Made by a program: the position numbers and the translations under genes. DNA of 64,000 nucleotides, taken from positions 186,001 through 250,000 of the forward strand of contig JUEB01000029.1 of assembly GCA_000802095.1 (NCBI GenBank). Direction: 5' to 3'. The DNA is from Peptococcaceae bacterium BICA1-7 (GTDB lineage: Bacteria; Bacillota; Desulfotomaculia; Desulfotomaculales; Desulfocucumaceae). The notes beneath the pieces were generated by a model. The model was not told where the DNA came from. It searched no databases and saw nothing but the letters and a program-made list of their open reading frames with translations. Shown piece by piece: positions 1 through 64,000 of this stretch (positions within the stretch are counted from its first letter, which is position 1; each line of letters starts with the position of its first letter).

Positions 1-1
1 G

Positions 2-331
2 TCCGGCTTTGGGCGGAACCACCGGCGCAGGCCCCTGGCCGAAATGACCGGCGGCCTGGAGGAAGGAGGCCGCCCCCGGTGGATGAGAGCGGCCCTGGAG
101 GCGGCCAGGCTGGCCCCTTCGGCCGTTAACCGCCAGCCCTGGCAGTTTGGGCTGGACGAGGGGGGCATAACGGTGTCGGTGGACAGCCCGAAGGACTCTT
201 ACAACATATCCAGGCGTCTGGACTGCGGCATTGCCATGCTGCATCTGGAGGCGGCGGCGCTGGACTGCGGTGTTCCGGGCAGGTGGCGGCTGCTTGAATC
301 TCCGGGTGTGGCCCGCTTTACCCCGCTATGA
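2..331 (+). CDS. Nitroreductase family protein, C-terminal part (truncated by window start)
   Basis: The reading frame is open from the first bases of the window to a TGA at 329-331, so the N-terminus lies upstream. The stretch EAARLAPSAVNRQPWQF is typical of the C-terminal half of nitroreductase-like flavoproteins of the TM1586/NADH oxidase type, where the SAxNxQPW element contacts FMN. The frame stays open upstream of the internal ATG at 44, so that ATG is not the real start. Members reduce nitro or other electrophilic groups with NAD(P)H, but the substrate cannot be told from this fragment. The stop overlaps the convergent glutamate synthase-like gene by 6 bp. Confidence 0.75.
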   Translation, partial: SGFGRNHRRRPLAEMTGGLEEGGRPRWMRAALEAARLAPSAVNRQPWQFGLDEGGITVSVDSPKDSYNISRRLDCGIAMLHLEAAALDCGVPGRWRLLESPGVARFTPL

Positions 332-1750
332 GAGTAGGGCAGATCTTTCCGCCATTGCCTCTCTCCCGGTCTCATAGGACTGCAGCCCGCTTATTTCACT
401 ATAAAAGGACTCCTGCTTTTCCGGGGGCACAAAACCGAGCTGAACGTTTAGCGCCCTGGACAGGAAGGGGTCAAGACAGACAAGGTCATCCCTGTTTATA
501 TCTCTTAAGGCAACCTTCCCCAGTGTAATGGCCACCAATTCCATTTCCCGGATCGAGGCGTTAAGAAAATAAAAAATGTTTTGTGTGGATTTGTCCAGGT
601 CCAGCCTGTCCGTCATCTTACCATGATATACCACCATGTCGGTGGGAGGCTCAAAGGGTATAGCGGTGGTGATCTGGTCTCCTACCATGGCCATCAGGGC
701 GGCTGTTCCGGTGTATACGGCGTTGGCCCCCAACGCCATTGCCTTCAGCATCTGGCCCGGTGTGATCAGCCCTCCTGCGGCTATAAGGCTGACCGATTCC
801 GTGGCCCCCTTTTTCATCAGGAACTGGCCGGCCCTGCTTACTGCATGCAGGGTAGGCAGTCCCACATCATCTTCCAGGGTGGGTGAGGTCCCATGGGTGC
901 CTCCCTCGGCGCCGTCCACGGTAATAAAATCACAGCCGGCCTCCAGGGCTATCTGCAGTTCTCTTTCCAGGTGGTGGGCGGCGGCAATTTTAAGCCCTAC
1001 CGGCACCCCGGTTTCCTCCCGGAGCTTTTTCACCAGCTGAATAAAATCCTCTTTTGTGTTTACCCCTTTAAGCCGGGAGTTGATCACTGCGTCCTGGTCC
1101 TCCTGCAGCTCAAATACCTCCCGGTATTCCTCACCTATATTTTTGGCGGAGGATCTCTGGGGTGTGGACCCCTGGGCGCCCTGTCCCAGCTGTATTTCAA
1201 TGGCATCCAGCCTTGAGTATTTTTCCCTGGTGTTCAGCCAGCCACCCCTGTTGTACTGCCCTATAAGGAGTCCCGCCTCCTGCCTCTCCTCTTCCATCAG
1301 CCCGGCCTCACCGGTGTTTGTGGCCGTGCCGGCCATGGTGGCCGCCCTGGCCAGGGCTATTTTCACTGTTTTGGACAGTGCCCCGCCGTAGGACATCCCG
1401 GCGATCATCACTGGAATGGACAGGGAAAGAGGCTTTTTGGCCCTGGGGCCTATAATTGTCGCCGTGCTGATTGCTACATCCTCAGGAGTGGGAAACCGGA
1501 AAAGGTGCACCGGGCTAAAAAGGAGACTGTCCCACGGAGACAGCCGGAGATGGCTGCCCAGGGGCCTGGCCACAGGCCTTCCCTGGGATGCCCTCATGGC
1601 TGTTTCCATAAGGTAAATGGGGTTTACTTTTTTACTGGCGGGGATCATTTCGAAGAGGTTCTCGGTGTACTGGTCTCTCACCATTGTGCGGACGGCATCG
1701 TCCGTAATTTCATTGACAGCTCCCCTCAGCAGCCTGGCCAATATGCCCAA
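326..1750 (-). CDS. FMN-binding glutamate synthase-family protein (stand-alone synthase domain)
   Basis: This 474-residue protein is built around the FMN/3Fe-4S-type synthase barrel of the glutamate synthase large subunit. Visible landmarks are MIAGMSYGGALSKTVKIALA, NTGEAGLM, EIQLGQGAQGS and VDGAEGGTHGTSPTL, followed by LIAAGGLITPGQMLKAMALGA for phosphate binding. The N-terminal glutaminase domain and the C-terminal GXGXG domain of full-length GltB are absent. Such short proteins are common in archaea and anaerobic Firmicutes and are often annotated as glutamate synthase without proof of activity. The start is TTG, chosen because GGGAGG lies 9 nt upstream. It follows a small coiled-coil gene by 4 bp, so the two are probably co-transcribed. 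Confidence 0.85.
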   Translation of the reverse strand: MGILARLLRGAVNEITDDAVRTMVRDQYTENLFEMIPASKKVNPIYLMETAMRASQGRPVARPLGSHLRLSPWDSLLFSPVHLFRFPTPEDVAISTATIIGPRAKKPLSLSIPVMIAGMSYGGALSKTVKIALARAATMAGTATNTGEAGLMEEERQEAGLLIGQYNRGGWLNTREKYSRLDAIEIQLGQGAQGSTPQRSSAKNIGEEYREVFELQEDQDAVINSRLKGVNTKEDFIQLVKKLREETGVPVGLKIAAAHHLERELQIALEAGCDFITVDGAEGGTHGTSPTLEDDVGLPTLHAVSRAGQFLMKKGATESVSLIAAGGLITPGQMLKAMALGANAVYTGTAALMAMVGDQITTAIPFEPPTDMVVYHGKMTDRLDLDKSTQNIFYFLNASIREMELVAITLGKVALRDINRDDLVCLDPFLSRALNVQLGFVPPEKQESFYSEISGLQSYETGREAMAERSALLS

Positions 1751-1754
1751 TGAG

Positions 1755-2021
1755 CTAAACCTCCCGCCGGTTATCCAGGCTTCCCTGGATTTCCTGTATT
1801 CTCTGGGCCATGGCGATACACAGCTGCTTTATTTCCCCCAGTTGCCTGGCGCTGTTCTGCTCTGCCACGGCAATCCCCGCCAGCCTTTGGTCCTCATATT
1901 TGGAAAGGTCGTTAAAATGATCCCTTTCAATCTGTGAAAGTGTCCCGGCCATGGTTTGTATCCTGTTAAGGTCCGAGTGAAATGATGTAAGAGTATCCAT
2001 GAATTCCCGGTTATGATCCAT
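1755..2021 (-). CDS. Small hypothetical coiled-coil protein (88 aa)
   Basis: I do not recognise this protein. It is 88 residues, soluble, charged and alpha-helical in character, with heptad-like spacing over residues 15-80 (for example LNRIQTMAGTLSQIERDH and LGEIKQLCIAMAQRIQEIQ). The ATG is preceded by AAAGGGGTG at a suitable distance. It ends 4 bp before the TTG of the glutamate synthase-like gene, which points to a two-gene transcript and perhaps a partner role. It has no membrane segment or metal-binding motif. Confidence 0.6.
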   Translation of the reverse strand: MDHNREFMDTLTSFHSDLNRIQTMAGTLSQIERDHFNDLSKYEDQRLAGIAVAEQNSARQLGEIKQLCIAMAQRIQEIQGSLDNRREV

Positions 2022-2202
2022 AAATCAACACCCCTTTTTTGAAAAGTATTATTCCCCGTCGGTATTTGTAAAAATTAAAAAAAATATTGTTTTTAGAAAA
2101 AATAGAAGAGGATTTCATGAAAATTTGTAGAAATATATCAGAATATTATGAAGATTTAAATATATCCCAGGTCGGTATTATTACAAGACAGGAGATGATT
2201 AT

Positions 2203-3855
2203 ATGCGTTCATTGGGTTCTAAGGTGGCGCTATTGATGGTGGTTGTGCTGCTCCCTCTTTTTATGGGTGTCACATTTTATAATCAGATCCGGGAGGCCAG
2301 CAGTATTGAGGCCCAGCACATGGACCGGGCGCGTATACTGGCTCTTACAGGAGCCGCCTCTATGAGCAAGCTTTTTACCGATGCCATTGCCTCCGGGCAG
2401 CTGACTGAAGCTCAGGTGTTTGATACCAACTACATTGAGGTGCCCAATACCAACCCCAAAAAATATAAGACCGGTTATGATGACTGGACTGATAAAAATT
2501 TGAGACAAGTTACAGAGGTCTTCCTGAAGGATAAGATGGTGGTGTTTGCTGCAGCGGTTGACATTAACGGCTATCTGCCCACCCATAATCTAATATTCAG
2601 CAGTGGTGACTTCAGCAGCGAGGCCAACCGCACCAAAAGGATGTTCAATGACCCCACCGGCATAGCGGCAGCCCGCAATACCGATGAATTTTTACTGCAG
2701 AAATATAAAAGGGATACCGGTGAGATAATGTGGGATGCTTCCGCTCCGGTAATGGTTAACGGCAAGCACTGGGGGGGCTTTCGCATAGGCTATTCCATGG
2801 ATAAGACTTATGCTGATATAGCGTCGGCCAGGAAAAGGGCGCTGATTTTTGGGCTGTTATATTCCGGCATAGTTATAGCTCTGGCTGTCTTTTTATCAAA
2901 AATGATCACCGGGCCCCTGTCCTCTATAAAAGATTCCCTGGGGCACCTGGCTGCCGGTGACCTGGCTTTCACCGGGAAGAAATACAGCGGGGCAGACGAA
3001 ATAGGAAGACTTTCCAGTGGCTTTGAAGATATGAGAGCAACGCTGCTGGATCTTATCAGGGGGCTTAAGGATAAAAGTCTCTTGCTTAATTCTTCTGCCC
3101 AGCAGCTTACGGCCAGCGCCGAGCAGTCCTCCTCCTCATCTGCTGAAATGGCCTCGGTAGTTACCGAACTGGCCTCCAATGCCAATAAGGTAACCGAGAA
3201 TATGAACAATGTAATGAACGAAAGTGTCAAATCCTCGGAAATGGCCGGGGAGGGTAAAAAAGTGCTGGTTCTTATGGGAGAAAAGATGAACAGTATAGCG
3301 GGCACCTCCAGAGTTACCGCTACGGGGATGGAGGGGCTGTCCGAAAAGGTAAAGGGCATATCTCAAATGACCAGCCTGATCACCCAGATCGCCGATCAGA
3401 CCAATTTGCTGGCCTTAAACGCCGCCATTGAGGCGGCCCGGGCCGGAGATGCGGGCCGGGGGTTTGCCGTGGTGGCTGATGAGGTAAGGAGCCTGGCGGA
3501 GCAGTCTTCCCGGGCGGCCAAAGAAATAATGGTCCTTACCGGTGATATAAACAGGGAAACCCAAAGGGTGGTGGAGGCTGTTTCAGGCGGTGAGTCAGAA
3601 ATAAAGGAAGGTACTGGAGTGGTGCTTGAGGCCGGGAGAATATTTGAAGGCATTATCAGCGCCGTGGAGCAGCTAACCGAAAATGTAAAGGGATCGGTCA
3701 GCGCGGTCAGTGAGGTTGACCAGGCCCTTCAGGATATTGCCGCCACCACCGAGGAGCAGAGCGCCACCAGTGAGGAATTGGTGGCCTCGGCGGAAGTGCT
3801 GGGGGGAATGGCTGATGATTTGCAAAGTATGATTGAGCGGTTTAAAACAGAATAA
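2203..3855 (+). CDS. Methyl-accepting chemotaxis protein with extracytoplasmic Cache-like sensor
   Basis: This 550-residue chemoreceptor has a first membrane helix at about residues 8-25, an extracytoplasmic sensor to about residue 210 and a second helix at about 213-232. The sensor contains [14 protein letters not shown], a motif common in Cache-type receptors of anaerobes. A HAMP segment follows ([20 protein letters not shown]) and then a long signalling helix bundle. The hairpin tip is canonical: [20 protein letters not shown] followed by [18 protein letters not shown]. It would pass ligand binding to CheA/CheW at the membrane. The start ATG has GGAGATGAT upstream. It is monocistronic, ending in a terminator at 3880, and is divergent from the gene pair at 326-2021. 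The ligand is unknown. Confidence 0.92.
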
Positions 3856-3879
3856 CCAAAAAAGAGTTGCCAAACAATG

Positions 3880-3910
3880 AGAGCTTCCGGTTAATCCGGA
3901 AGCTCTTTTA
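3880..3910 (+). terminator. Rho-independent terminator after the chemoreceptor gene
   Basis: AGAGCTTCCGG pairs with CCGGAAGCTCT across a 5-nt loop and is followed directly by TTTTA. The 11-bp stem ends 25 nt after the stop of the receptor gene. Confidence 0.9.
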
Positions 3911-3937
3911 ATGTAAAGCTGCTTTACTGTCTTTTTT

Positions 3938-4189
3938 AGCCACAGAGGACACAGAGATCACAGAGATCACAGAGAATTAAGTTGCAGGCACTACTCTGAA
4001 GCAAAAAGGATAATTTGGGGCAAGTATTCTCAAGTTTATTCAATTTCCCGCCGTCTGTGTACCGGGGACATTCCTCCGACACCAAAAATGCCGGAATTAG
4101 GAATTGGGGGAGAGCAAAAGCCATCCCGATCGGGGACATTCCTCCGACCTTCAGAGCCAATCATACCAGGGAGGTGTGTCCCCATTCCC
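3938..4189. repeat. Intergenic dispersed repeats: CACAGAG word repeat and a reverse-oriented GGGGACA-type repeat
   Basis: The 334-bp gap between the receptor gene and ilvE has no gene. Positions 3941-3976 carry tandem words of the type CACAGAGGACACAGAGATCA, also seen at 19133, 21574 and, inverted, at 21718. Positions 4064-4189 carry a reverse-strand copy of the repeat at 9750-9895 and 10889-11036. Its marks are two GGGGACATTCCTCCGAC blocks at 4064 and 4132, GATCGGGGACATTCC, and GGTGTGTCCCCATTCC at the end. The repeat abuts the ilvE stop codon directly. Confidence 0.8.
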
Positions 4190-5254
4190 CTACAGCTCGG
4201 TTACCCAGCCAAAATCATCCTCCAGCTGGCCGTACTGCACCCCGCTGATATAGTCGTAAAGTTTTTGCGAGACTTTCCCTACGCTGCCGTCTCCCGGAAT
4301 GATAATCTTGTCATTCCACTTAAGCTCGTTTACCGGAGAGATGACCGCCGCTGTGCCGGTGCCGAATACCTCCTGCAGTGTGCCTTTCTGGTAGGCCTCG
4401 TACACCTGGTCAATGGAAATGTGCTCTTCTTTTACTTTAAGGCCCCATTTCCTGGTGGCCATCAGCACCGAGTCCCTGGTTATTCCGCCCAGTATGCTGC
4501 CCTCCAGGGGAGGGGTGATGACCTCGTCGTTGATCACAAAGAATATGTTCATGGTGCCCACTTCTTCGATATACTTGGACTGGCAGCCATCCAGCCACAG
4601 CACCTGGGTGTAGCCGGCCTTTTTGGCCTCCTCAGCAGCCATCAGGCTGGCGGCATAGTTGGCCGGTGTTTTCACGTAGCCCAGGCCTCCCTTGACTGCC
4701 CTGACGTACTTGTCGGTGACGTATATTTTTACCGGCTTGAAGCCCTCGGGGTAGTAGGCTCCCACTGGTGACAGTATAATCATGAACTTGTAGGTGTTAG
4801 ACGGCCTCACCCCCAGGTAGGGGTCGGTGGCGATTATAAAGGGCCTTATATAGAGGGATGTTTCCTTTGATCCGGGGACCCAGTCCCTTTCCAGATCAAT
4901 CAGCTTCATCAGTGCCTCATAAAAAAGCTTTTCATCCACCTTGGGGATGCACAGTCTTTCTGCAGAGCGGTTTAGCCTTGGTATATAGGCATTGGGACGG
5001 AAAATGCCAATTTTACCGTTGTTTCTGCGGTAAGCCTTAATACCTTCAAAAATAGCCTGGCCATAGTGCAGAACCATAGTGGAGGGATCCATGGACAGCG
5101 GGCGGTATGGCTCAATGCGTGGGTTCAGCCACCCCTCCGGGGCCTTGTAATCCAGTGTGAACATGTGGTCTGTGAATACCGTGCCGAAGGTAAGCTCGCT
5201 GTCCAGCGGCTTTTTCTTAAGGGTTTCGGCTTTTTCTACAGCTATAGTATACAT
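4190..5254 (-). CDS. ilvE: Branched-chain amino acid aminotransferase (class IV, PLP)
   Basis: The enzyme transfers the amino group between glutamate and the 2-oxo acids of valine, leucine and isoleucine, the last step of their synthesis. It is about 354 residues, the size of the longer IlvE subgroup. Visible motifs are LHYGQAIFEGIKAYR, LYIRPFIIATDPYLGVRPS and the PLP-lysine region KGGLGYVKTPANYAASL, then EVGTMNIFFV and LLGGITRDSVL-like LGGITRDSVL. An ORF start exists 33 nt further upstream, but AAGGAGG at 5264-5270 lies 9 nt before the ATG at 5254, so I use that one. ilvC, of the same pathway, is far away at 41289. The 3' end touches a dispersed repeat. Confidence 0.93.
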   Translation of the reverse strand: MYTIAVEKAETLKKKPLDSELTFGTVFTDHMFTLDYKAPEGWLNPRIEPYRPLSMDPSTMVLHYGQAIFEGIKAYRRNNGKIGIFRPNAYIPRLNRSAERLCIPKVDEKLFYEALMKLIDLERDWVPGSKETSLYIRPFIIATDPYLGVRPSNTYKFMIILSPVGAYYPEGFKPVKIYVTDKYVRAVKGGLGYVKTPANYAASLMAAEEAKKAGYTQVLWLDGCQSKYIEEVGTMNIFFVINDEVITPPLEGSILGGITRDSVLMATRKWGLKVKEEHISIDQVYEAYQKGTLQEVFGTGTAAVISPVNELKWNDKIIIPGDGSVGKVSQKLYDYISGVQYGQLEDDFGWVTEL

Positions 5255-5529
5255 ATTACCCATCCTCCTTATATAACCGCTCCACATATAATTTAAAATT
5301 TATACAGGGGCTTTTTTTATTTTACAGATACTTCGATATGCCGGTCCATTTTCCTTCAATAAAGAAAATTCTTACATCCCCGAAAGGTGTCGGGGGACAG
5401 CCGGCACAGTATAAAAATTGTATCACAGCAGGTGGGAACATAACAGCTTTCAGAGGGGAAATGTCGTAAAAATAACCTATATTGCTTTTTGCCTGGGCTG
5501 CTTATACAATTATGCTGAGGTTTTCTGAT

Positions 5530-6147
5530 ATGAAAAATGAATTGTTTGAAAAAATTGGTATAATGGGTGGAACCTTTGACCCTATTCACTACGGCCACCT
5601 GGTGGCTGCCGAGGGCGCCCGCTGCCACTTTGGGCTGGACATGGTTTTTTTTGTGCCGGCTGCAAGACCTCCCCACAAGGGGGACAGATACATCAGCCAC
5701 CCGTCACACAGGCTTGATATGACTATTTTGGCTACCGGCAGCAATCCCCGGTTTCAGGTTTCCGACGTTGAGATAAGGCGCAGCGGGCCCTCCTATACAA
5801 TTGACACAGTTTTTCACTTTGCCCGGTCATGGCCCGGCGCGCTTATTTACTTCATTACAGGGGCCGATGCCATACTGGAGATACTTACCTGGCACCGGGT
5901 TGAGGAATTGCTGGACATGTGCAGCTTTATAGCGGCCACCAGGCCGGGCTACCGGCTGGAAAACCTGGCCGGAAGCCTTCAGGGGCTGCCCTCACGCTAT
6001 ATTGAAAAAATATCGGTGATGGAGGTTCCGGCCCTGGCCATATCCTCTACCGACATAAGGGAGAGGGTAAAGAAGGGCATGCCCATAAAGTACCTGCTTC
6101 CCGAAAAGGTGGAGGAGTACCTGTATTCTAAAGAGCTCTACATATAA
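5530..6147 (+). CDS. nadD: Nicotinate-nucleotide adenylyltransferase
   Basis: NadD joins nicotinate mononucleotide and ATP to give deamido-NAD. The 205-residue protein shows the nucleotidyltransferase start GIMGGTFDPIHYGHL with the HxGH signature, then VPAARPPHK, SYTIDTV, FITGADAI and, near the end, the ISSTDIRER motif (SxTxxR). Two earlier in-frame ATGs exist (5482, 5512). I chose 5530 because it has a GAGG about 11 nt upstream and gives the family length. In related genomes nadD usually sits beside yqeK, rsfS and leuS. Here rsfS is 4 kb downstream, with a minus-strand sigma-factor operon between, and no yqeK is seen. Confidence 0.93.
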   Translation: MKNELFEKIGIMGGTFDPIHYGHLVAAEGARCHFGLDMVFFVPAARPPHKGDRYISHPSHRLDMTILATGSNPRFQVSDVEIRRSGPSYTIDTVFHFARSWPGALIYFITGADAILEILTWHRVEELLDMCSFIAATRPGYRLENLAGSLQGLPSRYIEKISVMEVPALAISSTDIRERVKKGMPIKYLLPEKVEEYLYSKELYI

Positions 6148-6149
6148 GG

Positions 6150-6356
6150 CCAGGAGATAGGAGACAGGAGACAGAAGTCAGAAGAATAATGGCGGAAGCC
6201 TTATACTGGAAGTATAAGAAAGCGCCCCGTTTAATTTCAACGGGGCGTTTTAAATATCTCCATACCGCAAAGTCAACCCTATTAATCAGCCAAACAAGTG
6301 CAGGTAATAAGGAATGCCTTGACAGCTCCTGTCTCCTGTCTACTGTCTCCTGACCC
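6150..6356. repeat. Dispersed inverted-arm repeat (GGAGACA type) around the nadD terminator
   Basis: The left arm at 6150-6180 contains GGAGATAGGAGACAGGAGAC. The right arm at 6326-6356 contains CTCCTGTCTCCTGTC and CTGTCTCCTGACC in inverse orientation. The core word AAGGAATGCC is at about 6310. The element encloses the nadD terminator. See also 13562, 20075, 22760, 35100 and 36542. Confidence 0.7.
6223..6251 (+). terminator. Rho-independent terminator after nadD
   Basis: CGCCCCGTT pairs with AACGGGGCG over a 7-nt loop and is followed by TTTTAAA. On the other strand the tail is not a T-run, so it serves the plus strand. Confidence 0.85.
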
Positions 6357-6400
6357 TAATTCTTTTCTTTTAAGCGAAATTCCTCCGGAAAGACTATCCC

Positions 6401-7522
6401 TTAATCCTTGACAAACACATCTATATGGCCATTTCTTGTTTCCAGCTCCGCCGATCCTTTCCCGCTTCCCAGGGAGGTCTCACCGCTCTGATAGCCGGAC
6501 CGCTCCTTAATGTCTCCCAGTCCCGATATGCCCCCATTTCTGCTGGAGGCCTTTATTTTGAGGTTTGAGCTGCGGGGTAGCCTGAGAATAATTTCACCGT
6601 TATCTCCCCTTAAAAGGTATTTGCCTTCAAGAGGATTATCGGACTCCAGCTCTATGCCCCCGTTGCGGTTTACGGCCTTTACGTCGCCCTGCGGGTGGCG
6701 TATGGCAATCCTTCCGTTGGAGGACTCTATGTCAGAGGTCCCGATCACCCTGCCCAGGGTAATATCGCCATTATTACTTTTGGCCCTTAGCGCTCCTGTG
6801 TATTCTTCCACCTCAATTCCCCCGGAGAAGGTTTCCAGAGAGAGGTTTGCGGCGGACACCCCGTGAGCGGTAATGTCTCCTGCCCTGCTGACAACTCCGG
6901 CGCTTAGACCGGCAGGCACCGCCACCTGAAGGGTTACCGATGTCCCGTAGCCCGCCGTCTGTGTTGCCGGGTCGGTATAAACCCGGATTACAGGGCCGTC
7001 TTCATAGTGAATTCTGGCTGCCTCGGCCGCGGCCCTGGCCTTTTCTTCGGTGGAGCCCCTTCCCTCAATACGGGCCGAGAGGTGTAGCCGGTCATCCTGG
7101 CTGGCTGTAAAATTCACATTTCCGCGCCTGTTCTCTATTTCAAGACGGGTGTTTTTGCTGACCGTCAGGGGGTCTCCCTGCCACTGCCTGATGTAGCCTG
7201 CCCTGTTTCCGAATATTTCCTCATTCAATATATCCCGGGGAACAATACCCGATAGGGCGTTGGCAGCCGATGCCGAGACTGCCATCAGGCCGATCAGCAC
7301 TGCACTGGGGATGCTGAAGTGAATTTCTTTTTCACCGGGGCCCAACCTTCTGGCAAAATACTCCAATCCCAGGCCGATAAGAAGCAGGGGCCATAGTTTA
7401 AGCACCTGTATTACCCCGGTGTAGCCCAGGTTGGCCACCAGAAGGCCTCCGCCCAGGGCAATGAGCCCCAGTGCCAGGGTAATCGGACCTACTTTAATCC
7501 TGCGAACTGACGGTGTTTCCAT
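6401..7522 (-). CDS. LiaF-like membrane protein with C-terminal DUF4097 beta-solenoid
   Basis: This protein of about 373 residues has three N-terminal membrane helices (one near GPITLALGLIALGGGLLVAN, one near WPLLLIGLGLEYF, one near SAVLIGLMAVSASAANAL). The rest is a long repetitive beta region with recurring NGDITL/NGRIAI/NGGIEL/NGHIDVF turns, the mark of the DUF4097 putative adhesin/LiaF-type fold. Proteins of this kind sit in envelope-stress operons; the exact role is not known. The first ORF codon is 45 nt upstream, but AAGGAGG at suitable spacing before 7522 marks the likelier start. The gene overlaps the upstream B-box gene by about 29 nt, which suggests translational coupling. Confidence 0.75.
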   Translation of the reverse strand: METPSVRRIKVGPITLALGLIALGGGLLVANLGYTGVIQVLKLWPLLLIGLGLEYFARRLGPGEKEIHFSIPSAVLIGLMAVSASAANALSGIVPRDILNEEIFGNRAGYIRQWQGDPLTVSKNTRLEIENRRGNVNFTASQDDRLHLSARIEGRGSTEEKARAAAEAARIHYEDGPVIRVYTDPATQTAGYGTSVTLQVAVPAGLSAGVVSRAGDITAHGVSAANLSLETFSGGIEVEEYTGALRAKSNNGDITLGRVIGTSDIESSNGRIAIRHPQGDVKAVNRNGGIELESDNPLEGKYLLRGDNGEIILRLPRSSNLKIKASSRNGGISGLGDIKERSGYQSGETSLGSGKGSAELETRNGHIDVFVKD

Positions 7523-8126
7523 TGCCTCCACCTCCTTTTCCGGTGTTCCTGTACAGTATATACACACCTATGCCTACAATTATAATAGGGGGGGCAATTT
7601 TGCCGATCAGGTGGTAATTGATAAAATAGGGGGCCAGGTTGTTTAAGAGGGCCAGCAGTCCCAGTATAATCAGGGCTGCCCCTATCAGGCTGCGCTTGCT
7701 TTCCCAGTTGCCCCAGTCAAAAAGCTCACGGTCCTCAACCAATTCACCGGCATTCATCCTGCTCAGCAGCTGCTGGGTATCGAAAACCGAGTAGAATATC
7801 ATCACCGGGACCACAAAGGCCGGCAAAAAACTTAAGTTGGCCATCCCGCCCAGGAATATGGACCCGAAGAAAAGAACCATTGCCTGTAGCCCCCTCTTCA
7901 TAAGGCCCAGGTAAAAATAACCGGCGCCAGGAACCAGAGAGAGTATAAAGGCCAGAAATTTCCTTTTTTGCCCGTAAGTAATGGCCGGCCGGCTCACCTT
8001 TTTCTCCAGGCAGGTTTTGCAGTAGTTTTTGTCCGACAGCAGCACCGAGCACTGGCTGCAGACCGGCTGGCTGCATTCAAGGCAGATATCGGTGGCCTCG
8101 GTTCCGGGATGATTTAAGCATTCCAT
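7494..8126 (-). CDS. B-box zinc-finger membrane protein with DUF5668-like C-terminus
   Basis: The 210-residue protein opens with a small zinc-binding module rich in Cys/His: H6, C15, C18, C23, C26, then C36 and C39 in YCKTCLEKK, as in B-box type fingers of bacterial membrane proteins. Helical membrane segments follow at about residues 56-75, 82-97 and 101-115, with another pair at 145-165 and 173-190. The last pair resembles the LiaF-type N-terminal transmembrane region also found in the next gene. It is the third gene in the sigma/anti-sigma operon and starts 7 bp after the anti-sigma stop. It is probably an envelope-stress effector or sensor; no catalytic motif is visible. Confidence 0.7.
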   Translation of the reverse strand: MECLNHPGTEATDICLECSQPVCSQCSVLLSDKNYCKTCLEKKVSRPAITYGQKRKFLAFILSLVPGAGYFYLGLMKRGLQAMVLFFGSIFLGGMANLSFLPAFVVPVMIFYSVFDTQQLLSRMNAGELVEDRELFDWGNWESKRSLIGAALIILGLLALLNNLAPYFINYHLIGKIAPPIIIVGIGVYILYRNTGKGGGGNGNTVSSQD

Positions 8127-8132
8127 TTTAGA

Positions 8133-8651
8133 TCACTTCCCTGTTTTGTTTTTTATGGGGCTAAATTTGCCCGCACTGGAAAATAAGCCGCTATTTAATT
8201 CCGATACCGCCTCGTTGGTGCGGCTTACGGCCACACCGGTGTAGCGGATGTAACCATTCACCGCCCCCGAAAGCTTGCCGTCCGCCGAGGATGTTATAGG
8301 GCTTAGTAGGCTTCCTCCCAGCCAGAAAACGGTGAGGGCTGCCGCGGCGGCCACGGCCAGGTCCCTGAATAGCCCGGCCGGCCTGTAAGGAGGCCTTCGC
8401 CGAAGAGCAGGGAGTTTGTTTTTATCCTCAGAGGTGTTTTCAATGCCAGCCATTATCGAGCCCAGCAGATCTGCCGGAGGGGGTTCGGGCTCCAGCAAAT
8501 CAAGGAGGAGGCCTACCGACTCCAGGTCTTCCAGCTCTGCCGCGCAGCCGGGGCAGTTCCCGAGATGGCGGCGGATGGCCAGTTCCTCAGAGGGCGTGCA
8601 TTCTCCAGCCAGAAGTTTGGCCAGTTTTTTTATCACCTGCGAACATCTCAC
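8133..8651 (-). CDS. Zinc-finger (zf-HC2) anti-sigma factor
   Basis: The protein of about 172 residues has an N-terminal HxxxCxxC zinc-binding anti-sigma domain (RRHLGNCPGCAAEL), one membrane helix (about AVAAAAALTVFWLGG) and an extracytoplasmic tail. Such proteins hold an ECF sigma factor at the membrane until a signal releases it. I place the start at the GTG at 8651 because GGAGGTG is 6-7 nt upstream; a GTG at 8660 overlaps that site. The gene lies immediately after and overlaps the ECF sigma gene by about 65 nt in another frame, so the pair should be translated together. Confidence 0.85.
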   Translation of the reverse strand: MRCSQVIKKLAKLLAGECTPSEELAIRRHLGNCPGCAAELEDLESVGLLLDLLEPEPPPADLLGSIMAGIENTSEDKNKLPALRRRPPYRPAGLFRDLAVAAAAALTVFWLGGSLLSPITSSADGKLSGAVNGYIRYTGVAVSRTNEAVSELNSGLFSSAGKFSPIKNKTGK

Positions 8652-9225
8652 CGTTATCACCTCCAGTCAGGCAGTTTTTTAACATCTTTTTTGCCCTGTA
8701 CAGGCGCGTGGCCACAGTTTTTTCGGGTATGGCCATTGCTGTTGCTATCTCCTGGTAGCTTAAACCCTGGTAGTGGAGCATCACCAGGGGAAGCCGGTAT
8801 AAATCGGGCAGGCGCTCCAGGGCTTTTTTTACCGCTTCCCTGCTTTCCCTCTTTAAAACGCTTTCCTCCGGGCCCGGACCACCGGCAGGAACAAGTTCCA
8901 GTGGGTCTAGCGTTTCTTCAGGGGGCCTTTCTATCCTCCTGGCGCTGTCTCTGTTTCGCCGACGCATATAATCCAGGCAGGAGTTTGACGCAATGCGGTA
9001 AAGCCAGGTCTTGAAGCTTGCCTCAAACCTGAAGGCCGGCAGCGAGTTAAAGGCCTTTATAAAGGTCTCCTGGGTTATGTCCCGGGCGTCTTCCCGGTGG
9101 CCGGACATCCTCAGGGCCAGGTTATAGATCTGGTGCTGGTAACGCTCAACCAGACGACCGAAAGAACCTGTGTCGCCCTGTATTATTTTGTGTATGATAA
9201 GCTCGTCGGTTTCCGGCACCTTCAT
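8587..9225 (-). CDS. RNA polymerase ECF-type sigma factor
   Basis: The 212-residue protein has region 2 (FGRLVERYQHQIYNLALRM, then DARDITQETFIKAF and FKTWLYRIASNSCLDYMRR) and region 4 (LERLPDLYRLPLVMLHYQG, SYQEIATAMAIPEKTVATRL). This is the SigW/RpoE-like ECF class. A linker of about 45 residues rich in Pro/Glu joins the two. It is the first gene of a minus-strand operon sigma, anti-sigma, B-box protein, DUF4097 protein, which fits an autoregulated envelope-response unit. Its C-terminal codons run about 65 nt into the anti-sigma gene. A promoter was not clear upstream. Confidence 0.9.
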   Translation of the reverse strand: MKVPETDELIIHKIIQGDTGSFGRLVERYQHQIYNLALRMSGHREDARDITQETFIKAFNSLPAFRFEASFKTWLYRIASNSCLDYMRRRNRDSARRIERPPEETLDPLELVPAGGPGPEESVLKRESREAVKKALERLPDLYRLPLVMLHYQGLSYQEIATAMAIPEKTVATRLYRAKKMLKNCLTGGDNGEMFAGDKKTGQTSGWRMHAL

Positions 9226-9439
9226 CCCTCACTTCAGGCCGCTTGATTATACTGACGTCAGGAAGGTCAACAATACTTCAATATAATTTAGATTTTTTGT
9301 ATTAAAATCATTTATTAATATTAAAAAACTAAAGGAAGAAATGGAAAAATATTTGTTGTATTGTTCTGTATCAGCCTTTTTTCATTTGTAAATAATAAAT
9401 CCACAGCAAGCTTCTAGCATGACGAAAGAGGTGAATTAA

Positions 9440-9700
9440 ATGGTGCGGACCCTTTATGTGGGAAATCTGCCCTGGTCAACAAAGGCTGAGGATCTACAGG
9501 AAGTTTTTTCTCAGTATGGAGAGGTGATAAGCTCCCGGGTGATCACCGACCGCGAGACGGGGCGGTCCCGAGGGTTTGGTTTTGTAGAGGTGGCGGACCA
9601 GGATGCCGAACAGATCATTGCCGCCTTAAACGGCACTGAGATGGGCGGGCGGGTACTAACTGTTAACGAGGCCAAGGCCAGAGAAGATAGGCCCAGCTGA
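9440..9700 (+). CDS. Small RRM-type RNA-binding protein
   Basis: This 86-residue protein is a single RNA recognition motif. RNP2 is LYVGNL at residues 5-10 and RNP1 is RGFGFVEV at about residues 44-51, with the usual aromatic residues for stacking on RNA. It resembles the stand-alone cold-inducible RRM proteins of cyanobacteria and some Clostridia, thought to act as RNA chaperones. GAAAGAGGTG precedes the ATG. A terminator follows at once, so it is monocistronic. The preceding intergenic stretch (9226-9439) is AT-rich and may hold divergent promoters, but none is clear. Confidence 0.9.
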   Translation: MVRTLYVGNLPWSTKAEDLQEVFSQYGEVISSRVITDRETGRSRGFGFVEVADQDAEQIIAALNGTEMGGRVLTVNEAKAREDRPS

Positions 9701-9704
9701 CCCC

Positions 9705-9737
9705 GTAAAAGAACCTCCAAATGGAGGTTTTCTTTTT
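9705..9737 (+). terminator. Terminator after the RRM gene
   Basis: AACCTCCA pairs with TGGAGGTT with a two-base loop, followed by TTCTTTTTG. Confidence 0.85.
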
Positions 9738-9749
9738 GTCAGATGAATG

Positions 9750-9898
9750 GGGACACACCGAACAAGGAATGGGGACACACCTGCTGAAGCTTAAGTAGTT
9801 CTTTGGGGACAGGAATGTCCCCGATCGGGATGGCTTTTGCTCTCTCTCAATTCCTAATTCCCAATTCCGGAATTTAGGGTCGGAGGAATGTCCCGGTT
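9750..9898 (+). repeat. GGGGACA-type dispersed repeat, copy 2
   Basis: It contains GAATGGGGACACACC twice (9753, 9769), then GGAATGTCCCCGATCGGGAT, GGCTTTTGCTCT, CAATTCCTAATTCCCAATTC and GGTCGGAGGAATGTCCC. The same blocks occur in the same order at 10889-11036 and on the other strand at 4064-4189. No ORF is visible. It fills much of the 428-bp gap before rsfS. Confidence 0.8.
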
Positions 9899-9912
9899 GG
9901 AGTAGTCCTCAA

Positions 9913-10065
9913 GGGGCGCAGCCCCAATCGTATAGAAAATTACGCATTGTTCGCAGGGGGTTAAGAAGGGGGACTTCCCCCTTTATTGCGGGGTGAGGGA
10001 CGCTATAGTCCCGAGGGGCGGCAGCCCCTTTTCAGATAAAGATGCCCCCGGGCCACCCGGGGGCA
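9913..10065 (+). repeat. Cluster of five GC-rich hairpins upstream of rsfS
   Basis: Five hairpins follow each other within 153 nt: GGGGC/GCCCC at 9913-9925, AAGGGGG/CCCCCTT at 9966-9983, GGGAC/GTCCC at 9997-10012, GGGGC/GCCCC at 10015-10028 (followed by TTTTC) and TGCCCCCGGG/CCCGGGGGCA at 10043-10065. Only the fourth has a T-tract. They could be a palindromic repeat cluster or a structured leader; no known riboswitch class is recognised. Confidence 0.55.
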
Positions 10066-10128
10066 GGAAACTGGGCGGGCAGGTCGAATATAATAGTTAT
10101 TACCAGATAAATTAAGGAGGAATAATGA

Positions 10129-10485
10129 TTGGCAGTTGATCCTCGGGTGCTGGCCGACCTGGCCATAAAGGTTGCTGAAGACAAAAAGGCCTATGATATC
10201 AAGATTTTAGACATCCGGAAGATTTCGGTAATAGCAGACTTTTTTATAATCTGCACCGGCCGTTCATCAACAAATGTCCAGGCAATTGCCGGGGAAATAG
10301 TGGATAAGGTTAAGGAAAAGTACAACTTGAGCCCCCGCAAGGAGGGGATCCGGGAGGGACGCTGGATATTGCTTGACTACGGGGACGTGGTGATACATGT
10401 TTTTGTAGAGGAGGAGCGCCAGTTTTACAATCTGGAGCGGCTGTGGGGAGATGCTGATGAGGTGGGCATGTTTGCCAACCTGTAG
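10129..10485 (+). CDS. rsfS: Ribosomal silencing factor RsfS
   Basis: RsfS binds ribosomal protein L14 and blocks joining of the subunits when nutrients are short. The 118-residue protein has the family core: KKAYDIKILDI, ADFFIICTGRSSTNVQAIA, EGIREGRWILLDYGDVVIHV and FYNLERLWGDA. The start is TTG: AAGGAGG is 8 nt upstream, and the nearby ATG at 10125 is out of frame and meets a stop after four codons. A TATAAT at 10089-10094 could be a promoter -10 but has no good -35. The gene is followed by the leuS T-box leader, the usual rsfS-leuS order. Confidence 0.93.
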   Translation: MAVDPRVLADLAIKVAEDKKAYDIKILDIRKISVIADFFIICTGRSSTNVQAIAGEIVDKVKEKYNLSPRKEGIREGRWILLDYGDVVIHVFVEEERQFYNLERLWGDADEVGMFANL

Positions 10486-10518
10486 TATAATTACCACTCA
10501 ACAATGATATATTTTAAG

Positions 10519-10547
10519 TTGACACCTTTACGGCAATATCTTATAAT
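10519..10547 (+). promoter_or_regulatory. Sigma-A promoter of the leuS leader
   Basis: TTGACA at 10519-10524 and TATAAT at 10542-10547 are separated by exactly 17 bp, both perfect consensus boxes. Transcription would start near 10554, just before the first T-box helix. Confidence 0.88.
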
Positions 10548-10552
10548 AATCT

Positions 10553-10882
10553 ACGTCAGTCTTATAGAGTAACGACTTTGAAGGGGAGCAGTAAGCGGCC
10601 CGGGCTTTTTAAGAGAGCCGCCGGTGGGTGTAAGGCGGTAGGCGAAAGCTGCAGAAACTCGCCCCGGAGTTTACCGGGCGAAGGTCAAGTAACCCGGTAC
10701 GGTTAGCGCCGTTATACGTTTTAAGAGGGTAAGGCACATGGGGCTGTGGCGCAGAGGGAGCGCGCTTCCTTGGCATGGAAGAGGCCGCGGGTTCGATTCC
10801 CGCCAGCTCCACCAATTTTCCTTTACCAATCAGGGTGGTATCGCGGGCAGTAACCCGTCCCTTCAGGGGACGGGTTTTTTCG
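10553..10882 (+). promoter_or_regulatory. T-box leader (tRNA-Leu sensing) of leuS, interrupted by a tRNA gene
   Basis: T-box leaders bind uncharged tRNA and then favour an antiterminator. Visible parts are stem I with the lower helix GGGG/CCCC, the specifier loop (AGTAA on the 5' side, AGAAACTCG on the 3' side), the AGAGA and GGTG elements at about 10610-10630, a stem II/pseudoknot-like region (GGTTAGCGCCGTTA) at about 10700, a stem III base GGTAAGG/CCTTTACC, the T-box AGGGTGGTATCGCGG at 10832-10846, and the terminator AACCCGTCCC/GGGACGGGTT with TTTTTT ending at 10880. CTC at 10658-10660, followed by a purine, is the likely specifier and fits leucine and the downstream leuS. A tRNA-Ala gene occupies the loop of stem III. 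Confidence 0.87.
10740..10814 (+). tRNA. tRNA-Ala (anticodon GGC) with encoded CCA, inside the leuS T-box leader
   Basis: A full cloverleaf is present. The acceptor stem is GGGGCTG (10740-10746) with CAGCTCC (10804-10810). The D stem is GCGC/GCGC with a short 7-nt loop, the anticodon stem CTTCC/GGAAG with loop TTGGCAT (GGC at 10772-10774), and the T stem GCGGG/CCCGC with loop TTCGATT. Discriminator A is at 10811 and CCA at 10812-10814. The G3:U70 pair, the main alanine identity element, is present. The gene has no promoter of its own that I can see; it would be made as part of the leuS leader from the promoter at 10519 and cut out by RNase P and 3' processing. Confidence 0.93.
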
Positions 10883-10888
10883 TATATA

Positions 10889-11036
10889 AGGAATGGGGAC
10901 ACACCGAAAGCGGAAAGGGGACACACCTGCTGAATGGCTTTGGGGGTCGGAGGAATGTCCCCGATCGGGGTGGCTTTTGTCCTCCCCCCAATCCCTAATC
11001 CCTAATCCCCAATCCCCAATCCCCAATTCCCAATTT
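10889..11036 (+). repeat. GGGGACA-type dispersed repeat, copy 3, between the T-box terminator and leuS
   Basis: It has the same block order as 9750-9898: GGAATGGGGACACACC, GGGGACACACC, GGTCGGAGGAATGTCCCC, GATCGGGGTGGCTTTTGTCC, then a run of CAATCCC/CTAATCC words. It separates the T-box terminator from the leuS ribosome-binding site by about 150 bp and would be part of the leuS mRNA 5' end. Confidence 0.8.
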
Positions 11037-11054
11037 AGGAGGAAATAGCTGGCC

Positions 11055-13538
11055 ATGAAAGAGCGTTACGAGTTTGCGGAAATTGAGGAGAAATGGCAGA
11101 AGAAGTGGGCCGCGGAGGATATATACCGTGTTCCTGACAGCGGTGGCCGCCCCAAATATTACTGCCTGGAGATGTTTCCCTATCCTTCGGGCAAGCTGCA
11201 CATGGGACATGTGCGAAACTACTCCATTGGTGACGTGCTGGCCCGCTTCCTGACCATGCGAGGGTACAGCGTGCTTCATCCCATGGGCTGGGATGCCTTC
11301 GGGCTGCCGGCTGAAAACGCGGCCATCAAGCACGGCAACATACATCCAGCGGTGTGGACCTATGAAAACATAAGCGCCATGAGAGCCCAGCTGAAGCAAC
11401 TGGGCCTGAGCTATGACTGGAACAGGGAGATAGCCACCTGCCACCCGGGCTATTACCGCTGGACCCAGTGGCTTTTCCTACAGCTGTATAAACACGGCCT
11501 GGCCTACAAAAAGGAGGCGGCGGTGAACTGGTGTCCTTCCTGCGCCACAGTTTTGGCCAACGAGCAGGTCAAGGAGGGGTCCTGTGAGCGCTGCAGCGCC
11601 ACCGTGGAGAAAAGAGAGCTGAACCAGTGGTTTTTTAAGATCACCAAGTACGCCGACAGGCTTTTAGATGACCTAAAGCTGCTGGAGGGCTGGCCGGAAA
11701 AGGTCAGGATAATGCAGGAAAACTGGATAGGCCGCAGTGAGGGAGCCGAAATTAACTTTCCGGTGGATGGCTCGGATGATGTAATGACTGTTTTTACCAC
11801 CAGGCCGGATACTATTTTCGGGGTCACCTACATGATCCTGGCCCCCGAGCACCCTCTGGTGGAAAAGCTCATCCAGGGAAGGCCCGAGGCTCCAGAAATA
11901 AGGGATTTTGTGAATAAGGTCAGAAGCTTAAGCGAGCTGGACAGGACCTCCACCGAGAGCGAAAAAATAGGTCTTTTTACCGGGGCGCACTGTGTAAACC
12001 CATTAAACGGCGAGAGGGTGCCCATACTGGTGGCCAACTATGTGCTGCTGGAGTACGGCACCGGCTGTGTTATGGGGGTCCCCGCCCATGACCAGAGGGA
12101 CTTTGAATTTGCGCGGAAATACAATCTGCCCATAAAGATTGTCATACAGCCCGAAGGGGAGGCACTGGACCCGGATACTATGAAAGAGGCCTATTCCGGA
12201 GAGGGCCTGATGGTCAATTCCGGTAAGTTTAACGGGCTGGCCAAAAAAGAGGGTATCAGGTCGGTAATAGAATACTGCGAGGAAAAGGGAATAGGCAAGG
12301 GTGTAATCAATTTCAGGCTCAGGGACTGGCTCATATCCCGCCAGCGCTACTGGGGCGCCCCCATTCCCATGATATACTGCGATAAGTGCGGCATTGTCCC
12401 GGTGCCGGAGTCCCAGCTGCCGGTGGAGCTGCCCATGGATGTAGAGTTCAAGAATACCGGCCGCAACCCGCTGGCCGACCATCCGTCCTTTGTCAGCGCC
12501 ACCTGCCCGCAGTGTGGCGGCCCCGGGCGCAGGGAGACCGACACCATGGACACCTTTATGTGCTCCTCCTTCTATTATTACAGATATACAAGCCCCCGGG
12601 ACGGGGATCATGTCTGGGATGATGAAAAGGTCAGGCACTGGCTTCCGGTGGACCAGTACATCGGCGGGGTTGAGCACGCCATACTGCACCTTTTATATTC
12701 AAGATTCTTTACCAAATTTCTTAATGATATAGGGCTGGTTCCCAACGTAGAGCCCTTTACCAGGCTTTTGACCCAGGGCATGGTCTTAAAGGACGGTTCC
12801 AAAATGTCCAAATCAAAGGGCAATGTGGTCAGCCCCGAAGATATAGTGGCCACCTACGGAGCCGACACGGCCAGGATGTTCATACTGTTTGCCGCACCCC
12901 CGGAGAGAGACCTGGAGTGGAGCGACCAGGGTGTGGAGGGCTGCTCCCGGTTCCTCAACAGGGTGTGGAGGCTGGTGGCCCCGCTGGCGGGCATACTGGA
13001 GTCCGGCAGCTCCCCGGATACCGGCAAGCTGGTGGGAGTGGACAGGGAAATGCACCGCCTTACCCACGGCGCCATAAAAAAGGTAACCGAGGATATTGGA
13101 GGCAGGTTCAACTTTAACACCGCCGTCAGCGCCATAATGGAGATGGTCAACGGTCTCTACCAGTACCGGGAGGTGCCTGAGACCGACCGGGACCCGGCTG
13201 TTCTCAGTGAGGCGGTGGAAGCGCTGCTGATTCTTTTAGCTCCCTTCGCGCCGCATGTCACCGAGGAGCTGTGGCAGGGAATGGGCAGGAGCGGCAGTGT
13301 GCACCTTCAGCCCTGGCCTGAATACAGCCAGGAGGCAGTCTCTGAGGAAGAGGTCACCATAGTGGTCCAGCTAAACGGCAAGATCAAGGAAAGGATGCTG
13401 GTACCCGCCGATATAACCCCGGAGGGGATGAAAGAGCTGGTGCTCTCCCGGCCAAGTGTGCGGGAGATGCTGGAGGGTAAAAATGTGGTCAAGGTCATCC
13501 CGGTGCCGGGCAAGCTGGTGAATATAGTGGTAAAATAA
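11055..13538 (+). CDS. leuS: Leucyl-tRNA synthetase
   Basis: LeuS charges tRNA-Leu. The 827-residue protein is full length for bacterial LeuRS. The class I HIGH motif is in [16 protein letters not shown] near residue 45. The CP1 editing domain begins near [13 protein letters not shown] with the second editing block [21 protein letters not shown] zinc-binding-type insertion shows [13 protein letters not shown] and CERC, and the KMSKS loop is [10 protein letters not shown] near residue 582. AGGAGG at 11037-11042 sits 12 nt before the ATG. Expression should be controlled by the upstream T-box responding to uncharged tRNA-Leu. A strong terminator follows. Confidence 0.97.
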
Positions 13539-13561
13539 CCCCCCGTCGGGGGTTTATTTTT
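13537..13561 (+). terminator. Terminator after leuS
   Basis: ACCCCC pairs with GGGGGT over a short loop directly at the stop codon, followed by TTATTTTTG. Confidence 0.8.
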
Positions 13562-13708
13562 GCTTATACTGCATTACTCTTCGGTCGGAATACAGGAGTC
13601 AGAATTCAGAATTCAGAAGATCAAAACCTTTAAAAAAAGGAATGCCTGGAATTCTGGCTTCTGGATTCTGTATTCTGAATTCCGACCGTAAAGAATTTCA
13701 GGATAAGG
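13562..13708. repeat. Dispersed inverted-arm repeat (GAATTCAGA type)
   Basis: The left end is GCTTATACTGCATTACTC, then CGGTCGGAATACAGGAGTC and GAATTCAGAATTCAGAAG. The core holds AAGGAATGCC. The right arm is CTTCTGGATTCTGTATTC and GAATTCCGACCG, and the end is TTTCAGGATAAGG. The ends mirror each other imperfectly. No ORF is present. Confidence 0.7.
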
Positions 13709-13718
13709 TATTATCAGT

Positions 13719-14402
13719 ATGAAATATGTCTTAAAAAAGTATGGCGACATTCCGGTGGTGCTGTCGGTTCCCCACGGGGGCATGGAGGAGCCGGAAGGCT
13801 TTATGATACGGAGGTCAGGGAACAGGCGGGTGGACATGTTCACCCTGGACCTGGCCCTTGAGCTTGAGGTCTCGCTGAAGGCGGCCTGGGGCCGCCCTTA
13901 CCTGGCGGCAGGCCTTTTGCGCAGATGCATAATTGACTACAACCGGCCCCCTGAGGAGGCCTTTGAGGATCCGGCGGCGGATCGCCATTACCGGGATTTT
14001 CACCAGGGCCTGTGGGAGTGTATAGCTCACGCCCGGCAAAAGCACGGGGCCTGCCTTCTGCTGGATATACACGGCAGGGTGGGGAGGGGGCCGGGACAGC
14101 CCCCGGTGGTTTTGGGCACAGGTAATTTTGCCGGAATGGGGCCGGAAAAGACCCGGGATATCTGCGCCTTTATCCGTGATCAGGGGTGGGAGGCTCGGCA
14201 CGATACCACGGGGCCATACAGGGGAGGATATATTGTCAGGCGTTATGCCGACAGCAGAAGTGTATATGGCCTTCAGCTGGAAATAAACAGGGAAGTCAGG
14301 GAAAATGAGGATTTGCGAAGATCTTTCTCGTCATCACTGGCTGGTGCGCTGGCTGCCTTTGGGCATTTGCATTTTGGAGGGGGAAAGACCGGAGGCCCCT
14401 GA
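13719..14402 (+). CDS. N-formylglutamate amidohydrolase-family protein
   Basis: The 227-residue protein carries the family landmarks SVPHGG near the N-terminus, IIDYNRPPEEAF, LLLDIHGRVG and YGLQLEINREV. The His and Asp/Glu in these positions form the metal site in zinc amidohydrolases of this fold. Family members split N-formylglutamate in histidine breakdown, but many homologues outside hut operons have unknown substrates, and no hut gene is nearby. It sits alone between a dispersed repeat and a small ORF. Confidence 0.8.
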   Translation: MKYVLKKYGDIPVVLSVPHGGMEEPEGFMIRRSGNRRVDMFTLDLALELEVSLKAAWGRPYLAAGLLRRCIIDYNRPPEEAFEDPAADRHYRDFHQGLWECIAHARQKHGACLLLDIHGRVGRGPGQPPVVLGTGNFAGMGPEKTRDICAFIRDQGWEARHDTTGPYRGGYIVRRYADSRSVYGLQLEINREVRENEDLRRSFSSSLAGALAAFGHLHFGGGKTGGP

Positions 14403-14583
14403 TTGTGAAACCTTCGACTTGCCAGACGGCCCTCCTCCACCCATGTGAAAAAATCGACTCAGAAAAGGGCCGGATTATAACTGCAATAGGTAATTGGGGT
14501 GGAAATAGTTTATTTGCGCCACACCGGGCGGTATTATAGTAACATCAGCGGGTAAAGCTATAATAAGGCCGGGAGGTGAAACC

Positions 14584-14826
14584 ATGTACAGGGAAGCCCA
14601 ATTATTTGTTTTTTTTAAAGATAAGGCCGCCAAAAAGGATAATGATGGCTATATGGCCAGGTATGCCTCGCTATTAAGTAAAAATTATTCCACCTTCAGG
14701 GAGTGGACCGCCGGAGTTTTAGGCCCCCAGCCGGGCAAGACCCTGGCCGAACTGCTGATAGGTAATTATTCCACCATGAGGGAGTGGGGCGCGCTGACAA
14801 GACCCCGAACAGGGAGGGATGACTGA
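14584..14826 (+). CDS. Small hypothetical protein with duplicated NYST-REW motif (80 aa)
   Basis: I do not recognise this family. The ATG is preceded by GGGAGGTG at good spacing and a terminator follows the stop, so it is likely a real gene. The protein contains the same eight-residue element twice, NYSTFREW near residue 35 and NYSTMREW near residue 61, about 27 residues apart, suggesting an internal duplication. It has no signal peptide or membrane helix. The upstream 180 bp (14403-14583) shows no clear promoter. It precedes the ylxM-ffh promoter, so it is not part of that operon. Confidence 0.65.
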   Translation: MYREAQLFVFFKDKAAKKDNDGYMARYASLLSKNYSTFREWTAGVLGPQPGKTLAELLIGNYSTMREWGALTRPRTGRDD

Positions 14827-14843
14827 TTGCCTGTAGAAAAGCC

Positions 14844-14883
14844 ATAACCCCCGCCGCAAGCCGGTTGGGGGTTATTTATTTTG
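14844..14883 (+). terminator. Terminator after the 80-residue gene
   Basis: ATAACCCCC pairs with GGGGGTTAT around a 14-nt apical part, followed by TTATTTTG. Confidence 0.85.
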
Positions 14884-14903
14884 TATGTGTCAACGTAAAA
14901 CAC

Positions 14904-14932
14904 TTGACAGCCCCTGTCAAAATAATTAAAAT
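14904..14932 (+). promoter_or_regulatory. Sigma-A promoter of the ylxM-ffh-rpsP operon
   Basis: TTGACA at 14904-14909 and TAAAAT at 14927-14932 are spaced by 17 bp. Transcription would begin near 14939, 40 nt before the ylxM start. Confidence 0.82.
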
Positions 14933-14980
14933 CAGTGTGTCAAGTATTTTCACTTGGCACTAAGAAGGGGGTACCCTTCA

Positions 14981-15319
14981 ATGGATAAGCTCACCAGGAT
15001 TAATCTGCTCTATGACTTTTACGGGCAGATGCTTACCGACAGGCAGAAGAAATTTATAGAGCTGTACTACTGCCACGACCTTTCTCTTGGGGAAATTTCC
15101 GAGCAGCACGCTGTAAGCAGGCAGTCGGTGTACGATACACTGAAGCGCTCGGAGCAGGCTCTGATCAATTATGAAGAGAAACTGGGGCTGGTGGCCAAAT
15201 TCCTGGAGCAGAGGGAATGCCTGGACAGGGCCATCTCACTCCTGGAGGGCGAAAGCAGTACACAGGTGCAGGAGGCAAGGAAAATACTTTCCGATTTGAT
15301 TCTTAATGAAGAGAGCTAG
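14981..15319 (+). CDS. ylxM: YlxM-family SRP-associated DNA-binding-like protein
   Basis: The 112-residue helix-turn-helix protein has the family signature RINLLYDFYGQMLTDRQ, then the HTH core LSLGEISEQHAVSRQSVYDT. YlxM is encoded next to ffh in Firmicutes and modulates the signal recognition particle. The ORF opens at a TTG at 14954, but the ATG at 14981 gives the normal family length and has AAGGGGG upstream. It ends 11 bp before the ffh GTG. Confidence 0.92.
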   Translation: MDKLTRINLLYDFYGQMLTDRQKKFIELYYCHDLSLGEISEQHAVSRQSVYDTLKRSEQALINYEEKLGLVAKFLEQRECLDRAISLLEGESSTQVQEARKILSDLILNEES

Positions 15320-15330
15320 GAGGTGGCGCC

Positions 15331-16704
15331 GTGGTTTTTTCAGGATTGGCTGAAAGGCTCCAGGAAACCTTCCGAAAACTTAAAGGTAAGGGCCGTCTTA
15401 CCGAGGCCGATGTTGAAGAGGCCTTAAAGGAAGTCAGGCGCGCTCTGCTTGATGCCGATGTCAACTTCAAGGTGGTCAAGGATTTTCAGGCCAGGGTAAA
15501 GGAAAGGGCAGTGGGCCAGGATGTGCTGGGCAGCCTTACCCCGGGCCAGCATGTGATAAAAATTGTGCACGATGAGCTCACCAGCCTGATGGGGGGGACC
15601 CAGAGCAAAATAAACATATCCTCCAGGCCTCCTACGGTTATAATGATGGTTGGGCTGCACGGGGCAGGAAAAACAACCTCCACGGCCAAGCTGGCCAGCC
15701 ATTTGAGAAAGCAGGGGCGCCGCCCCCTGCTGGTGGCAGCCGACATATACAGGCCCGCCGCAATAAAACAGCTGCAGGTGCTGGGTAAGCAGCTGGACAT
15801 CCCGGTGTTTACCATGGGCGACCGCAATAGCCCTGTTGATATAGCCAGGGGGGCCAGGGAGTACGCTCTTTCCAACGACAGGGATATGGTATTGATTGAT
15901 ACTGCCGGCCGCCTGCATGTGGATGATGAGCTGATGACCGAGCTGGAGTCTGTTAAAAAGGCTGTCCCCCCCCACGAGATACTGCTGGTGGTGGATGCCA
16001 TGACCGGGCAGGTGGCCGTAGAGGTGGCGGAATCCTTCAACGGAAGGCTGGGTCTGGACGGTATAGTCCTGACCAAGCTGGATGGAGACACCAGGGGTGG
16101 CGCGGCGCTTTCCGTCAAGGCCGTTACCGGCTGCCCGGTTAAGTTTGTGGGCACCGGTGAGAAGCTGGATGCGCTGGAGGCCTTCCACCCTGACAGAATG
16201 GCCGACAGGATACTGGGCATGGGGGATGTGCTGTCCCTTATTGAAAAGGCCCAGGCCAATTTCGATGCCGACCAGGTTCAGAAGCTAAATAAAAGAATAA
16301 AAAGCATGGAATTTACCCTTGAAGACTTTCTGGAGCAGATACAGGAAGTGAAGAAGCTGGGCCCTCTTAATCAGGTGCTGAGCATGATTCCGGGCCTGGG
16401 AAACATGAAGAAGATGAAGGAAATAGGGGATATAGACGATAGGGAGCTGGTATCGGTGGAGGCCATGGTTAAGTCCATGACCCCCTGGGAGCGCAGCCAT
16501 CCCAATGAAATAAACGGAAACCGCCGCAAGCGTATAGCCAGGGGCAGCGGAACCTCCATACAGGATGTTAACCGCCTGATCAAGCAGTTTGAGCAGACAA
16601 GAAAAATGATGAAACAGATAGGCGATCTTGAGAAAAACATGAAGAAGGGCGGCAAGGCCGGCAAAAATCCTTTCTTTAATATGGGCAAAAAGGACCTGTT
16701 TTAA
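15331..16704 (+). CDS. ffh: Signal recognition particle GTPase
   Basis: Ffh with 4.5S RNA binds signal sequences on the ribosome and delivers them to FtsY. The 457-residue protein has the N domain (FSGLAERLQETFRKLKGKG), the G domain with GLHGAGKTT, the LLVAADIYRPAA block, DTAGRL and LTKLDGDTRGGAAL, and the methionine-rich M domain from about residue 330. The P-loop reads GLHGAGKTTS, a small variation of the usual GLQGSGKTT. The start is GTG with AGGAGGTG upstream. It is co-transcribed with ylxM and probably rpsP. Confidence 0.97.
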   Translation: MVFSGLAERLQETFRKLKGKGRLTEADVEEALKEVRRALLDADVNFKVVKDFQARVKERAVGQDVLGSLTPGQHVIKIVHDELTSLMGGTQSKINISSRPPTVIMMVGLHGAGKTTSTAKLASHLRKQGRRPLLVAADIYRPAAIKQLQVLGKQLDIPVFTMGDRNSPVDIARGAREYALSNDRDMVLIDTAGRLHVDDELMTELESVKKAVPPHEILLVVDAMTGQVAVEVAESFNGRLGLDGIVLTKLDGDTRGGAALSVKAVTGCPVKFVGTGEKLDALEAFHPDRMADRILGMGDVLSLIEKAQANFDADQVQKLNKRIKSMEFTLEDFLEQIQEVKKLGPLNQVLSMIPGLGNMKKMKEIGDIDDRELVSVEAMVKSMTPWERSHPNEINGNRRKRIARGSGTSIQDVNRLIKQFEQTRKMMKQIGDLEKNMKKGGKAGKNPFFNMGKKDLF

Positions 16705-16765
16705 CAAAGCTTTCAATCCGTAATGGTTTGGATAGAGTTATTTTATTAAGGAGGTGACATAAGGT

Positions 16766-17029
16766 TTGGTAAAAATAAGATTGAAGAGGATGGGCGCCAA
16801 GAAGAGACCCTTTTATCGCATCGTAGTGGCTGATTCCCGTTCGCCTCGCGACGGCCGGTTTATAGAAGAGCTGGGTTACTATGACCCCCTGAAAAACCCG
16901 GCGGAAATAAAAATTGACGAGGTCAGGGCAGTGGACTGGCTGAAAAAGGGAGCCCAGCTGACCGAGACAGCAAGGTCGCTGTTCAACAAGGTAGGACTGT
17001 TATCCAAGTCCGCCGGGGAGAGTCAATAG
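16766..17029 (+). CDS. rpsP: 30S ribosomal protein S16
   Basis: The 87-residue protein matches bS16 ([33 protein letters not shown]). The start is TTG at 16766 after AAGGAGGTGACATAAGG; there is no ATG in range. S16 is an early-assembly protein of the small subunit. The gene lies in the conserved ffh-rpsP-khpA-rimM-trmD-rplS order. Confidence 0.96.
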
Positions 17030-17148
17030 GAGCTTGCCCAGCTGTTTTTCTACGAAGCACATATTCGACATCCGCCTGGGCCGCAGGATAATTGCCCTTT
17101 ATTTCGGGCGGTTGTAGCGGAGTCAGCGGGATTGGGAGGTCCTATTTC

Positions 17149-17379
17149 ATGATGAAGGAACTGGTGGAGATTTTAGCCAAGGCCCTGGTGGATAATCCGG
17201 ACAGGGTCAGCGTAAACCTGGTGGAAAAGGAAAAATCCTGTGTCATAGAGCTGAGAGTGGCTCCTGAGGACATGGGCAAGGTAATCGGCAAGCAGGGCCG
17301 CATAGCCAGGGCCCTCCGCACGGTGGTAAAAGCCGCCGCCACCAAGTACAAGAAAAAGGTAACCGTGGAAATTATATAG
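17149..17379 (+). CDS. khpA: KH-domain RNA-binding protein KhpA (YlqC)
   Basis: The protein of about 76 residues is a single type II KH domain with GKVIGKQGR as the GxxG loop. KhpA pairs with KhpB/Jag in Firmicutes and binds RNA. The long upstream ORF start is ignored: GGGAGGT lies just before the double ATG at 17149/17152. A hairpin at 17421-17438 follows but without a T-run. Confidence 0.92.
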
Positions 17380-17499
17380 ATATTATTCGGATTATGGCGG
17401 AAAGAATTAATCCCGCCTGGAGGGGGCTTTGGCCCCCTTCGCCGGTTTTGGGGATGGTAGGGAAAATTGAGCGCTTGATCTGTCTAAAGGGGTGAACAT

Positions 17500-17928
17500 A
17501 TGAAGGGCATTACCATTACCCGTCCGGTGATTATAAAGGTAAGGGTGACCGGGGGCTACAAAAATTCGCTGGCGGCAGAGCTCAGGGAAGCGGTGGCAAG
17601 ATTGGACGTTCAGATAAGGCAGCTTGACCTCCAGCACAGGAGGTTAATGGAAATGGAAAACAAAAATTCCCCGGATATAGCGGGGGGTTTGCAGCGGATA
17701 GATGTGGAAAGGCAAAAAAATTTAGAATCCAAAAGGAGGCTGTCGGATCGCCTGAGGGAGCTGGGAAGCCTCACTGATGGGCAAGAGGTTGTACATGGCC
17801 GGGTGGAAAGCCTGGTAGATATAGCAGTGGGGGATGACTGGGGCCGTCTCATGTCGGTGGAAGTGGTCCTGGAGGACGGAAAAGTGGTTGAAATAAGGCA
17901 GGGAGGCATGCCACCAGGCGGGATATGA
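17500..17928 (+). CDS. ylqD: YlqD family protein
   Basis: The 142-residue protein has an N-terminal beta strand pair (ITITRPVIIKVRVT), a long charged coiled coil at about residues 28-95, and a short beta-rich C-terminus. This matches YlqD, a protein of unknown function kept between khpA and rimM in many Firmicutes. AAGGGGTG precedes the ATG. It overlaps rimM by 4 nt (ATGA), so they are translationally coupled. Confidence 0.85.
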   Translation: MKGITITRPVIIKVRVTGGYKNSLAAELREAVARLDVQIRQLDLQHRRLMEMENKNSPDIAGGLQRIDVERQKNLESKRRLSDRLRELGSLTDGQEVVHGRVESLVDIAVGDDWGRLMSVEVVLEDGKVVEIRQGGMPPGGI

Positions 17929-18443
17929 TGAAAAAAAGGGATATTGTCATTGGAAAAATAGTGGGCACCCACGGAAACAGGGGGATGCTTAAGCTATTCC
18001 CCATAACTGATTTTCCGGAAAGGTTTCTGGAGATGAAAACCATTACCCTGGAAAAAGATGGTGACCAAAAGGTATACAATATAACCGAAGCTTCCCCCTA
18101 CCGCCGGTTCATTCTGATCAGGCTGGACGAAATTCCTGACATGACTGCAGCCGAGGGCCTCAAGGGCGCACTGGCAAAGGTGGCCAGGGAAGAGCTGGCA
18201 GACCTTCCGGAGGATAGCTTTTACATATTTGATATAGTGGGGCTGAAGGTTTTTACTGCCGGCGGCGACCATGCCGGTGAAATAGAGGATGTCATTCAGA
18301 CCGGGGCCAACGATGTATATGTGGTCAAAAGGGTAAATGGCCCCCCTGTGCTGGTGCCTGCACTGAAAAATGTAATCAGGGAAGTGAATATAAAAGAAGG
18401 CCGGGTGGTGGTGGACTATCCGGAGCTTGAGAGCTCCGTGTAG
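17925..18443 (+). CDS. rimM: Ribosome maturation factor RimM
   Basis: RimM binds S19 and helps fold the 3' domain of 16S rRNA. The 172-residue protein has the N-terminal IGKIVGTHGNRGMLKLFP barrel and the C-terminal PRC-barrel (FYIFDIVGLKV, GEIEDVIQTGANDVYVV, VLVPALKNVIREV). It starts inside the ylqD stop. Confidence 0.95.
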   Translation: MMKKRDIVIGKIVGTHGNRGMLKLFPITDFPERFLEMKTITLEKDGDQKVYNITEASPYRRFILIRLDEIPDMTAAEGLKGALAKVAREELADLPEDSFYIFDIVGLKVFTAGGDHAGEIEDVIQTGANDVYVVKRVNGPPVLVPALKNVIREVNIKEGRVVVDYPELESSV

Positions 18444-18486
18444 CGCTGTGTCCCATTCCGGCTGGTCGAATTCAGGAGGTGGGGCG

Positions 18487-19080
18487 GTGAAAATATCTGT
18501 CATACTGGGCCATCCACAAAAGGGAAGCTTCAATCACGCCATGGCCGAAAGGGCTGTCAAAACACTGCAGGACAATGGACACCAGGTTTATTTCCACGAC
18601 CTGTACAGTGAAGATTTCAACCCGGTGATTCCTTACGGTGAAATACCCAGGGGAGCTGTCCTTGATACTGTTGTGGAGGAACACTGCAGGGAGATTTCTT
18701 CCGTGGACGGGATAGTGATCGTGCATCCCAACTGGTGGGGTCAGCCGCCGGCCATCTTAAAGGGCTGGGTGGACCGGGTAATCCGTCCCGGGGTGGCCTA
18801 CGAATTTTGTGAGGGTGACTCCGGCGAAGGTGTCCCCAGAGGGCTTTTAAGGGCCGGGACAGCCCTTGTTTTCAATACCTCCAACACCCTTGCCCAAAGG
18901 GAGAGGGAGGTTTTTGGAGACCCTCTGGAGACTATCTGGAAAAACTGCATTCTGGGGCTGTGCGGGGTCAATACCTTTTATCGCAAAATGTACGGTATAG
19001 TGGTTACCAGCACGGCGGATGAGAGAGAAGGCTGGCTGAAAGAGATTGAGGAAACAGTAAAAAGCTATTTTCCCGGCTAG
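18487..19080 (+). CDS. NAD(P)H-dependent flavodoxin-like oxidoreductase (YwrO/KefF type)
   Basis: The 197-residue protein belongs to the flavodoxin_2 quinone reductase group. It shows ISVILGHPQKGSFNHAMAER for FMN phosphate binding, then IVHPNWWGQPPAILKGWVDR and GVAYEFCEG. The family uses NAD(P)H to reduce quinones or related compounds. The start is the GTG at 18487, with AGGAGGTGG upstream; the ORF extends 60 nt further but overlaps rimM. It lies between rimM and trmD, which is unusual for that operon, and is followed by a repeat-bearing gap. Confidence 0.86.
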   Translation: MKISVILGHPQKGSFNHAMAERAVKTLQDNGHQVYFHDLYSEDFNPVIPYGEIPRGAVLDTVVEEHCREISSVDGIVIVHPNWWGQPPAILKGWVDRVIRPGVAYEFCEGDSGEGVPRGLLRAGTALVFNTSNTLAQREREVFGDPLETIWKNCILGLCGVNTFYRKMYGIVVTSTADEREGWLKEIEETVKSYFPG

Positions 19081-19124
19081 CCGCCGTCAGAGGATTAAAA
19101 ACCGTGCAAGCCATCATGCATGTT

Positions 19125-19272
19125 TTTAAAAGCCACAGAGTACACAGAGATCACAGAGATTTATTAGCCCGGCTGATCAGCTTTTTTAGTTATAAGGAAT
19201 GCTTAACCCATTCTGTCTCCTGACTCCTGACTTCTGTATTCAGACCGAATAAACTTTCAGTATAAGCTTGTT
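19125..19272. repeat. Intergenic repeat remnants before trmD
   Basis: CACAGAGTACACAGAGATCA lies at 19134, the core word AAGGAATGCTTAACC at 19195, a right arm with CTGTCTCCTGACTCCTGAC and TCTGTATTCAGACCG at about 19220, and the terminal word TTTCAGTATAAGC at 19255-19267. A matching left arm was not found, so this looks like part of one element. Confidence 0.6.
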
Positions 19273-19285
19273 AGGGGGCTAATCT

Positions 19286-20288
<1,003 letters not shown>

Positions 20289-20399
20289 ATTGCGTGCATG
20301 CTTTCTTTATGATATAATTTCTTTTGTTGATTAAGGGTGGTCCGCTGCCTTCCTGAGATAATAAGGTATGAACGCCTGGGTGGAAGGAGGTACATAACT

Positions 20400-20747
20400 A
20401 TGAGCCTAATTCAATCGTTGGAGCAAGAGCAGATTAAAAAGGACATTCCCGATTTTAAGCCGGGTGACACCGTTAAGGTATCCGTCAAAGTTATTGAGGG
20501 CACCCGTGAAAGGATTCAGGTCTTCGAGGGAGTGGTAATAAGGCGCAGGGGCGGCGGCCTTGGTGAAACATTCACCGTCCGCAGGGTTTCCTACGGCGTC
20601 GGGGTAGAGAGAACCTTCCCCATCAACACACCCAAAATTGAAAAAATAGAGGTAACCAGGCGGGGCCTGGTGCGCCGCGCCAGACTATACTACCTGCGTA
20701 AACTGCGCGGTAAAGCCGCCCGGATTAAAGAGAAAGTCAGAAGGTAA
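20400..20747 (+). CDS. rplS: 50S ribosomal protein L19
   Basis: The protein of 115 residues matches bL19: [48 protein letters not shown] and a basic C-terminus. The ATG at 20400 has GGAAGGAGGT upstream; the ORF continues 63 nt further without a good site. It ends in a terminator. Confidence 0.96.
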
Positions 20748-20756
20748 CAGCCTTAA

Positions 20757-20783
20757 GAGGGGACTGCAAAACAGTCTCCTTTT
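20757..20783 (+). terminator. Terminator after rplS
   Basis: GGGGACTG pairs with CAGTCTCC over the loop CAAAA, followed by TTTTGG. It lies in front of lepB, so it may be an attenuating terminator. Confidence 0.7.
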
Positions 20784-20818
20784 GGACTTTTAGACATCCT
20801 TTACGGAGGAGAAATATC

Positions 20819-21385
20819 ATGCCGGACAATGCTGGCGTCCCCAGTGAAGTGGAAGATCGCCCGAAAAAATCCACCCTCAGGGAAATAGTTGAGTCCCTGG
20901 TAATAGCAGTGGTGCTTGCGCTGCTTATCAGGACCTTCATACTGCAGCCCTTTTATATTCCCTCGGGCTCCATGGAGCCCAACCTGATGATACAGGACCA
21001 TATTATAGTCAATAAGATAGGCTACAGGTTCTGGGAGCCCCAGCGGGGGGACATAGTGGTGTTCAAGTTTCCCCGGGACCCCTCCAAGGATTTTGTGAAA
21101 AGGCTGATCGGCCAGCCAGGGGATAAGGTGGAAATAAGAAAAAGCAAACTATATATAAACGGAAATCTGGTTTCTGAAAATTATCTACCCGCCGGACTGG
21201 AGTTTGGTAGTTTCGGGCCCGCTGTTATTCCTGAAAACAGCTACTTTATGATGGGGGACAACCGGAATAACAGTGACGACAGCCGCAGTTGGGGGGTACT
21301 GCCCAGGGAAAATATAATTGGCAAGGCCGTACTGACATACTGGCCTCTAAACCGGATACATCTACTGACCGGAAGCCAGGAGTAA
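20819..21385 (+). CDS. lepB: Signal peptidase I
   Basis: Type I signal peptidase removes signal peptides on the outer face of the membrane. The 188-residue protein has one N-terminal membrane helix (about VESLVIAVVLALLIRTFI). The catalytic serine is in IPSGSMEPNL, the lysine in DFVKRLIGQPGDKVE, and MGDNRNNSDDSRSWG is the conserved box E. It sits after rplS, as in many Firmicutes, and a terminator follows at 21434. Confidence 0.95.
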   Translation: MPDNAGVPSEVEDRPKKSTLREIVESLVIAVVLALLIRTFILQPFYIPSGSMEPNLMIQDHIIVNKIGYRFWEPQRGDIVVFKFPRDPSKDFVKRLIGQPGDKVEIRKSKLYINGNLVSENYLPAGLEFGSFGPAVIPENSYFMMGDNRNNSDDSRSWGVLPRENIIGKAVLTYWPLNRIHLLTGSQE

Positions 21386-21433
21386 AAGCCATCTCCGGGG
21401 TGTCCGGTTCCTTTAAAAAATCATTTATGGAAC

Positions 21434-21464
21434 AGGGGGCCGGACAGGCCCCTTTATTTTTTTC
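21434..21464 (+). terminator. Terminator after lepB
   Basis: GGGGCC pairs with GGCCCC over GGACA and is followed by TTTATTTTTTTC. Confidence 0.85.
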
Positions 21465-21517
21465 TAAACATATGCGAATAATAATCCACAAGAATCAATA
21501 CCCACAAGGGCAAGCTC

Positions 21518-21842
21518 ATTATATTCTGACTCCTGAATTCTACCCTGAAAGTGATGAATGTCTTTTTTATGAACCACAGAGGACACAGAGATCACAGAGA
21601 ATTTGCTCTCAGGTATTACTCTCGGGTCTGAAACCTATGTAGTAAATAATAGGAGTTTTTTTTGCCCAACCCATTTTAATAAAAACCTTTAAAACATTCA
21701 AGCGGGGCTTAAAAACCTCTGTGTCCTCTGTGCTCTCTGTGGTTTAAAAAGGACCCAATTTTCATCTTCCTTGGTGGCCGTATTAAGCGGCCCGGGGGTC
21801 TGAATTCTGTATTCCGACCGTAAGGCAGTGCCCGTAAGCATT
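21518..21842. repeat. Long inverted-arm repeat with CACAGAG and GAATTC arms
   Basis: The 493-bp gap between lepB and rbgA holds no gene. The outer left arm ATTCTGACTCCTGAATTC (about 21523) and inner left arm CACAGAGGACACAGAGATCA (about 21576) are mirrored by the inner right arm CTCTGTGTCCTCTGTGCTC (about 21718) and the outer right arm TCTGAATTCTGTATTCCGAC (about 21801). The end GCAGTGCCCGTAAGC resembles the ATAAGC terminus of other copies. Confidence 0.7.
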
Positions 21843-21878
21843 AGTAATTGTACTCCGTGGTGACGGGGAGGAATAGAC

Positions 21879-22727
21879 TTGACCAAAGATATTCAGTGGT
21901 TTCCCGGTCATATGTCCAAGGCCAGGAGACTTTTGCAGGAAAACCTTAAGCTGGTTGACGCTGTAATAGAAGTTGTTGACGCCAGGATACCATTCAGCAG
22001 CCGCAATCCCCTGCTGCAAAAAACAGTGGGGCTAAAGCCTTTGCTGGTGGTGTTGAACAAGTCTGACCTGGCAGACCCCGAAATAACCGCCCTCTGGGAG
22101 AGGCATCTGGCCTCAAAGGGGCTGGAAGCCATAGCAGTGGACTCGGTGCGGGGCCTGGGAGCGGACAGGATAGCCCCCAGGATTAAGCATATGACAGGGA
22201 AGAAGACTATTTCTCTGGGGTCCTCCGGGCGTCTTCCCAGACCGCCCAGGTGTATGATAGTGGGCATCCCCAACGTGGGTAAATCATTCCTTATAAACCG
22301 GCTGGTGGGAAAAAAAGCCGCCAGGACCGGCAACAGGCCTGGTGTTACCAGAGGTCAGCAGTGGGTCAGGGTGGGGGAGATTGACCTTCTGGACACTCCC
22401 GGCATACTCTGGCCAAAGTTTGACGACCCCGAGGTGGGCTACCGTCTGGCGGTTACAGGTGCTGTTAAAGAACAGGTTCTGGACGTGGAGGAGGTAGCCG
22501 GAAAGCTGGCCGGATGGCTGGCGGCCAATCATCCGCAAAGCTTAACAGCCCGTTATAAAATTGTTCTCCCGGACTCTCCTGAGCCTGAAATGCTGCTGGA
22601 GCTGATCGGGGAAAGCAGGGGGCTTATTCAGCAGGGCAGGAAGGTGGACATATACAAGGCGGCCATTCTTCTCCTCAAAGAATTCCGTGAGGCCACCCTG
22701 GGGAGGTACACTCTTGAGAAGCCATAG
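21879..22727 (+). CDS. rbgA: Ribosome biogenesis GTPase RbgA (YlqF)
   Basis: RbgA is needed late in 50S assembly. The 282-residue protein is circularly permuted: G4 is NKSD (about residue 61), G1 is GIPNVGKS (about residue 129) and G3 is DTPG (about residue 175). The N-terminus has [11 protein letters not shown], typical of YlqF. The start is TTG with GGGGAGGA upstream. A C-terminal helical domain follows. It is co-directional with rnhB, as usual, but separated from it by a nested repeat. Confidence 0.95.
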
Positions 22728-22759
22728 GCTAATAAGATTGAACCTATGGGTCAGGAGGA

Positions 22760-22936
22760 GCTTACCGGCATTACCCCCTGTCAGGAGACTGCTTATGGGT
22801 ACTACTTCCTGTCAGGAGACAGGAGTTTTGCAAGCCTGCCTCTTTTTTATACCATTCTGACTCCTGTCTCCCGACCATGAAGATCATTCTTATAAGCAGT
22901 CTCCTGTCTCCGACAGAAAAGAGTTTCAGTATAAGC
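22760..22936. repeat. Nested dispersed repeat: element inside element
   Basis: The outer element begins GCTTACCGGCATTACCC, continues CTGTCAGGAGACT, and resumes as AGTCTCCTGTCTCCGACAG to end in TTTCAGTATAAGC. Between the two halves lies an inner element of 107 bp (22791-22897), which begins GCTTATGGGTACTACTTCC, has arms CTGTCAGGAGACAGGAG and CTCCTGTCTCCCGACC, and ends CATTCTTATAAGC. This fills most of the 327-bp gap between rbgA and rnhB. Confidence 0.72.
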
Positions 22937-23054
22937 AACATGACCGTTCGGGGAAAAAATATTTACATTGGGGGCAGGGATTTGTCCTTTCATCTCGAAA
23001 AATCTATTAATCTACAGTATTGTTCATAACAAAAATTTATTACGGAGGCACCGT

Positions 23055-23855
23055 TTGAACTTATCGGCCATGACCATTGCTGAAATAAGGAAGCAAGTGG
23101 AATGCCTTCTGGAAGGTTCCGGGAATCCCGGGGAGGACTTCTTGCAGGCCCTGGCGTCAGACCCCAGGGCCGGAGTCAGTAATATATACGGCATGTTGAT
23201 GAGGCGCCGCCTGCGGATTCACGCCGAGGAGCAGAGGCTGGAGGCTCTTTTCCACTATGAGAAAAGCCTGGCGGCTGAAGGGATACACCTTGTGGCGGGC
23301 GTTGATGAGGCCGGGAGGGGACCCCTGGCGGGGCCGGTTGTGGCATCCGCTGTAATTCTTCCGCCCCAAGCGCGTATACATGAATTAAACGATTCAAAGC
23401 AGCTTTCACCGGCTAAAAGGAAAGCCCTGGCTGTCAGGATAAAAAAAATATCTGAGGCCTGGGCTATAGGTGTGTCCACTGTTAATGAAATATTGGAGCT
23501 AAATATCTACCACGCCTCACTGCTGGCCATGAGAAGGGCTCTGGAGGGTCTGAGGCTGGCGCCCGGCCACGTGCTGGTAGACGGGTTTGCCATACCGGGA
23601 CTGTCCTTGCCCCAGACCCACATAGTGGGCGGTGACGCTAAAAGCGGGTCTATAGCGGCGGCCTCAATACTGGCCAAGGAAAGCAGGGATGAGCTTATGG
23701 GGCTGTGCCACTTCCTGTATCCCCAGTACGGCTTTGACAGGCACAAGGGCTACGGCACGGCGGACCATATCAGGGCGCTGCGACAGTACGGGCCCTGCCC
23801 CCTTCACCGGGAGGATTTCGGGCCGGTTAAAAGAGAAATGAGAAGTGAGAAGTAA
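23055..23855 (+). CDS. rnhB: Ribonuclease HII
   Basis: RNase HII cuts RNA in RNA-DNA hybrids, including single ribonucleotides. The protein of 266 residues has the catalytic GVDEAGRGPLAGPVVASAV, LNDSKQLSPAKRK and GGDAKSGSIAAASILAKESR. An N-terminal extension of about 70 residues (MTIAEIRKQVECLLEG) is the substrate-binding domain present in many Firmicute RNases HII. I chose the TTG at 23055, which has GGAGG 6 nt upstream; the next ATG at 23070 is too far from it. Confidence 0.93.
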   Translation: MNLSAMTIAEIRKQVECLLEGSGNPGEDFLQALASDPRAGVSNIYGMLMRRRLRIHAEEQRLEALFHYEKSLAAEGIHLVAGVDEAGRGPLAGPVVASAVILPPQARIHELNDSKQLSPAKRKALAVRIKKISEAWAIGVSTVNEILELNIYHASLLAMRRALEGLRLAPGHVLVDGFAIPGLSLPQTHIVGGDAKSGSIAAASILAKESRDELMGLCHFLYPQYGFDRHKGYGTADHIRALRQYGPCPLHREDFGPVKREMRSEK

Positions 23856-24071
23856 TTCCTCCCGCCTCTCAACTTGGGTCTGGTGTTATAAATTACTGCT
23901 CAACTAACCGGTGAGCATCCTATATAATTACTGTGGGCCTTTTTGTTTCATGGACCTTGAAAGTGGCTTTTGGAGAACACGGAGGGGCTTGCTCCACTAA
24001 TAACCCTCCGCGCTTCCTTAAAAGGGCATATATTCTTGGTAATCAATTTTATAAAGAAAGGAGGGAGGATT

Positions 24072-24428
24072 TTGCTTTCTGACTGGGGTGCTTTGTTTAT
24101 TTTTCTCGCCGTTGCCTTTGTTTTTGGAGTAGGGGGTATTGCCACAAGTTTTTTGATTCACCCGCGTAAAACCACTGAACAGAAGATTACTACCTACGAG
24201 TGCGGCGTCGATACTATCGGCCCCACCTGGGTGCAATTTAAGACCAGCTATTTCATGTATGCATTACTATTTGTAATATTCGACGTGGAAACTATCTACC
24301 TTTATCCCTGGGCTGTGCAGTTTAAAAACCTGGGGCTGTTTGCCTTTATCGAAATGATTGTATTCCTGTTTATACTGATTGTAGGACTGTGGTACGCCTG
24401 GAAGGAAGGAGCACTAGAATGGAAGTAA
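24072..24428 (+). CDS. nuoA: NADH-quinone oxidoreductase subunit A
   Basis: This is the first gene of an 11-gene complex I operon. The 118-residue membrane protein has three helices and the conserved loop [12 protein letters not shown], then [23 protein letters not shown] chose TTG at 24072, with AGGAGG ending 7 nt upstream; the upstream ORF would add 34 unlikely residues. It overlaps nuoB by 10 nt. Confidence 0.92.
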
Positions 24429-24958
24429 CAAAAGATACCCACCCGGTGGAGAAATTGACCAACGACCCGGTGGTTATTGATGAGGTCAAGCGCCTTATTC
24501 ACATTGCTCCGCTGGAAAAAGTTTTAAATGCAGCCAGGGCGCATTCACTTTGGCCCTTCGGCTTTGGCCTGGCCTGCTGCGCCATCGAGGGCCTCATGGC
24601 GGCCAATATGCCCCGCTTTGACCTGTCCCGGTTTGGCTATGAGGTTATGAGGGGGTCACCCCGGCAGGCCGATGTTATGCTGGTTTGCGGGACGGTTACC
24701 CATAAGGCTGCTCCTTTTGTGGTAAGGCTTTATGAGCAGATGGCCGAGCCCAAGTGGGTTATCGCCATGGGCAGCTGCGCAATCTCAGGGGGACCCTTTG
24801 TGGACTCCTACCATGTTGTGCCCGGGGTGGATAAGCTGATCCCGGTGGACGCCTATGTACCCGGCTGCCCGCCCAGGCCGGAGGCTGTCGTTGACGCCTG
24901 GCTAATGATCAAGAAAAAAATATTGGACCCGAAGGTGGTGAGTCAGGTCCGTGGCTGA
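24419..24958 (+). CDS. nuoB: NADH-quinone oxidoreductase subunit B
   Basis: NuoB carries the N2 4Fe-4S cluster next to the quinone site. The 179-residue protein shows [16 protein letters not shown]-like [11 protein letters not shown] and [15 protein letters not shown], giving the four cysteine ligands. The ATG lies inside the end of nuoA, so the two are coupled. Confidence 0.95.
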
Positions 24959-25412
24959 TTACAATATTCCCGCAGAATTAATGGAAGCCCTGAAAGGAAA
25001 GTTTTCAGGCATTGAAATAATGGAGAATGGGGACGTAATTGTTCCGGCGGCTGATTTAATGGCATTTATGACCGAGATAAAGGAAAATCCCGATACCGCC
25101 ATGGATTTTCTGACCAACCTGACGGCCTCGGATTACAAAGACCGCCTGGAGACCGTCTATAATCTGGTTTCCATTACCCACGGGTATACCCTTACGGTAA
25201 AAGTTAAATTAGAGGATAAGGAAAATCCTCAAGTCCCATCCCTGTGTCCCCTCTGGGACGGGGCCAGCTGGCAGGAGCGTGAAACATACGACCTGATGGG
25301 AATTGTCTTTACAGGCTATCCCGGCCACCCCACCCGTATTTTGCTGGATGATAATTTCAAGGGGCACCCGCTGCGCAAGGATTACCAGTGGGAAGGCGGC
25401 AGGGAAGCGTAA
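24951..25412 (+). CDS. nuoC: NADH-quinone oxidoreductase subunit C
   Basis: The 153-residue peripheral-arm subunit has the 30-kDa subunit signature [20 protein letters not shown] and GHPLRKDYQ. It starts at a GTG overlapping nuoB by 8 nt. In this operon NuoC and NuoD are separate proteins, unlike the enterobacterial fusion. Confidence 0.94.
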
Positions 25413-25446
25413 AACGAGACTTACGGGATAAGAGGTGTTGTGGTAA

Positions 25447-26541
25447 ATGAAAACTGAAACTTATACCCTGAACCTCGGCCCTCAGCACCCCAGTACGCAC
25501 GGTGTGTTCAGAATCATACTGGAACTGGATGGGGAAACAGTGGTGAAGGCCACCCCGGTGCCTGGCTACCTGCACAGGGGCATTGAAAAGCTGGCCGAGG
25601 CCAGGACCTACACCCAGGTAATTCCCTATACCGACAGGATGGACTATATGGCCGCCATGCTGATGAACTGGGGCTACGTTGCGGCAGTTGAGAAGCTGAT
25701 GGATATAGAGGTTCCCGAAAGGGCGGAATACGTAAGGGTAATTGTGGGAGAGCTCTCCAGGATTGCCAGCCATATGATTGCCACCGGGGCTTACGGCGGT
25801 GATATCGGGGCGCTGACAGCGTTCACCTATACCTTCCGGGACAGGGAATATGTTCTTGACTTGCTGGAGATGGTATCGGGCTCACGCATGACCTTTAGCT
25901 ACTTCCGCATTGGCGGGGTGGCAGCGGACCTGCCTGAGGAGTTTTTCCCGGCCGTCAGAAAGTTTCTTGGTGAGCTGCCCGCTATGTGCGATGAGTATGA
26001 CGGACTGATTACCGGAAATGAGATCTTCCAGGCCCGGACCAAGCAGGTGGGCATTATCACTCCGGAGATGGGCATTAATTATAGCCTGAGCGGTCCCACC
26101 TTAAGGGGCAGCGGGGTGAATTACGACCTGCGCAAGGTACGGCCGTACGGCATATATGACCGTTTTGACTTTGACGTTCCCCTGGGCCAGAACGGAGACT
26201 GCTTTGACCGGTTCCGTATCAGGATTGATGAGATGCGCCAGTGTAAGAGGATTATCGAGCAGGCCCTGGACCAGATACCCGAGGGGCCCATTATGGCCAA
26301 GGTGCCCAAGGTCATCAAACCTCCGGTGGGTGACGCCTACGCAGAGGTGGAAAGCTCCAAGGGCGTCTACGGTTGCTATGTGGTCAGTGACGGCAGCCCC
26401 AAGCCCTACCGGGTGCATTTCCGCCGCCCCTCCTATATCAACCTGGGATACCTGGGCAAGCTGTGCGAGGGCTGGAAGATAGCCGACGTTATAGCCATCC
26501 TGGGGAGCATTGATATTGTGCTGGGCGAAGTGGACTGTTAG
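25447..26541 (+). CDS. nuoD: NADH-quinone oxidoreductase subunit D
   Basis: The 49-kDa subunit homologue, 364 residues, forms the quinone pocket with NuoB. It opens with [15 protein letters not shown], then [22 protein letters not shown], and ends in [11 protein letters not shown]. It is related to the large subunit of NiFe hydrogenases but lacks the nickel-binding cysteines, as expected for complex I. GAGGTGTTGTGGTAA precedes the ATG. Confidence 0.96.
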
Positions 26542-26568
26542 CGAAAACAGTAGTAGGGGAGAAGAGTT

Positions 26569-27627
26569 ATGGGTGAAAATATTTTTGTAGGTATTGCCAC
26601 CTGGCTCAGAGGGCTTTTGAGCGGCGCCGGAGTGCCGGATATGTGGAATGACACCATCCTGCTTGTGGTCAAGCTGGTTGCCATTCTCCTGTTCATACTG
26701 GTCAACGCCCTCTGGCTGGTTTACATGGAGCGCCGGGTGTGCGCGTTCATGCAGTCCCGCCTGGGCCCCATTCACGTGGGACCAAAGGGACTATTTCAGA
26801 CGGCTGCAGATATAGGAAAGCTCCTGGGCAAGGAAATTATCCTTCCCAAGGGCGCCGACCTGTTGGTATTTCTCCTCATGCCGGTGGTTATATTCATACC
26901 GCCCCTTCTTATCTTCGGGGTGCTTCCCTTTGGTAAGAATATGGTGGCCATTGACATGAACATCGGAGTGTTCTATCTCCTGGCCATAGCCTCGCTGTCC
27001 ACCATCATTTTCTGGGCGGCTGGCTGGGCCTCCAACAACAAATACTCCCTGGTGGGCGGCATGCGCTCGGTGGCCCAGATGGTCAGCTACGAGCTGCCGC
27101 TGATATTGGCCCTTCTGGGAGTAATAATGATTACCGGAACCCTGAACCTGAACACTATTGTGGATTCCCAGAAGAGCATCTGGTTCGTGTTCACTCAGCC
27201 TATTGCCTTCCTGGTTTATCTAATAGCCGGAATGGCCGAGACCAACCGGACCCCCTTCTGCCTTGTGGAAGGTGAGTCCGAGATTATCGCCGGTCCTTAT
27301 ACCGAGTATTCCGGAATGGGCTTCGCCATGTTCTTCCTGGCTGAGTATGCCAACGTTATGATAATTTCAGCCATGTGCACCGTAATGTTTCTGGGCGGCT
27401 GGCTGGCCCCCTTCGGGCTGGACTTCATACCGTCCTGGCTGTGGTTTTTCCTTAAAATGTACCTGATGATATTTGTCTTCATGTGGGTCCGCTGGACCTA
27501 CCCGCGTATCCGGGTTGACCAGTTGATGGGCTTTGGCTGGAAAGTTCTGGTGCCCCTGGCCCTGGCCAACATCTTCGTGACCGGAGTGGGCATGTATATA
27601 TTCCGGGCGATAGGGTGGTGGAGCTAA
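26569..27627 (+). CDS. nuoH: NADH-quinone oxidoreductase subunit H
   Basis: The 352-residue membrane subunit joins the two arms of complex I. It has about eight helices, with the signatures YMERRVCAFMQSRLGP and IHVGPKGLFQTAADIGKLL and the acidic loop GMAETNRTPFCLVEGESEII close to the quinone cavity. It ends directly at the nuoI start. Confidence 0.96.
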   Translation: MGENIFVGIATWLRGLLSGAGVPDMWNDTILLVVKLVAILLFILVNALWLVYMERRVCAFMQSRLGPIHVGPKGLFQTAADIGKLLGKEIILPKGADLLVFLLMPVVIFIPPLLIFGVLPFGKNMVAIDMNIGVFYLLAIASLSTIIFWAAGWASNNKYSLVGGMRSVAQMVSYELPLILALLGVIMITGTLNLNTIVDSQKSIWFVFTQPIAFLVYLIAGMAETNRTPFCLVEGESEIIAGPYTEYSGMGFAMFFLAEYANVMIISAMCTVMFLGGWLAPFGLDFIPSWLWFFLKMYLMIFVFMWVRWTYPRIRVDQLMGFGWKVLVPLALANIFVTGVGMYIFRAIGWWS

Positions 27628-28098
27628 ATGTTTGGACAAGGATTAATAAAGGGACTGCAGATTACCTGGGGAAGGATGTTCGACAAGAAGCAGACAGTCA
27701 AGTACCCATTTGAAAAAATAGAAATGTTTCCCAGGTACCATGGACGCTTCGAGCTGGATGTAGACAAGTGTATAGCCTGCGGTCTTTGCGCCAACGCCTG
27801 CCCCAACAAGGTTATACAGCTTGAAAAGGAAAAAGTTGATAAAAAGCAATTTCTTACCAAGTATATAATGCGCATAGAGTACTGCCTTTTCTGCGGGCTG
27901 TGCGTGGAGGCGTGCAACAAGGACGCTTTGAAGTTCAGCAATATAATTGATATGAACCAGTATCGGCGCAGTTGGGTTCGCCTTACCCTGGTGGACCGGC
28001 CCGCCCCGGAACCGACCGAAACCCCTGAAGAGGAGACCCCGGCCAAGGAAGCCAAGAGTGAGGCAGCCGCCGGGCAGGCTCCCGGTAAGGAGGGTTGA
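27628..28098 (+). CDS. nuoI: NADH-quinone oxidoreductase subunit I
   Basis: The 156-residue ferredoxin-like subunit has two 4Fe-4S motifs: CIACGLCANACPNK and CLFCGLCVEACNKD. The last motif has CN where most proteins have CP. It relays electrons to N2 in NuoB. A low-complexity tail (ETPEEETPAKEAKSEAAA) follows. In an EFG-less complex this subunit is the probable docking site for the external electron donor, likely ferredoxin; that is inference. Confidence 0.95.
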   Translation: MFGQGLIKGLQITWGRMFDKKQTVKYPFEKIEMFPRYHGRFELDVDKCIACGLCANACPNKVIQLEKEKVDKKQFLTKYIMRIEYCLFCGLCVEACNKDALKFSNIIDMNQYRRSWVRLTLVDRPAPEPTETPEEETPAKEAKSEAAAGQAPGKEG

Positions 28099-28105
28099 TA
28101 GACTG

Positions 28106-28642
28106 ATGGAACTTTTAGACAGCATTAGCTGGGTAGCTGTAGCATTTCATACCCTGGCCGCCGTGGCGGTGATTTCCGCCCTGCTGGTGGTCTTTGTCAG
28201 AAACATTGTGCACGCCGTGCTTTGGCTGGCAGTGTTCTTTATCTCACTGGCCGGGGTGTTCCTGACCCTGAATGCCGAATTTATAGCCGCCATACAGGTT
28301 ATCGTGTACGCCGGAGCCATCTGTATAATGGTGGTTTTCGGTATAATGCTTATCCGCCGCTGGAATATGGGCGAAACCAACCTTTTCAATAGCCAGACGG
28401 TGGCAGCCGCCGGTGTGGTGGCTCTGGTCACCATGCTCAGCGCCTTCCTGTCCTTTAAGTCCGGCGTTGTAGAGCCTGCTGGAGATGTTCCCGTTAACCA
28501 GGTGGAAAGTATTGCCACGGCTCTGCTGACCAAGTATGTTATACCGTTTGAGGTGGCAGCTCTGCTTCTGCTGGTAGCACTGGTGGGCGCCATTTTCCTT
28601 GCCAAGGAGGTGAAGGCCGATGACGCTGACTCTCACAGTTAG
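28106..28642 (+). CDS. nuoJ: NADH-quinone oxidoreductase subunit J
   Basis: The membrane subunit of 178 residues has five helices. It shows AVLWLAVFFISLAGVFLTL and QVIVYAGAICIMVVFGIMLI, the latter being the helix with a pi-bulge in structures. I use the ATG at 28106, with AAGGAGGG upstream, not the ORF start inside nuoI. It overlaps nuoK by 23 nt. Confidence 0.94.
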   Translation: MELLDSISWVAVAFHTLAAVAVISALLVVFVRNIVHAVLWLAVFFISLAGVFLTLNAEFIAAIQVIVYAGAICIMVVFGIMLIRRWNMGETNLFNSQTVAAAGVVALVTMLSAFLSFKSGVVEPAGDVPVNQVESIATALLTKYVIPFEVAALLLLVALVGAIFLAKEVKADDADSHS

Positions 28643-28943
28643 CCTGTATCATTACCTGATACTGTCGGCGGTCATTTTTGGCATAGGGTTGTTCGGAGTC
28701 CTGTCCAAGAAGAATGCCATAGCGGTGCTGATCTGTATTGAGCTGATGCTCAACGCTATTAACATTAACCTGGTGGCATTCAACAAATACATGACCCCCG
28801 GCGACTTTGTCGGACAGCTTTTTGCCATATTCGTGATAACCGTAGCCGCGGCCGAGGTAGGGGTTGGTTTGGCCATTATCATTGCCATCTACCGCAACAA
28901 GCTGTCGGTAAACCTGGATGATTTCGACTGGCTCAAGTGGTAG
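28620..28943 (+). CDS. nuoK: NADH-quinone oxidoreductase subunit K
   Basis: The 107-residue, three-helix subunit has AVLICIELMLNAININLVAF with the conserved membrane glutamate, and a second one in TVAAAEVGVGLAIIIAIYR. GGAGGTGAAGGCCG precedes the ATG inside nuoJ. Confidence 0.95.
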   Translation: MTLTLTVSLYHYLILSAVIFGIGLFGVLSKKNAIAVLICIELMLNAININLVAFNKYMTPGDFVGQLFAIFVITVAAAEVGVGLAIIIAIYRNKLSVNLDDFDWLKW

Positions 28944-29057
28944 AAAAGAGGCCGCCCAAAAAGCCCATCTGCTGTGTTGCGACTGCAGCTTGCATCTGGA
29001 GCTTTTTGAACAGCCTTGAAGGTTCAACTTTCGATAGAAGGTAGGTGCTGAACTGAG

Positions 29058-30980
29058 ATGGTAGAATTTGCGTTGCACAACGCATGGCTGGTGCCGCTCC
29101 TCCCCGCCCTCTCCTTCGTTATAATTATTTTTCTGACGAAGCCCTGGCCAACGCTAAGCGGCCTGGTGACCGTGGGTGGTATGCTTACATCCTGCTTTTT
29201 TGCAAGCCTGGCGGCATACGGAGTGTTCACCAATCATAAATATGCGGAGGAGCCCCTGGTCTACGCCACCCGCTGGTTTACCGCCGGCGAGTTGAATATA
29301 GACGTGGGGATACAGCTTGATCCCACCTCGGCCATGATGATATTCATGGTTACCCTGGTGGCCTCGCTGATATTTATTTACGCCACAGGCTATATGAAGG
29401 GAGACCCCGGTTATTCGGTGTTCTTCTCTTATCTGGCTCTGTTCGGATCTTCCATGCTGCTGCTGGTGCTGTCCAGCAACCTGCTGCAGATGTTCGTGGC
29501 CTGGGAGCTGGTGGGACTTTGCTCCTACCTGTTGATCGGGTTTTACACGCATAAGATATCGGCCCGGGAGGCGGCCAAAAAGGCCTTCGTCACCTGCCGG
29601 GTGGCAGACTTCGGACTGCTGCTGGGAATACTTTCCCTGCAGATAATATTCGGTACACTAAACCTTACCGAGCTGGCCGAGAAGATTCATAATTTTGACC
29701 AGTACACCACCATAGGCATGATGACACTGATGGCGGTGCTGGTGTTTATCGGCCCCATCGGAAAGTCAGGCCAGTTTCCGCTGCACGTGTGGCTTCCGGA
29801 TGCCATGGAGGGCCCCACTCCGGTCAGCGCGCTGATCCACGCGGCCACCATGGTGGTTGCCGGGGTTTACCTGGTGGGCCGGATGATGTTCCTTTTCCAC
29901 GAGGTCCCCTCGGCCATGGAGCTGGTCGCCATAACCGGGGCTTTTACGGCTATGTTTGCGGCGGCCATTGCCATTACCCAGCGTGAAATCAAGAGGATAT
30001 TGGCTTACTCCACCGTCAGCCAGCTGGGCTATATGATGCTGGCCCTCGGTGTGGGCAGCCTTACAGCTTCAATGTTCCATCTGTGGACCCACGCCTTCTT
30101 CAAGGCTCTTATGTTCCTTGGAGCCGGCTCTGTGCTGCACGCACTGCACGATAGGGCAGATGTGTGGAAGATGGGCGGGCTGATCAAGAAAATGCCCATT
30201 ACCGGCTACACCTTCATGGTGGGCTGCCTGGCCATTGCCGGGGTGCCGCCCTTCGCCGGTTTCTGGAGCAAGGATGAAATACTGCTGGCGGCCTTTGACA
30301 ACGGTAACTATGTGCTGTTTACCATGGCCGCGATAACTGCCTTTATGACCGCCTTCTACATGTGGAGGCTGTTCTTCCTGGCCTTTATGGGCGAGGAGAA
30401 GGCCGAGAACCACCCCCACGAGTCTCCCTGGAACATGACTGTGCCGCTGATTATTCTGGCCTTCTTTGCCACTGTCGGCGGGCTGGTGGGCACTCCCTGG
30501 GCGCCTGTTTGGGGCGAGTGGATTTTCTACGGGCACCCGCACCATGTGGAGCCCAATTATGTGATTATGATAGGGTCGGTGGTAATAGGCCTGGCCGGTA
30601 TCTATCTGGCCTACACACTGTACCTGGCTGATAAGGAAAAGGCCCGGGCCCACGCCCTGGCGAAGCAGTTCAGCTTCCTGCACAGCCTGTCCTTTAACAA
30701 GTTCTATATTGACGAGATTTACCTGTGGTTCAACCACACCATCGTGGATGGATCGGCCAAGCTGTTCTACCTGTTCGATATTTACGTGGTAGATGGAATT
30801 CTGATAAACGGCCTGGCCGCATTCACAAGGCTTTCCGGTGAGGGCCTGAGGGTGGCTCAGACCGGCCGGCTGCAGAACTACGCCCTGGTATTCTTCCTTG
30901 GTGTTCTGGCCCTGGCTGTGGTGCTGGCCTTTACCGATCCTGCCACGGCATTCGGCCTGGTGACGGGAGGTGCTAAGTAA
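29058..30980 (+). CDS. nuoL: NADH-quinone oxidoreductase subunit L
   Basis: The 640-residue antiporter-like subunit has about 16 helices. Typical blocks are MFVAWELVGLCSYLLIGFY, LPDAMEGPTPVSALIHAATM, QREIKRILAYSTVSQLGYMM and PFAGFWSKDEIL. The C-terminal part includes the long lateral helix region. A 114-bp gap separates it from nuoK and contains nothing that I recognise. Its last base is the first of nuoM. Confidence 0.96.
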   Translation: MVEFALHNAWLVPLLPALSFVIIIFLTKPWPTLSGLVTVGGMLTSCFFASLAAYGVFTNHKYAEEPLVYATRWFTAGELNIDVGIQLDPTSAMMIFMVTLVASLIFIYATGYMKGDPGYSVFFSYLALFGSSMLLLVLSSNLLQMFVAWELVGLCSYLLIGFYTHKISAREAAKKAFVTCRVADFGLLLGILSLQIIFGTLNLTELAEKIHNFDQYTTIGMMTLMAVLVFIGPIGKSGQFPLHVWLPDAMEGPTPVSALIHAATMVVAGVYLVGRMMFLFHEVPSAMELVAITGAFTAMFAAAIAITQREIKRILAYSTVSQLGYMMLALGVGSLTASMFHLWTHAFFKALMFLGAGSVLHALHDRADVWKMGGLIKKMPITGYTFMVGCLAIAGVPPFAGFWSKDEILLAAFDNGNYVLFTMAAITAFMTAFYMWRLFFLAFMGEEKAENHPHESPWNMTVPLIILAFFATVGGLVGTPWAPVWGEWIFYGHPHHVEPNYVIMIGSVVIGLAGIYLAYTLYLADKEKARAHALAKQFSFLHSLSFNKFYIDEIYLWFNHTIVDGSAKLFYLFDIYVVDGILINGLAAFTRLSGEGLRVAQTGRLQNYALVFFLGVLALAVVLAFTDPATAFGLVTGGAK

Positions 30981-32497
30981 TGGACGGATTTCCCTTTCTG
31001 ACGGCAATACTACTGGCGCCTGTGGCTGCGGCCCTGATCATGGTCTTTATCCCCAGGGACGAGGGCAAGCTTATCAAGTGCATCGCGGCTATGGGAACCT
31101 TCGTGTCGCTGGCGCTCTCTCTGTACGTGTATTTTAGTTACGACATGAGTATAGGCGGCCTGCAGTTTGTAGAGCAGATTCCCTGGATCAGGGACCTGGG
31201 AGTAAGCTGGTTCATGGCGGTTGACGGAATAAGCCTGCCCATGCTGCTGCTCACCAACCTGATCGGCTTTGCGGCGGTTTTTGCCTCCTGGAATGTGAAC
31301 AACCGCCCCAGAGAGTTTTTCATTCTGTTCATGCTGCTGATAACCGGGGTTATGGGCACCTTTATAGCCCACGACCTGTTTATCTTCCTGTTGTTCTATG
31401 AAGTAGTGGTAATACCTATCTACATCATGGTGATTATCTGGGGAAGCTCCAAGAGGGTCACCAAGGAGTATGCCGGCATGAAGCTGACCATCTACCTTCT
31501 GATAGGGTCCGCTTTCCTGCTGGTGGGTGTCATTGCCATGTTTATGAAGTCGGTGGGCATACTGGGTCATCCTGATATGAGCTTTACAGCCCTGGCCGAG
31601 GCCGGGAAGCAGCTAAGCGCCTTCGACCAGAAGTGGCTGTTCGGATTGATGCTCTTTGGGTTTGGCTCACTGATATCCATGTGGCCGTTCCACTCCTGGT
31701 CACCCGACGGCTACGCCGGCGCTCCTACCGCTGTATCCATGATTCACGCCGGTGTGCTTAAGAAAATAGGTGGTTACGGGCTGGTTAAAATTGCCCTGGT
31801 CTTCTTGCCCATAGGGGCCAAGTTCTGGGCCCCGGTTATGGCCGTGCTGGGTATCGCCGGTGTCACTTACGCTGCCTTCGGCGCCCTGGCACAGAAAGAC
31901 TTAAAGTATATTGTGGGCTATTCATCGGTCTCCCACATGGGCTACGTGATGCTGGCCATAGGATCCTTTAACCTTATAGGAATAAACGGCGCGGTGGCCA
32001 ACATGTTCGGCCACGGCGTAATGGCGGCCCTGTTCTTCTCGACCATAGGCTTCATCTACGAGAAAACACACACCCGCTGGATTCCGGACATGGGCGGGCT
32101 GGCCAGACAGACCCCGAGACTGGCAGTGGCCTTTATGCTGGCCGCCATGGCCTCACTGGGACTGCCCGGGCTGGTCACCTTCATCCCCGAGTTCACCATT
32201 TTCGTGGCTGCGTTCCAGGTGTACGGGGGCCTGGCGGTAATCGGTATCGCCGGCATTATCCTGACTGCGCTATATGTGCTCAGGGCCGGGGCCAACACAC
32301 TGTTTGGGCCGCCCAGGGACGAGTATAACCACCTTGAGGATATACGCGGCCCCGAGATGGTTCCGCTGGTGGTGCTGGGCACTGTCCTGGTAGTTGGCGG
32401 ACTTCTGCCCTCCCTGCTGTTCGACATGATCAACAGTGGCGCCAAAGACATCATGACTCACGTAGAGGGCGTACTGAAGATTGGGGGGGTGTTATAA
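30980..32497 (+). CDS. nuoM: NADH-quinone oxidoreductase subunit M
   Basis: The 505-residue antiporter-like subunit shows FLLFYEVVVIPIYIMVIIWG, FHSWSPDGYAGAPTAVSMIH and QKDLKYIVGYSSVSHMGYVM. It takes part in proton pumping with NuoL and NuoN. The start overlaps the nuoL stop by one base (TAATG). Confidence 0.96.
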   Translation: MDGFPFLTAILLAPVAAALIMVFIPRDEGKLIKCIAAMGTFVSLALSLYVYFSYDMSIGGLQFVEQIPWIRDLGVSWFMAVDGISLPMLLLTNLIGFAAVFASWNVNNRPREFFILFMLLITGVMGTFIAHDLFIFLLFYEVVVIPIYIMVIIWGSSKRVTKEYAGMKLTIYLLIGSAFLLVGVIAMFMKSVGILGHPDMSFTALAEAGKQLSAFDQKWLFGLMLFGFGSLISMWPFHSWSPDGYAGAPTAVSMIHAGVLKKIGGYGLVKIALVFLPIGAKFWAPVMAVLGIAGVTYAAFGALAQKDLKYIVGYSSVSHMGYVMLAIGSFNLIGINGAVANMFGHGVMAALFFSTIGFIYEKTHTRWIPDMGGLARQTPRLAVAFMLAAMASLGLPGLVTFIPEFTIFVAAFQVYGGLAVIGIAGIILTALYVLRAGANTLFGPPRDEYNHLEDIRGPEMVPLVVLGTVLVVGGLLPSLLFDMINSGAKDIMTHVEGVLKIGGVL

Positions 32498-33931
32498 ATG
32501 CAACTCGATCTTTCGCTGATTGTCCCTGAAATAACTGTTGCGGTGCTGGCAATGTCGGTGCTTATATTCGGCCTGATTATTCCGGCCGGATCCCGCCAGG
32601 GCCTGGGCTGGTTTACCGCTGTTACCCTGCTGGGTGTAATGGGGCTGGTTATAGCGGGCTGGGAAAACATGGGCTCTCTTTACGGGGGGCTGTATGTGGT
32701 TGACCAGTACTCGCAGTTCTTCAAAATAACCTTCCTGGTGGCCGCCTTCCTGGTGGTGCTGGGCTCCATGAGGTATGTCGACAAGCACCTGGGCGGGCAG
32801 AGCGAGTATTACAGCCTGACTCTCTTTGCCACACTGGGCATGATGGTGATGACCTCGGCCGGGGACTTTATGACCATTTACCTTGGCCTTGAGCTGATGA
32901 CCATTGCCTTCGTAATTCTGGTGTGCTTCCGCCGCCTTGAGTCCAAGTCTCTGGAGGCAGGCATGAAGTATGTGCTGCTGGCGGGTATGTCATCAGCAGT
33001 GCTGCTATACGGCTTAAGCCTGGTTTACGGTATGACAGGATCGGTGGTAGTGGCCGAGGTAGGCGGCAGGCTGGCTGAGGTGGGGGCCAACCCCCTGATG
33101 ATGCTGGGACTGGTTATGCTGCTGGCCGGACTGGGCTTTAAGATATCAGCGGTGCCCTTCCACATGTGGTCACCTGATATTTACGAAGGAGCCCCTACTC
33201 CGGTAACCTCCTTCCTGGCAGTGGGCTCCAAGGCGGCATCCTTCGCGGTGCTGATCAGAATATTTATGGTGGGCATGCAGGGGGTCCCTCTCAACTGGGA
33301 CTTGCTGCTGGCCCTGCTGGCTGCGGTCACCATTATAGTGGGCAACCTGGTGGCTATACCGCAGACCAATATAAAAAGGCTTTTAGCATTTTCCAGTGTC
33401 GCCCAGGCAGGCTACATCCTGGTGGGCATGGTGGCCCTGGACCCCGAGGGAGGGGTAAAGGGTATAATGTTCTATGGCTTCCTGTATGTGTTTGCCACAC
33501 TGGGCGCCTTCACAGTGGCAGCTCACTTCTATAACAAGACCGGAAGCGACGAGATAAAGGACTATGCCGGGCTGGCCCAGCGCTCTCCCCTGATGGCCGC
33601 AGTTATGGTTGTAGCACTGCTGTCCATGGCGGGGATACCGCCCCTGGCAGGGTTCGTGGGTAAGTTCTACCTGTTTATGAATATAGTGGATAACTACCTG
33701 TGGCTGGCCTTTATAGGCCTGGTGATGAGCATGGTGTCGGTGTACTACTATCTGCGGGTGGCTCTGGTTATGTACAGAAACGAGCCTCTCGACGAGACAC
33801 CCATAGCCGTCAGCGGCCCGGTTTCGGTAACACTTATTCTGACCATGGTGGTTACTGTATTCCTGGGGATCTATCCCGGACCTTTGTCCGAGATTGTAAA
33901 CTCAGCCGCCCACTCGTTCTTCCTTCACTAA
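32498..33931 (+). CDS. nuoN: NADH-quinone oxidoreductase subunit N
   Basis: The 477-residue antiporter-like subunit has YLGLELMTIAFVILV, VPFHMWSPDIYEGAPTPVTS and NIKRLLAFSSVAQAGYILVG. It is the last gene of the operon, ahead of a strong terminator. No nuoE, nuoF or nuoG follows or precedes, so NADH dehydrogenase modules are not encoded here. Confidence 0.96.
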   Translation: MQLDLSLIVPEITVAVLAMSVLIFGLIIPAGSRQGLGWFTAVTLLGVMGLVIAGWENMGSLYGGLYVVDQYSQFFKITFLVAAFLVVLGSMRYVDKHLGGQSEYYSLTLFATLGMMVMTSAGDFMTIYLGLELMTIAFVILVCFRRLESKSLEAGMKYVLLAGMSSAVLLYGLSLVYGMTGSVVVAEVGGRLAEVGANPLMMLGLVMLLAGLGFKISAVPFHMWSPDIYEGAPTPVTSFLAVGSKAASFAVLIRIFMVGMQGVPLNWDLLLALLAAVTIIVGNLVAIPQTNIKRLLAFSSVAQAGYILVGMVALDPEGGVKGIMFYGFLYVFATLGAFTVAAHFYNKTGSDEIKDYAGLAQRSPLMAAVMVVALLSMAGIPPLAGFVGKFYLFMNIVDNYLWLAFIGLVMSMVSVYYYLRVALVMYRNEPLDETPIAVSGPVSVTLILTMVVTVFLGIYPGPLSEIVNSAAHSFFLH

Positions 33932-33950
33932 AGCGTTCAGGTTTACTGCA

Positions 33951-33984
33951 AAATACCCCCGTTCTAACGGGGGTATTTTTTTTG
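33951..33984 (+). terminator. Terminator of the nuo operon
   Basis: AATACCCCCGTT pairs perfectly with AACGGGGGTATT over a two-base apex and is followed by seven T residues. Confidence 0.95.
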
Positions 33985-34212
33985 AAATATAGCATTGCAC
34001 AGTGGTCATATGTAAATAAATATATACACTGCCATGTATTGCATTGTTTATAGTAGATCAACTGTAAGATATGGTATATGTTCATTTATAAAGTATTCTG
34101 TTGCTGGTATGTATATTGCAGAGTATGTTATAGCCTGTATTCTGACGTTAAAGTTTTTCAGCATTGGCTGTTATGGTATACTGAACTAAAATACTTATGC
34201 GGAGGAAAAAAA

Positions 34213-35082
34213 GTGGAACACAATATATATTCCGGTACCGCAGACTATCTGGTATCGGAGGATTTACGCAACGCTGTCAACATTGCCATAGCCCTGGGCA
34301 GGCCTCTTTTGATAAAGGGGGAGCCGGGCACCGGGAAGACCATGCTGGCCAAAAGCATAGCCCAGTCTCTGGATATGCCCTTTATTATCTGGAACATAAA
34401 ATCCACCACCAAGGCCCAGGAGGGTCTGTATGTCTACGATACTGTGCAAAGGCTTTATGACAGCCAGTTCGGAGAGAGTGATGTATCGGATATAAAACGT
34501 TACATAAAGCTTGGCAGGCTGGGGGAGGCCTTTATTTCCGAAAGGCAGTCTGTTCTTTTAATTGACGAGGTGGATAAGGCCGACCTGGAATTTCCCAACG
34601 ACCTGCTGTGGGAGCTGGATATAATGAATTTTTATATCCCTGAAACAGGTGAAACCATAACAGCCAGGCAGAGGCCGGTGGTGGTGATCACCAGCAATGC
34701 GGAGAAAGAGCTGCCTGACGCCTTTCTGCGGCGCTGCATATTCCATTATATTGCTTTCCCGGAAGAGGAAATGATGGCCAGTATAGTTAAGGTTCATTTT
34801 CCCAATCTTGAGTCGAATCTGCTGGCCGAGGCCATGAAAGCCTTTTACTGGGTCCGCTCACTGCCCGGCCTTTTGAAAAAGCCCAGCACCAGCGAGCTGC
34901 TGGACTGGGTCCAGGCCCTGTCGGTGGGAGGTATACACCCGGAGAAGATTGCAGCAGAGATTCCTTTCCTGGGCGTTATACTGAAGAAAAACCAGGATTT
35001 TGAGCAGGTGCTGAGAAGAATACACTCTCCCGGAGGGGCCCAGAGGCAGACAGGGTGGACGGCCGGCAGGAAGTATGTTTAG
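34213..35082 (+). CDS. MoxR-family AAA+ ATPase
   Basis: The protein of 290 residues has Walker A GEPGTGKT, Walker B VLLIDEVDKAD and sensor-1 VVVITSNAEKELPDAFLRRC. MoxR ATPases act as chaperones for metalloenzymes or complexes together with VWA partners. I use the GTG at 34213, after GGAGG; the ORF runs 135 nt further upstream through AT-rich sequence. A VWA protein follows, though a 260-bp gap with a dispersed repeat intervenes. Confidence 0.88.
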   Translation: MEHNIYSGTADYLVSEDLRNAVNIAIALGRPLLIKGEPGTGKTMLAKSIAQSLDMPFIIWNIKSTTKAQEGLYVYDTVQRLYDSQFGESDVSDIKRYIKLGRLGEAFISERQSVLLIDEVDKADLEFPNDLLWELDIMNFYIPETGETITARQRPVVVITSNAEKELPDAFLRRCIFHYIAFPEEEMMASIVKVHFPNLESNLLAEAMKAFYWVRSLPGLLKKPSTSELLDWVQALSVGGIHPEKIAAEIPFLGVILKKNQDFEQVLRRIHSPGGAQRQTGWTAGRKYV

Positions 35083-35099
35083 CTCACAGGATCGGACTT

Positions 35100-35325
35100 T
35101 TTGTCAGGAGACAGGAGACTGCTTACAGGTATTACTTATTGTCGGTAGACGGTAGACGGGAGTTAGCCGGAGCATTCCTTATTTGCCTTCATTTTGCTTT
35201 TTTATGGGTAATCAAATGGACAGGTAGGTCAGGCTTTCAACGGCTTTAGAGTCCAGCTTATAAAACTCCCGTCTCCCGTCTCCTGACCTTAGGACCATTC
35301 TTGTGAGCAGTCTCCTGACCCTTTA
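35100..35325. repeat. Nested dispersed repeat between moxR-like and VWA genes
   Basis: The outer arms TGTCAGGAGACAGGAGACT (35102) and AGTCTCCTGACCC (35309) flank an inner element of 188 bp (35121-35308). The inner element begins GCTTACAGGTATTACTT, has arms GTCGGTAGACGGTAGACGGG and CTCCCGTCTCCCGTCTCCTG, and ends CATTCTTGTGAGC. The same arrangement of an inner element between GGAGACT and AGTCTCC is seen at 22760-22936. Confidence 0.72.
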
Positions 35326-35342
35326 GAATGAGGTGTTAGCGC

Positions 35343-36542
35343 ATGTTCACCGGTTTTTTCTATACACTCAAGGAAGAAAAGGTCCCGGTAACTCCCACGG
35401 AGTGGATGACTCTTATGGAGGCCCTGGATGGTGGGCTGTCCGGGGGGAGCCTGTCGGGCTTTTATTATCTTGCCAGGGCGGTGCTGGTAAAAAGCGAGGC
35501 CCACTATGACCGTTTTGACCTTGCCTTCAGGAGGTATTTTGATGGTATAGAAACCTCCGATAAGCTGGCCGATCAGGTGGCCAGGTGGCTGGAAAAGTCT
35601 CTGCCTCCACTGAAAATAGATGCTGATCAGAGAAAGTTCAGCGAATGGAGTCTGGAGGATCTTAAAAAGGCGCTGGAGGAAAGGCTTAAGACCCAGGACG
35701 GGGAGCACCACGGAGGCTCCCAGTGGATCGGGACCGGGGGCACTTCCCCCTTCGGGCACTCGGGCTATCACCCGGCGGGCGTAAGGATTGGCGGGCAGTC
35801 CAACAACCGTTCGGCGGTAAAGGTGGCTGCCGAGAGGAAATACAGGGACTTCCGGAATGATGACACCCTGAATACCCGGCAGTTTGAGGGGGCCTTAAGA
35901 AAGCTCAGGGAGCTGGGCAGGAATGAAGAGGTACCCAGAGATCAGCTTAATATAGATAAGACTATCGACGCCACCTGCCGCAAGGCAGGCATGCTGGAGC
36001 TGGTATGGGACAGGCCGCGAAAAAACACAGTAAAGGTAGTCCTTATGATGGACTCGGGGGGCTCCATGAACCCCTATGCCAGGCTTTGCAGCCAGCTTTT
36101 CACCGCGGCCTCAAGGGTGAACCACTTTAAGGATATAAGATTTTACTATTTTCACAACTGCGTGTATGAAAAATTATTCAATGACCCCTTCTGCATGGTC
36201 AGGAACTCGGTAAAAACAGAAGATGTAATGAGGCAGCTGGACCCAAACTATCGCCTGATCATGGTGGGGGACGCCAGTATGGCTCCCAGTGAGCTGAGCA
36301 TGGTGGGCGGGGCCCTGGACTGGGGAGTGGAGAATGATGAGACCGGCGAAGTCTGGCTGAAAAGGCTGTCAGAGCGATTCTCCCACTGCGTGTGGCTGAA
36401 CCCGGTGGCTGAAAACCTCTGGCCTCCCCCGGGGGAGAGGTTCTACGACACCGTAGGTATTATCCGCGGCATTTTCCCCATGTTTCCCCTGACGGTGGAG
36501 GGGCTGGAAAGGGCTATTGCCAGGCTGAAGGTTAATAAATAA
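35343..36542 (+). CDS. VWA-domain protein of the CoxE type
   Basis: The 399-residue protein has an N-terminal helical region beginning FFYTLKEEKVPVTPTEW, a Gly/Ser-rich linker (HHGGSQWIGTGGTSPFGHSG), and a von Willebrand A domain from about residue 225. Its metal site begins MMDSGGSMNPY and continues later with MVGDASMAPSEL. It matches the CoxE/YeaD-like partners of MoxR ATPases, which usually aid assembly of a metal cofactor or complex. The client protein is not evident from the neighbours. Confidence 0.86.
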   Translation: MFTGFFYTLKEEKVPVTPTEWMTLMEALDGGLSGGSLSGFYYLARAVLVKSEAHYDRFDLAFRRYFDGIETSDKLADQVARWLEKSLPPLKIDADQRKFSEWSLEDLKKALEERLKTQDGEHHGGSQWIGTGGTSPFGHSGYHPAGVRIGGQSNNRSAVKVAAERKYRDFRNDDTLNTRQFEGALRKLRELGRNEEVPRDQLNIDKTIDATCRKAGMLELVWDRPRKNTVKVVLMMDSGGSMNPYARLCSQLFTAASRVNHFKDIRFYYFHNCVYEKLFNDPFCMVRNSVKTEDVMRQLDPNYRLIMVGDASMAPSELSMVGGALDWGVENDETGEVWLKRLSERFSHCVWLNPVAENLWPPPGERFYDTVGIIRGIFPMFPLTVEGLERAIARLKVNK

Positions 36543-36695
36543 CTTATAGGTATTCCACTCCGGTCGGGAGACAGGAGACAGAAGGAGAAAGCATTCCTTG
36601 ATGGCCTGATTGATTGATAAAGCAGGTACAGAGGCTTGCTTTACTAATCCGGACACATAATCACACGAAACTACTGTCTCCCGGCAGAAAAGAAA
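36542..36695. repeat. Dispersed inverted-arm repeat (GGAGACA type)
   Basis: The left end is ACTTATAGGTATTCC, then CGGTCGGGAGACAGGAGACAG; the core has GCATTCCTTGATGG; the right arm is CTACTGTCTCCCGGCAG. It fills the gap before the C_GCAxxG_C_C gene and reaches almost to its ribosome-binding site. Confidence 0.65.
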
Positions 36696-36714
36696 ATTAG
36701 GAGGAGGTAAAATT

Positions 36715-37152
36715 ATGGCAAAGGATCCATTGGAGGCGCGGAATGCTGCGGGAGAGTATTTTAAATCAGGCTATAACTGTTCGGAGGCTATTTTTTTGGC
36801 TTTCCGGGACTGGCTTAATCTCGATGTTCCCAGAGAAATGGTGCGCATGACCACAGGACTGGGAGGGGGACTGGGCCACGCCGGCTGCATGTGCGGGGCT
36901 CTTACCGGGTCATCCCTGGTGCTGGGGCTGCTGAAGGGGAGAGACGATGTGGGGCAGGACCGCCATGCTGCCTATGACCTTACCAGAGGCTTTCATGACC
37001 GTTTTGAGCAAAGCTTTAACTATACCTGCTGCCGGAATCTTAATCCTCACCCCTTTGACACCAAGGAACACCTGCGCAACTGTATTAAAATAACCGGAAA
37101 TACAGCCAAACTGCTGGCCGAATACCTTAATGAAAGAGGACTGGCGGACTAG
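36715..37152 (+). CDS. C_GCAxxG_C_C family protein
   Basis: The 145-residue protein has the pattern that gives the family its name: YNCSEAIF, then GCMCGALTGSSLVLG (the GCAxxG-type segment), then FNYTCCRNLNP and LRNCIKITG. Such proteins are common in anaerobes and are thought to bind a redox metal centre; no function is proven. AGGAGGAGGTAA precedes the ATG, and a terminator follows. Confidence 0.85.
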   Translation: MAKDPLEARNAAGEYFKSGYNCSEAIFLAFRDWLNLDVPREMVRMTTGLGGGLGHAGCMCGALTGSSLVLGLLKGRDDVGQDRHAAYDLTRGFHDRFEQSFNYTCCRNLNPHPFDTKEHLRNCIKITGNTAKLLAEYLNERGLAD

Positions 37153-37171
37153 GAAAGGCTGACATGAACAG

Positions 37172-37204
37172 AAAGGTCACAGGATATTACCTGTGACCTT
37201 TTAT
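37172..37204 (+). terminator. Terminator after the C_GCAxxG_C_C gene
   Basis: AAAGGTCACAGG pairs perfectly with CCTGTGACCTTT over ATATTA, followed by TTATG. The rest of the 301-bp gap to the next gene holds only that gene's promoter. Confidence 0.88.
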
Positions 37205-37382
37205 GTTTAAGGATACAGAATCAGCTTGCCGCCCCGGCATTTGTTCAACACAGTTGAAAAGGTCTATCTAATTAGTCAAATCTGAATCTAATAAAGGCTA
37301 TTTGCGGTATCTCCTCAGAAGAGGCGTTCTTGGTCTGCCTTATGCTGCATTCTTGGGATTTTATGAAAATTTGTTAATGTAA

Positions 37383-37411
37383 TTGACGGAAGTATCTTTT
37401 TAATGTATTAT
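37383..37411 (+). promoter_or_regulatory. Sigma-A promoter of the second chemoreceptor gene
   Basis: TTGACG at 37383-37388 and TATTAT at 37406-37411 are spaced by 17 bp. The promoter overlaps the most upstream ATG of the ORF, which supports the start at 37454. Confidence 0.75.
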
Positions 37412-37453
37412 CAAACTAAATTTAACAAATTTCGACATATGGAGGTGTGGTTT

Positions 37454-38854
37454 ATGGCGGAAGGCGACATTGTTTCGGTAAGCAGTATTGATCTGTCTAA
37501 AAACAATGATATTCAGTCCAATGCTATTACTATTAAGTCAATATGGCTGACCGGTTTATTGGGAGTCCTGGTTACCGTTTTGGTTACCCTTGGGGATTTG
37601 GCCACAAAGGATGAAATGATCAAAGAAATCATTGCCATCATAGTGCTGCTGTCTGTGGCAACTGCCTTCTGGCGCTATAAAATAGAACTTGCGTATACCA
37701 AGTACATTCTATGCTTTTTGGTGATTATGCTGGTATTTTCTGCTCTTTACATAACTGGCGCCGCTATACAGGGCGCTACACTGTGGATTCTCCCCATTGT
37801 GCTTAGCGTGTTGTACTATTCCCTGCCCCTAACCTTAAATGTCATTATACTCTCGGTTGTATTAAACATAGCCCTTTATTTTATTTCACCCATAGAAATG
37901 CTCGTAGAGGGAAAATTTATCACCGTAATGGTTGTGAATAATGTTCTTCTTCTGGTTGGGTCTCTGGCCGCCCTTTCGGTGGTGAACAACAGCAAGAAAA
38001 ATATTCATAAAATTTTTTCTTCCGAGGAAACCATCAGACAAAACATCAGTAAGGTAAACACAATACTGGAAAGCGCAAGGGAAACCGGGCTTACGGTAAA
38101 TAACTCCATCGGCGATGTGCAGACTGCCATACAGCAAAATGAGAGCAGCATCCGGCAGATTGCCGACTTTTCTTCAGAACTGGCCCAGGACCTGGGCAGT
38201 GTTTCCGGAACCAGTGCGGAAATGAGCAAACAGGCGGGTATTCTCCTGGATAGGACCAGGGCCGGCCATGCCAACTCCCAGGGCGTTATACAGCAGATGG
38301 AGGAGGTAAATGAAGCCGCCATCCTTCTCAGCAGCATTGTCAAAGAACTGGATAAGTACTCGGAATCAATTGGCAACGCTGTTGTTCTTATTTCATCAAT
38401 AGCCGATCAGACCAACCTGCTGGCGCTGAACGCTGCCATTGAGGCCGCCAGGGCCGGTGAATCCGGCCGCGGATTTGCCGTGGTGGCCGAAGAGGTTCGC
38501 AGCCTGGCGGAAAGTACCCGCCACTCCGCCTCGGATATCGTGGACCTGGTGGCCAAGGTGAGAAACCAGATTGGCATGACTGTCGATGCGGTGGAGAAGC
38601 AGACAGTTTCTGTCCGGTCCGGCAAGGAAATGGTGGGGCAGACTGCGGAGGATTTAAATGTAACCCTTGGCGCCTTGGATACAATGGTGGGGCAGATGAA
38701 GGGCGTTATAGAAATAATTGAGAAAATAAACGACGGGGGAACCCAGGTTGCGGCCGCCAACCAGCAGCAGCTTGCATCCATGCAAATACTCTCGGAGAAT
38801 ATGGAAGAACTCTCCGGGGTGTTCAACAGGCATTATCAGGCAATCAACTCCTGA
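37454..38854 (+). CDS. Methyl-accepting chemotaxis protein with polytopic membrane sensor
   Basis: The 466-residue receptor differs from the one at 2203. It has about six membrane helices between residues 32 and 185 and no large external domain or clear HAMP. The signalling domain has its tip at [20 protein letters not shown] and [18 protein letters not shown]. It may sense through the membrane segment, perhaps energy state or a lipophilic signal; that is inference. GGAGGTG precedes the ATG at 37454. A hairpin follows at 38891. Confidence 0.88.
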   Translation: MAEGDIVSVSSIDLSKNNDIQSNAITIKSIWLTGLLGVLVTVLVTLGDLATKDEMIKEIIAIIVLLSVATAFWRYKIELAYTKYILCFLVIMLVFSALYITGAAIQGATLWILPIVLSVLYYSLPLTLNVIILSVVLNIALYFISPIEMLVEGKFITVMVVNNVLLLVGSLAALSVVNNSKKNIHKIFSSEETIRQNISKVNTILESARETGLTVNNSIGDVQTAIQQNESSIRQIADFSSELAQDLGSVSGTSAEMSKQAGILLDRTRAGHANSQGVIQQMEEVNEAAILLSSIVKELDKYSESIGNAVVLISSIADQTNLLALNAAIEAARAGESGRGFAVVAEEVRSLAESTRHSASDIVDLVAKVRNQIGMTVDAVEKQTVSVRSGKEMVGQTAEDLNVTLGALDTMVGQMKGVIEIIEKINDGGTQVAAANQQQLASMQILSENMEELSGVFNRHYQAINS

Positions 38855-38890
38855 AATACAGGGCTGCTAAAAGTAGATAAAGAGATTTGC

Positions 38891-38924
38891 AGGAGGGCTG
38901 GCTGAAAAGTCAGCCCTCCTTATG
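38891..38924. terminator. Probable terminator between convergent genes
   Basis: AGGAGGGCTG pairs with CAGCCCTCCT around GCTGAAAAGT. The following T-run is weak (TTATG), so strength is uncertain. It lies between the receptor gene and the opposing LysE gene. Confidence 0.6.
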
Positions 38925-38963
38925 TGGAGAGTATCCTTTCCTTACAGGCTGCGCCGCCTGCCC

Positions 38964-39611
38964 TTAGAAGGACTGAGCCTGGCCGGTTGCCCTGGCTTTT
39001 AGCAGGCTAAGCCCAAGGCCTATGAAAAGCAGGCCGCTCAGTCTGTGCATGGCCCGGGATAGGGAAGGGCTTTCGCGCAGCTTTTCAGTGGCCAGTGAAG
39101 AGAAGACAGCTATGCATAAGCACCATACTGTTCCCGTGCATATAAAGGTCAGCCCCAGCAAAAAAAATGGCAGTGGTCCGTTACTATTGACCGGGTTTAC
39201 AAACTGGGGTAAAAAGGCCAGGAAGAACAGGGCCACCTTGGGGTTTAGTATATTTGTCAGAATCCCCTGGAAGTATACCTTGGATAATCGGTCTTCTTTA
39301 CCTTTATTAACCGAAAGATGGTCTGAAGCCGACAGCAGTGATTTTATACCCAGGTATATAAGGTAAGCCGCGCCTATGTATTTTATGGTGTTAAAGGCCA
39401 TTACAGACTGGGCCAGCACAGCAGACAGGCCCAATGAGGCCAGCAGGGTGTGAACCAATGCTCCGGTGCTTATGCCCAGGACCGATAGCACACCGGCCTT
39501 TCGCCCCTGGGAAACGCTTCTGCCCAGTATATACATGGTGTCAGCGCCGGGGGTAAGATTGAGCATAATGCCTGAGACAACAAATAATCCATAATTTTCA
39601 ATCCCGATCAA
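38964..39611 (-). CDS. LysE/RhtB-family amino acid exporter
   Basis: The 215-residue protein has six membrane helices and the family opening SGIMLNLTPGADTMYILGRS, then KAGVLSVLGISTGALVHTLL and YIGAAYLIYLGIKSLL. RhtB-type transporters export amino acids such as threonine or homoserine by proton exchange. The substrate is unknown. It is followed upstream by a repeat-filled gap. Confidence 0.88.
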   Translation of the reverse strand: MIGIENYGLFVVSGIMLNLTPGADTMYILGRSVSQGRKAGVLSVLGISTGALVHTLLASLGLSAVLAQSVMAFNTIKYIGAAYLIYLGIKSLLSASDHLSVNKGKEDRLSKVYFQGILTNILNPKVALFFLAFLPQFVNPVNSNGPLPFFLLGLTFICTGTVWCLCIAVFSSLATEKLRESPSLSRAMHRLSGLLFIGLGLSLLKARATGQAQSF

Positions 39612-39634
39612 ACAAGTTCCCTCCTCTTATAAAG

Positions 39635-39782
39635 CCTTCAGCAGTCAGCAATCAGCTGACAGAGTGGCTAAGTGGTCAAAAAATAATATGGCAGTCAGCT
39701 ATTAGCCACCGGATTGGTTTACAATATGCACCGGTTTTAAAAGTTTTGCTGATAGCTGACTGCTGACCGCCCGTAGGGCGGT
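39635..39782. repeat. Dispersed inverted-arm repeat (GTCAGCTA type)
   Basis: The left arm has CAGCAGTCAGCAATCAGCTG and CAGTCAGCTATTAGCC; the right arm has GCTGATAGCTGACTGCTGAC in inverse orientation. It has the same plan as the GGAGACA and GAATTCAGA copies but different arm words. It lies between the LysE gene and the 3' end of the glutamate dehydrogenase gene. Confidence 0.65.
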
Positions 39783-39783
39783 C

Positions 39784-41055
39784 TTAAGGGTAAAGCCCCC
39801 TCAGGCTCATGGCCTTGGCCACCCTGCTCAGTGCCAGCAGGTAGGCTGCAGTGCGCATGCTTACCCCATATTCCTCCTTTAAGACAAAAACATCCTGGAA
39901 GCTGTCGGATATTCTTCTGCGCAGCTGGCTGATTACCTCGTCCCTGGTCCAGTAGAAATTCTGCAGCCCCTGCACCCACTCAAAATATGAAACAACAACT
40001 CCCCCGGCATTGGCCAGTATGTCGGGTATGACTGTTATGCCTCTTTTGTACAGAATTTCGTCGGCCTCAAAGGAGGTGGGGCCGTTGGCTCCCTCTGACA
40101 CCAGGCGGGCCCTGACCTGGCCGGCGTTTTCCATGGTGATTACGCTTCCCAGGGCGGCCGGGACCAGTATGTCACAGTCCAGAGTAATCAATTCCTCATT
40201 GGTAATGGGCTTAGCTCCGGGGAAGCCCATCACTGACCCTGTGCTCTCCTTGAAACGGCTTACCGCTCCCAGGTCCAGTCCCGGCGCGCTGTATATCCCC
40301 CCTCTGGAATCACTTACAGCCACTATTATACAGCCCAGATTTTTAAGACCATCGGCGGCTACGGCGCCTACATTGCCGTAGCCCTGCACAGCCACCCTGG
40401 ATCCGGTAAGATGCATGCCCAGGCGGGAGGCGGCCTCTTCGGTGGCGAACACCACCCCCATGCCGGTGGCCTCGTTCCTTCCCTGGGAGCCTCCTATCTC
40501 AATAGGTTTACCCGTAACTACGGCCGGCACCGAAAAGCCGTGCTCCATGCTGAAGGTGTCCATTATCCAGGCCATCACCTGTGGGTTGGTATATACATCG
40601 GGGGCGGGAATGTCTTTCCCCGGACCTATTATGATGCTTATCTCAGTGGTGAATCGCCTGGTCAGGCGCTCTAATTCCCCCATGGAGAGCAGCTTGGGGT
40701 TGCAGATTACTCCACCCTTGGCGCCCCCATAAGGTATATTGACAACTGCGCATTTCCAGGTCATCAGCATGGCCAGGGCGGTGACCTCCTCCATGTCCAC
40801 CTCGGGGTGGTACCTAATCCCTCCCTTGGCGGGCCCCCGGGTGAGGTTGTGCTGTACCCTGAAGCCCTTGAATACTTCAACTGTCCCGTCATCCATGCGA
40901 ATGGGAATGGATACCGTTAAAACCCTCTTGGGCTCCATAAGGATCTTTTTAATCCCGGGATCAAGCTTAAGCAGCTCAGCGGCGCTGTTTACCTGCAGCA
41001 TGGCGGCTTCCAGCAGATTGCTTCTCTTGCATAAGGCTCCTTCAGGCTCTATCAT
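39784..41055 (-). CDS. gdhA: Glutamate dehydrogenase (Glu/Leu/Phe/Val dehydrogenase family)
   Basis: The 423-residue enzyme interconverts glutamate and 2-oxoglutarate. It has GFRVQHNLTRGPAKGGIRYH with the catalytic lysine, then WKCAVVNIPYGGAKGGV, GPGKDIPAPDVYTNPQVMAW and the Rossmann motif VQGYGNVGAVAADGL. The length and sequence fit the hexameric GDH of Clostridia; a leucine/phenylalanine dehydrogenase is less likely but cannot be excluded by eye. GGGAG precedes the ATG. It is divergent from ilvC. Confidence 0.92.
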   Translation of the reverse strand: MIEPEGALCKRSNLLEAAMLQVNSAAELLKLDPGIKKILMEPKRVLTVSIPIRMDDGTVEVFKGFRVQHNLTRGPAKGGIRYHPEVDMEEVTALAMLMTWKCAVVNIPYGGAKGGVICNPKLLSMGELERLTRRFTTEISIIIGPGKDIPAPDVYTNPQVMAWIMDTFSMEHGFSVPAVVTGKPIEIGGSQGRNEATGMGVVFATEEAASRLGMHLTGSRVAVQGYGNVGAVAADGLKNLGCIIVAVSDSRGGIYSAPGLDLGAVSRFKESTGSVMGFPGAKPITNEELITLDCDILVPAALGSVITMENAGQVRARLVSEGANGPTSFEADEILYKRGITVIPDILANAGGVVVSYFEWVQGLQNFYWTRDEVISQLRRRISDSFQDVFVLKEEYGVSMRTAAYLLALSRVAKAMSLRGLYP

Positions 41056-41288
41056 TACCAGCAGCTCCCTTCCTGGTGCCCTTTTCTAAAGGGACAGGGT
41101 AGTTATAAAACAATTTTGCCCCTCTGGACCGGCAGTATACGAAAGGTGCTGGAGGAAATAATGTAGAAAACGGAAGTTGTTACAGGTTATTTCTTCTCCG
41201 GCTGTAAATTTCCTTTTTTGTGGGAGGAAACGCAAAAACAGGAGAGAATATATGCTACATTAGTAAAAAAATGAGGAGGAAAAATAAA

Positions 41289-42281
41289 GTGCCCAAAATG
41301 TACTATGACAGCGATGCTGATCTCAGTATCCTGAAAGGCAAAAAAATTGCCGTTATGGGATATGGCAGCCAGGGACATGCCCAGGCCCAGAACCTGAAAG
41401 AAAGCGGTCTGGATGTGGTGGTCGGCCTGCGCAAGGGGAGTAAAAACTGGTCTTTGGCTGAGTCTCATGGCCTTCAGGTGATGACTGTTGCGGAGGCAGC
41501 TGCGGCCGCCGACGTCATTCAGATACTTCTGCCGGATGAAAAGCAGGGAACAGTATACCGTGAGGATATCGAATCTCATCTGAAGCCGGGCAACGCCCTT
41601 GTTTTTTCACACGGCTTCAATATTGTTTATCACCAGATAATACCTCCTGCTGATGTGGATGTTTTCATGGTGGCCCCAAAAAGTCCTGGTCATCTGGTCC
41701 GCCGCATGTATGCTGAAGGAAAGGGTGTTCCGGCTCTGATTGCCATACACCAGGATGCCACCGGCAGCGCTTATAAAATGGCCCTGGCCTATGCCAAGGG
41801 CATCGGGTCCACCAGGGCGGGAGTTATTGAGACTACCTTTAAAGAGGAAACCGAAACCGATCTTTTCGGAGAGCAGGTGGTCCTGTGCGGCGGTCTGACG
41901 GCTCTTATCAAGGCTGGCTTCGAAACCCTGGTGGAAGCCGGCTACCAGCCGGAAATAGCCTATTTTGAGTGTCTCCATGAAGTGAAGCTGATTGTGGACC
42001 TCATTTACGAGGGCGGGATTGCCAATATGCGCTATTCCGTCAGCGACACCGCTGAATTCGGGGATGTCACCAGAGGCCCCAGGATAGTCACCGATAGCAC
42101 AAAGGCTGAAATGAAGAGAATACTGGGTGAGGTGCAGAACGGAACCTTCGCCAAGGAATGGATGCTGGAGAACCAGGTGAACAGGCCGCATTTCACTGCC
42201 CTGGTAAACAAGGACAAAGAGCATCTCATTGAAAAGGTGGGCGCTGATCTCAGGGCAATGATGCCGTGGCTCAAGAAATAA
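41289..42281 (+). CDS. ilvC: Ketol-acid reductoisomerase
   Basis: IlvC makes the dihydroxy acids of valine and isoleucine synthesis with NADPH and Mg2+. The 330-residue class I enzyme has [47 protein letters not shown]-like [14 protein letters not shown] and [14 protein letters not shown]. The start is GTG at 41289, 9 nt after AGGAGG and matching the family N-terminus (xPKMYYD). The long upstream ORF extension is spurious. The 233-bp region up to gdhA shows no T-box. Confidence 0.95.
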
Positions 42282-42302
42282 AAAATATATGATTATAAAT
42301 TT

Positions 42303-42334
42303 GAAATCCCGGAGTATAGCTTCGGGATTTTTTT
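42303..42334 (+). terminator. Terminator after ilvC
   Basis: AAATCCCG pairs with CGGGATTT around an 11-nt apex, followed by TTTTCTT. Confidence 0.85.
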
Positions 42335-42387
42335 CTTATTCTTCGCCATAAAAATTATGCAGTAATTTATAACCATATTGGTTGTCA

Positions 42388-42417
42388 AAAAGAACTGAAA
42401 TATCAGTTCTTTTTTTT
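42388..42417 (+). terminator. Second terminator between ilvC and the polyketide cluster
   Basis: AAGAACTGA pairs with TCAGTTCTT over AATA, followed by TTTTTTG. Two terminators in a row insulate the cluster. The rest of the 434-bp gap is AT-rich and holds the promoter at 42622. Confidence 0.85.
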
Positions 42418-42621
42418 GTACATATTTAAAAAATTCAAATGTTTAACTATAGAGCGTTTAATAATATGTCGGTTTAAAGTTATAATTGACGAATTATCCT
42501 TTATTACAAAGAAAAATAGGTGTGAAAATTTACATTAATGGGCTTAGAAATGGTTTTGGATGTCATATTAAGCTTTTCAGTACTGGAAATTCCATATTTA
42601 GACATGCGACACGAAAGTACC

Positions 42622-42650
42622 TTGACTAAAATTAGATGGGTGTATATGAT
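42622..42650 (+). promoter_or_regulatory. Probable promoter of the trans-AT PKS/NRPS cluster
   Basis: TTGACT at 42622-42627 and TATGAT at 42645-42650 are spaced by 17 bp in an AT-rich region. The next gene begins 66 nt downstream. All genes to the end of the window follow with gaps under 50 bp, so one transcript is plausible. Confidence 0.7.
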
Positions 42651-42715
42651 CCTTTATATCAAATAATATATATAAATTAATATATTATATTAAAAATGCA
42701 AAATTGGGGTTATGT

Positions 42716-45700
42716 ATGCCAAAATCATTAGTTTTTATGTTCTCCGGCCAGGGTTCACAGTATTATCACATGGGCAGGGAGCTTTTCCAAAGACATCCTG
42801 TATTTCATGGTTGGATGATCAAGCTGGATGAAGAAGTGCGTAAAACTATCGGAAAGTCTGTTGTTGAGCGTCTATACAGTCCTGAGAAAACAATGGGTGA
42901 GAGGTTTGACAGACTATTATATACCAATCCTGCCATTTTCATGGTTGAGTTTTCACTGGCCCAGGTGCTGCTGGAAGAAGGGATAAAGCCTGATTATGTA
43001 CTGGGTACAAGCATGGGGGAAACAGTCTCTGCAGCCATCGCCGGTGTAATGGACGCTGGAGGTTTATTGAGATCAATATTAAAAAGTGCTGCTATTTATG
43101 AAGAAAACTGCCCAAGGGGAGGTATGCTTGCAATCATCCATGATATTGATCTTTTTTATGATACACCTCTTATAAACAGGAATAGCGAACTTGCCTCCAT
43201 CAACTATGACTCCCACTTTGTGGTTTCGGGGGATATCCAGGGCTTAAAGATGATAGAGGAATATTTGATGGACAGAAATATATTGTATCAGGATCTGCCG
43301 GTTGCCTTCGGCTTTCACTCATCTCAGATCGACCCCGCAGCAACTGCCCTTATACGTTACAAAAAAAACCTTACTTTTAAAAGACCTCATATTCCTTTTG
43401 TTTCCTGCCTACACGGGGATATTGCCGAGGAACTTGACAGCCGGTATTTTTGGGATGTTGTAAGAAAACCTATTCAGTTTCAAAGGGCCATTCAAAGGCT
43501 GGAAAGCCTTCAGGATAATTTTTACCTGGACCTGGGGCCATCGGGAACCCTAGCGGGCTTTGTGAAAAGAAACCTTTCCAGTGACTCAAAATCGGAAGCG
43601 CACAGCATAATGACTCCTTTTAATAGTAATTTAAAAAATCTTAATATAGCACTGGAAAAGTTATCCACTGAAAGACGGGTTAATATTCAGAGGAAGGTGA
43701 AAAAGATGATTGCTTATGTGTTTCCCGGCCAGGGGTCCCAGTATAAAGGGATGGGCGGGGATCTCTTTGGCCAATTTGAAGATTTGGCTGCAAAGGCGGA
43801 CAGAATACTTGGGTATTCATTAAGGGATCTATGCCTTAATGACCCTGACCGCCAGTTGAGTCAGACCCGCTATACTCAGCCGGCCTTATATACAGTCAAT
43901 GCCTTGAGTTATCTTAACAGGATTAAAGAGACGGGAAAAGCCCCGGACTATGTGGCCGGGCACAGCCTTGGGGAGTACAATGCCCTTTTTGCCGCAGGGG
44001 CTTATGATTTTGAAACTGGATTAAAGCTGGTAAAAAAAAGAGCTGAATTAATGAGCCGGGTTTCAGGCGGGGGCATGGCGGCGGTAATTGGCTTAAGTGG
44101 TGAAAGAGTTGAGGAGATACTGAAAAACTACGGGGAAAAAAGAGTGGAGATAGCAAACTACAATGCGCCCCACCAGATTGTGCTGGCCGGTTCCCTGGAT
44201 GATATCAGCCGGATAGGCAGTCTCTTTGAAAAGGAAGGAGCAAGGTATTTTCCCCTTAATGTAAGCGGCGCCTTCCACTCAAGTTATATGACGGACTTAA
44301 AGAGTGAATTCAGGGAGTACCTGGAACAGTTTGTCTTCTCTGACTTGACAATACCGGTGATCTCCAACGTAACCGCCAGGCCCTATAGACAGGAGGATGT
44401 AATAAGGAACCTGACTGATCAGATTAGCCGTCCTGTCAGGTGGACTGACAGTATAAGATACCTCATGGAGTGCGGGAAAATGGATTTTGAGGAAATAGGA
44501 CCGGGAAATGTCCTGGCCGGCCTTATTGGGCAGATTAAAAAAGATGCGGATGCCGGTGATAACCACAAAGACCTGAGGAGGGACAGCGGCAGTTCAACCG
44601 TGGAGGCTGCTTCATCCGGGATAGTAATACCGGAAGTAAGAATGGGTAGCGGCAACCATAAATTAAGTGCGGAAGCCCTTGGTGATAGTGACTTTAAAAG
44701 AGAATACAACCTTAAATACGCATACCTGGCAGGAGCCATGTACAGGGGGGTCAGCTCAAAAGAGCTGGTCGTAAGGATGGGGAAGGCCGGCATGATGGGC
44801 TTTTTCGGGACGGGCGGCCTTGGCATAGGGCAAATAGAAGAAGCCATAAGGGAAATCAAGGGTGAGCTGCGGGATGGACAGGCCTACGGTATGAATTTAC
44901 TGCATAACCCCGGCAATCCCCAGCTGGAGGAAGCACTGGTTGATTTGTTCTTAAGTCACGGAGTGAGATATGTTGAAGCATCGGCCTTTCTAGGCATAAC
45001 CCAGGCACTGGTGAAATACCGATCACACGGTTTAAGGAGGGACACCAATGGCCTAATTTGCGTATACAACAGAATTATTGCCAAGGTGTCCAGGCCTGAG
45101 ATAGCAGAGGCCTTTTTAAGGACGGCGCCCGAACGGATTGTGGAGAAACTTCTTTCTGATGGTGCTATTACCCGGGAACAGGCTGAAATGCTAAGAATAG
45201 TCCCGATGGCCGATGACCTGTGTGTAGAGGCCGACTCTGGAGGGCATACAGACGGCGGTGCGTCGTTTGTGCTTATACCAGCCATGATTAAATTGAGGGA
45301 TGAAAATGTAAAAAAATACAGGTATCCCAAAAAGGTAAGGGTGGGGGTGGCAGGAGGCATTGGCACTCCGGAAGCCGCAGCAGCCGCTTTTGTTATGGGT
45401 GCTGATTTTATTCTGACCGGATCAATAAATCAATGTACTGTTGAAGCGGGAAATAGCGATACGGTAAAGGATATGTTGCAGCAGATAAATGTTCAGGATA
45501 CGGACTATGCCCCGGCAGGAGATATGTTTGAACTGGGGGCCAGGGTACAGGTTTTAAAAAAAGGCGTTTTTTTCCCGGCCAGGGCCAACAAGTTAAGTAA
45601 TCTGTACCAGCAATATAGCTCGCTGGACCAAATAGATGAAAGCTCAAAAAAGCAGCTTCAGGAAAGGTACTTCCGGCGTAGTTTTGAGGAAATTTTTGAG

Positions 45701-46009
45701 GAATCGAAAATGTATTATTCACCACAGGAAATTGAAAAGGCCCAGCGCAATCCAAAGCTTAAAATGGCCATAGTTTTTAAATGGTATTTTGGCCACGCCA
45801 CAAGGCTGGCGATGAGCGGTGACCCGGACCGGCAGGTGGACTACCAGGTGCACTGCGGACCAGCCCTGGGAGCCTTTAACCAGTGGGTAAAGGGAACTCC
45901 CCTGGAAAACTGGAGAAATCGGCGCGTGGATGAGATTGGTATAAAGCTTATGACTGAAACAGCTTGTTTGTTGAACAGGCGGCTGGAGGAAATAAACAGT
46001 CCGGCATAA
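42716..46009 (+). CDS. Trans-acting acyltransferase/acyl hydrolase/enoyl reductase (AT-AT-ER)
   Basis: The 1097-residue protein joins three domains. AT1 (about 4-300) has FSGQGSQYYHMGREL and GTSMGE with Ser99, but Ser124 replaces the arginine that binds malonyl carboxylate, so it is probably the proofreading acyl hydrolase (PedC-like). AT2 (about 345-640) has VFPGQGSQYKGMG, AGHSLGE with Ser417 and VKKRAELM with Arg442, as in a malonyl transferase. The third domain (about 680-1097) is a PfaD-like flavin enoyl reductase (MGFFGTGGLGIGQIEEAI, GVAGGIGTPEAA). The order matches MmpC of the mupirocin system. AT2 would load the AT-less modules at 49644 onward. The ATG at 42716 is chosen over an upstream TTG at 42704. 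Confidence 0.92.
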   Translation: MPKSLVFMFSGQGSQYYHMGRELFQRHPVFHGWMIKLDEEVRKTIGKSVVERLYSPEKTMGERFDRLLYTNPAIFMVEFSLAQVLLEEGIKPDYVLGTSMGETVSAAIAGVMDAGGLLRSILKSAAIYEENCPRGGMLAIIHDIDLFYDTPLINRNSELASINYDSHFVVSGDIQGLKMIEEYLMDRNILYQDLPVAFGFHSSQIDPAATALIRYKKNLTFKRPHIPFVSCLHGDIAEELDSRYFWDVVRKPIQFQRAIQRLESLQDNFYLDLGPSGTLAGFVKRNLSSDSKSEAHSIMTPFNSNLKNLNIALEKLSTERRVNIQRKVKKMIAYVFPGQGSQYKGMGGDLFGQFEDLAAKADRILGYSLRDLCLNDPDRQLSQTRYTQPALYTVNALSYLNRIKETGKAPDYVAGHSLGEYNALFAAGAYDFETGLKLVKKRAELMSRVSGGGMAAVIGLSGERVEEILKNYGEKRVEIANYNAPHQIVLAGSLDDISRIGSLFEKEGARYFPLNVSGAFHSSYMTDLKSEFREYLEQFVFSDLTIPVISNVTARPYRQEDVIRNLTDQISRPVRWTDSIRYLMECGKMDFEEIGPGNVLAGLIGQIKKDADAGDNHKDLRRDSGSSTVEAASSGIVIPEVRMGSGNHKLSAEALGDSDFKREYNLKYAYLAGAMYRGVSSKELVVRMGKAGMMGFFGTGGLGIGQIEEAIREIKGELRDGQAYGMNLLHNPGNPQLEEALVDLFLSHGVRYVEASAFLGITQALVKYRSHGLRRDTNGLICVYNRIIAKVSRPEIAEAFLRTAPERIVEKLLSDGAITREQAEMLRIVPMADDLCVEADSGGHTDGGASFVLIPAMIKLRDENVKKYRYPKKVRVGVAGGIGTPEAAAAAFVMGADFILTGSINQCTVEAGNSDTVKDMLQQINVQDTDYAPAGDMFELGARVQVLKKGVFFPARANKLSNLYQQYSSLDQIDESSKKQLQERYFRRSFEEIFEESKMYYSPQEIEKAQRNPKLKMAIVFKWYFGHATRLAMSGDPDRQVDYQVHCGPALGAFNQWVKGTPLENWRNRRVDEIGIKLMTETACLLNRRLEEINSPA

Positions 46010-46051
46010 TAAAAAATGTGGGTTAAATAAGGCTTTAAAAGGTGGGTTACC

Positions 46052-46303
46052 ATGTTAAAAGATTACATTTTTAAGATCTTAAAGGAGAATATAATTGAGA
46101 TTTTACCTGAAATGCCGGAGGAAAAAATTAGACTGGAAGAAAGCCTCAGGGAATTGGGAGCCAATTCGGTTGATCGCATGGATATAGTGGTCAAAACAAT
46201 GGAGGCCATAGGGATAAAAATATCTATGGTAGAAACCGCCCAGGCCGCAAATATAGGAGAACTGGTTGATTTATTTTATGAAAAAAAAAGATTAGCGGGT
46301 TGA
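46052..46303 (+). CDS. Stand-alone acyl carrier protein (beta-branching donor)
   Basis: The 83-residue carrier protein has the phosphopantetheine site in LGANSVDRMDI, with Ser at about residue 40. It lies directly before the KS decarboxylase and HMG synthase genes, the position of AcpK-type donors that carry the acetyl group added as a beta-branch. It shows DRMDIV rather than the DSL of modular ACPs. Confidence 0.88.
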   Translation: MLKDYIFKILKENIIEILPEMPEEKIRLEESLRELGANSVDRMDIVVKTMEAIGIKISMVETAQAANIGELVDLFYEKKRLAG

Positions 46304-46310
46304 TTTAATT

Positions 46311-47588
46311 ATGAATAGCGGTGGACGGGTAGTTGTTACGGGGATGGGAGTTTTTAGTTCCATTGGTAAAAGTGTTGAAGAATATGGACAGTCTTTAAGG
46401 GCTGGGCAAAGTGGCATAGGTTTTTATAAAGGTGCGATGGATACTGGTATTTCTGTCAGTGTCGGGGCCTGGACCGGTGATATTTCATATGAAACATTAG
46501 TGACCGGATATTCTTTACCGGGTGATCTGGCACAGAAGGCAAAACAGTGTGCCCGCAGGTCCCCGTTTGCCTTACAGGCCACTGCCCTTTCCGCCATGGA
46601 GGCATGGAAGGGGGCCATGCTTTATGACTGCCAAATCCCTTCAGATCGTTTGGGAATAATTATAGCCGGCCATAATCTCACTCAGTGTTTTCAGTATGGA
46701 TTATTAAACAAGTTTAAGCAAAATCCGGAATACCTGACGCCGAGCTACGCTCTTCATTACATGGACACAGATTACCTCGGAACATTAAGTGAAATATTTG
46801 GTATACAAGGTGAAGGATTTACCGCCGGAGGGTCTTCAGCCAGCGGCAATGTAGGGATTATAAAAGGCCTTCAGATTATCCGGCTGGGCACTGTGGATGC
46901 CTGCATGGTGGTTGGTCCCCTGACGGACCTGTCACCCATGGACTTGCAGGGCTTTTACAACATTGGGGCTATGGGGGGAAGGAGATTTAAGGATAATCCG
47001 GAGAAAGCATGCCGCCCCTTTGACAGGGAACACGAAGGTTTTATTTATGGGCAGGCAGGGGGATGCCTGATACTGGAATCTATGGAATCTGCAGCCAAAA
47101 GGGGTGTTCCAATACTGGCCGAGCTACTTGGAGGGGCATTAGTTCTCGATGGAAACCGGCTTTCCAATCCCAGCGCGGAAGGCGAGGCCAGGGCAATGGA
47201 GTACTCGCTTAAACAGGCCGGGGTAGAATCCGGTCAAGTCGACTATTTAAATGCCCATGGGTCTTCGTCTCCATTAGGGGATGAGACAGAGGTTGCTGCA
47301 ATTAAAAAGGTTTTTAAAAAGAGTTTACCGCGTATGTGGATTAATTCAGGTAAAAGTATGACGGGGCATTGCTTATGCGCGGCAGGGGTGGTGGAGGCTG
47401 TAGCAACAATTATTCAAATCCGGGAAGGGTTTGTGCATCCCAATCTTAATCTGGATAATCCCATTGATAATGAATGTAGATTTAACGATGGAACAGCAAA
47501 AGAGGCCGATATTGAAATGGCTATGAGCAATTCTTTCGGTTTTGGGGGAATTAATACCAGCATTATATTTAAAAAGGTGGTTCCATAG
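46311..47588 (+). CDS. Decarboxylating ketosynthase with Cys-to-Ser active site (PksF/CurC type)
   Basis: The 425-residue KS-fold protein keeps the two histidines (LNAHGSSSPLGDETE and SMTGHCLCAAG), but at the nucleophile reads TAGGSSASGN. Aligned by its flanks to the FabF TACTSG motif, the cysteine is replaced by Ser176. In HMGS cassettes such proteins decarboxylate malonyl-ACP to acetyl-ACP and do not condense. The gene sits in the usual ACP-KS-HMGS-ECH order and ends one base before the HMGS ATG. Confidence 0.88.
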   Translation: MNSGGRVVVTGMGVFSSIGKSVEEYGQSLRAGQSGIGFYKGAMDTGISVSVGAWTGDISYETLVTGYSLPGDLAQKAKQCARRSPFALQATALSAMEAWKGAMLYDCQIPSDRLGIIIAGHNLTQCFQYGLLNKFKQNPEYLTPSYALHYMDTDYLGTLSEIFGIQGEGFTAGGSSASGNVGIIKGLQIIRLGTVDACMVVGPLTDLSPMDLQGFYNIGAMGGRRFKDNPEKACRPFDREHEGFIYGQAGGCLILESMESAAKRGVPILAELLGGALVLDGNRLSNPSAEGEARAMEYSLKQAGVESGQVDYLNAHGSSSPLGDETEVAAIKKVFKKSLPRMWINSGKSMTGHCLCAAGVVEAVATIIQIREGFVHPNLNLDNPIDNECRFNDGTAKEADIEMAMSNSFGFGGINTSIIFKKVVP

Positions 47589-48821
47589 ATGAATGTGGGT
47601 ATAGAAGCTATTAATTTCTACGGAGGGCCGGCCTATATCAGTGTGCGGGACCTTTTTCAAGCCAGGGGGCTTGATTTGGGGCGGTTCAATAATTTAATGA
47701 TGGACAAAAAATCAGTGGGAATGCCCTGCGAGGATCCTGTCACCAACGCGGTTAACGCTGCCAGGCCTATAATCGACAGGCTGACTGACAGTGAAAAAAA
47801 CAGTATAGATCTTGTTATAACTGCAAGCGAGTCGGGCTTGGATTTCGGCAAGTCTCTAAGCACCTACATCCATGATTACCTGGGGCTTAGCCGTAACAGC
47901 CGGCTATTTGAAGTAAAACAGGCATGTTATGGAGGAACGGCGGCCTTGCATATGGCTAGTTCCTATATTGCCTCCCAGGTATCTCCGGGGGCAAAGGCAC
48001 TGGTTGTTGCTACAGACGTTGCCCGGGCCGCCGCAAAAAACACTTACGCCGAGCCATCGCAGGCTGTAGGCGCGATAGCAATGCTGGTAAGCGACAGGCC
48101 CGAGGTTATGGAGTTGGACCTGGGAGCCAGCGGATATTACAGTTTTGAAGTAATGGACACCTTCCGGCCCATGCCGGAAATTGAAACGGGAGATCCCGAC
48201 TTATCCCTCCTCTCGTACCTGGATTGTTTGGATAACAGCTTTAAAGCATACGAGGAAAAGGTTGAAGGCGTTAATTTTATGCATACTTTTGATTTCCTGG
48301 CCTTCCATACCCCTTTTCCCGGAATGGTTAAGGGCGGGCACCGCAAAATGATGCGGGAACTGGCACGTATTAGCCCTGACCAAATAGAAGAGGACTTCAA
48401 TAGGAGGGTGGCCCCTTCTCTGGGGTATTGCACCCAGGTGGGAAATGTTTATTCTGCTACACTTTACCTGGCACTATGCGGTTTGATTGACCAGGCCGAC
48501 TTTGAAGATTTTAGCAGGGTGGGTTTGTTTTCATACGGCTCCGGCTGCTCGTCCGAATTCTACAGCGGAATACTGACTAAACATTCAAAAGCGGTGTTGA
48601 GCGAAATGATGATCGGAAAGAAGCTGGCCCAGCGATACCGGTTAGATATAGAGGAGTATGACAGGATACTGGATTTAAATATGGAGTGGATGTTCGGGAT
48701 AAAGGACAAAGAGGTGGAGCTATCAGGGTTCACGGAAATATATGAACAATTTTTTAAGGGACGCGGACTGCTCGTGTTAAACAGGGTAAAGAATTACCAC
48801 AGGGAATATTCGTGGAGTTAA
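47589..48821 (+). CDS. HMG-CoA synthase homologue for beta-branching (PksG type)
   Basis: The 410-residue enzyme has the HMGS nucleophile in EVKQACYGGTAALHM (Cys113), the general base region LVITASESGLDFGKS and the His block FLAFHTPFPGMVKGGH. In trans-AT clusters it adds the acetyl group from the donor ACP to a beta-keto intermediate on a module ACP. AT- or mevalonate-pathway genes are absent nearby, so a PKS role is favoured over isoprenoid synthesis. Confidence 0.92.
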   Translation: MNVGIEAINFYGGPAYISVRDLFQARGLDLGRFNNLMMDKKSVGMPCEDPVTNAVNAARPIIDRLTDSEKNSIDLVITASESGLDFGKSLSTYIHDYLGLSRNSRLFEVKQACYGGTAALHMASSYIASQVSPGAKALVVATDVARAAAKNTYAEPSQAVGAIAMLVSDRPEVMELDLGASGYYSFEVMDTFRPMPEIETGDPDLSLLSYLDCLDNSFKAYEEKVEGVNFMHTFDFLAFHTPFPGMVKGGHRKMMRELARISPDQIEEDFNRRVAPSLGYCTQVGNVYSATLYLALCGLIDQADFEDFSRVGLFSYGSGCSSEFYSGILTKHSKAVLSEMMIGKKLAQRYRLDIEEYDRILDLNMEWMFGIKDKEVELSGFTEIYEQFFKGRGLLVLNRVKNYHREYSWS

Positions 48822-48839
48822 TTAAAGTGGGAGTCTTTT

Positions 48840-49610
48840 ATGCGTAATGAAACCATTTTGGTAAAGGAAGCCCGGGGCATACTGACAGTGACTTTCAACC
48901 GGCCTAAAAGCAAGAACAGCATCAACGGGGCTTTTTTGCGCGAACTCAACGATGCGCTGGACCTGTCATTAAGAAATTCGGAGTGCCGCATGGTGGTTTT
49001 GGAAGGACAGAATGGAGTATTCAGCACAGGGATGGATTTTAACGATAGGGCTTCCGGAAATTATGATGAAAAATTGGACAGGCTGTCTCTGGTCAGATAT
49101 ATGGAGATGTTAAAGAGATTCAGAGAGATACCCAGGATTGTGATTTCCATTGTGGACGGGCAGGTTATTGCGGGAGGGGTTGGGCTGGTGGCGGCCAGCG
49201 ATCTGGTAATTGCGACGCCACGCGCCCGGTTTGGCCTTTCGGAGGCGCTTTGGGGAATGCTGCCCGGAATGCTGCTGCCTTTTCTCATCCGCAGGGTGGG
49301 GTTCCAAAAGGCCTATAGCATGACACTGACCACCATGCCGGTGTCTGCAGTGGAAGCGCATAGCTTTAACCTTGTCGATGAGGTGACCGAAACGCCCGAT
49401 CAAACCATACTTCAGCTAACCCAAAGGTTAATAAGGCTGGAGGAGTCAACCATAGAAAACATTAAACAGTTTTTCTTAAAACTATGGCCCATAACCGGTG
49501 AATTTGAAGAAATGGCTGTTGCCGAAAGCTTCAGGCTGATGAATGACCCAAAGGTCAGGGAGAACATTGATAATTTTGTAAGGTATAAGAAGTTCCCCTG
49601 GAATAAATAA
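48840..49610 (+). CDS. Enoyl-CoA hydratase-like dehydratase, ECH1 type (PksH)
   Basis: The 256-residue crotonase-fold protein has NRPKSKNSINGAFLREL, the oxyanion loop FSTGMDF and IVDGQVIAGGVGLVAASD. FxTGMDF is typical of ECH1, which dehydrates the HMG-like adduct. ECH2 decarboxylases usually read GGTQEGLL at that region, which is not found here or elsewhere in the window. It follows HMGS by 18 bp; GTGGGAG precedes its ATG. Confidence 0.85.
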   Translation: MRNETILVKEARGILTVTFNRPKSKNSINGAFLRELNDALDLSLRNSECRMVVLEGQNGVFSTGMDFNDRASGNYDEKLDRLSLVRYMEMLKRFREIPRIVISIVDGQVIAGGVGLVAASDLVIATPRARFGLSEALWGMLPGMLLPFLIRRVGFQKAYSMTLTTMPVSAVEAHSFNLVDEVTETPDQTILQLTQRLIRLEESTIENIKQFFLKLWPITGEFEEMAVAESFRLMNDPKVRENIDNFVRYKKFPWNK

Positions 49611-49643
49611 ATTACTCACTGAGGTACAGCGGGGAGGATTAAG

Positions 49644-52600
49644 ATGACCAGTCGCTGCGCAGACATTGCGGTTATAGGAATGGGTTGCCGGTTTCCCGGC
49701 GCCGATGACTACCGGCAATTTTGGAGCAATCTGGAGCAAGGGATAAATTCTATCAGGGAAATTACTCCGGAACGGTGGGAAATTGATGGGTTTTACTCCC
49801 CTGATATAAACGTGCCCAACAGGAGTATCAGTAAGTGGTGCGGGCTCCTTGACGGAATTGACCGGTTTGACAGCCGTTTTTTCAACATCTCTCCCCGTGA
49901 GGCCGGTAATATGGACCCACAGCAAAGGCTTTTGCTGGAAGAAACCTGGCGCTGCATTGAGGACTCCGGTATTTCCCTGAACAATCTCCAAAATAAAAAT
50001 ACCTCAGTCTATGTGGGTGTAATGACAGGTGACTACCGCCAGGAGTGGGCGTCTATTGGCACTGAAACAGACAGTTACGCCTGCCTGGGAAATGTGGAGA
50101 GCATACTTGCAAATAGAATTTCCCACACCTTTAACCTTAAGGGATCCAGCATCTCCATAAATGCCGCCTGCGCCTCCTCCCTGGTGGCGGTTCACCAGGC
50201 GAAGCGCTCGCTGGTGTCCGGAGAGTGTGATTATGCCCTGGCGGGTGGAGTTAATTTAAACCTCCATCCCTGGAAATATATTTCCTTTTCCAAATCAAGA
50301 ATGCTAAGCCCAGACGGCCAGTGTAAAACCTTTGACAGGGACGCCAACGGCTATGTTCCCGGAGACGGTGTGGGAGTTCTCCTTCTGCAGAGGCTGGATG
50401 ACGCCATTGCTGAAGGCAGCCATGTTTACGGCATAATCAAGGGTTCGGCAGTCAACCACTGCGGAAAATCACTGTCCATCACCGCTCCAAGAGTCGAGTC
50501 CCAGAGGGATGTGATACTAAAAGCATACGGCGAGGCCGGGTTTAGCCCCGAAACAGTCACCTACGTGGAGGCTCACGGAACAGGAACATCCCTTGGAGAT
50601 CCTATAGAAATAGAAGCGCTGACCCGGGCTTTCAGGAAATACACAGGCAAGAGCCAGTATTGCAGGATAGGGTCGGTTAAAACAAATATCGGTCACCTGG
50701 AGTCGTCTGCCGGGGTAGCCGGGATAATAAAGGTCCTGTTAATGATGCGGCACAAAAAAGTTCCTCCCACGTTAAACATGAAAGAGCAAAATCCAATAAT
50801 AGATTTTAAGGCGACCCCCTTTGAGACAGCCGAGAGTCTAACGGACTGGAAGGCAGAAAGAGAGGGTATTCCTTTGCGGGCAGGGGTGAGCTCCTTCGGT
50901 TTTGGAGGAGTTAATTGCCATATTTTACTGGAAGAATACCCTGCCGGGAAGACAAAAAAGGAACACACCGGTGATCCTTTTAATCTGTTTACTTTATCCG
51001 CCAAAAGTCCGGAAAGTTTGAAAGAAATGATCAGGGAGTGGGATTTGTATACCGGGAGCAAGGAGTTTTCAGAGTATGACATTAGGGACATCTGCCAGAC
51101 TCTCCTTACCGGAAGAGAACATTTTTCATTCCGCTATGGCGTTATGATCAGGGATAAAGAAGAGCTAAAAAAAGCTTTGCAGGAGGAATTTGTTTTAGCG
51201 GCGGCAGAGGAAGGTAAAAAGAAGAGGTGTTTGAGGATAGGGGATCTTTTATCTCCGGGCAGCCGGGAGATAAAGCGGCTGATCTCAAAACTGCCCCCAT
51301 TAAAGAAAAGCTTTGATTTAATATTGGACAAAGTGTCCAATAAGAGCAAAACCAGTGATTTGTCAGATTTTTTAAAAGCGCTTTCCCCGCAGGAAATATC
51401 CTTCTTGTTTACTTACGCCCTTGCCGCCACCTGTGTGGACCTGGGGTTTAGCCCGGAATTAGTGGCCGGAGAAGGTACGGGGATATGGGTAAGCCTGGCC
51501 GTATGCGGCATTATCCGTCCGGAGGATGTACTGCCTGTTATTAAAGGAAATTTGCCGGTGGACAATATCAAACTTTCCCGGCCATCCATACCATTTTTTG
51601 ATCCTGTCAACAGGACAGTTATAATGCCATATTTAATTGGCGGGGATTATATTAATAATTTAATAAAACAGGTTAGCTCAGTTAATGATGAAACTGCCCT
51701 TGTATATATAGAAAAGGCAATTAAACTGTTTAACAGCCAGTTTACCTTTAAAAATTATTTGGGTGAATGGGATAAACCGCTTAAAGACTCTGGGTTAAAC
51801 ACAGAAAGCCTGCTTTTTGATGAGAGGATACTGGATGACCGGCCAGAGAATGGGAAAAAGCTTATTTTAATTGTAGCGATATTAAGCGCTTTAAGAAAAC
51901 TCAACTCGAGGTGGAACTTGACTGATTCGAGGCCGGAGGGCAACCATTGGCTTGATGAGATGGCGGACCTGCTGAATGATGATGTTTTGCCCAAAGAAGT
52001 GGCTGTTAAACTCCTTCTTGATAAAACTGTTGATCCAAATCATGTGGCGGGTATTATTAATGGGCGGCAACACCGGCTGGACTCTCAAAAGCCCTACCTC
52101 CATATTAAAGACCATAATATCTATTTGCAGGAACTAAACCATTTTGGAACATGGGTGAAAGATGCCTTATCAGCAGGCTGTGAGGTTGGTGATAAGGAGT
52201 CATTTTTGTTTCTTGAAATAGGGAAAAGAGCCTGTCCGGATTGCATGGGAGTTTGCATGGACATAGGAAAGGCTGCCGGCTTTGAGGGGATTTTCAAGGA
52301 ATCCTTTCTAAAGCTGTGGCTAAAGGGAATTGATGTGCGGTGGGACAGGCTGTATTCCGGCATCGGATACAGTAAAGCTGCTCTTCCGGTTTATCCCTTT
52401 AGCAGGGAATCACACTGGGTGCAGCGGCCTTCAAGCGGGCCTGTTGTTCAGGGGCGGCATCCCCTGATACACAGAAACGGTTCAACTTTAAATGAGCAGA
52501 TGTATTCCATAACTCTCTCAGGGAATGAATTTTATCTGACGGACCATAAAGTGGGAAACCTTAAAACACTACCGGGCGCAGTATACCTGGAGATGGCCCT

Positions 52601-55600
52601 GGCTTCAGGAATAATGGCTAAAGAAAAGAAGGCCTGCATTATAAAAAATATGGCCTGGACGAGGCCGCTGACTTTAGCACTGGAGCGGGAAGCCGCAAGG
52701 GATGTGTTCATAGGTTTGTATCCAGGCGGGGACGCGGTTGACTGCAGGATATGGACCCTGGCTGAAGGCTGCACAAGGGTTACACATGCGCAGGGAAAGG
52801 TTGTTTTTGAAGATTCCGGGGCTGACAGTCCCCCTGGATTTATCAATATTCAGGCCCTTAGGAAAAGGTGCCCGGATAGCTTAATGCACACGGATTGCTA
52901 CGGGTTGCTGAGAAATAGGGGCTTTGACTACGGACCTTCCTTCCAGGCGGTCAGGGAGTTTTTCTCCTGCGAATCTGAAGGGCTGTCCCGCCTTGAACTT
53001 CCGGCGGAGCTAAAAAGCTCTTTTACTGGGTTTTTGCTTCACCCCTCACTGGTTGACGGAGCGTTTCAAACAGCGGTTCTTCATATTGCGCGTAGCGGAA
53101 AGCAGGGCCGGTATCTGCCTTTTTCACTGGGAGAGGTCCATATGGCAGAATCCTTGCCGGAAGAGTGTTATGCCCAGGTTATACGGAAAGAGATGAAGAG
53201 CGGGGGCGCTGTGAGTTTTGATATATTTGTAGCGGATGTGTCAGGGCGGGTGCTGGTTAAGATGTTGGACTTTACCATGCGGGAGTCCGGCGGGACTTTT
53301 GCCCTCAAGGAACACCGCAGCAATAATTTATTGTATACCTTTCAGGATAAAGAGGAAAACACTGAGCCTTTTTCAGACCAACCGTCCGGGCGGGTATTCT
53401 TCCAGCACAACTGGGTAAAAACCGACCTGGGCACTGTTTACGGAAGCAGTCTGTCAGGAAACTTTTTGATTTTTGATATAAACCATGAAACTGCCGGGGG
53501 ACTCGAGAATATTCTGCGAAAGTCCGGTGGCCTCCATAATATAGCCCTGGTAAAACCGGGGCTGTCATTCGGAATTGCGGGGGATGGTGTTTATGAAATA
53601 AGACCCGGAAATCAGGATGACGCCCTGAGGCTTATTGAGGAATTAAACAGCAGGGACTTTTTCGCAGAAAAAATAGTGTATCTGTGCCCACAGAATATTC
53701 CGCCGGGGAGTAATGACATAAAAGCGCAAACGGGCTGGGGCATTCACTCTCTTTTCCCTTTCATCAAAGCTCACTTAGGGCAAAGGATTCAAAAGCAAAC
53801 TACCCTTTTATATATTTATCCGGCATATGAAGATGAAGTGAGAGCAAGCCATGCGGCTGTGAGCGGGTTTGCAAAGTCCATTATGCTGGAAAACCCCAAA
53901 TTTAAATGCAAGACCATAGAAATAAAAGGGGGAGAATCAGGCGGCGCCGGTTTGCCGGATGTGATACTGCGCGAGTTTCAGCCTGAGTCTTTGGGGCTGG
54001 AAATTCGTTATCATAATGGGCAGCGGCTGGTAAAACAATTCGAGGAATTTGAATTAAACCACTTGCCCGGAGGGAGCAAACTTCTGAGAGATAAGGGAGT
54101 ATACCTTATTACAGGGGGGGCCGGGGGGCTGGGTATGATTTTTGCCAAATACCTGGCCGGCAGGGTAAAAGCAAGGCTGGTGCTTGCAGGACGTTCCCCT
54201 GTGACTGATGACATAAAAAGAAGAATAAAAGAACTGGAAGTCCATGGGGCGGAGGTCATGTATATAGAGACCGATGTAGCCAGGCTTAATGATGTGAAGA
54301 CCCTTGTTGAAAAGGCCAGAGCCCATTGGGGGGGAATAGACGGGATCATCCACTGTGCGGGGGTAATTAGGGATTCGTACCTCTTTAATAAGACTGTTGA
54401 AGACTTTGAGGCTGTTCTCGCCCCGAAGGTTTTCGGAACCATTTATCTTGATGAGGCCACACAAAAAGAAAAGCTTGATTTCTTTGTTCTTTTTTCTTCT
54501 TTCTCGTCGGTAATGGGAAACCTTGGGCAGTGCGACTACGCATATGCCAACTGTTTCATGGACCATTTTGCGGAGGAAAGAAACAGGCGTGCTTTGCAGG
54601 GTGACCGTGCGGGAAAGACCTTATCCATAAACTGGCCGCTGTGGCTGGACGGCGGTATGACCGTTGATGATCATGCCAGAAAGTTTATGTTCAACACCAT
54701 GGGGATCAGTGCCCTGAACTCCGATTCGGGGTTGGATGTTTTCGAGAAGGGGCTGGCTTTTCAGGGAAGCCAGTTAGTGGCGGTTGAAGGTAACCTCGAT
54801 AGAATAAAAAGTTTTCTAAATGTTGGACAGTGTGTTGGCGGCTGTAATGATGAGGGCGGGACTTCCAAATCAGAAGACCCCGGCGGGAAGGACTTAAAGG
54901 AATTCCAAAAGCAGCTGCTTAAAATGGCAGGCCTAATACTGGGTGTAAAAGAAGGCAGTGTGGATTTGGACGGGGACATGAAAGAGTTTGGCTTTGACTC
55001 CTTTAGTTATACCGATTTCGCCAATAAAATCAACGAAAGTTACGGACTGGACATAACTCCGGCGGTGTTCTTTGAACATACTTCCATAAGAACTTTTACC
55101 AGTTATTTGTGGAATGACTATAATGAGACCCTGGCCCGGTTTTTTCCTCCGGAGGAGGTTGAAATAATGGATGTCCGGTCTGAGAAAACATTATTCAAAG
55201 CTGCCCAATCTGACCAATACTTCGAGAAGACCGTACAAAGTGATGAAAGAAGAGCCTGCCCGGAGGATCCTGTAGCCATAATAGGTATTGACGGCATAAT
55301 GCCCGGATCGGAAAACCTGGAGGTGTTCTGGCGGTATATTGAGGAAGGCAGGGATTTAATAAGCGAGATACCCGGGGTCAGGTGGGACTGGAAAAACTAT
55401 TACGGAGACCCTGATCAAGAAGGTAATAAAACCAATGTAAAATGGGGGGGGTTCATGAAGGAGGTCGCCAGATTTGATGCTTCCTTTTTCGGCATATCGC
55501 CGAGGGAGGCTGACCTTATGGACCCCCGGCAAAGGCTTTTGTTGGAATCCGTCTGGAAGGCCATTGAGGATGCCGGTTATAAGGCATCAGATTTGTCCGG

Positions 55601-58600
55601 CACGAAAACAGGGGTTTTCGTGGGGGTGGCTTTTAATGATTACCAGGAGTTGCTGCAGGGCTCTTCCGCCCGGATTGAGGCTCACACTTCTACAGGTACC
55701 GCCAGTTCCATATTGGCTAACAGAATATCCTATATTTTAAATCTCCGGGGGCCCAGTGAGCCGGTGGATACAGCTTGTTCCAGCTCCCTTGTGGCCATTC
55801 ACAGGGGAATTGAGGCCATAAGGAATGGCTGCTGCGAGATGGTGATAGCCGGGGGAGTCAATGTCATACTAAGCCCCTGGGTGTATATATCGTTCAACAA
55901 GGCGGGGATGCTCTCCCCGGATGGCAGGTGCAAAAGCTTTGACCACCGCGCCGACGGATATGTAAGGGGAGAAGGTGTGGGGGCGGTGCTTCTCAAGCCT
56001 CTTAGCCGGGCTGTGGCCGACGGTGATTATATTTACGGGGTAATCAGGGGATCTGCAATAAACCACGGCGGGCGGGCGAACTCTATGACAGCTCCCAATC
56101 CCAATGCCCAGGCGGAGCTGTTAATAGATGCTTATAGGGGCGCAGGTGTGGATTTCAATACAATTAGCTATATAGAGTGTCACGGAACGGGCACCAGGCT
56201 GGGTGACCCTGTTGAGATCAATGGACTGAAAAAGGCCTTTAATGAATTAAGCAGCAGAAATAGCCAAGTTATCAAGTCCTGTGGACTGGGGTCGGTTAAA
56301 TCCAATGTAGGGCACCTGGAGGCCGCCGCCGGTATCGCAGGGCTGTTCAAAGTGCTGCTCTCACTAAAATATGGAAAAATTCCGGCCAGCATCAACTTTG
56401 AGAAGTTGAACCCCTTCATTGATTTAGAGGATACCCCCTTTTATATAGTCGAAAAAACCAGGCCCTGGGAGAGGATGAAAGGTCAGGATGGGCGTGACCT
56501 ACCCAGGCGGGCGGGGATTAGTTCCTTTGGCTTCGGGGGGGTTAATGCCCATTTGATAATAGAGGAATGTCACGGTCAGACATATTCCGGGGAGGCCCAA
56601 TATCCGGGCCAGCACTTAATACTGCTTTCTGCAAAAAGTGAAGAGGCGCTGAATCGTTATGCCGCTGAGCTGCTTGGTACTTTTGATAGAAAGACAATAG
56701 GCGCAGCTTTGGAGCTTTCCAATATTGCATACACCCTCCAGGTGGGGAGGGTTGCCATGAGCGAGAGGCTGGCGGTGGTTGTTTCAAGTGCGGAACAACT
56801 GAGGGAAAAGCTGGAATTGTACTGCCGGGGAAATTTAATGGTGGAAAACCTCTTCACCGGAAGCGCAAGAGGAGCCTCCCTCGGCATGAGGCTGCTTGTT
56901 GAGGGGAGAGCCGGAAAAGAGTTTATAAAAGCTGTAATTAATGACAGGGAGCTCTCAAAGCTGGGGCAGCTGTGGGTATCAGGCATTGATATCGACTGGA
57001 GCCTTTTATATTCAGAGCTAAAGCCCAGGCGTGTTCCCCTGCCCACCTACCCCTTTGCAGGTGAGCGGCACTGGGTAAATCCTTCACTTAAAAGCGGGCC
57101 GCTGCTGGATTGCCGTGAGGATGGCCCCCGAAACCTGCCGGAGGACTTTTCTCAGTTGTTTTATTCGCCCGCCTGGAGGCACGAACCCCTGACGGTAAAT
57201 GGTACAGATTCAGTTAGCCCGGTAGGAAGAGTAAATGGCAAAAAAGTACTTGTGATCCGCCCTCCTGACTGCCTGGGATTGGACAGGGCGCTGGAGGATG
57301 TGCATGTGGGGGATAAAGTATTTAATGTAATACTGGGTAGTAAGACAGCAAAACTATCTGAGAAAAGCTGGGAGGTTAATGCTGAAGACCCTCATTCTCT
57401 TGACAGTGTCCTAAGTCAGCTGGAAGGTATTGGTAAGATATATTTTTTGGGCGGAATAAATAACAACCAGATAGACACCGATGATATCAGGTCACTGGAT
57501 CAAATCCAGGAGTTGGGTGTTGTTTCATTATTCAGGCTGATTAAATCGCTAAGCCGGAACAGGTTAATTGATGGGACCATCATTATAAAAGTAGTAACCG
57601 GCAATGTTCATCAGGTTTTTCCGGAGGATCTGACAAATCCTTATTCAGCGGGACTTATTGGTTTGGCCGGAGCTATAGCCAGGGAATATCCCCAGCTGCT
57701 GGTGAGCTGCATTGATATCGATCTGGACCCGGTAAGCCTGTCCGGACAGGGGATACGAGGCATTTTGGAGTATATTGCCGCTGAGCCCTGGCATCCTGAG
57801 GCCAGGGCAGTGGCATATCGCGGCGGAAGACGCTATGTCAGTATTATTGAGCCGGTAATGCTCACTCCCGCTGAGAAACTTCCTTTCAGGAGGAGGGGCG
57901 TCTATTTCATATTGGGGGGAACCGGGGGTATTGGACTGGAGGTAAGCAGCCATCTGGCCGAAACGGTGCAGGCAAGGCTGGTGCTCGTAGGCCGGAGCGA
58001 ACTGACCAGGGACAAAAAGGAAAAAATACTGGCCATAGAAGCAAGGGGCGGCAAAGTGCTTTACATAAAGGCCGATGCTGCCGACCCCGGCAGTATGAGA
58101 GTTGCCGTCCAGAGAGCAAAGTCGGAGTTTGGCCGCATCGACGGGGTAATTCACTCGGCAATGGTGGCTAAAGACGGCATCCTTGAAAATATAAGCGAGA
58201 GTGATTTTACAGCCGGGCTCTCGCCCAAAATAAGAGGCAGTGTTGTTCTGAGCAATGCTTTCAAAAATGAGCCGCTTGATTTTATGCTGTTCTTTTCTTC
58301 GGTTGCGGCTTTTTCAGGAAGCATTAATTATGGAGCAAGCAATTATGCAGCGGGAATAACCTTCAAGGACGCCTTTGCCCGCTCTATTAACAATAAAGCC
58401 CCTTATCCGGTAAAAGTAATTAACTGGGGGTATCTCGGAAATATAGGCTCCGGAGCCAAGGCCGGGCTGGAAAGAATGTTTTTAAGCAGGGGGGTAAATC
58501 CCGTTACGGTCAGTGAGGGCATGGAGAGCATAAGCAGGGTTCTGGGGAACAGTATTTTTCAGGTGCTTGTAATTAAAGCACAAGAACGTTTCCTTCAAAA

Positions 58601-61600
58601 CCTGGGCGCCAGACTGGATTATAAAAAAATAATATGCTCCAAAACTGTTCCTTCCGTGACTGGATCATCATTGCGCCGGGCTTTGCCCCTTTTGTCTGAA
58701 GCAGATTCCCTGTGTGGCAGTAAGACCGGTTTTAAAGACCTTGACTGGTATGCACGGTGTCTTATATTGGACAGCTTTCAAAGGATGGGTGTTTTCATAC
58801 ACACGGGTGAAAAATATGAAAAAAGCCGCTTTAAAGAGGATTTGAAAATAAGGTCTCAATACAACAGGCTCTTTGAGTGCCTGATGGATATTTTTGAAGA
58901 ATCGGGATTTATTGAAATAAAGGATAATCACATAATTACCGCCGGGGGTATAGACAGGGAAGAAACAAAAGAGGCGCTTCAAAACAAGGACAGCTTCAGG
59001 GAGCTTCTGCTGCGAAAATTTCCGGAACTGGAGCCCTTTATTAATGTTTTGCGGGTATGTGGCGGCGCGTACGGCGAGATTATTACCGGCCGGGCGCTTG
59101 CGACGGACGTGCTGTTTCCCGGATCTTCCATGGAATTAATGGAAGGGGTTTATAAGGGCAATCTGTTTTCCGGCTTTTTTAACCGTCTGGCTGCAGCCGG
59201 CATCCGGTCGTATGTCGAGGAAAGGATACCCCTGCTGCAAGAGGGTGAAAAAATAAAGATTCTTGAGGTGGGGGCGGGCACGGGCGGAACCAGCGATCCG
59301 GTTCTGGAAGCCTTAAAGCCATTTGAAGACCGGATACTCTATTCATATACAGACGTTTCCCAGGCGTTCACAAGGCATGGTAAGAAGATGTACGGGCCAA
59401 GGTATCCCTTTGTGGAGTTTGGGTTGATGGACATTGAAAGGGATGTTACTGCTCAGGGATATGACCCCGGTGACTACGACGTTATTATCGGGGCCAACGT
59501 TATTCACGCCACAAAAAGGCTGAGGAATACTCTGCAGAACTTAAAGCTGCTGCTCAAAACAAACGGCTGGCTGGTGCTGAACGAAGCAACCGGGACACCG
59601 GCATGGGCTACCATAATTTTCGGACTTCTGGATGGCTGGTGGCTTTATGAGGACGAAGAACGTTTAAAGGGCGGCCCTCTGCTTGGCCTGGAGACGTGGA
59701 AAACGGTTCTCCGGGAAGAGGGATTCAGAAATATTGTGGCGCTGGGTGCTCAAAAGACAGTTAGCGGGGAACTTCCCCAGCATATCATTGTTGCCGAGTG
59801 TGACGGCGCACCCAAAGCAGCTATAGAGATTGGTAATGACACAGGTGGATCACCGGAAAAGAATGACCCGGCAGATTCTGGTGACCCGGGAGCTGGCCAT
59901 ACAGCGCCGCCATCTGCCGGATCGGAGAAAGATAATTTGCCGCCTGACCAAAATCAATTGCAAAAAGTGGAGGGAAAAATAGTAAAGGTAGCTGCCGGGG
60001 TTTTACAGCTTGATGAAAATTTGATAGACCCTGAAGTACCATACTCGGATTTTGGTGTGGATTCCATATTTGCAGCGGAAATAGTAAGCCGTGTAAATAA
60101 TTTATTTCCTGTGAAGGTTAAAACGGCTGACTTTCTCAGCCACAGCACATTACGCTCCTTTGCGGGGTTTATAGCCGGCAGGTCAGGAGCGGGAGATGGC
60201 GTTATAAGTGGCGGAGGTCTGTTGAACAGTGAGGGGCGGACTCCCTCAGCGCCCATATCCCGTAGCCCTATGGCGCAGCCGGCAGGGAATGGGGCGGGCA
60301 ACCCGCCGTATGGCGGGCCTGTGGCTATTGTAGGAATGAGCGGGGCAATGCCCGGATCGGACAGCCTGGAGTCTTTTTGGCAGGGGCTGATGGAAGGAAA
60401 GTCTTTTATCTCGGAGATACCAGCTGAGAGGTGGAGTTGGAAATATTATTACGGCGACCCTGTAAGTGAAACAAATAAAACAGATTCCATATGGGGCGGG
60501 TTTTTAAAAGATGTTAAAAGGTTTGACGCGATGTTCTTCGGCATTTCACCGAGAGAAGCCAGGCTGATGGACCCGCAGCACAGAATTTTGCTGGAAACAG
60601 TCTGGAAGACCGTCGAGGACGCAGGCTACAGGGCTTCTGACCTGGCGGGAACAAAAACGGGGGTATTTGTCGGGGTTGGAACTGCTGATTATGCTGAACT
60701 AATGCGGACGGGCGGCATTCCGGCAGATCCTGTGGCGATGATTGGTCTATCGCCCTCCATGCTGGCTAACCGGATTTCACACTACTATGATTTCCGGGGG
60801 CCCAGTGAGTCTATAGACACCACTTGCTCGGGATCCGCCGTGGCTGTGCACCGGGCGGTAAACGCAATAAGGAGCGGTGAGTGCGAAATGGCCATAGCCG
60901 GTGGAGTCAGCCTTGTTTTATCGCCAACTGGCCAGATATCGCTGAGCAAGGCGGGAATATTGAGCAGAAGCGGTACTGTCAGACCGTTTGATAAAAAGGC
61001 CGACGGGTTTATCCGGGGAGAGGGGGCGGGCGCTGTCCTGCTTAAGCCTCTTGCCAGGGCTGAGGAAGACGGGGACCACATTTATGCGGTAATTAAAGGA
61101 AGCGCGGTAAACCACGGGGGCAGGAATAATGTTTCCCTGGTCTCTCCCAGCGCAGAAGCCCAGTCCGGAGCCATAATGGCGGCATATAAAAGCGGGGGGA
61201 TTGAGCCGGGAACTGTAAATTACATCGAGTCCCACGGCACCGGCTCAGTATACGGAGATAATGCGGAACTGGGGGCGTATCAGGAGGCTTTTAAAATAAT
61301 GAATGGCCATCCGGGTAGCAGGGAGCAGTTGCCGGGCCATTGCGGTATTGGGTCGTATAAGCCCAATGTGGGCCACCTCGAGGCAGCTTCCGGGGTTTGC
61401 GCGATCATAAAAGTTGTTTTTGCCTTGAGGGATAAAGTGCTGCCCGCTACCTTAAATTTTGAACAAGTTCATCAGGATATCGACTTGAGTGGCGGGCCGT
61501 ATTTTATTGTTGACAGGACAATGGAGTGGGAACCCCTTAAGCGTAGTGATGGGAGGGTTGTTCCCAGAAGAGCGGGCATTCATTCCTTTGGCTTTGGGGG

Positions 61601-62645
61601 GACTAATGTTCACATTGTGCTGGAGGAGTACCTTGCCGGGACCCAGCCGCCAGGAATCCCCAGCGGGATTCAGGGTCCGCAAGTACTGGTCTTTTCAGCA
61701 AAAACCGGCGAGGCGCTGCGAAAGCACCTTGAAAATATGATTGATTTTTTTAAAAAGGCCGGGGGAGTCAGGCTGCAGGATGTGGCTTATACCCTTCAGG
61801 CGGGCCGGGAAGCCATGGAAGAAAGGCTGGCCATAGTGGTCAATAGTATGAAAGAGGCCGTAGATGCCCTGGGCAGTGTGCTGAACAACAAAATACCGGA
61901 AAACTCATACAGGGGAAGAGTAAAGCCAAATGCCGGAGTTATACAGGAAGCTTCGGATACAGACAGTATGTGGAATAAGGGCAGTCCGGCCATTCTGGCC
62001 AGCCGGTGGGTCCACGGGGCGGATGTAGATTGGAGTAGCCTGGGAGGCAGCGGGATTTGTAAAAGGATTCCCCTCCCCACCTATCCCTTTGCCGGTGAAA
62101 GATATTGGTTTGACCAGATCTGGCTCAACGGAGAGCACATCGCTCAAACATCAGCCGATCAATCCGGCTTAACTGAAGCAACGCTTGCTAATGGCTGTCA
62201 CCCGGACGGGCAAATTAAACGGCAGCTTAAAAAGATGATAAGCCGGTTGCTGGAAATGCCGGAGGATGAGATAGATACCGGAGAAAACCTGAAAAAATAC
62301 GGCTTTGATTCACTCATGGCAGTTAAACTGTCAAACCGGATCAGTGAGATATACGGCAAAACAATATCTCTGAAGAACATATTGATGAATCTGACGGTTG
62401 TGGACCTGTCCCGGTTAATGAGCTTTAACTCAGGAGCATTGACGGGTCTGGAGTCCGGGCCGGGGGCGGGCGTAAGTGTGGCCGATACCGGTGTGACCGG
62501 CTGTGAAATCACTCAAGGTGTTAAAGGTATGGAGGATAAACTCTACCAGTTTATTATCGACGAGCTTGTTGCCGGAAGGATAACACCCGGAAAGGCGGCA
62601 GAACTTGCGGGAAATTTAAGGAAATCCGGATGGAGTGGGAACTGA
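49644..62645 (+). CDS. Three-module trans-AT polyketide synthase (4333 aa)
   Basis: The ATG follows GGGGAGG. Domain order: KS1 about 6-432 (Cys176 in NAACASSL); a degenerate AT-like region about 440-925; DH about 937-1216 (His968, Asp1138); KR1 about 1235-1720 (GGAGGLG, Tyr1632, Asn1636); ACP1 (Ser1786); KS2 about 1875-2310 (Cys2045); KR2 about 2400-2990 (GGTGGIG, Tyr2901, but Ile2905 where Asn is expected); C-methyltransferase about 3050-3370 (ILEVGAGTGGTS); ACP2 (Ser3474); KS3 about 3559-3996 (Cys3728); ACP3 (Ser4223); and a C-terminal helical tail from 4295. All three KS keep both histidines. Module 1 would give a double bond, module 2 an alpha-methyl unit, and module 3 a beta-keto unit. 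There is no functional cis-AT, no loading module and no release domain. The TGA overlaps the NRPS ATG by one base. Confidence 0.95.
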   Translation: MTSRCADIAVIGMGCRFPGADDYRQFWSNLEQGINSIREITPERWEIDGFYSPDINVPNRSISKWCGLLDGIDRFDSRFFNISPREAGNMDPQQRLLLEETWRCIEDSGISLNNLQNKNTSVYVGVMTGDYRQEWASIGTETDSYACLGNVESILANRISHTFNLKGSSISINAACASSLVAVHQAKRSLVSGECDYALAGGVNLNLHPWKYISFSKSRMLSPDGQCKTFDRDANGYVPGDGVGVLLLQRLDDAIAEGSHVYGIIKGSAVNHCGKSLSITAPRVESQRDVILKAYGEAGFSPETVTYVEAHGTGTSLGDPIEIEALTRAFRKYTGKSQYCRIGSVKTNIGHLESSAGVAGIIKVLLMMRHKKVPPTLNMKEQNPIIDFKATPFETAESLTDWKAEREGIPLRAGVSSFGFGGVNCHILLEEYPAGKTKKEHTGDPFNLFTLSAKSPESLKEMIREWDLYTGSKEFSEYDIRDICQTLLTGREHFSFRYGVMIRDKEELKKALQEEFVLAAAEEGKKKRCLRIGDLLSPGSREIKRLISKLPPLKKSFDLILDKVSNKSKTSDLSDFLKALSPQEISFLFTYALAATCVDLGFSPELVAGEGTGIWVSLAVCGIIRPEDVLPVIKGNLPVDNIKLSRPSIPFFDPVNRTVIMPYLIGGDYINNLIKQVSSVNDETALVYIEKAIKLFNSQFTFKNYLGEWDKPLKDSGLNTESLLFDERILDDRPENGKKLILIVAILSALRKLNSRWNLTDSRPEGNHWLDEMADLLNDDVLPKEVAVKLLLDKTVDPNHVAGIINGRQHRLDSQKPYLHIKDHNIYLQELNHFGTWVKDALSAGCEVGDKESFLFLEIGKRACPDCMGVCMDIGKAAGFEGIFKESFLKLWLKGIDVRWDRLYSGIGYSKAALPVYPFSRESHWVQRPSSGPVVQGRHPLIHRNGSTLNEQMYSITLSGNEFYLTDHKVGNLKTLPGAVYLEMALASGIMAKEKKACIIKNMAWTRPLTLALEREAARDVFIGLYPGGDAVDCRIWTLAEGCTRVTHAQGKVVFEDSGADSPPGFINIQALRKRCPDSLMHTDCYGLLRNRGFDYGPSFQAVREFFSCESEGLSRLELPAELKSSFTGFLLHPSLVDGAFQTAVLHIARSGKQGRYLPFSLGEVHMAESLPEECYAQVIRKEMKSGGAVSFDIFVADVSGRVLVKMLDFTMRESGGTFALKEHRSNNLLYTFQDKEENTEPFSDQPSGRVFFQHNWVKTDLGTVYGSSLSGNFLIFDINHETAGGLENILRKSGGLHNIALVKPGLSFGIAGDGVYEIRPGNQDDALRLIEELNSRDFFAEKIVYLCPQNIPPGSNDIKAQTGWGIHSLFPFIKAHLGQRIQKQTTLLYIYPAYEDEVRASHAAVSGFAKSIMLENPKFKCKTIEIKGGESGGAGLPDVILREFQPESLGLEIRYHNGQRLVKQFEEFELNHLPGGSKLLRDKGVYLITGGAGGLGMIFAKYLAGRVKARLVLAGRSPVTDDIKRRIKELEVHGAEVMYIETDVARLNDVKTLVEKARAHWGGIDGIIHCAGVIRDSYLFNKTVEDFEAVLAPKVFGTIYLDEATQKEKLDFFVLFSSFSSVMGNLGQCDYAYANCFMDHFAEERNRRALQGDRAGKTLSINWPLWLDGGMTVDDHARKFMFNTMGISALNSDSGLDVFEKGLAFQGSQLVAVEGNLDRIKSFLNVGQCVGGCNDEGGTSKSEDPGGKDLKEFQKQLLKMAGLILGVKEGSVDLDGDMKEFGFDSFSYTDFANKINESYGLDITPAVFFEHTSIRTFTSYLWNDYNETLARFFPPEEVEIMDVRSEKTLFKAAQSDQYFEKTVQSDERRACPEDPVAIIGIDGIMPGSENLEVFWRYIEEGRDLISEIPGVRWDWKNYYGDPDQEGNKTNVKWGGFMKEVARFDASFFGISPREADLMDPRQRLLLESVWKAIEDAGYKASDLSGTKTGVFVGVAFNDYQELLQGSSARIEAHTSTGTASSILANRISYILNLRGPSEPVDTACSSSLVAIHRGIEAIRNGCCEMVIAGGVNVILSPWVYISFNKAGMLSPDGRCKSFDHRADGYVRGEGVGAVLLKPLSRAVADGDYIYGVIRGSAINHGGRANSMTAPNPNAQAELLIDAYRGAGVDFNTISYIECHGTGTRLGDPVEINGLKKAFNELSSRNSQVIKSCGLGSVKSNVGHLEAAAGIAGLFKVLLSLKYGKIPASINFEKLNPFIDLEDTPFYIVEKTRPWERMKGQDGRDLPRRAGISSFGFGGVNAHLIIEECHGQTYSGEAQYPGQHLILLSAKSEEALNRYAAELLGTFDRKTIGAALELSNIAYTLQVGRVAMSERLAVVVSSAEQLREKLELYCRGNLMVENLFTGSARGASLGMRLLVEGRAGKEFIKAVINDRELSKLGQLWVSGIDIDWSLLYSELKPRRVPLPTYPFAGERHWVNPSLKSGPLLDCREDGPRNLPEDFSQLFYSPAWRHEPLTVNGTDSVSPVGRVNGKKVLVIRPPDCLGLDRALEDVHVGDKVFNVILGSKTAKLSEKSWEVNAEDPHSLDSVLSQLEGIGKIYFLGGINNNQIDTDDIRSLDQIQELGVVSLFRLIKSLSRNRLIDGTIIIKVVTGNVHQVFPEDLTNPYSAGLIGLAGAIAREYPQLLVSCIDIDLDPVSLSGQGIRGILEYIAAEPWHPEARAVAYRGGRRYVSIIEPVMLTPAEKLPFRRRGVYFILGGTGGIGLEVSSHLAETVQARLVLVGRSELTRDKKEKILAIEARGGKVLYIKADAADPGSMRVAVQRAKSEFGRIDGVIHSAMVAKDGILENISESDFTAGLSPKIRGSVVLSNAFKNEPLDFMLFFSSVAAFSGSINYGASNYAAGITFKDAFARSINNKAPYPVKVINWGYLGNIGSGAKAGLERMFLSRGVNPVTVSEGMESISRVLGNSIFQVLVIKAQERFLQNLGARLDYKKIICSKTVPSVTGSSLRRALPLLSEADSLCGSKTGFKDLDWYARCLILDSFQRMGVFIHTGEKYEKSRFKEDLKIRSQYNRLFECLMDIFEESGFIEIKDNHIITAGGIDREETKEALQNKDSFRELLLRKFPELEPFINVLRVCGGAYGEIITGRALATDVLFPGSSMELMEGVYKGNLFSGFFNRLAAAGIRSYVEERIPLLQEGEKIKILEVGAGTGGTSDPVLEALKPFEDRILYSYTDVSQAFTRHGKKMYGPRYPFVEFGLMDIERDVTAQGYDPGDYDVIIGANVIHATKRLRNTLQNLKLLLKTNGWLVLNEATGTPAWATIIFGLLDGWWLYEDEERLKGGPLLGLETWKTVLREEGFRNIVALGAQKTVSGELPQHIIVAECDGAPKAAIEIGNDTGGSPEKNDPADSGDPGAGHTAPPSAGSEKDNLPPDQNQLQKVEGKIVKVAAGVLQLDENLIDPEVPYSDFGVDSIFAAEIVSRVNNLFPVKVKTADFLSHSTLRSFAGFIAGRSGAGDGVISGGGLLNSEGRTPSAPISRSPMAQPAGNGAGNPPYGGPVAIVGMSGAMPGSDSLESFWQGLMEGKSFISEIPAERWSWKYYYGDPVSETNKTDSIWGGFLKDVKRFDAMFFGISPREARLMDPQHRILLETVWKTVEDAGYRASDLAGTKTGVFVGVGTADYAELMRTGGIPADPVAMIGLSPSMLANRISHYYDFRGPSESIDTTCSGSAVAVHRAVNAIRSGECEMAIAGGVSLVLSPTGQISLSKAGILSRSGTVRPFDKKADGFIRGEGAGAVLLKPLARAEEDGDHIYAVIKGSAVNHGGRNNVSLVSPSAEAQSGAIMAAYKSGGIEPGTVNYIESHGTGSVYGDNAELGAYQEAFKIMNGHPGSREQLPGHCGIGSYKPNVGHLEAASGVCAIIKVVFALRDKVLPATLNFEQVHQDIDLSGGPYFIVDRTMEWEPLKRSDGRVVPRRAGIHSFGFGGTNVHIVLEEYLAGTQPPGIPSGIQGPQVLVFSAKTGEALRKHLENMIDFFKKAGGVRLQDVAYTLQAGREAMEERLAIVVNSMKEAVDALGSVLNNKIPENSYRGRVKPNAGVIQEASDTDSMWNKGSPAILASRWVHGADVDWSSLGGSGICKRIPLPTYPFAGERYWFDQIWLNGEHIAQTSADQSGLTEATLANGCHPDGQIKRQLKKMISRLLEMPEDEIDTGENLKKYGFDSLMAVKLSNRISEIYGKTISLKNILMNLTVVDLSRLMSFNSGALTGLESGPGAGVSVADTGVTGCEITQGVKGMEDKLYQFIIDELVAGRITPGKAAELAGNLRKSGWSGN
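51415..52430 (+). other. Degenerate acyltransferase-like region inside PKS module 1
   Basis: Codons for about residues 591-929 show AT-like order. LAATCVDLGFSPELVAG is followed by EGTGIW where active ATs have HSxGE (residues 610-613), then CGIIRPEDVLPVI. The end LEIGKRACPDC and LPVYPFSRESHWV resembles the AT C-terminus and post-AT linker. The nucleophile serine and the histidine before it are gone, so it is not catalytic. Confidence 0.6.
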
Positions 62646-64000
62646 TGATGAGAATTAGCGAGGAAAAAATATTCCAGGAAATTGCTGAGAATAGAATAAC
62701 CAAGGAACAGGCGCTAAAGCTTCTAAAAGGCATAAGCGCCGGGGTTTCCGGGGAAAGCTTTCCCCTGTCCGAGGGGCAAAAGCTGCTCTGGGTGTTTAGC
62801 CGTTTGGCCCCGGAGAGTTATGCTTACAATGTTCCCCAGGCCTTCAGGGTAAGAAATGACATCGACACCGCCGCGCTGAAAGAAGCAGTCCGGCTTTTAA
62901 TTGAACGGCATCCTTCACTGCGGGCGGTTTTCCGGCTGGAAGGAGATAATCCGGTTCAGGAAACGATAGAAAACCCGGAGGTTTGTTTTATTCTCAAGGA
63001 TCTGTCCCTCTTTTCCGGACCTGCCATAGAAAATGAAATTAAGGCTGCCTCCAGGGAGCCCTTTGATCTGGAAAAAGGGCCTCTCTTCAAAACCTATCTT
63101 TTTACCCTGCCGGGTAAAGAAATGGTTTTGCTGCTGGTTTTTCACCATATTGTGGTTGATGGCACTTCCATTCAAATTATACTTGACGAACTCCAGAGGT
63201 ATTACAATGCCTTAAAGGGCGGGGAAAGCTATAAACCTACCCTGCAAAGGGCCACTTACCAGGATTTTGTATGCTGGCAGGAGGATATGCTCGAAGGCGA
63301 GAGAGGCCATAAGGATCTCCAATTCTGGAGAAATCAGCTTTTAGGTGAGATAAATCCTGTTGACCTGTACTTTGATAAAACCCCCCCGGCTTTGCCCACG
63401 TACAGAGGGGAGAGCCATTTTATCAGGATTGGCAGTCCTCTGGCGGGGGAGATAAAATTGCTGTCTGTCCGTGAGGAAACAACGGTTTTTTCGGTTTTAC
63501 TGTCCGCCTTCAAGGTGCTTCTTTATCGTTACAGCAGCCAGGAGGACATTTATGTGGTAACCCCGGTGGCGGGCAGGCCAGAAACAAGGTTTGAAGAGAT
63601 AGTGGGGAATTTTGTTAATCTGGTGGTCATAAGGAGCCATCTTTCGGGTGATAAAGAATTTAGGACGCTATTAAAGGAAATAGGGGAGACAGCGATCAAC
63701 GCCCTTGATCACGGCAATTACCCCTTTGGCAGAATTACCGGTGAACTGGGGAAAAAGCATAAAAAAACTGCCCCTCAGCTTTTCAGAACAGCATTTTATT
63801 TGCAAAACTGGAAAAAGAGAACTACTGGAAACCTCTTCCAAAAGAAGGATGGTTTTATTCTGGAGCCCTACGGGGAAATTACCCAGGAGGGGGAATTCGA
63901 CCTGACACTGGATGTTTTCCCGGTGGAGGAAGGTTACAGGCTGTGTTTTAAATATAACCCCGACCTTTTTGAAGAGAGGACAATTGTCAACATGGCCGGG
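62645..64000 (+). CDS. Non-ribosomal peptide synthetase, N-terminal condensation domain (cut by window end)
   Basis: The frame is open for 452 codons to the window edge. After a short helical start (EEKIFQEIAENRITKEQALK), a condensation domain begins at about residue 38 with FPLSEGQKLLWVF. The catalytic motif is HHIVVDGTS, with the second His and the Asp intact. Later blocks are TYQDFVCWQ, TPVAGRP and VGNFVNLVVI. It would join an amino acid to the chain carried by ACP3 of the upstream PKS. Adenylation and carrier domains should lie beyond 64000. The start may be the ATG at 62645 or 62648. Confidence 0.92.
   Translation, partial: MMRISEEKIFQEIAENRITKEQALKLLKGISAGVSGESFPLSEGQKLLWVFSRLAPESYAYNVPQAFRVRNDIDTAALKEAVRLLIERHPSLRAVFRLEGDNPVQETIENPEVCFILKDLSLFSGPAIENEIKAASREPFDLEKGPLFKTYLFTLPGKEMVLLLVFHHIVVDGTSIQIILDELQRYYNALKGGESYKPTLQRATYQDFVCWQEDMLEGERGHKDLQFWRNQLLGEINPVDLYFDKTPPALPTYRGESHFIRIGSPLAGEIKLLSVREETTVFSVLLSAFKVLLYRYSSQEDIYVVTPVAGRPETRFEEIVGNFVNLVVIRSHLSGDKEFRTLLKEIGETAINALDHGNYPFGRITGELGKKHKKTAPQLFRTAFYLQNWKKRTTGNLFQKKDGFILEPYGEITQEGEFDLTLDVFPVEEGYRLCFKYNPDLFEERTIVNMAG

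Follow-up and report, generated by a model that had tools for sequence, protein, structure and literature searches.

T-boxes are a textbook example of RNAs that recognise tRNA in trans, and the leuS leader examined here raises the question of how such a switch would work when a tRNA gene lies within its own fold. A sequence-only reading of the window, i.e. the whole 64,000-nt stretch of contig JUEB01000029.1 analysed, had proposed that a single RNA would act both as a sensor of tRNA-Leu charging and as the precursor of tRNA-Ala. Our analysis supports this proposal, based on a single promoter, the co-conservation of the parts and the usually unique Ala(GGC) copy they contain. The locus is very probably a leucine-specific, transcription-attenuating leuS T-box in which the cell's tRNA-Ala(GGC) gene stands where stem III would have its apical loop. 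On the best reading, tRNA-Leu charging would decide only whether leuS is read, and every leader transcript would yield tRNA-Ala.

Rfam models RF00230 and RF00005 and ARAGORN agree on a T-box leader around a complete tRNA-Ala(GGC) (Table 1). Using cmscan, RF00230 was fully covered (model positions 1-219) at 10569-10865, with a score of 133.3 bits against a gathering threshold of 93 (E 2e-29). The sole large insertion in this alignment, ~75 nt long, falls in the stem III loop, exactly where the tRNA model matches (10740-10811, 68.2 bits). This tRNA, the only one detected in the 64,000-nt window with ARAGORN, carries both the G3:U70 pair and the encoded CCA previously read from the sequence, and the coordinates first assigned to the stem III strands, linkers, T-box and specifier were all correct. 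Linkers of 5 nt join the tRNA to each stem III strand, and the AA and then the T-box AGGGUGG follow.

Table 1 Features of the nested leuS leader and its surroundings in the window.
Feature	Position	Strand	Remarks
rsfS	10129-10485		5' neighbour of leader promoter
Leader promoter TTGACA-17-TATAAT	10519..10547	+	12/12 consensus
T-box leader, Rfam RF00230	10569..10865	+	133.3 bits, whole model
Specifier CTC (Leu) within GAAACTCGCC	10658..10660	+	
RRRxG purine string AAGAG, 5' of stem III	10723..10727	+	
Stem III 5' strand GGTAAGG (RNA GGUAAGG)	10728..10734	+	
tRNA-Ala(GGC), CCA encoded, G3:U70	10740..10814	+	ARAGORN; anticodon 10772-10774
Stem III 3' strand CCTTTACC (RNA CCUUUACC)	10820..10827	+	
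Conserved AA after stem III 3' strand	10828-10829	+	
T-box AGGGTGGTATCGCGG, bears antiterminator UGGU bulge	10832..10846	+	
Intrinsic terminator of T-box	10852..10876	+	11 pairs + T run
leuS, leucyl-tRNA synthetase, regulated gene	11055..13538	+	ORF; Pfam PF13603, PF00133, PF08264

The leader displays the hallmarks of a T-box, namely the order RRRxG-stem III-AA, a UGGN T-box and a specifier matching the downstream leuS, and tRNA-Leu(GAG), the partner of the CTC specifier, is encoded elsewhere in the same genome (L171). The consensus promoter and the terminator attributed to the leader were both recovered, the former matching 12/12 consensus positions at 10519-10547 and the latter at 10852-10876, where it shares bases with the antiterminator's 3' half. 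The terminator also appears in the minimum-energy fold of the whole leader; these folds were no better than those of shuffled sequences and lacked the expected structure, uninformative folds being frequent with long GC-rich switches. Between the terminator and leuS lies a dispersed intergenic repeat (10884-11044), for which the genome has 61 matches, full or partial, and which includes a 7-bp CCCCAAT tandem (10986-11034). Two other loci of the source genome (L008 and L014; G000 C16:31629-32024 and C24:169370-169768) carry two consecutive T-box antiterminators and are predicted to be tandem or partly tandem T-boxes.

Stem III belongs to the discriminator that senses aminoacylation, and both its stem and its loop vary (PMC7583486, PMC7778990), the former paper being also the source of the RRRxG motif. 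A small hairpin occupies the stem III site in other T-boxes of the source genome and in the tRNA-less leuS T-boxes of Tepidanaerobacter, Acididesulfobacillus and Caloramator, hence the tRNA replaces the stem III loop. In 82/93 leaders, a helix of at least 4 bp without interruption ends exactly at the AA before the T-box, and RRRxG precedes it in 73 of those 82. The basal helix occurs in 32 different forms with compensatory exchanges. Strands from the same leader paired at -9.1 kcal/mol vs. -6.67 (sd 0.20) when swapped between leaders, the best of 5000 permutations (-7.40 kcal/mol) being weaker than the true pairing, although nested loci share ancestry and such statistics across loci overstate independence. 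Judged from these leader sequences, stem III is real and its strands covary. Around a tenth of leaders had no standard helix or specifier detectable with simple motifs. In leaders L198-L210 (families f39 and f94), the specifier lies only ~41-48 nt before the tRNA, and stem II appears to be missing. Between tRNA and stem III 3' strand, the Halonatronum locus (L105, 2212-2325) carries a further ~100-nt insert that contains inverted repeats.

The nested arrangement extends well beyond the source genome. In a comparison with relatives, cmscan placed a T-box around the tRNA in 17 of them, and the 330-bp leader aligns across the tRNA within the same genus, within the same family and in other families of the order. 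We also searched 398 genomes drawn evenly across the phylum Bacillota for the 3' half of a tRNA with GGGTGGNA no more than 36 nt behind it, a pattern blind to tRNA identity. This pattern matched 92/398 genomes (reversed control pattern: 3 matches), which exceeds chance, and locus inspection left real nests in ~81/398, about one fifth. This number is a lower bound, since the pattern is exact and missed Halonatronum (L105), yet a T-box surrounds the tRNA there. All inspected loci together span 63 genera and 30 family labels, two of the latter being NCBI names that belong to named loci. Carriers include the isolates Desulfofundulus thermosubterraneus DSM 16057 (L080), Thermosyntropha lipolytica DSM 11003 (L086) and Halonatronum saccharophilum DSM 13868 (L105), as well as single-contig genomes (G074, G080, G106, G128).

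Every real match inspected contains a tRNA-Ala(GGC) with CCA, and no other tRNA identity or T-box class was found in a nest among these loci. Most of the 93 distinct leaders retain the CUC specifier within GAA(A)CUC, and leuS is the next gene in nearly all nested loci. In families f3, f7, f8 and f16, an AMP-binding acyl-CoA synthetase comes first, with leuS visible behind it in the loci that extend far enough, and this synthetase is apparently under the leucine T-box. The intervening gene was observed at L080 (656-2320), L053-L060, L067, L069, L072, L214 and L215. Pattern matches at tRNA-Ser, tRNA-Leu and tRNA-Arg genes (L190, L222, L223) were discarded as chance, L223 having no T-box model match. 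The same holds for 120 stretches of viral contigs, where none of those checked had a full T-box motif behind the tRNA.

A genome-wide tRNA search confirmed that the nested gene is the only Ala(GGC) copy among the 49 tRNAs found in the source genome. Ala(CGC) is encoded elsewhere, and Ala(UGC) is absent among these 49, perhaps lost with unassembled rRNA operons. In a set of 66 genomes screened with an Ala(GGC) pattern, nest carriers have one Ala(GGC) copy, the nested one, with the exception of G013, which has two. The nested gene is probably essential and, being also usually single-copy, would be hard to lose.

Transcription signals are consistent with a single unit. A promoter with at least 10/12 consensus positions precedes stem I in 75/78 nested leaders, and the separate tRNA promoter and terminator that would have spoken against a common transcript were not found, either directly before the tRNA in 78 nested loci (promoter) or between tRNA and T-box in the window (terminator). 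Conversely, in T-box-less loci with a tRNA-Ala copy upstream of leuS, the tRNA is directly preceded by such a promoter. We infer that leader and tRNA are co-transcribed in vivo. The strength of the promoter was dropped as proof of tRNA demand, because near-consensus promoters also precede other T-boxes of the source genome.

Under the preferred reading, the single promoter would produce a single leader RNA that folds into stem I with its CUC specifier, stem II, a stem III topped by the tRNA cloverleaf, and then either antiterminator or terminator. Uncharged tRNA-Leu(GAG), bound in trans at stem I and the T-box bulge, would stabilise the antiterminator so that leuS is read, and charged tRNA-Leu would let the terminator form; the switch is expected to still respond to tRNA-Leu. 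RNase P and 3' nucleases would release tRNA-Ala from the leader RNA. Since the tRNA precedes the terminator, tRNA-Ala would be contained in terminated and read-through RNA alike, and its supply would therefore be set by the leader promoter rather than by the leucine switch. Both halves, T-box and tRNA, look functional, the sole Ala(GGC) copy and the conserved U(-1) being indirect signs of a tRNA that would be processed and aminoacylated in the cell. It is plausible that RNase P cuts the sensor from the antiterminator, and stem III could hold the leader halves together after this cut; the order of processing is one that we infer. The T-box leaders of thrS and thrZ in B. subtilis undergo cleavage 5' of the terminator (PMC3997798), so breaking the leader once the switch has decided would not necessarily impair leuS expression.

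The bases preceding the tRNA raise the possibility that excision itself is regulatory. U(-1) is found in 87/93 loci, and in 31/32 groups vs. 60/130 other tRNAs from seven of the genomes, while position -2 is a purine in 92/93 loci and positions -3 to -6 are variable. In 22/32 groups the majority form is G(-2)U(-1), vs. 18/130 other tRNAs. The P values (4e-8 and 2e-9) overstate the evidence, as the groups share ancestry. U(-1), often together with G(-2), could pair with A73/C74, and in E. coli two such leader-RCCA pairs slow RNase P, for which A(-2)U(-1) is optimal (PMC9433436). RNase P could then separate sensor from actuator at a slow site that delays the cut until the termination decision, the later cut setting the 5' end and stability of the leuS mRNA, and the thrS/thrZ precedent would fit such a scheme. 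We nevertheless consider this quite unlikely. The window locus and its family have the optimal A(-2)U(-1), common ancestry may account for the G(-2)U(-1) enrichment, and T-box and tRNA have been lost separately. The -2/-1 bases may represent a brake letting the switch decide first, a shield of the tRNA end from the UGGU bulge, or simple inheritance. The broader proposition, in which the sensor of one tRNA is the precursor of another and RNase P excision is a timed switch step that couples tRNA maturation and synthetase control across much of Bacillota, is one we regard as doubtful.

Other readings give the embedded tRNA, or the T-box, a different part. The tRNA end could pair in cis with UGGU, as the sequence-only reading had allowed, and control the antiterminator, making leuS alanine-tRNA-responsive or constitutive; the complementary ACCA lies ~20 nt before the bulge. 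This suggestion found no support: the ACCA runs on into the 3' trailer and is not a free end, and a single additional 3' nucleotide is enough for a tRNA to serve as a charged-tRNA mimic (PMC7583486). Covariation is uninformative here, as UGGU also fits A73 of tRNA-Leu, but the leucine specifier is conserved although cis pairing would make it needless, and we deem cis control extremely improbable. A dead T-box relic around a live tRNA gene would be in line with the several lineages in which the T-box was lost and the tRNA retained, yet distant families retain the specifier, RRRxG, the covarying stem III, the T-box and the terminator, which makes this very unlikely. The chance of an assembly or binning artefact is practically negligible, being refuted by the isolates, the single-contig genomes and the 30 family labels. 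The leucine-responsive switch that also yields tRNA-Ala hence remains our favoured reading.

On a LeuRS tree, the nested state requires 11 changes among 101 rows and ranges from Halanaerobiales to Syntrophomonadaceae and Desulfotomaculum relatives. That tRNA identity, gene and place of insertion are each the same throughout points towards a single ancient origin of the T-box/tRNA association with several losses, with horizontal spread possible. The tRNA is still upstream of leuS in 13/14 T-box-less loci, so that loss of the sensor is separable from retention of the tRNA. In family f16 (L060, L067, L069, L072, L213), the tRNA body itself has been exchanged in place, another Ala(GGC) sequence now standing in a leader that stayed similar. 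Compared with four family members, L060 has 81-86% identity in the leader but only 75-78% in the tRNA, and its tRNA shares 97% identity with the tRNA-Ala of the window.

Each half of this locus belongs to a known family, and their combination appears both unusual and widely conserved. The leader shares with leuS-class T-boxes (RF00230, CUC) stem I, stem II, the RRRxG-stem III-AA order, T-box, antiterminator/terminator and a downstream synthetase gene, but an ordinary RF00230 T-box has a few bases in the stem III loop where a complete, normally single-copy tRNA gene is found here. Co-transcription of tRNA genes with a protein gene is known from the E. coli tRNA-tufB operon, in which tRNAs are likewise cut from a messenger-type transcript, except that there they lie beside a regulatory fold and here inside one. 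Stem III also tolerates insertions in many translational T-boxes, as does helix A2, although PMC7583486 mentions no tRNA gene among these in the passages searched, and the leaders described here are transcriptional T-boxes. The thrS/thrZ leaders of B. subtilis are cut between sensor and terminator as expected here, but by RNase J/Y (PMC3997798), whereas RNase P would act at the tRNA. No description of a tRNA nested in a T-box was found in open-access full texts, nor is one mentioned in the searched passages of the 2020 T-box review and the TBDB paper (PMC7583486, PMC7778990). The initial impression that no such case had been described is thus consistent with the open-access literature.

Annotation that keeps only one of two overlapping RNA features hides such nests. 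Across 30 family labels, a usually single-copy, probably essential tRNA gene resides inside the aminoacylation-sensing part of a T-box, which raises the questions of how one RNA can serve both RNase P and the switch, how a discriminator operates when stem III carries a 75-nt tRNA, and why the pair is always Ala(GGC) and leuS.

Follow-up and report, generated by a model that had tools for sequence, protein, structure and literature searches.

The hairpins that recur within the window, by which we mean the whole analysed stretch of 64,000 nucleotides, are best read as internally deleted, gene-less members or relics of a mobile element carrying a PF05635 (S23/IVP) gene, with the heptad repeated in their arms serving as an address read by the protein; we give this reading a probability of about 0.72. 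Such elements are very widespread and best known as the intervening sequence (IVS) of bacterial 23S rRNA; their only gene, S23/IVP, encodes a small four-helix protein. In its complete form the element would run from an outer foot through a heptad array, one S23/IVP gene and an inverted heptad array to a second outer foot; seated in 23S rRNA it would be the known IVS, and in the present genome it would occupy intergenic sites.

Seven two-armed copies of one family lie in the window (Table 1), all of them between protein genes, and there is no rRNA within the window. They follow a common plan, in which an outer foot of ~25 bp (GCTTATACTGAAATYCTTTGCGGTCG or a variant) and an array of degenerate G[AG]ANNCA heptads are followed by a loop, devoid of any gene, and then by the same parts inverted. 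The copy at 13562, which separates leuS (leucyl-tRNA synthetase) from an N-formylglutamate amidohydrolase-like gene, has four left heptads (GAATACA GGAGTCA GAATTCA GAATTCA), and its arms are 77% complementary over 13563-13707; this plan recurs, with heptads of the GGAGACA type, in the copies at 6145, 20060, 22760, 22791, 35121 and 36542. In both nested cases the junction is identical, with GGAGACT abutting GCTTAY on the left and AGC abutting AGTCTCC on the right. The window copies fold much better than shuffled sequences (z -7.4 and -6.8), and no Rfam family was found for these hairpins. The inverted repeats that the preliminary description reported at 13562, 22760, 22791, 35121 and 36542 are thus real, and two of the copies that it had called partial, at 6150 and 20075, are each in fact two-armed. 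The one at 19125 does consist of a right half only, common to a close relative, and the one at 21518 resolves into two family arms (21518-21830) that enclose an independent CACAGAG element. The words CACAGAG (with a period of 9 bp) and AGCTATC/AGCAGTC (39635), which had been taken for alternative arms, are those of other families, so that the words lumped together at first belong to at least three families.

Table 1. Coordinates of the hairpin elements and their parts within the window
Coordinates	Strand	Feature	Details
6145..6375	+	Two-armed element	GGAGACA words in both arms; terminator-like hairpin in loop
13562..13707	+	Two-armed gene-less element, GAATNCA subtype	Foot 13562-13586; left heptads 13587-13618
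13562..13707	+	Inner parts of the same element	AAGGAATGC in loop, 13637-13645; right heptads and foot 13652-13707
19185..19266	+	Right half of element	AAGGAATGC, right heptads, right foot; upstream of trmD; also in G002
20060..20285	+	Two-armed element	GGAGACA words; between trmD and rplS
21510..21835	+	Disrupted element	Two right-type arms (21524-21545, 21797-21833) flanking CACAGAG element
21575..21741	+	Hairpin of second family	CACAGAG/GGACACAGAG arms; absent from G002 at this site
22760..22936	+	Outer two-armed element, GGAGACA subtype	Nested copy inside
22791..22897	+	Inner nested complete element	Between outer-arm GGAGACT and AGTCTCC
35103..35319	+	Outer arms enclosing nested element	Arms 35103-35120 and 35309-35319
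35121..35308	+	Inner nested element	GTAGACG / GGAGACG heptads and GCATTCCTT (minus-strand core word)
36542..36700	+	Two-armed element	GGAGACA words
39630..39770	+	Two-armed element, other word family	AGCAGTC / AGCTATC

The sharing of a core word, already remarked in the preliminary description, is borne out: AAGGAATGC occurs six times in the window against 1.0 expected, a count reached in 0 of 100 shuffles. Collecting copies genome-wide by their ends gave a clear excess, with 54 matches to the foot motif CTTATACTGNNATNCTTNNCGGTCGG (up to three mismatches) against 0 in a reversed control, and triplets of GRANNCA numbered 439 against 0. Taken together, these three counts exclude chance. Among the copies of this genome, just six complete ones passed a strict end model, and they gave no convincing excess of target duplications.

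Across the copies of this genome the heptad consensus is G-R-A-N-N-C-A, and the left and right arms of a single copy contain different words in a different order. At the variable positions 2, 4 and 5, arms of the same copy matched at a frequency of 0.49 and arms of different copies at 0.55 (p 0.96, 15 copies); the same test on 23 copies gave 0.53 versus 0.51 (p 0.25, and p 0.99 within the GAATNCA subtype). The complementary fraction over positions 1-7 was 1.00, 0.67, 0.98, 0.44, 0.40, 0.98 and 0.96. The broad subtype, GGAGACA or GAATNCA, tends to be common to both arms (Spearman 0.50, p 0.014, n 23), and one element (L233) combines GAATTCA-type words on the left with GGAGACA words on the right. 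The argument that pairing is kept while the sequence changes therefore fails: compensatory change was tested twice and rejected, in 15 as in 23 copies, and leaves unsupported the suggested selection for a palindrome by that route. Instead, each arm keeps a degenerate heptad consensus. The constraint is on this consensus in inverted orientation and looks more like that on repeated binding sites than that on a stem whose pairing is maintained; a strong stem arises all the same.

PF05635 (23S_rRNA_IVP, four-helix bundle) gave three matches in this genome, corresponding to two decayed genes on contig C18, both of which lie inside the same heptad class with similar or related feet. No intact PF05635 gene is left here, and mobility is demonstrated for gene-bearing relatives, not for the present genome. 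Among 60 genomes searched (this one and its order-level relatives), 30 contain PF05635, and in the relatives the genes mostly lie within inverted heptad arms whose word differs in most genomes (GAATCCA, AGCTATT, AGTAGTC, TTCGATG, GGAATTC, AGGATGA, AAGGGTG, AGTTGAC). Three relatives (G055, G037, G013) have 23S rRNA copies with heptad arms, and a fourth (G048) contains ~17 near-identical dispersed copies whose heptads are AGGCTGT and whose ends (GTAACTATTCAGGC and CCTGAGTAGTAAC) are constant. Some PF05635 loci are without arms, being either old copies or loci with misjudged boundaries. The profile also detects Avd proteins; five of five Avd relatives lie beside a reverse transcriptase and have no arms, so that these loci are a natural control for the arm association. 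Solved structures exist for relatives of the protein (2GSC, 2RLD). The initial view, that the family is mobile, MITE-like and fixed at its ends, accordingly holds in its many copies, its nesting and the insertions of gene-bearing relatives, and needs correction as to the partner: a search covering the listed end pairs and Y1_Tnp found no transposase with matching ends, and the partner is the four-helix-bundle S23/IVP gene.

Insertion can be followed in plasmid relatives. In cyanobacterial conjugative plasmids of Trichormus variabilis and Scytonema, a four-helix-bundle gene stands between two conjugation-region genes, and the clean empty site is seen in plasmids from Nostoc carneum, Nostoc linckia, Microchaete and Aulosira that are ~97% identical to them; comparison of the two states reveals an exact 5-bp target duplication, GTAAT. 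The elements are complete at 423 and 409 bp, have AAA...TTT ends and contain the S23 gene alone, and their left arms differ by two heptads, that is, by exactly 14 bp in two hosts. Arm change by slippage, one of the possibilities raised at the outset, is supported because heptad number changes here in whole units at one insertion site. Further filled and empty pairs come from two gaps in a single operon on a Nostoc plasmid, the second gap having a different protein with GGGAAAA-type words, and from the gap between cas10 and cmr3 of a Cmr CRISPR operon (Picosynechococcus PCC 7003 and 7002). The duplication is unambiguous at one plasmid site; site B shares just 3 bp, and a small deletion seems to be present at site C. 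Gene-bearing relatives of the family are thus mobile, as dispersed copies, empty sites and one 5-bp duplication attest, and it is in such a relative that the duplication looked for at the ends of the window copies was found, none being resolved for the window copies themselves.

Four-helix-bundle genes were also observed on cyanobacterial plasmids in the gaps cas10/cmr3, cas6/cas4 and nrdB/nrdA (L256, L264, L267). These positions may explain the apparent CRISPR linkage of the 23S rRNA IVP family, which a figure legend of PMC10910872 names. Elements of this kind are able to sit within operons, at loci for conjugation, Cmr CRISPR, Cas6/Cas4 and ribonucleotide reductase, and at the best-resolved sites the neighbouring frames are intact.

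At the window sites themselves, turnover can be seen by comparison with a close relative (G002), whose identity is 86-91% across most of 18000-36500. In G002 the gap orthologous to 35068-35315 holds no element, that of 22725-22941 a different one with GACGTC-type words, and that of 21376-21867 half an element, free of the CACAGAG insert; the orthologue of the 36542 copy has similar outer ends and GAATCCA words instead. In the trmD-rplS gap the words of G002 are GAATTCA, against GGAGACA in the window, with similar right feet; in the same gap, G001 as well as G002 has a GAATNCA-word element, and G005 and G007 have GGAGACA words. Empty sites in relatives had been proposed as a check; in this relative the sites hold no element, half of one or one with different words, and no base-precise empty site was obtained for a window copy. 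Element turnover is fast and proceeds via replacement, nesting and slippage, replacement being either re-insertion at the same gap or conversion. The gap upstream of trmD was dropped as a family-wide empty-site comparison because a flavodoxin-like gene precedes trmD in the genome under study and the junction differs in other genera.

The association of protein and word extends across phyla. In a scan of named genomes that covered 80 PF05635 loci from ~20 phyla, an inverted-repeat score of at least 15 was reached at 72% of 75 gene loci and at 0.7% of 284 control positions from the same loci, and arms exceeded the 99th percentile of a cross-locus null at 41 of 79 loci. Most arms have a period of 7; in Bacteroidales and some other groups it is 8-10. 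What the word tracks is the protein and not the host (Spearman 0.51 over 1524 cross-phylum pairs, 0 of 2000 permutations). Specifically, the G[AG]ANNCA class is common to proteins averaging 65% identity from Lentisphaerota, Cyanobacteria, Planctomycetota, Acidobacteriota and others, and GRANNCA arrays number 5-510 in hosts of a GAATNCA-class protein against 0-11 in other hosts (p 1e-6). Part of the correlation between word and protein may stem from a linked unit being inherited together; we prefer constraint because fourfold sites within the G[AG]ANNCA-class set are saturated (0.28 identity), this being the sole argument for constraint.

We consider it likely that the heptad is recognised by the four-helix-bundle protein. 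The address would be read by the matching protein or its complex, as RNA, single-stranded DNA or duplex DNA, and because the heptad would be a protein address, its consensus positions would be kept while the others drift and the arms grow and shrink by slippage. Gene-less copies would be mobilised in trans and could outlive the loss of the gene. As to cutting and joining, the guess that we favour is that the protein, in a ribonucleoprotein or a single-strand hairpin complex, brings in an enzyme from the host or from elsewhere, in analogy to its relative Avd, which works with a reverse transcriptase; once transcribed, the stem would presumably be cut by RNase III, as happens in 23S rRNA.

It is tempting to take that analogy literally and to let the protein hand the transcribed hairpin in trans to a reverse transcriptase of group II intron or diversity-generating retroelement type, as Avd does in the latter. 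Such retro-mobility, which we hold to be possible and on balance doubtful, would suit the detection by PF05635 of Avd proteins next to reverse transcriptases, the strength of the hairpin as RNA and the transcription of the 23S copies. Against it, there is no RVT_1 match in two PF05635-bearing genomes (G020, G056) or in the element-rich G002, with the proviso that genomes may be incomplete and elements old, and G048, where spread was recent, has a single RVT_1 fragment at a contig edge. Nor was RVT_1 matched at this genome's own PF05635 loci on C18. As a universal partner, a reverse transcriptase was rejected on its absence from the three element-bearing genomes, which is not decisive.

That the hairpins are ordinary MITEs, derived from DDE-type insertion sequences and moved by a transposase that recognises the ~25-bp feet, is improbable. 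Terminal inverted repeats, high copy number, intergenic sites and the 5-bp duplication in a related element would all fit; however, PF05635 is the sole gene found within matching ends, and the plasmid elements are complete with the S23 gene alone. No pair on the strong-end list encloses a transposase-sized segment, save one pair 3.4 kb apart on C21, and there the left end is already part of a complete 210-bp element. We give even less credence to the view that the hairpins are REP/REPIN-like and that a Y1 (RAYT) transposase moves them. Hairpin elements are its classic substrate, and Y1_Tnp is found in this genome (five matches) and in most relatives checked, but this explanation is weakened by the arms of the Y1_Tnp genes examined in this genome (G000) and in G002, G020, G031 and G042, which are of other kinds (TTAACTTA, the type seen in this genome, GGGACGTTC etc.) and never paired G[AG]ANNCA arms, and by G056, which has PF05635 matches and no Y1_Tnp match (86% complete). 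Non-mobile RNA hairpins domesticated by the host, as terminators or RNase III sites, would account for strong folding (z about -7) and for sites between genes; we nevertheless see very little chance of this, given arms free of compensatory changes, presence, absence and word that vary among close relatives, nested copies, the lack of an Rfam family and the empty sites of gene-bearing relatives. Finally, simple heptanucleotide repeats, expanded by slippage and inverted by chance, find a parallel in the whole-unit heptad variation at one plasmid site and in Coxiella strains (PMC4990558) and are refuted as a complete account by the fixed outer feet, the exact empty sites and the inverted arms that flank one gene family in ~20 phyla and occur at 0.7% of controls.

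Other word families share the window. Arrays of CACAGAG with a 9-bp period lie at 3941-3976, 19134-19160 and 21575-21741, and short-word repeats (CACAGAG, CACGGAT, ACAGGATTA) adjoin GxxExxY (PF13366) genes in this and related genomes. They occur at all four of the PF13366 loci inspected in the order, a count made without controls, on both sides at L215, L216 and L218 and upstream alone at L034 of this genome. The arrays and the gene-flanking repeats together suggest a second element family, and the CACAGAG hairpin probably descends from a GxxExxY (PF13366) element that has lost its gene. A word similar to the arms at 39630-39770, AGCTATT, flanks the PF05635 gene of G007. Six Y1_Tnp (RAYT-like) genes (L219, L220, L224, L226, L228, L230) have inverted short-word arms of their own (TTAACTTATTAACTTA, GGGACGTTC), unlike the heptads studied here. 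Directly upstream of leuS, a one-sided heptad array of another word class (AATCCCT/AATCCCC) occupies 10988-11033. The same gene is preceded by a full-length T-box leader (10569-10865; Rfam, 133 bits), inside which, just before the T-box sequence, lies a complete tRNA-Ala (GGC) gene at 10740-10814; for a T-box leader to contain a tRNA gene would be unusual. One open reading frame, 4333 codons long, spans 49644-62645.

Whether the window family exemplifies something general is, in our estimation, an even bet: S23/IVP elements would then be a pan-bacterial class without a transposase, in which a protein of ~120 residues reads a lineage-specific word (7 nt, sometimes 8-10) in inverted arms, many of the abundant heptanucleotide repeats of bacterial genomes would be their gene-less descendants, and GxxExxY elements would form a parallel class with ~9-nt words. 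Such a class would unite the 23S rRNA IVS and its S23 protein, the scattered heptanucleotide repeats of bacteria and the small hairpin repeats with no known mover. If the protein does read the word, the protein-word pairs from many phyla would amount to a ready-made recognition code, and a single-gene element that has no recognisable transposase and leaves a 5-bp duplication would need a new or borrowed mechanism. Parts of this picture have been published, namely the IVS in helix 45 of Coxiella burnetii, whose GACAGAT heptamers change in copy number from strain to strain (PMC4990558), and repeats of heptanucleotides in other bacteria (PMC4679880). A search of open-licence literature yielded neither the general rule nor the connection to intergenic hairpins, and turned up no paper joining non-rRNA S23/IVP genes with heptad arms; priority is uncertain, as subscription journals and preprints lay outside this search.

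Among known systems, the Avd proteins of diversity-generating retroelements belong to the same superfamily by profile, and differ in adjoining a reverse transcriptase and in having no heptad arms. The TAACTGA repeats of Beggiatoaceae, for which mobility or a mobile repeat-binding protein has been discussed as possible, are likewise 7-nt words in intergenic arrays; they are mostly direct, and neither an S23 gene nor inverted arms are described for them (PMC4679880). REPINs and REPs with their RAYTs resemble the window family as short, high-copy, gene-less intergenic hairpins, whereas the window family has heptad arrays and long feet, and arms of other kinds flank this genome's RAYT genes. With the MITEs of insertion sequences it shares terminal inverted repeats, internal deletion, nesting and, in a relative, target duplication, although the gene-bearing relative encodes no recognisable transposase. 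A further parallel is the 23S IVS with an S23 open reading frame, which has complementary stem-forming ends, the S23 gene in the loop, heptamers and a sporadic distribution; in the paper that describes it, the heptads are neither a family rule nor tied to the protein (PMC4990558). The window copies differ from it in being intergenic, gene-less and of high copy number and in their additional ~25-bp feet, and because they are located outside rRNA genes, we class them not as IVSs but as the gene-less kin of S23/IVP elements.

What the first reader, a model, noticed from the sequence alone, without database searches (positions are those of the whole stretch)
42622..64000. Trans-AT polyketide/peptide cluster in an apparently strict anaerobe
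An AT-AT-ER enzyme, a beta-branching set, a 13-kb AT-less PKS gene and an NRPS start together form a biosynthetic cluster beside ordinary amino-acid genes. The gene context suggests a Desulfotomaculum-like anaerobe; such clusters are best known from Bacillus, Pseudomonas and symbionts. The combination of modules (KS-DH-KR, KS-KR-MT, KS only, then a condensation domain) does not match a pathway I recognise, so the product may be new.
Basis: partly seen in the sequence, partly recalled or inferred. Interest (0 to 1): 0.78.

Follow-up and report, generated by a model that had tools for sequence, protein, structure and literature searches.

The report
Trans-AT polyketide cluster in sulfate reducer
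A strictly anaerobic, sulfate-reducing bacterium carries an intact, roughly 90-kb set of genes for building an unidentified antibiotic-like molecule (a polyketide joined to amino acids), a type of cluster already known from other anaerobes but found in only two of 113 genomes of its class.

Summary
From about 42.7 kb the window holds an intact trans-AT PKS/NRPS cluster: a fused AT-AT-enoyl reductase, a beta-branching set (donor ACP, KS without active-site Cys, HMG synthase, ECH), a 13.0-kb AT-less PKS gene and the start of an NRPS/PKS gene. The window cuts it. On the same contig it runs 25.6 kb further and stops at a contig end caused by near-identical module repeats. Contig overlaps extend it over four more contigs (C30, C19, C3, C17) to an inferred ~91 kb with 16 KS domains; the order of two pieces is open. 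The genome has dsrA, no heme-copper oxidase and a second, 52-kb trans-AT cluster. Predicted features: Gly at the first NRPS module, a beta-branch at module 8, an Asn module ending in a C domain. Trans-AT clusters in strict anaerobes have been published since 2012, so this is a new member of a known kind; in this class only two of 113 genomes have a trans-AT acyltransferase set. The product is unidentified. Two oddities: a degenerate AT after KS1, shared with distant clusters, and serine-less ACP-like inserts in two KS linkers, also found in four other genera.

The parts
42704..46009 (+). Discrete acyltransferase protein AT1-AT2-ER (PfaD type). AT1 carries GTSMGE, AT2 GHSLGE; probably starts at the ATG at 42716 rather than the TTG at 42704
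   Evidence: Pfam Acyl_transf_1 twice, TIGR02814 pfaD 690 bits; motifs read
46052..46303 (+). Donor acyl carrier protein of the beta-branching set
   Evidence: PF00550; NF005502 above cut-off; 58% identical to the ACP of the beta-branching set in L030
46311..47588 (+). Decarboxylating ketosynthase of the beta-branching set (no active-site Cys; GGSSASG at that place)
   Evidence: NF005490 510 bits; sequence; 64% to L030 homologue
47589..48821 (+). HMG-CoA-synthase-like beta-branching enzyme
   Evidence: PF08540, PF01154; 73% to L030 homologue
48840..49610 (+). Enoyl-CoA hydratase ECH1 (dehydration step of beta-branching)
   Evidence: PF00378; best NCBIfam NF005498
49644..62645 (+). AT-less PKS protein 1, 4333 aa, modules 1-3
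49662..50939 (+). KS1 (Cys, HGTGT, KTNIGH present)
   Evidence: clade of first-module KS with support 100
51204..52418 (+). Degenerate AT-like region, GEGTG where an active AT has GHSxG
   Evidence: profile-profile match to AT domains, probability 93, E 3.4e-7; reversed control 0.1
52458..53282 (+). DH of module 1
   Evidence: PF21089, PF14765
53463..54644 (+). KR of module 1 (structural and catalytic halves)
   Evidence: PF21394, PF08659
54915..55055 (+). ACP of module 1
   Evidence: Ser present
55269..56570 (+). KS2
57336..58400 (+). KR of module 2
59229..59753 (+). C-methyltransferase of module 2
   Evidence: PF08242
59979..60107 (+). ACP of module 2
60318..61631 (+). KS3 (Cys, HGTGS, KPNVGH present)
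62226..62366 (+). ACP of module 3
62630..64000 (+). Start of NRPS/PKS protein 2 (3446 aa, ends at C29:258970): condensation domain with HHIVVDG, then A (Gly-like), PCP, KS4-KR-ACP, KS5-DH beyond the window

Best explanation
An intact trans-AT PKS/NRPS assembly line of an obligately anaerobic, sulfate-reducing member of the Desulfotomaculum lineage. The free AT1-AT2-ER protein loads malonyl units onto modules that have no AT of their own (AT2 probably the loader; AT1, with an altered GTSMGE motif, may be a hydrolase) and supplies enoyl reduction in trans. Protein 1 builds a triketide (DH-KR, KR-MT, plain keto). Protein 2 adds an amino acid, probably glycine, and extends. Protein 3 adds further modules, and at module 8 (KS8-ECH-ACP-ACP) the donor ACP, Cys-less KS, HMG synthase and ECH1 of the window, with ECH2 built into protein 3, put a one-carbon branch on the beta position. 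The line then continues over repeat-rich DH-KR modules and reaches a C-A(Asn)-PCP-C protein whose last C domain probably releases the chain. Shown: gene content, intact frames, domain order, motifs, contig overlaps. Inferred: substrate choices, module order downstream of C29:275619, release step, product class. Starter unit and product are unknown.
For: Domain scans of all proteins; catalytic motifs; complete beta-branching set including an integrated ECH and tandem ACPs; exact or 98-100% overlaps joining contigs; AsnA next to the Asn-coded module; PanP-like decarboxylase in addition to a normal PanD elsewhere; KS tree in which KS1 falls with first-module KS of six other clusters; dsrA and no COX1.
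Against: No expression, metabolite or knock-out data. KS clades could not be tied to substrates without an annotated reference set. The part after C29:275619 rests on repeats: two orders of C3 and C30 fit equally well. The A-domain codes were read by hand from motif anchors, not by a trained predictor.
Confidence: 0.85

Rival explanations
1. The cluster makes a product already known from another bacterium, with a rearranged gene order.
For: KS1 with its dead AT and the nearby AT-AT-ER form a block shared with clusters of Streptomyces, Actinophytocola, Phytohabitans and an unnamed Bacillota MAG, 39-40% over 940-1240 aa for those measured; module blocks are shared with a cluster in relative G006.
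Against: Downstream of the first module the compared loci differ in module order; none of them is a characterised pathway that I could name.
Confidence: 0.2
2. Non-functional or decaying cluster.
For: Contig ends inside KS genes; two ACP-like domains and one DH-like domain lack catalytic residues.
Against: All frames are open over 47 kb on C29; the contig ends are explained by repeats; dead ACP inserts of the same kind occur in other PKS genes; an inactive DH homologue (possible double-bond shift domain) is common in such lines (own knowledge).
Confidence: 0.07
3. The two trans-AT clusters of this genome (C29... and C24-C6-C9) share acyltransferases or cooperate on one molecule.
For: Both include a C-A(Asn)-PCP-C protein with similar domain build and both have HMGS and ECH; a PPTase was seen only beside cluster 2.
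Against: Each has its own AT pair and lies on different contigs; near-identical repeats were seen within, not between, the two sets.
Confidence: 0.15
4. Mis-binned or foreign contig, so the host is not the anaerobe.
For: Cluster G+C 49.6% against 52.3% upstream; C19 41.6%; no close copy in two congeners.
Against: The same contig carries nuo, leuS, ffh, lepB and the only ilvC of the genome; relative G006 of the same family has homologous AT and ER genes, 56 and 66%.
Confidence: 0.03

Closest known systems
Trans-AT PKS/NRPS clusters of strict anaerobes in Clostridium (C. cellulolyticum CcelA with 16 KS, C. papyrosolvens), PMC3250452
   Same: AT-less modular PKS joined to NRPS modules in strictly anaerobic Bacillota; similar size
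   Different: Host is a dsr-bearing sulfate reducer of another lineage; sequence relation to those clusters not tested here
Trans-AT clusters of gut anaerobe MAGs (Ruminococcus, Blautia, Lachnospiraceae), PMC7930024
   Same: 13/14-module trans-AT lines in anaerobes
   Different: Module make-up not compared
Clusters at L023, L024, L045 (Streptomyces), L043 (Phytohabitans flavus), L058 (Actinophytocola), L050 (Bacillota MAG)
   Same: AT-AT-ER protein near a PKS gene that begins KS-dead AT-(DH)-KR; KS1 clade support 100
   Different: Later modules differ; L050 has no beta-branching genes between AT and PKS but an ABC exporter
Beta-branching (HCS) cassette, e.g. the one beside AT-AT-ER in Candidatus Parabeggiatoa L030
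   Same: ACP, Cys-less KS, HMGS, ECH in the same gene set, 57-73% identical
   Different: Here the second ECH is a domain of PKS protein 3 instead of a free protein (L030 has two free ECH)
Cluster of relative G006, contig C71 (same family)
   Same: AT, AT, ER 56-66% identical to the window protein; KS pairs grouping with KS of C3 and of cluster 2
   Different: Separate AT, AT and ER genes; different module series

Membership tests
Trans-AT polyketide synthase | Multimodular PKS whose modules lack an integrated functional AT | tested here: met
   No AT hit in PKS proteins 1-3; the only AT-like region lacks GHSxG
Trans-AT polyketide synthase | Free-standing AT gene(s) in the cluster | tested here: met
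   AT1-AT2-ER at 42704-46009
Trans-AT polyketide synthase | KS domains followed by the trans-AT type linker | tested here: met
   PF22336 RhiE-like linker and PF22621 above cut-off after KS domains
Trans-AT polyketide synthase | The free AT loads the module ACPs | not testable with these tools
   needs enzyme assays
Beta-branching (HCS) cassette | Donor ACP, decarboxylating KS without Cys, HMGS, two ECH | tested here: met
   46052-49610 plus ECH domain in protein 3 at about C29:271020-271730
Beta-branching (HCS) cassette | Acceptor module with tandem ACPs | tested here: met
   KS8-ECH-ACP-ACP, both with DS
Hybrid PKS/NRPS | C-A-PCP modules in line with KS modules | tested here: met
   Protein 2 C-A-PCP-KS
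Any characterised trans-AT pathway | Matching series of KS clades and modules | not tested
   No annotated reference clusters (MIBiG, transATor) on hand; tree used unannotated loci only
Strict anaerobe / sulfate reducer (host) | dsrAB present, no heme-copper oxidase | tested here: met
   dsrA model over its cut-off with a second, weaker hit beside it that I take for dsrB; COX1 absent; cytochrome bd oxidase not tested

The most novel reading that the evidence does not exclude
The serine-less ACP-like domain set between the two helices of the KS linker (flanking subdomain) in modules 4 and 7 is an unnamed structural part of trans-AT lines, derived from an ACP and kept without its phosphopantetheine serine in at least five genera, perhaps for contacts between neighbouring modules; and this cluster makes a new product class of sulfate-reducing Bacillota.
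Probability: 0.3. Interest if true: 0.55.

Novelty: new member of a known kind. Interest (0 to 1): 0.42.

Why it matters
Very little is known of the natural products of sulfate reducers. This genome holds two intact-looking trans-AT lines with predictable features (Gly, Asn, a Ser-coded cyclisation module in the second, beta-branches), which makes a targeted search for the compounds feasible. The kilobase-long, 96-100% identical module repeats suggest that the lines grew recently by duplication or gene conversion, which is useful for the study of how trans-AT lines evolve.

Tried and rejected
1) ACP-like inserts in KS linkers as unique to this cluster: rejected, the same insert without serine is in B. 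velezensis, Klebsiella grimontii, Paenibacillus sonchi and Sinorhizobium medicae plasmids. On the KS tree the insert needs six changes, no better than shuffled labels, so it does not mark one KS clade. 2) The insert as the published LINKS motif: considered, not settled. Solved KS chains that I recall as the LINKS structures match only outside the insert; my text on LINKS comes second-hand. 3) ilvC next to the cluster as starter-unit gene: rejected, single copy. 4) KS3 as a non-elongating KS: a first regular-expression scan missed the second His; the sequence shows KPNVGH. 5) Finding the organism's name: the one scan of named genomes did not return it. 6) Cluster end at 275619: rejected, it is a repeat break. 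8) Paper searches combining trans-AT with Desulfotomaculum or sulfate-reducing gave no such cluster; absence from an open-access library is weak evidence.

Full report
WHAT IS THERE. The finding is correct in substance. From 42704 the window carries, in one direction and in open frames, AT1-AT2-ER (1101 aa), a small ACP, a KS without active-site Cys, an HMG-synthase-like protein, an enoyl-CoA hydratase, a 4333-aa AT-less PKS protein and the first 457 aa of a 3446-aa NRPS/PKS protein. Upstream genes are ordinary: a nuo operon, leuS, ffh and lepB, which I named from the sequence, and glutamate dehydrogenase and ilvC. ilvC is the only copy in the genome, so the left border lies between 42281 and 42704.

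HOST. The window is G000:C29:186001-250000 of a 4.75-Mb, 33-contig assembly. dsrA is present well over its cut-off and no heme-copper oxidase was found, whereas the same search rings in 8 of 14 control genomes. Together with the nuo operon this supports a strictly anaerobic sulfate reducer of the Desulfotomaculum lineage. The species name could not be established: the scan of named genomes did not return it.

BEYOND THE WINDOW. On C29 the cluster continues to the contig end at 275619: protein 2 (to 258970), protein 3 (259010-272752, 4580 aa), a PLP-dependent decarboxylase (272776-274434) and the start of another PKS gene. The contig ends inside a KS that is 98-100% identical to KS sequences at the ends of C19 and C30. 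Overlaps of 885-1039 bp at about 99.8-99.9% join C29 to C30, C19 to C30, C30 to C19 and C30 to C17; C3 matches C30 exactly over 1032 bp at its start and 649 bp at its end. The simplest reading is C29, then (C30 or C3), then C19, then (C3 or C30), then C17, whose PKS gene stops at 364860 and is followed by convergent genes outside the PKS frame. That path is about 90.9 kb and, counted, holds 16 KS domains besides the decarboxylating one. It is an inference from overlaps, and the order of C30 and C3 is open.

ASSEMBLY LINE (domain calls, motifs). Protein 1: KS1-dead AT-DH-KR-ACP; KS2-KR-MT-ACP; KS3-ACP. Protein 2: C-A-PCP; KS4-(dead ACP insert)-KR-ACP; KS5-DH. Protein 3: DH-like without catalytic Asp-ACP; KS6-KR-ACP; KS7-(dead ACP insert)-DH-KR-ACP; KS8-ECH-ACP-ACP. 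Then the KS9 gene with DH-KR modules. C19 adds DH-KR-ACP, then C-A-PCP-C, AsnA and a MATE transporter. The A-domain pocket letters read by hand are DPVQLGVVWK (resembles Gly codes) in protein 2 and DLTKIGEVGK (resembles Asn codes) in C19. AsnA is a clear asnA equivalog. The decarboxylase resembles PanP (574 bits, just under the 606 cut-off) and the genome also has a regular PanD, so a dedicated aspartate-derived amine, beta-alanine, is a plausible building block; this is a guess.

BETA-BRANCH. Donor ACP, Cys-less KS, HMGS and ECH1 are in the window; ECH2 is a domain of protein 3, next to tandem ACPs, both with the serine. All parts needed for branching at module 8 are therefore present.

SECOND CLUSTER. 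C24, C6 and C9 join by exact overlaps of 323 and 339 bp to about 52 kb: separate AT and AT, a NusG-like protein, hydrolase, B12 radical SAM protein, AMP ligase, methyltransferase, KS modules, two C-family domains with a DxxxxD-like motif (cyclisation type), an A domain with the Ser code DVWHFSLVDK (read by hand), two nitroreductase-type oxidase domains, a second HMGS and ECH, again a C-A(Asn)-PCP-C protein, MFS exporter and PPTase.

COMPARISON. KS1 forms a fully supported clade with first-module KS of six loci, all near an AT-AT-ER gene. The region after KS1 is a degenerate AT: profile-profile probability 93 at the active-site stretch, 0.1 for the reversed control. In the host's class, 2 of 113 genomes have an AT-AT pair of this type, the host and G006 of the same family; two congeners lack it. 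Two further genomes have only an ER-type match. Trans-AT clusters in strict anaerobes are not new: Clostridium (PMC3250452) and gut MAGs (PMC7930024).

ODDITY. Two KS linkers contain an ACP-like domain that passes the Pfam cut-off but has Lys or His at the place of the phosphopantetheine serine. Inserts of the same kind, also without Ser, occur in four plasmid-borne PKS genes, one of them a B. velezensis cluster beside pdhA that I take for macrolactin from memory. Among 107 KS hits in the 60 fetched loci and the G006/G027 stretches none was seen, but 48 of these had no recognisable linker motif. I found no paper on it.

VERDICT. Real, intact as far as can be read, and functional by all sequence signs; new member of a known kind with an unidentified product.

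Noticed in passing
G000 C24:226196-255216, C6, C9:306156-319593: Second trans-AT cluster of about 52 kb with a Ser-coded cyclisation/oxidase module, B12 radical SAM protein, its own HMGS/ECH, PPTase and MFS exporter.
   Followed up: partly
C29:253556-253753 and 265673-265864 (beyond the window): ACP-like domains without the phosphopantetheine serine inserted in the linkers of KS4 and KS7; the same kind of insert in L100-L103 from four other genera.
   Followed up: partly
51204-52418: Degenerate AT-like region after KS1, also in L023, L024, L043, L045, L050 and L058.
   Followed up: yes
C29 end, C30, C19, C3, C17 end; C24 end, C6, C9 end: Kilobase-long 96-100% identical module repeats within each cluster, which broke the assembly and suggest recent duplication or gene conversion.
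   Followed up: partly
C29:272776-274434: PanP-like aspartate decarboxylase inside the cluster although a regular PanD exists on C12.
   Followed up: partly
L095-L096 (G006:C71): Relative of the same family has another trans-AT cluster with separate AT, AT and ER genes and a PKS frame of more than 6600 aa that includes a KS-ACP-C-C stretch like that of cluster 2.
   Followed up: partly
L021, L028, L030, L053, L055, L056: AT-ER or AT-AT-ER genes of this type in MAGs of Parabeggiatoa, Thiotrichaceae, Anammoxibacter, Spirochaetales and Thiomargarita.
   Followed up: no
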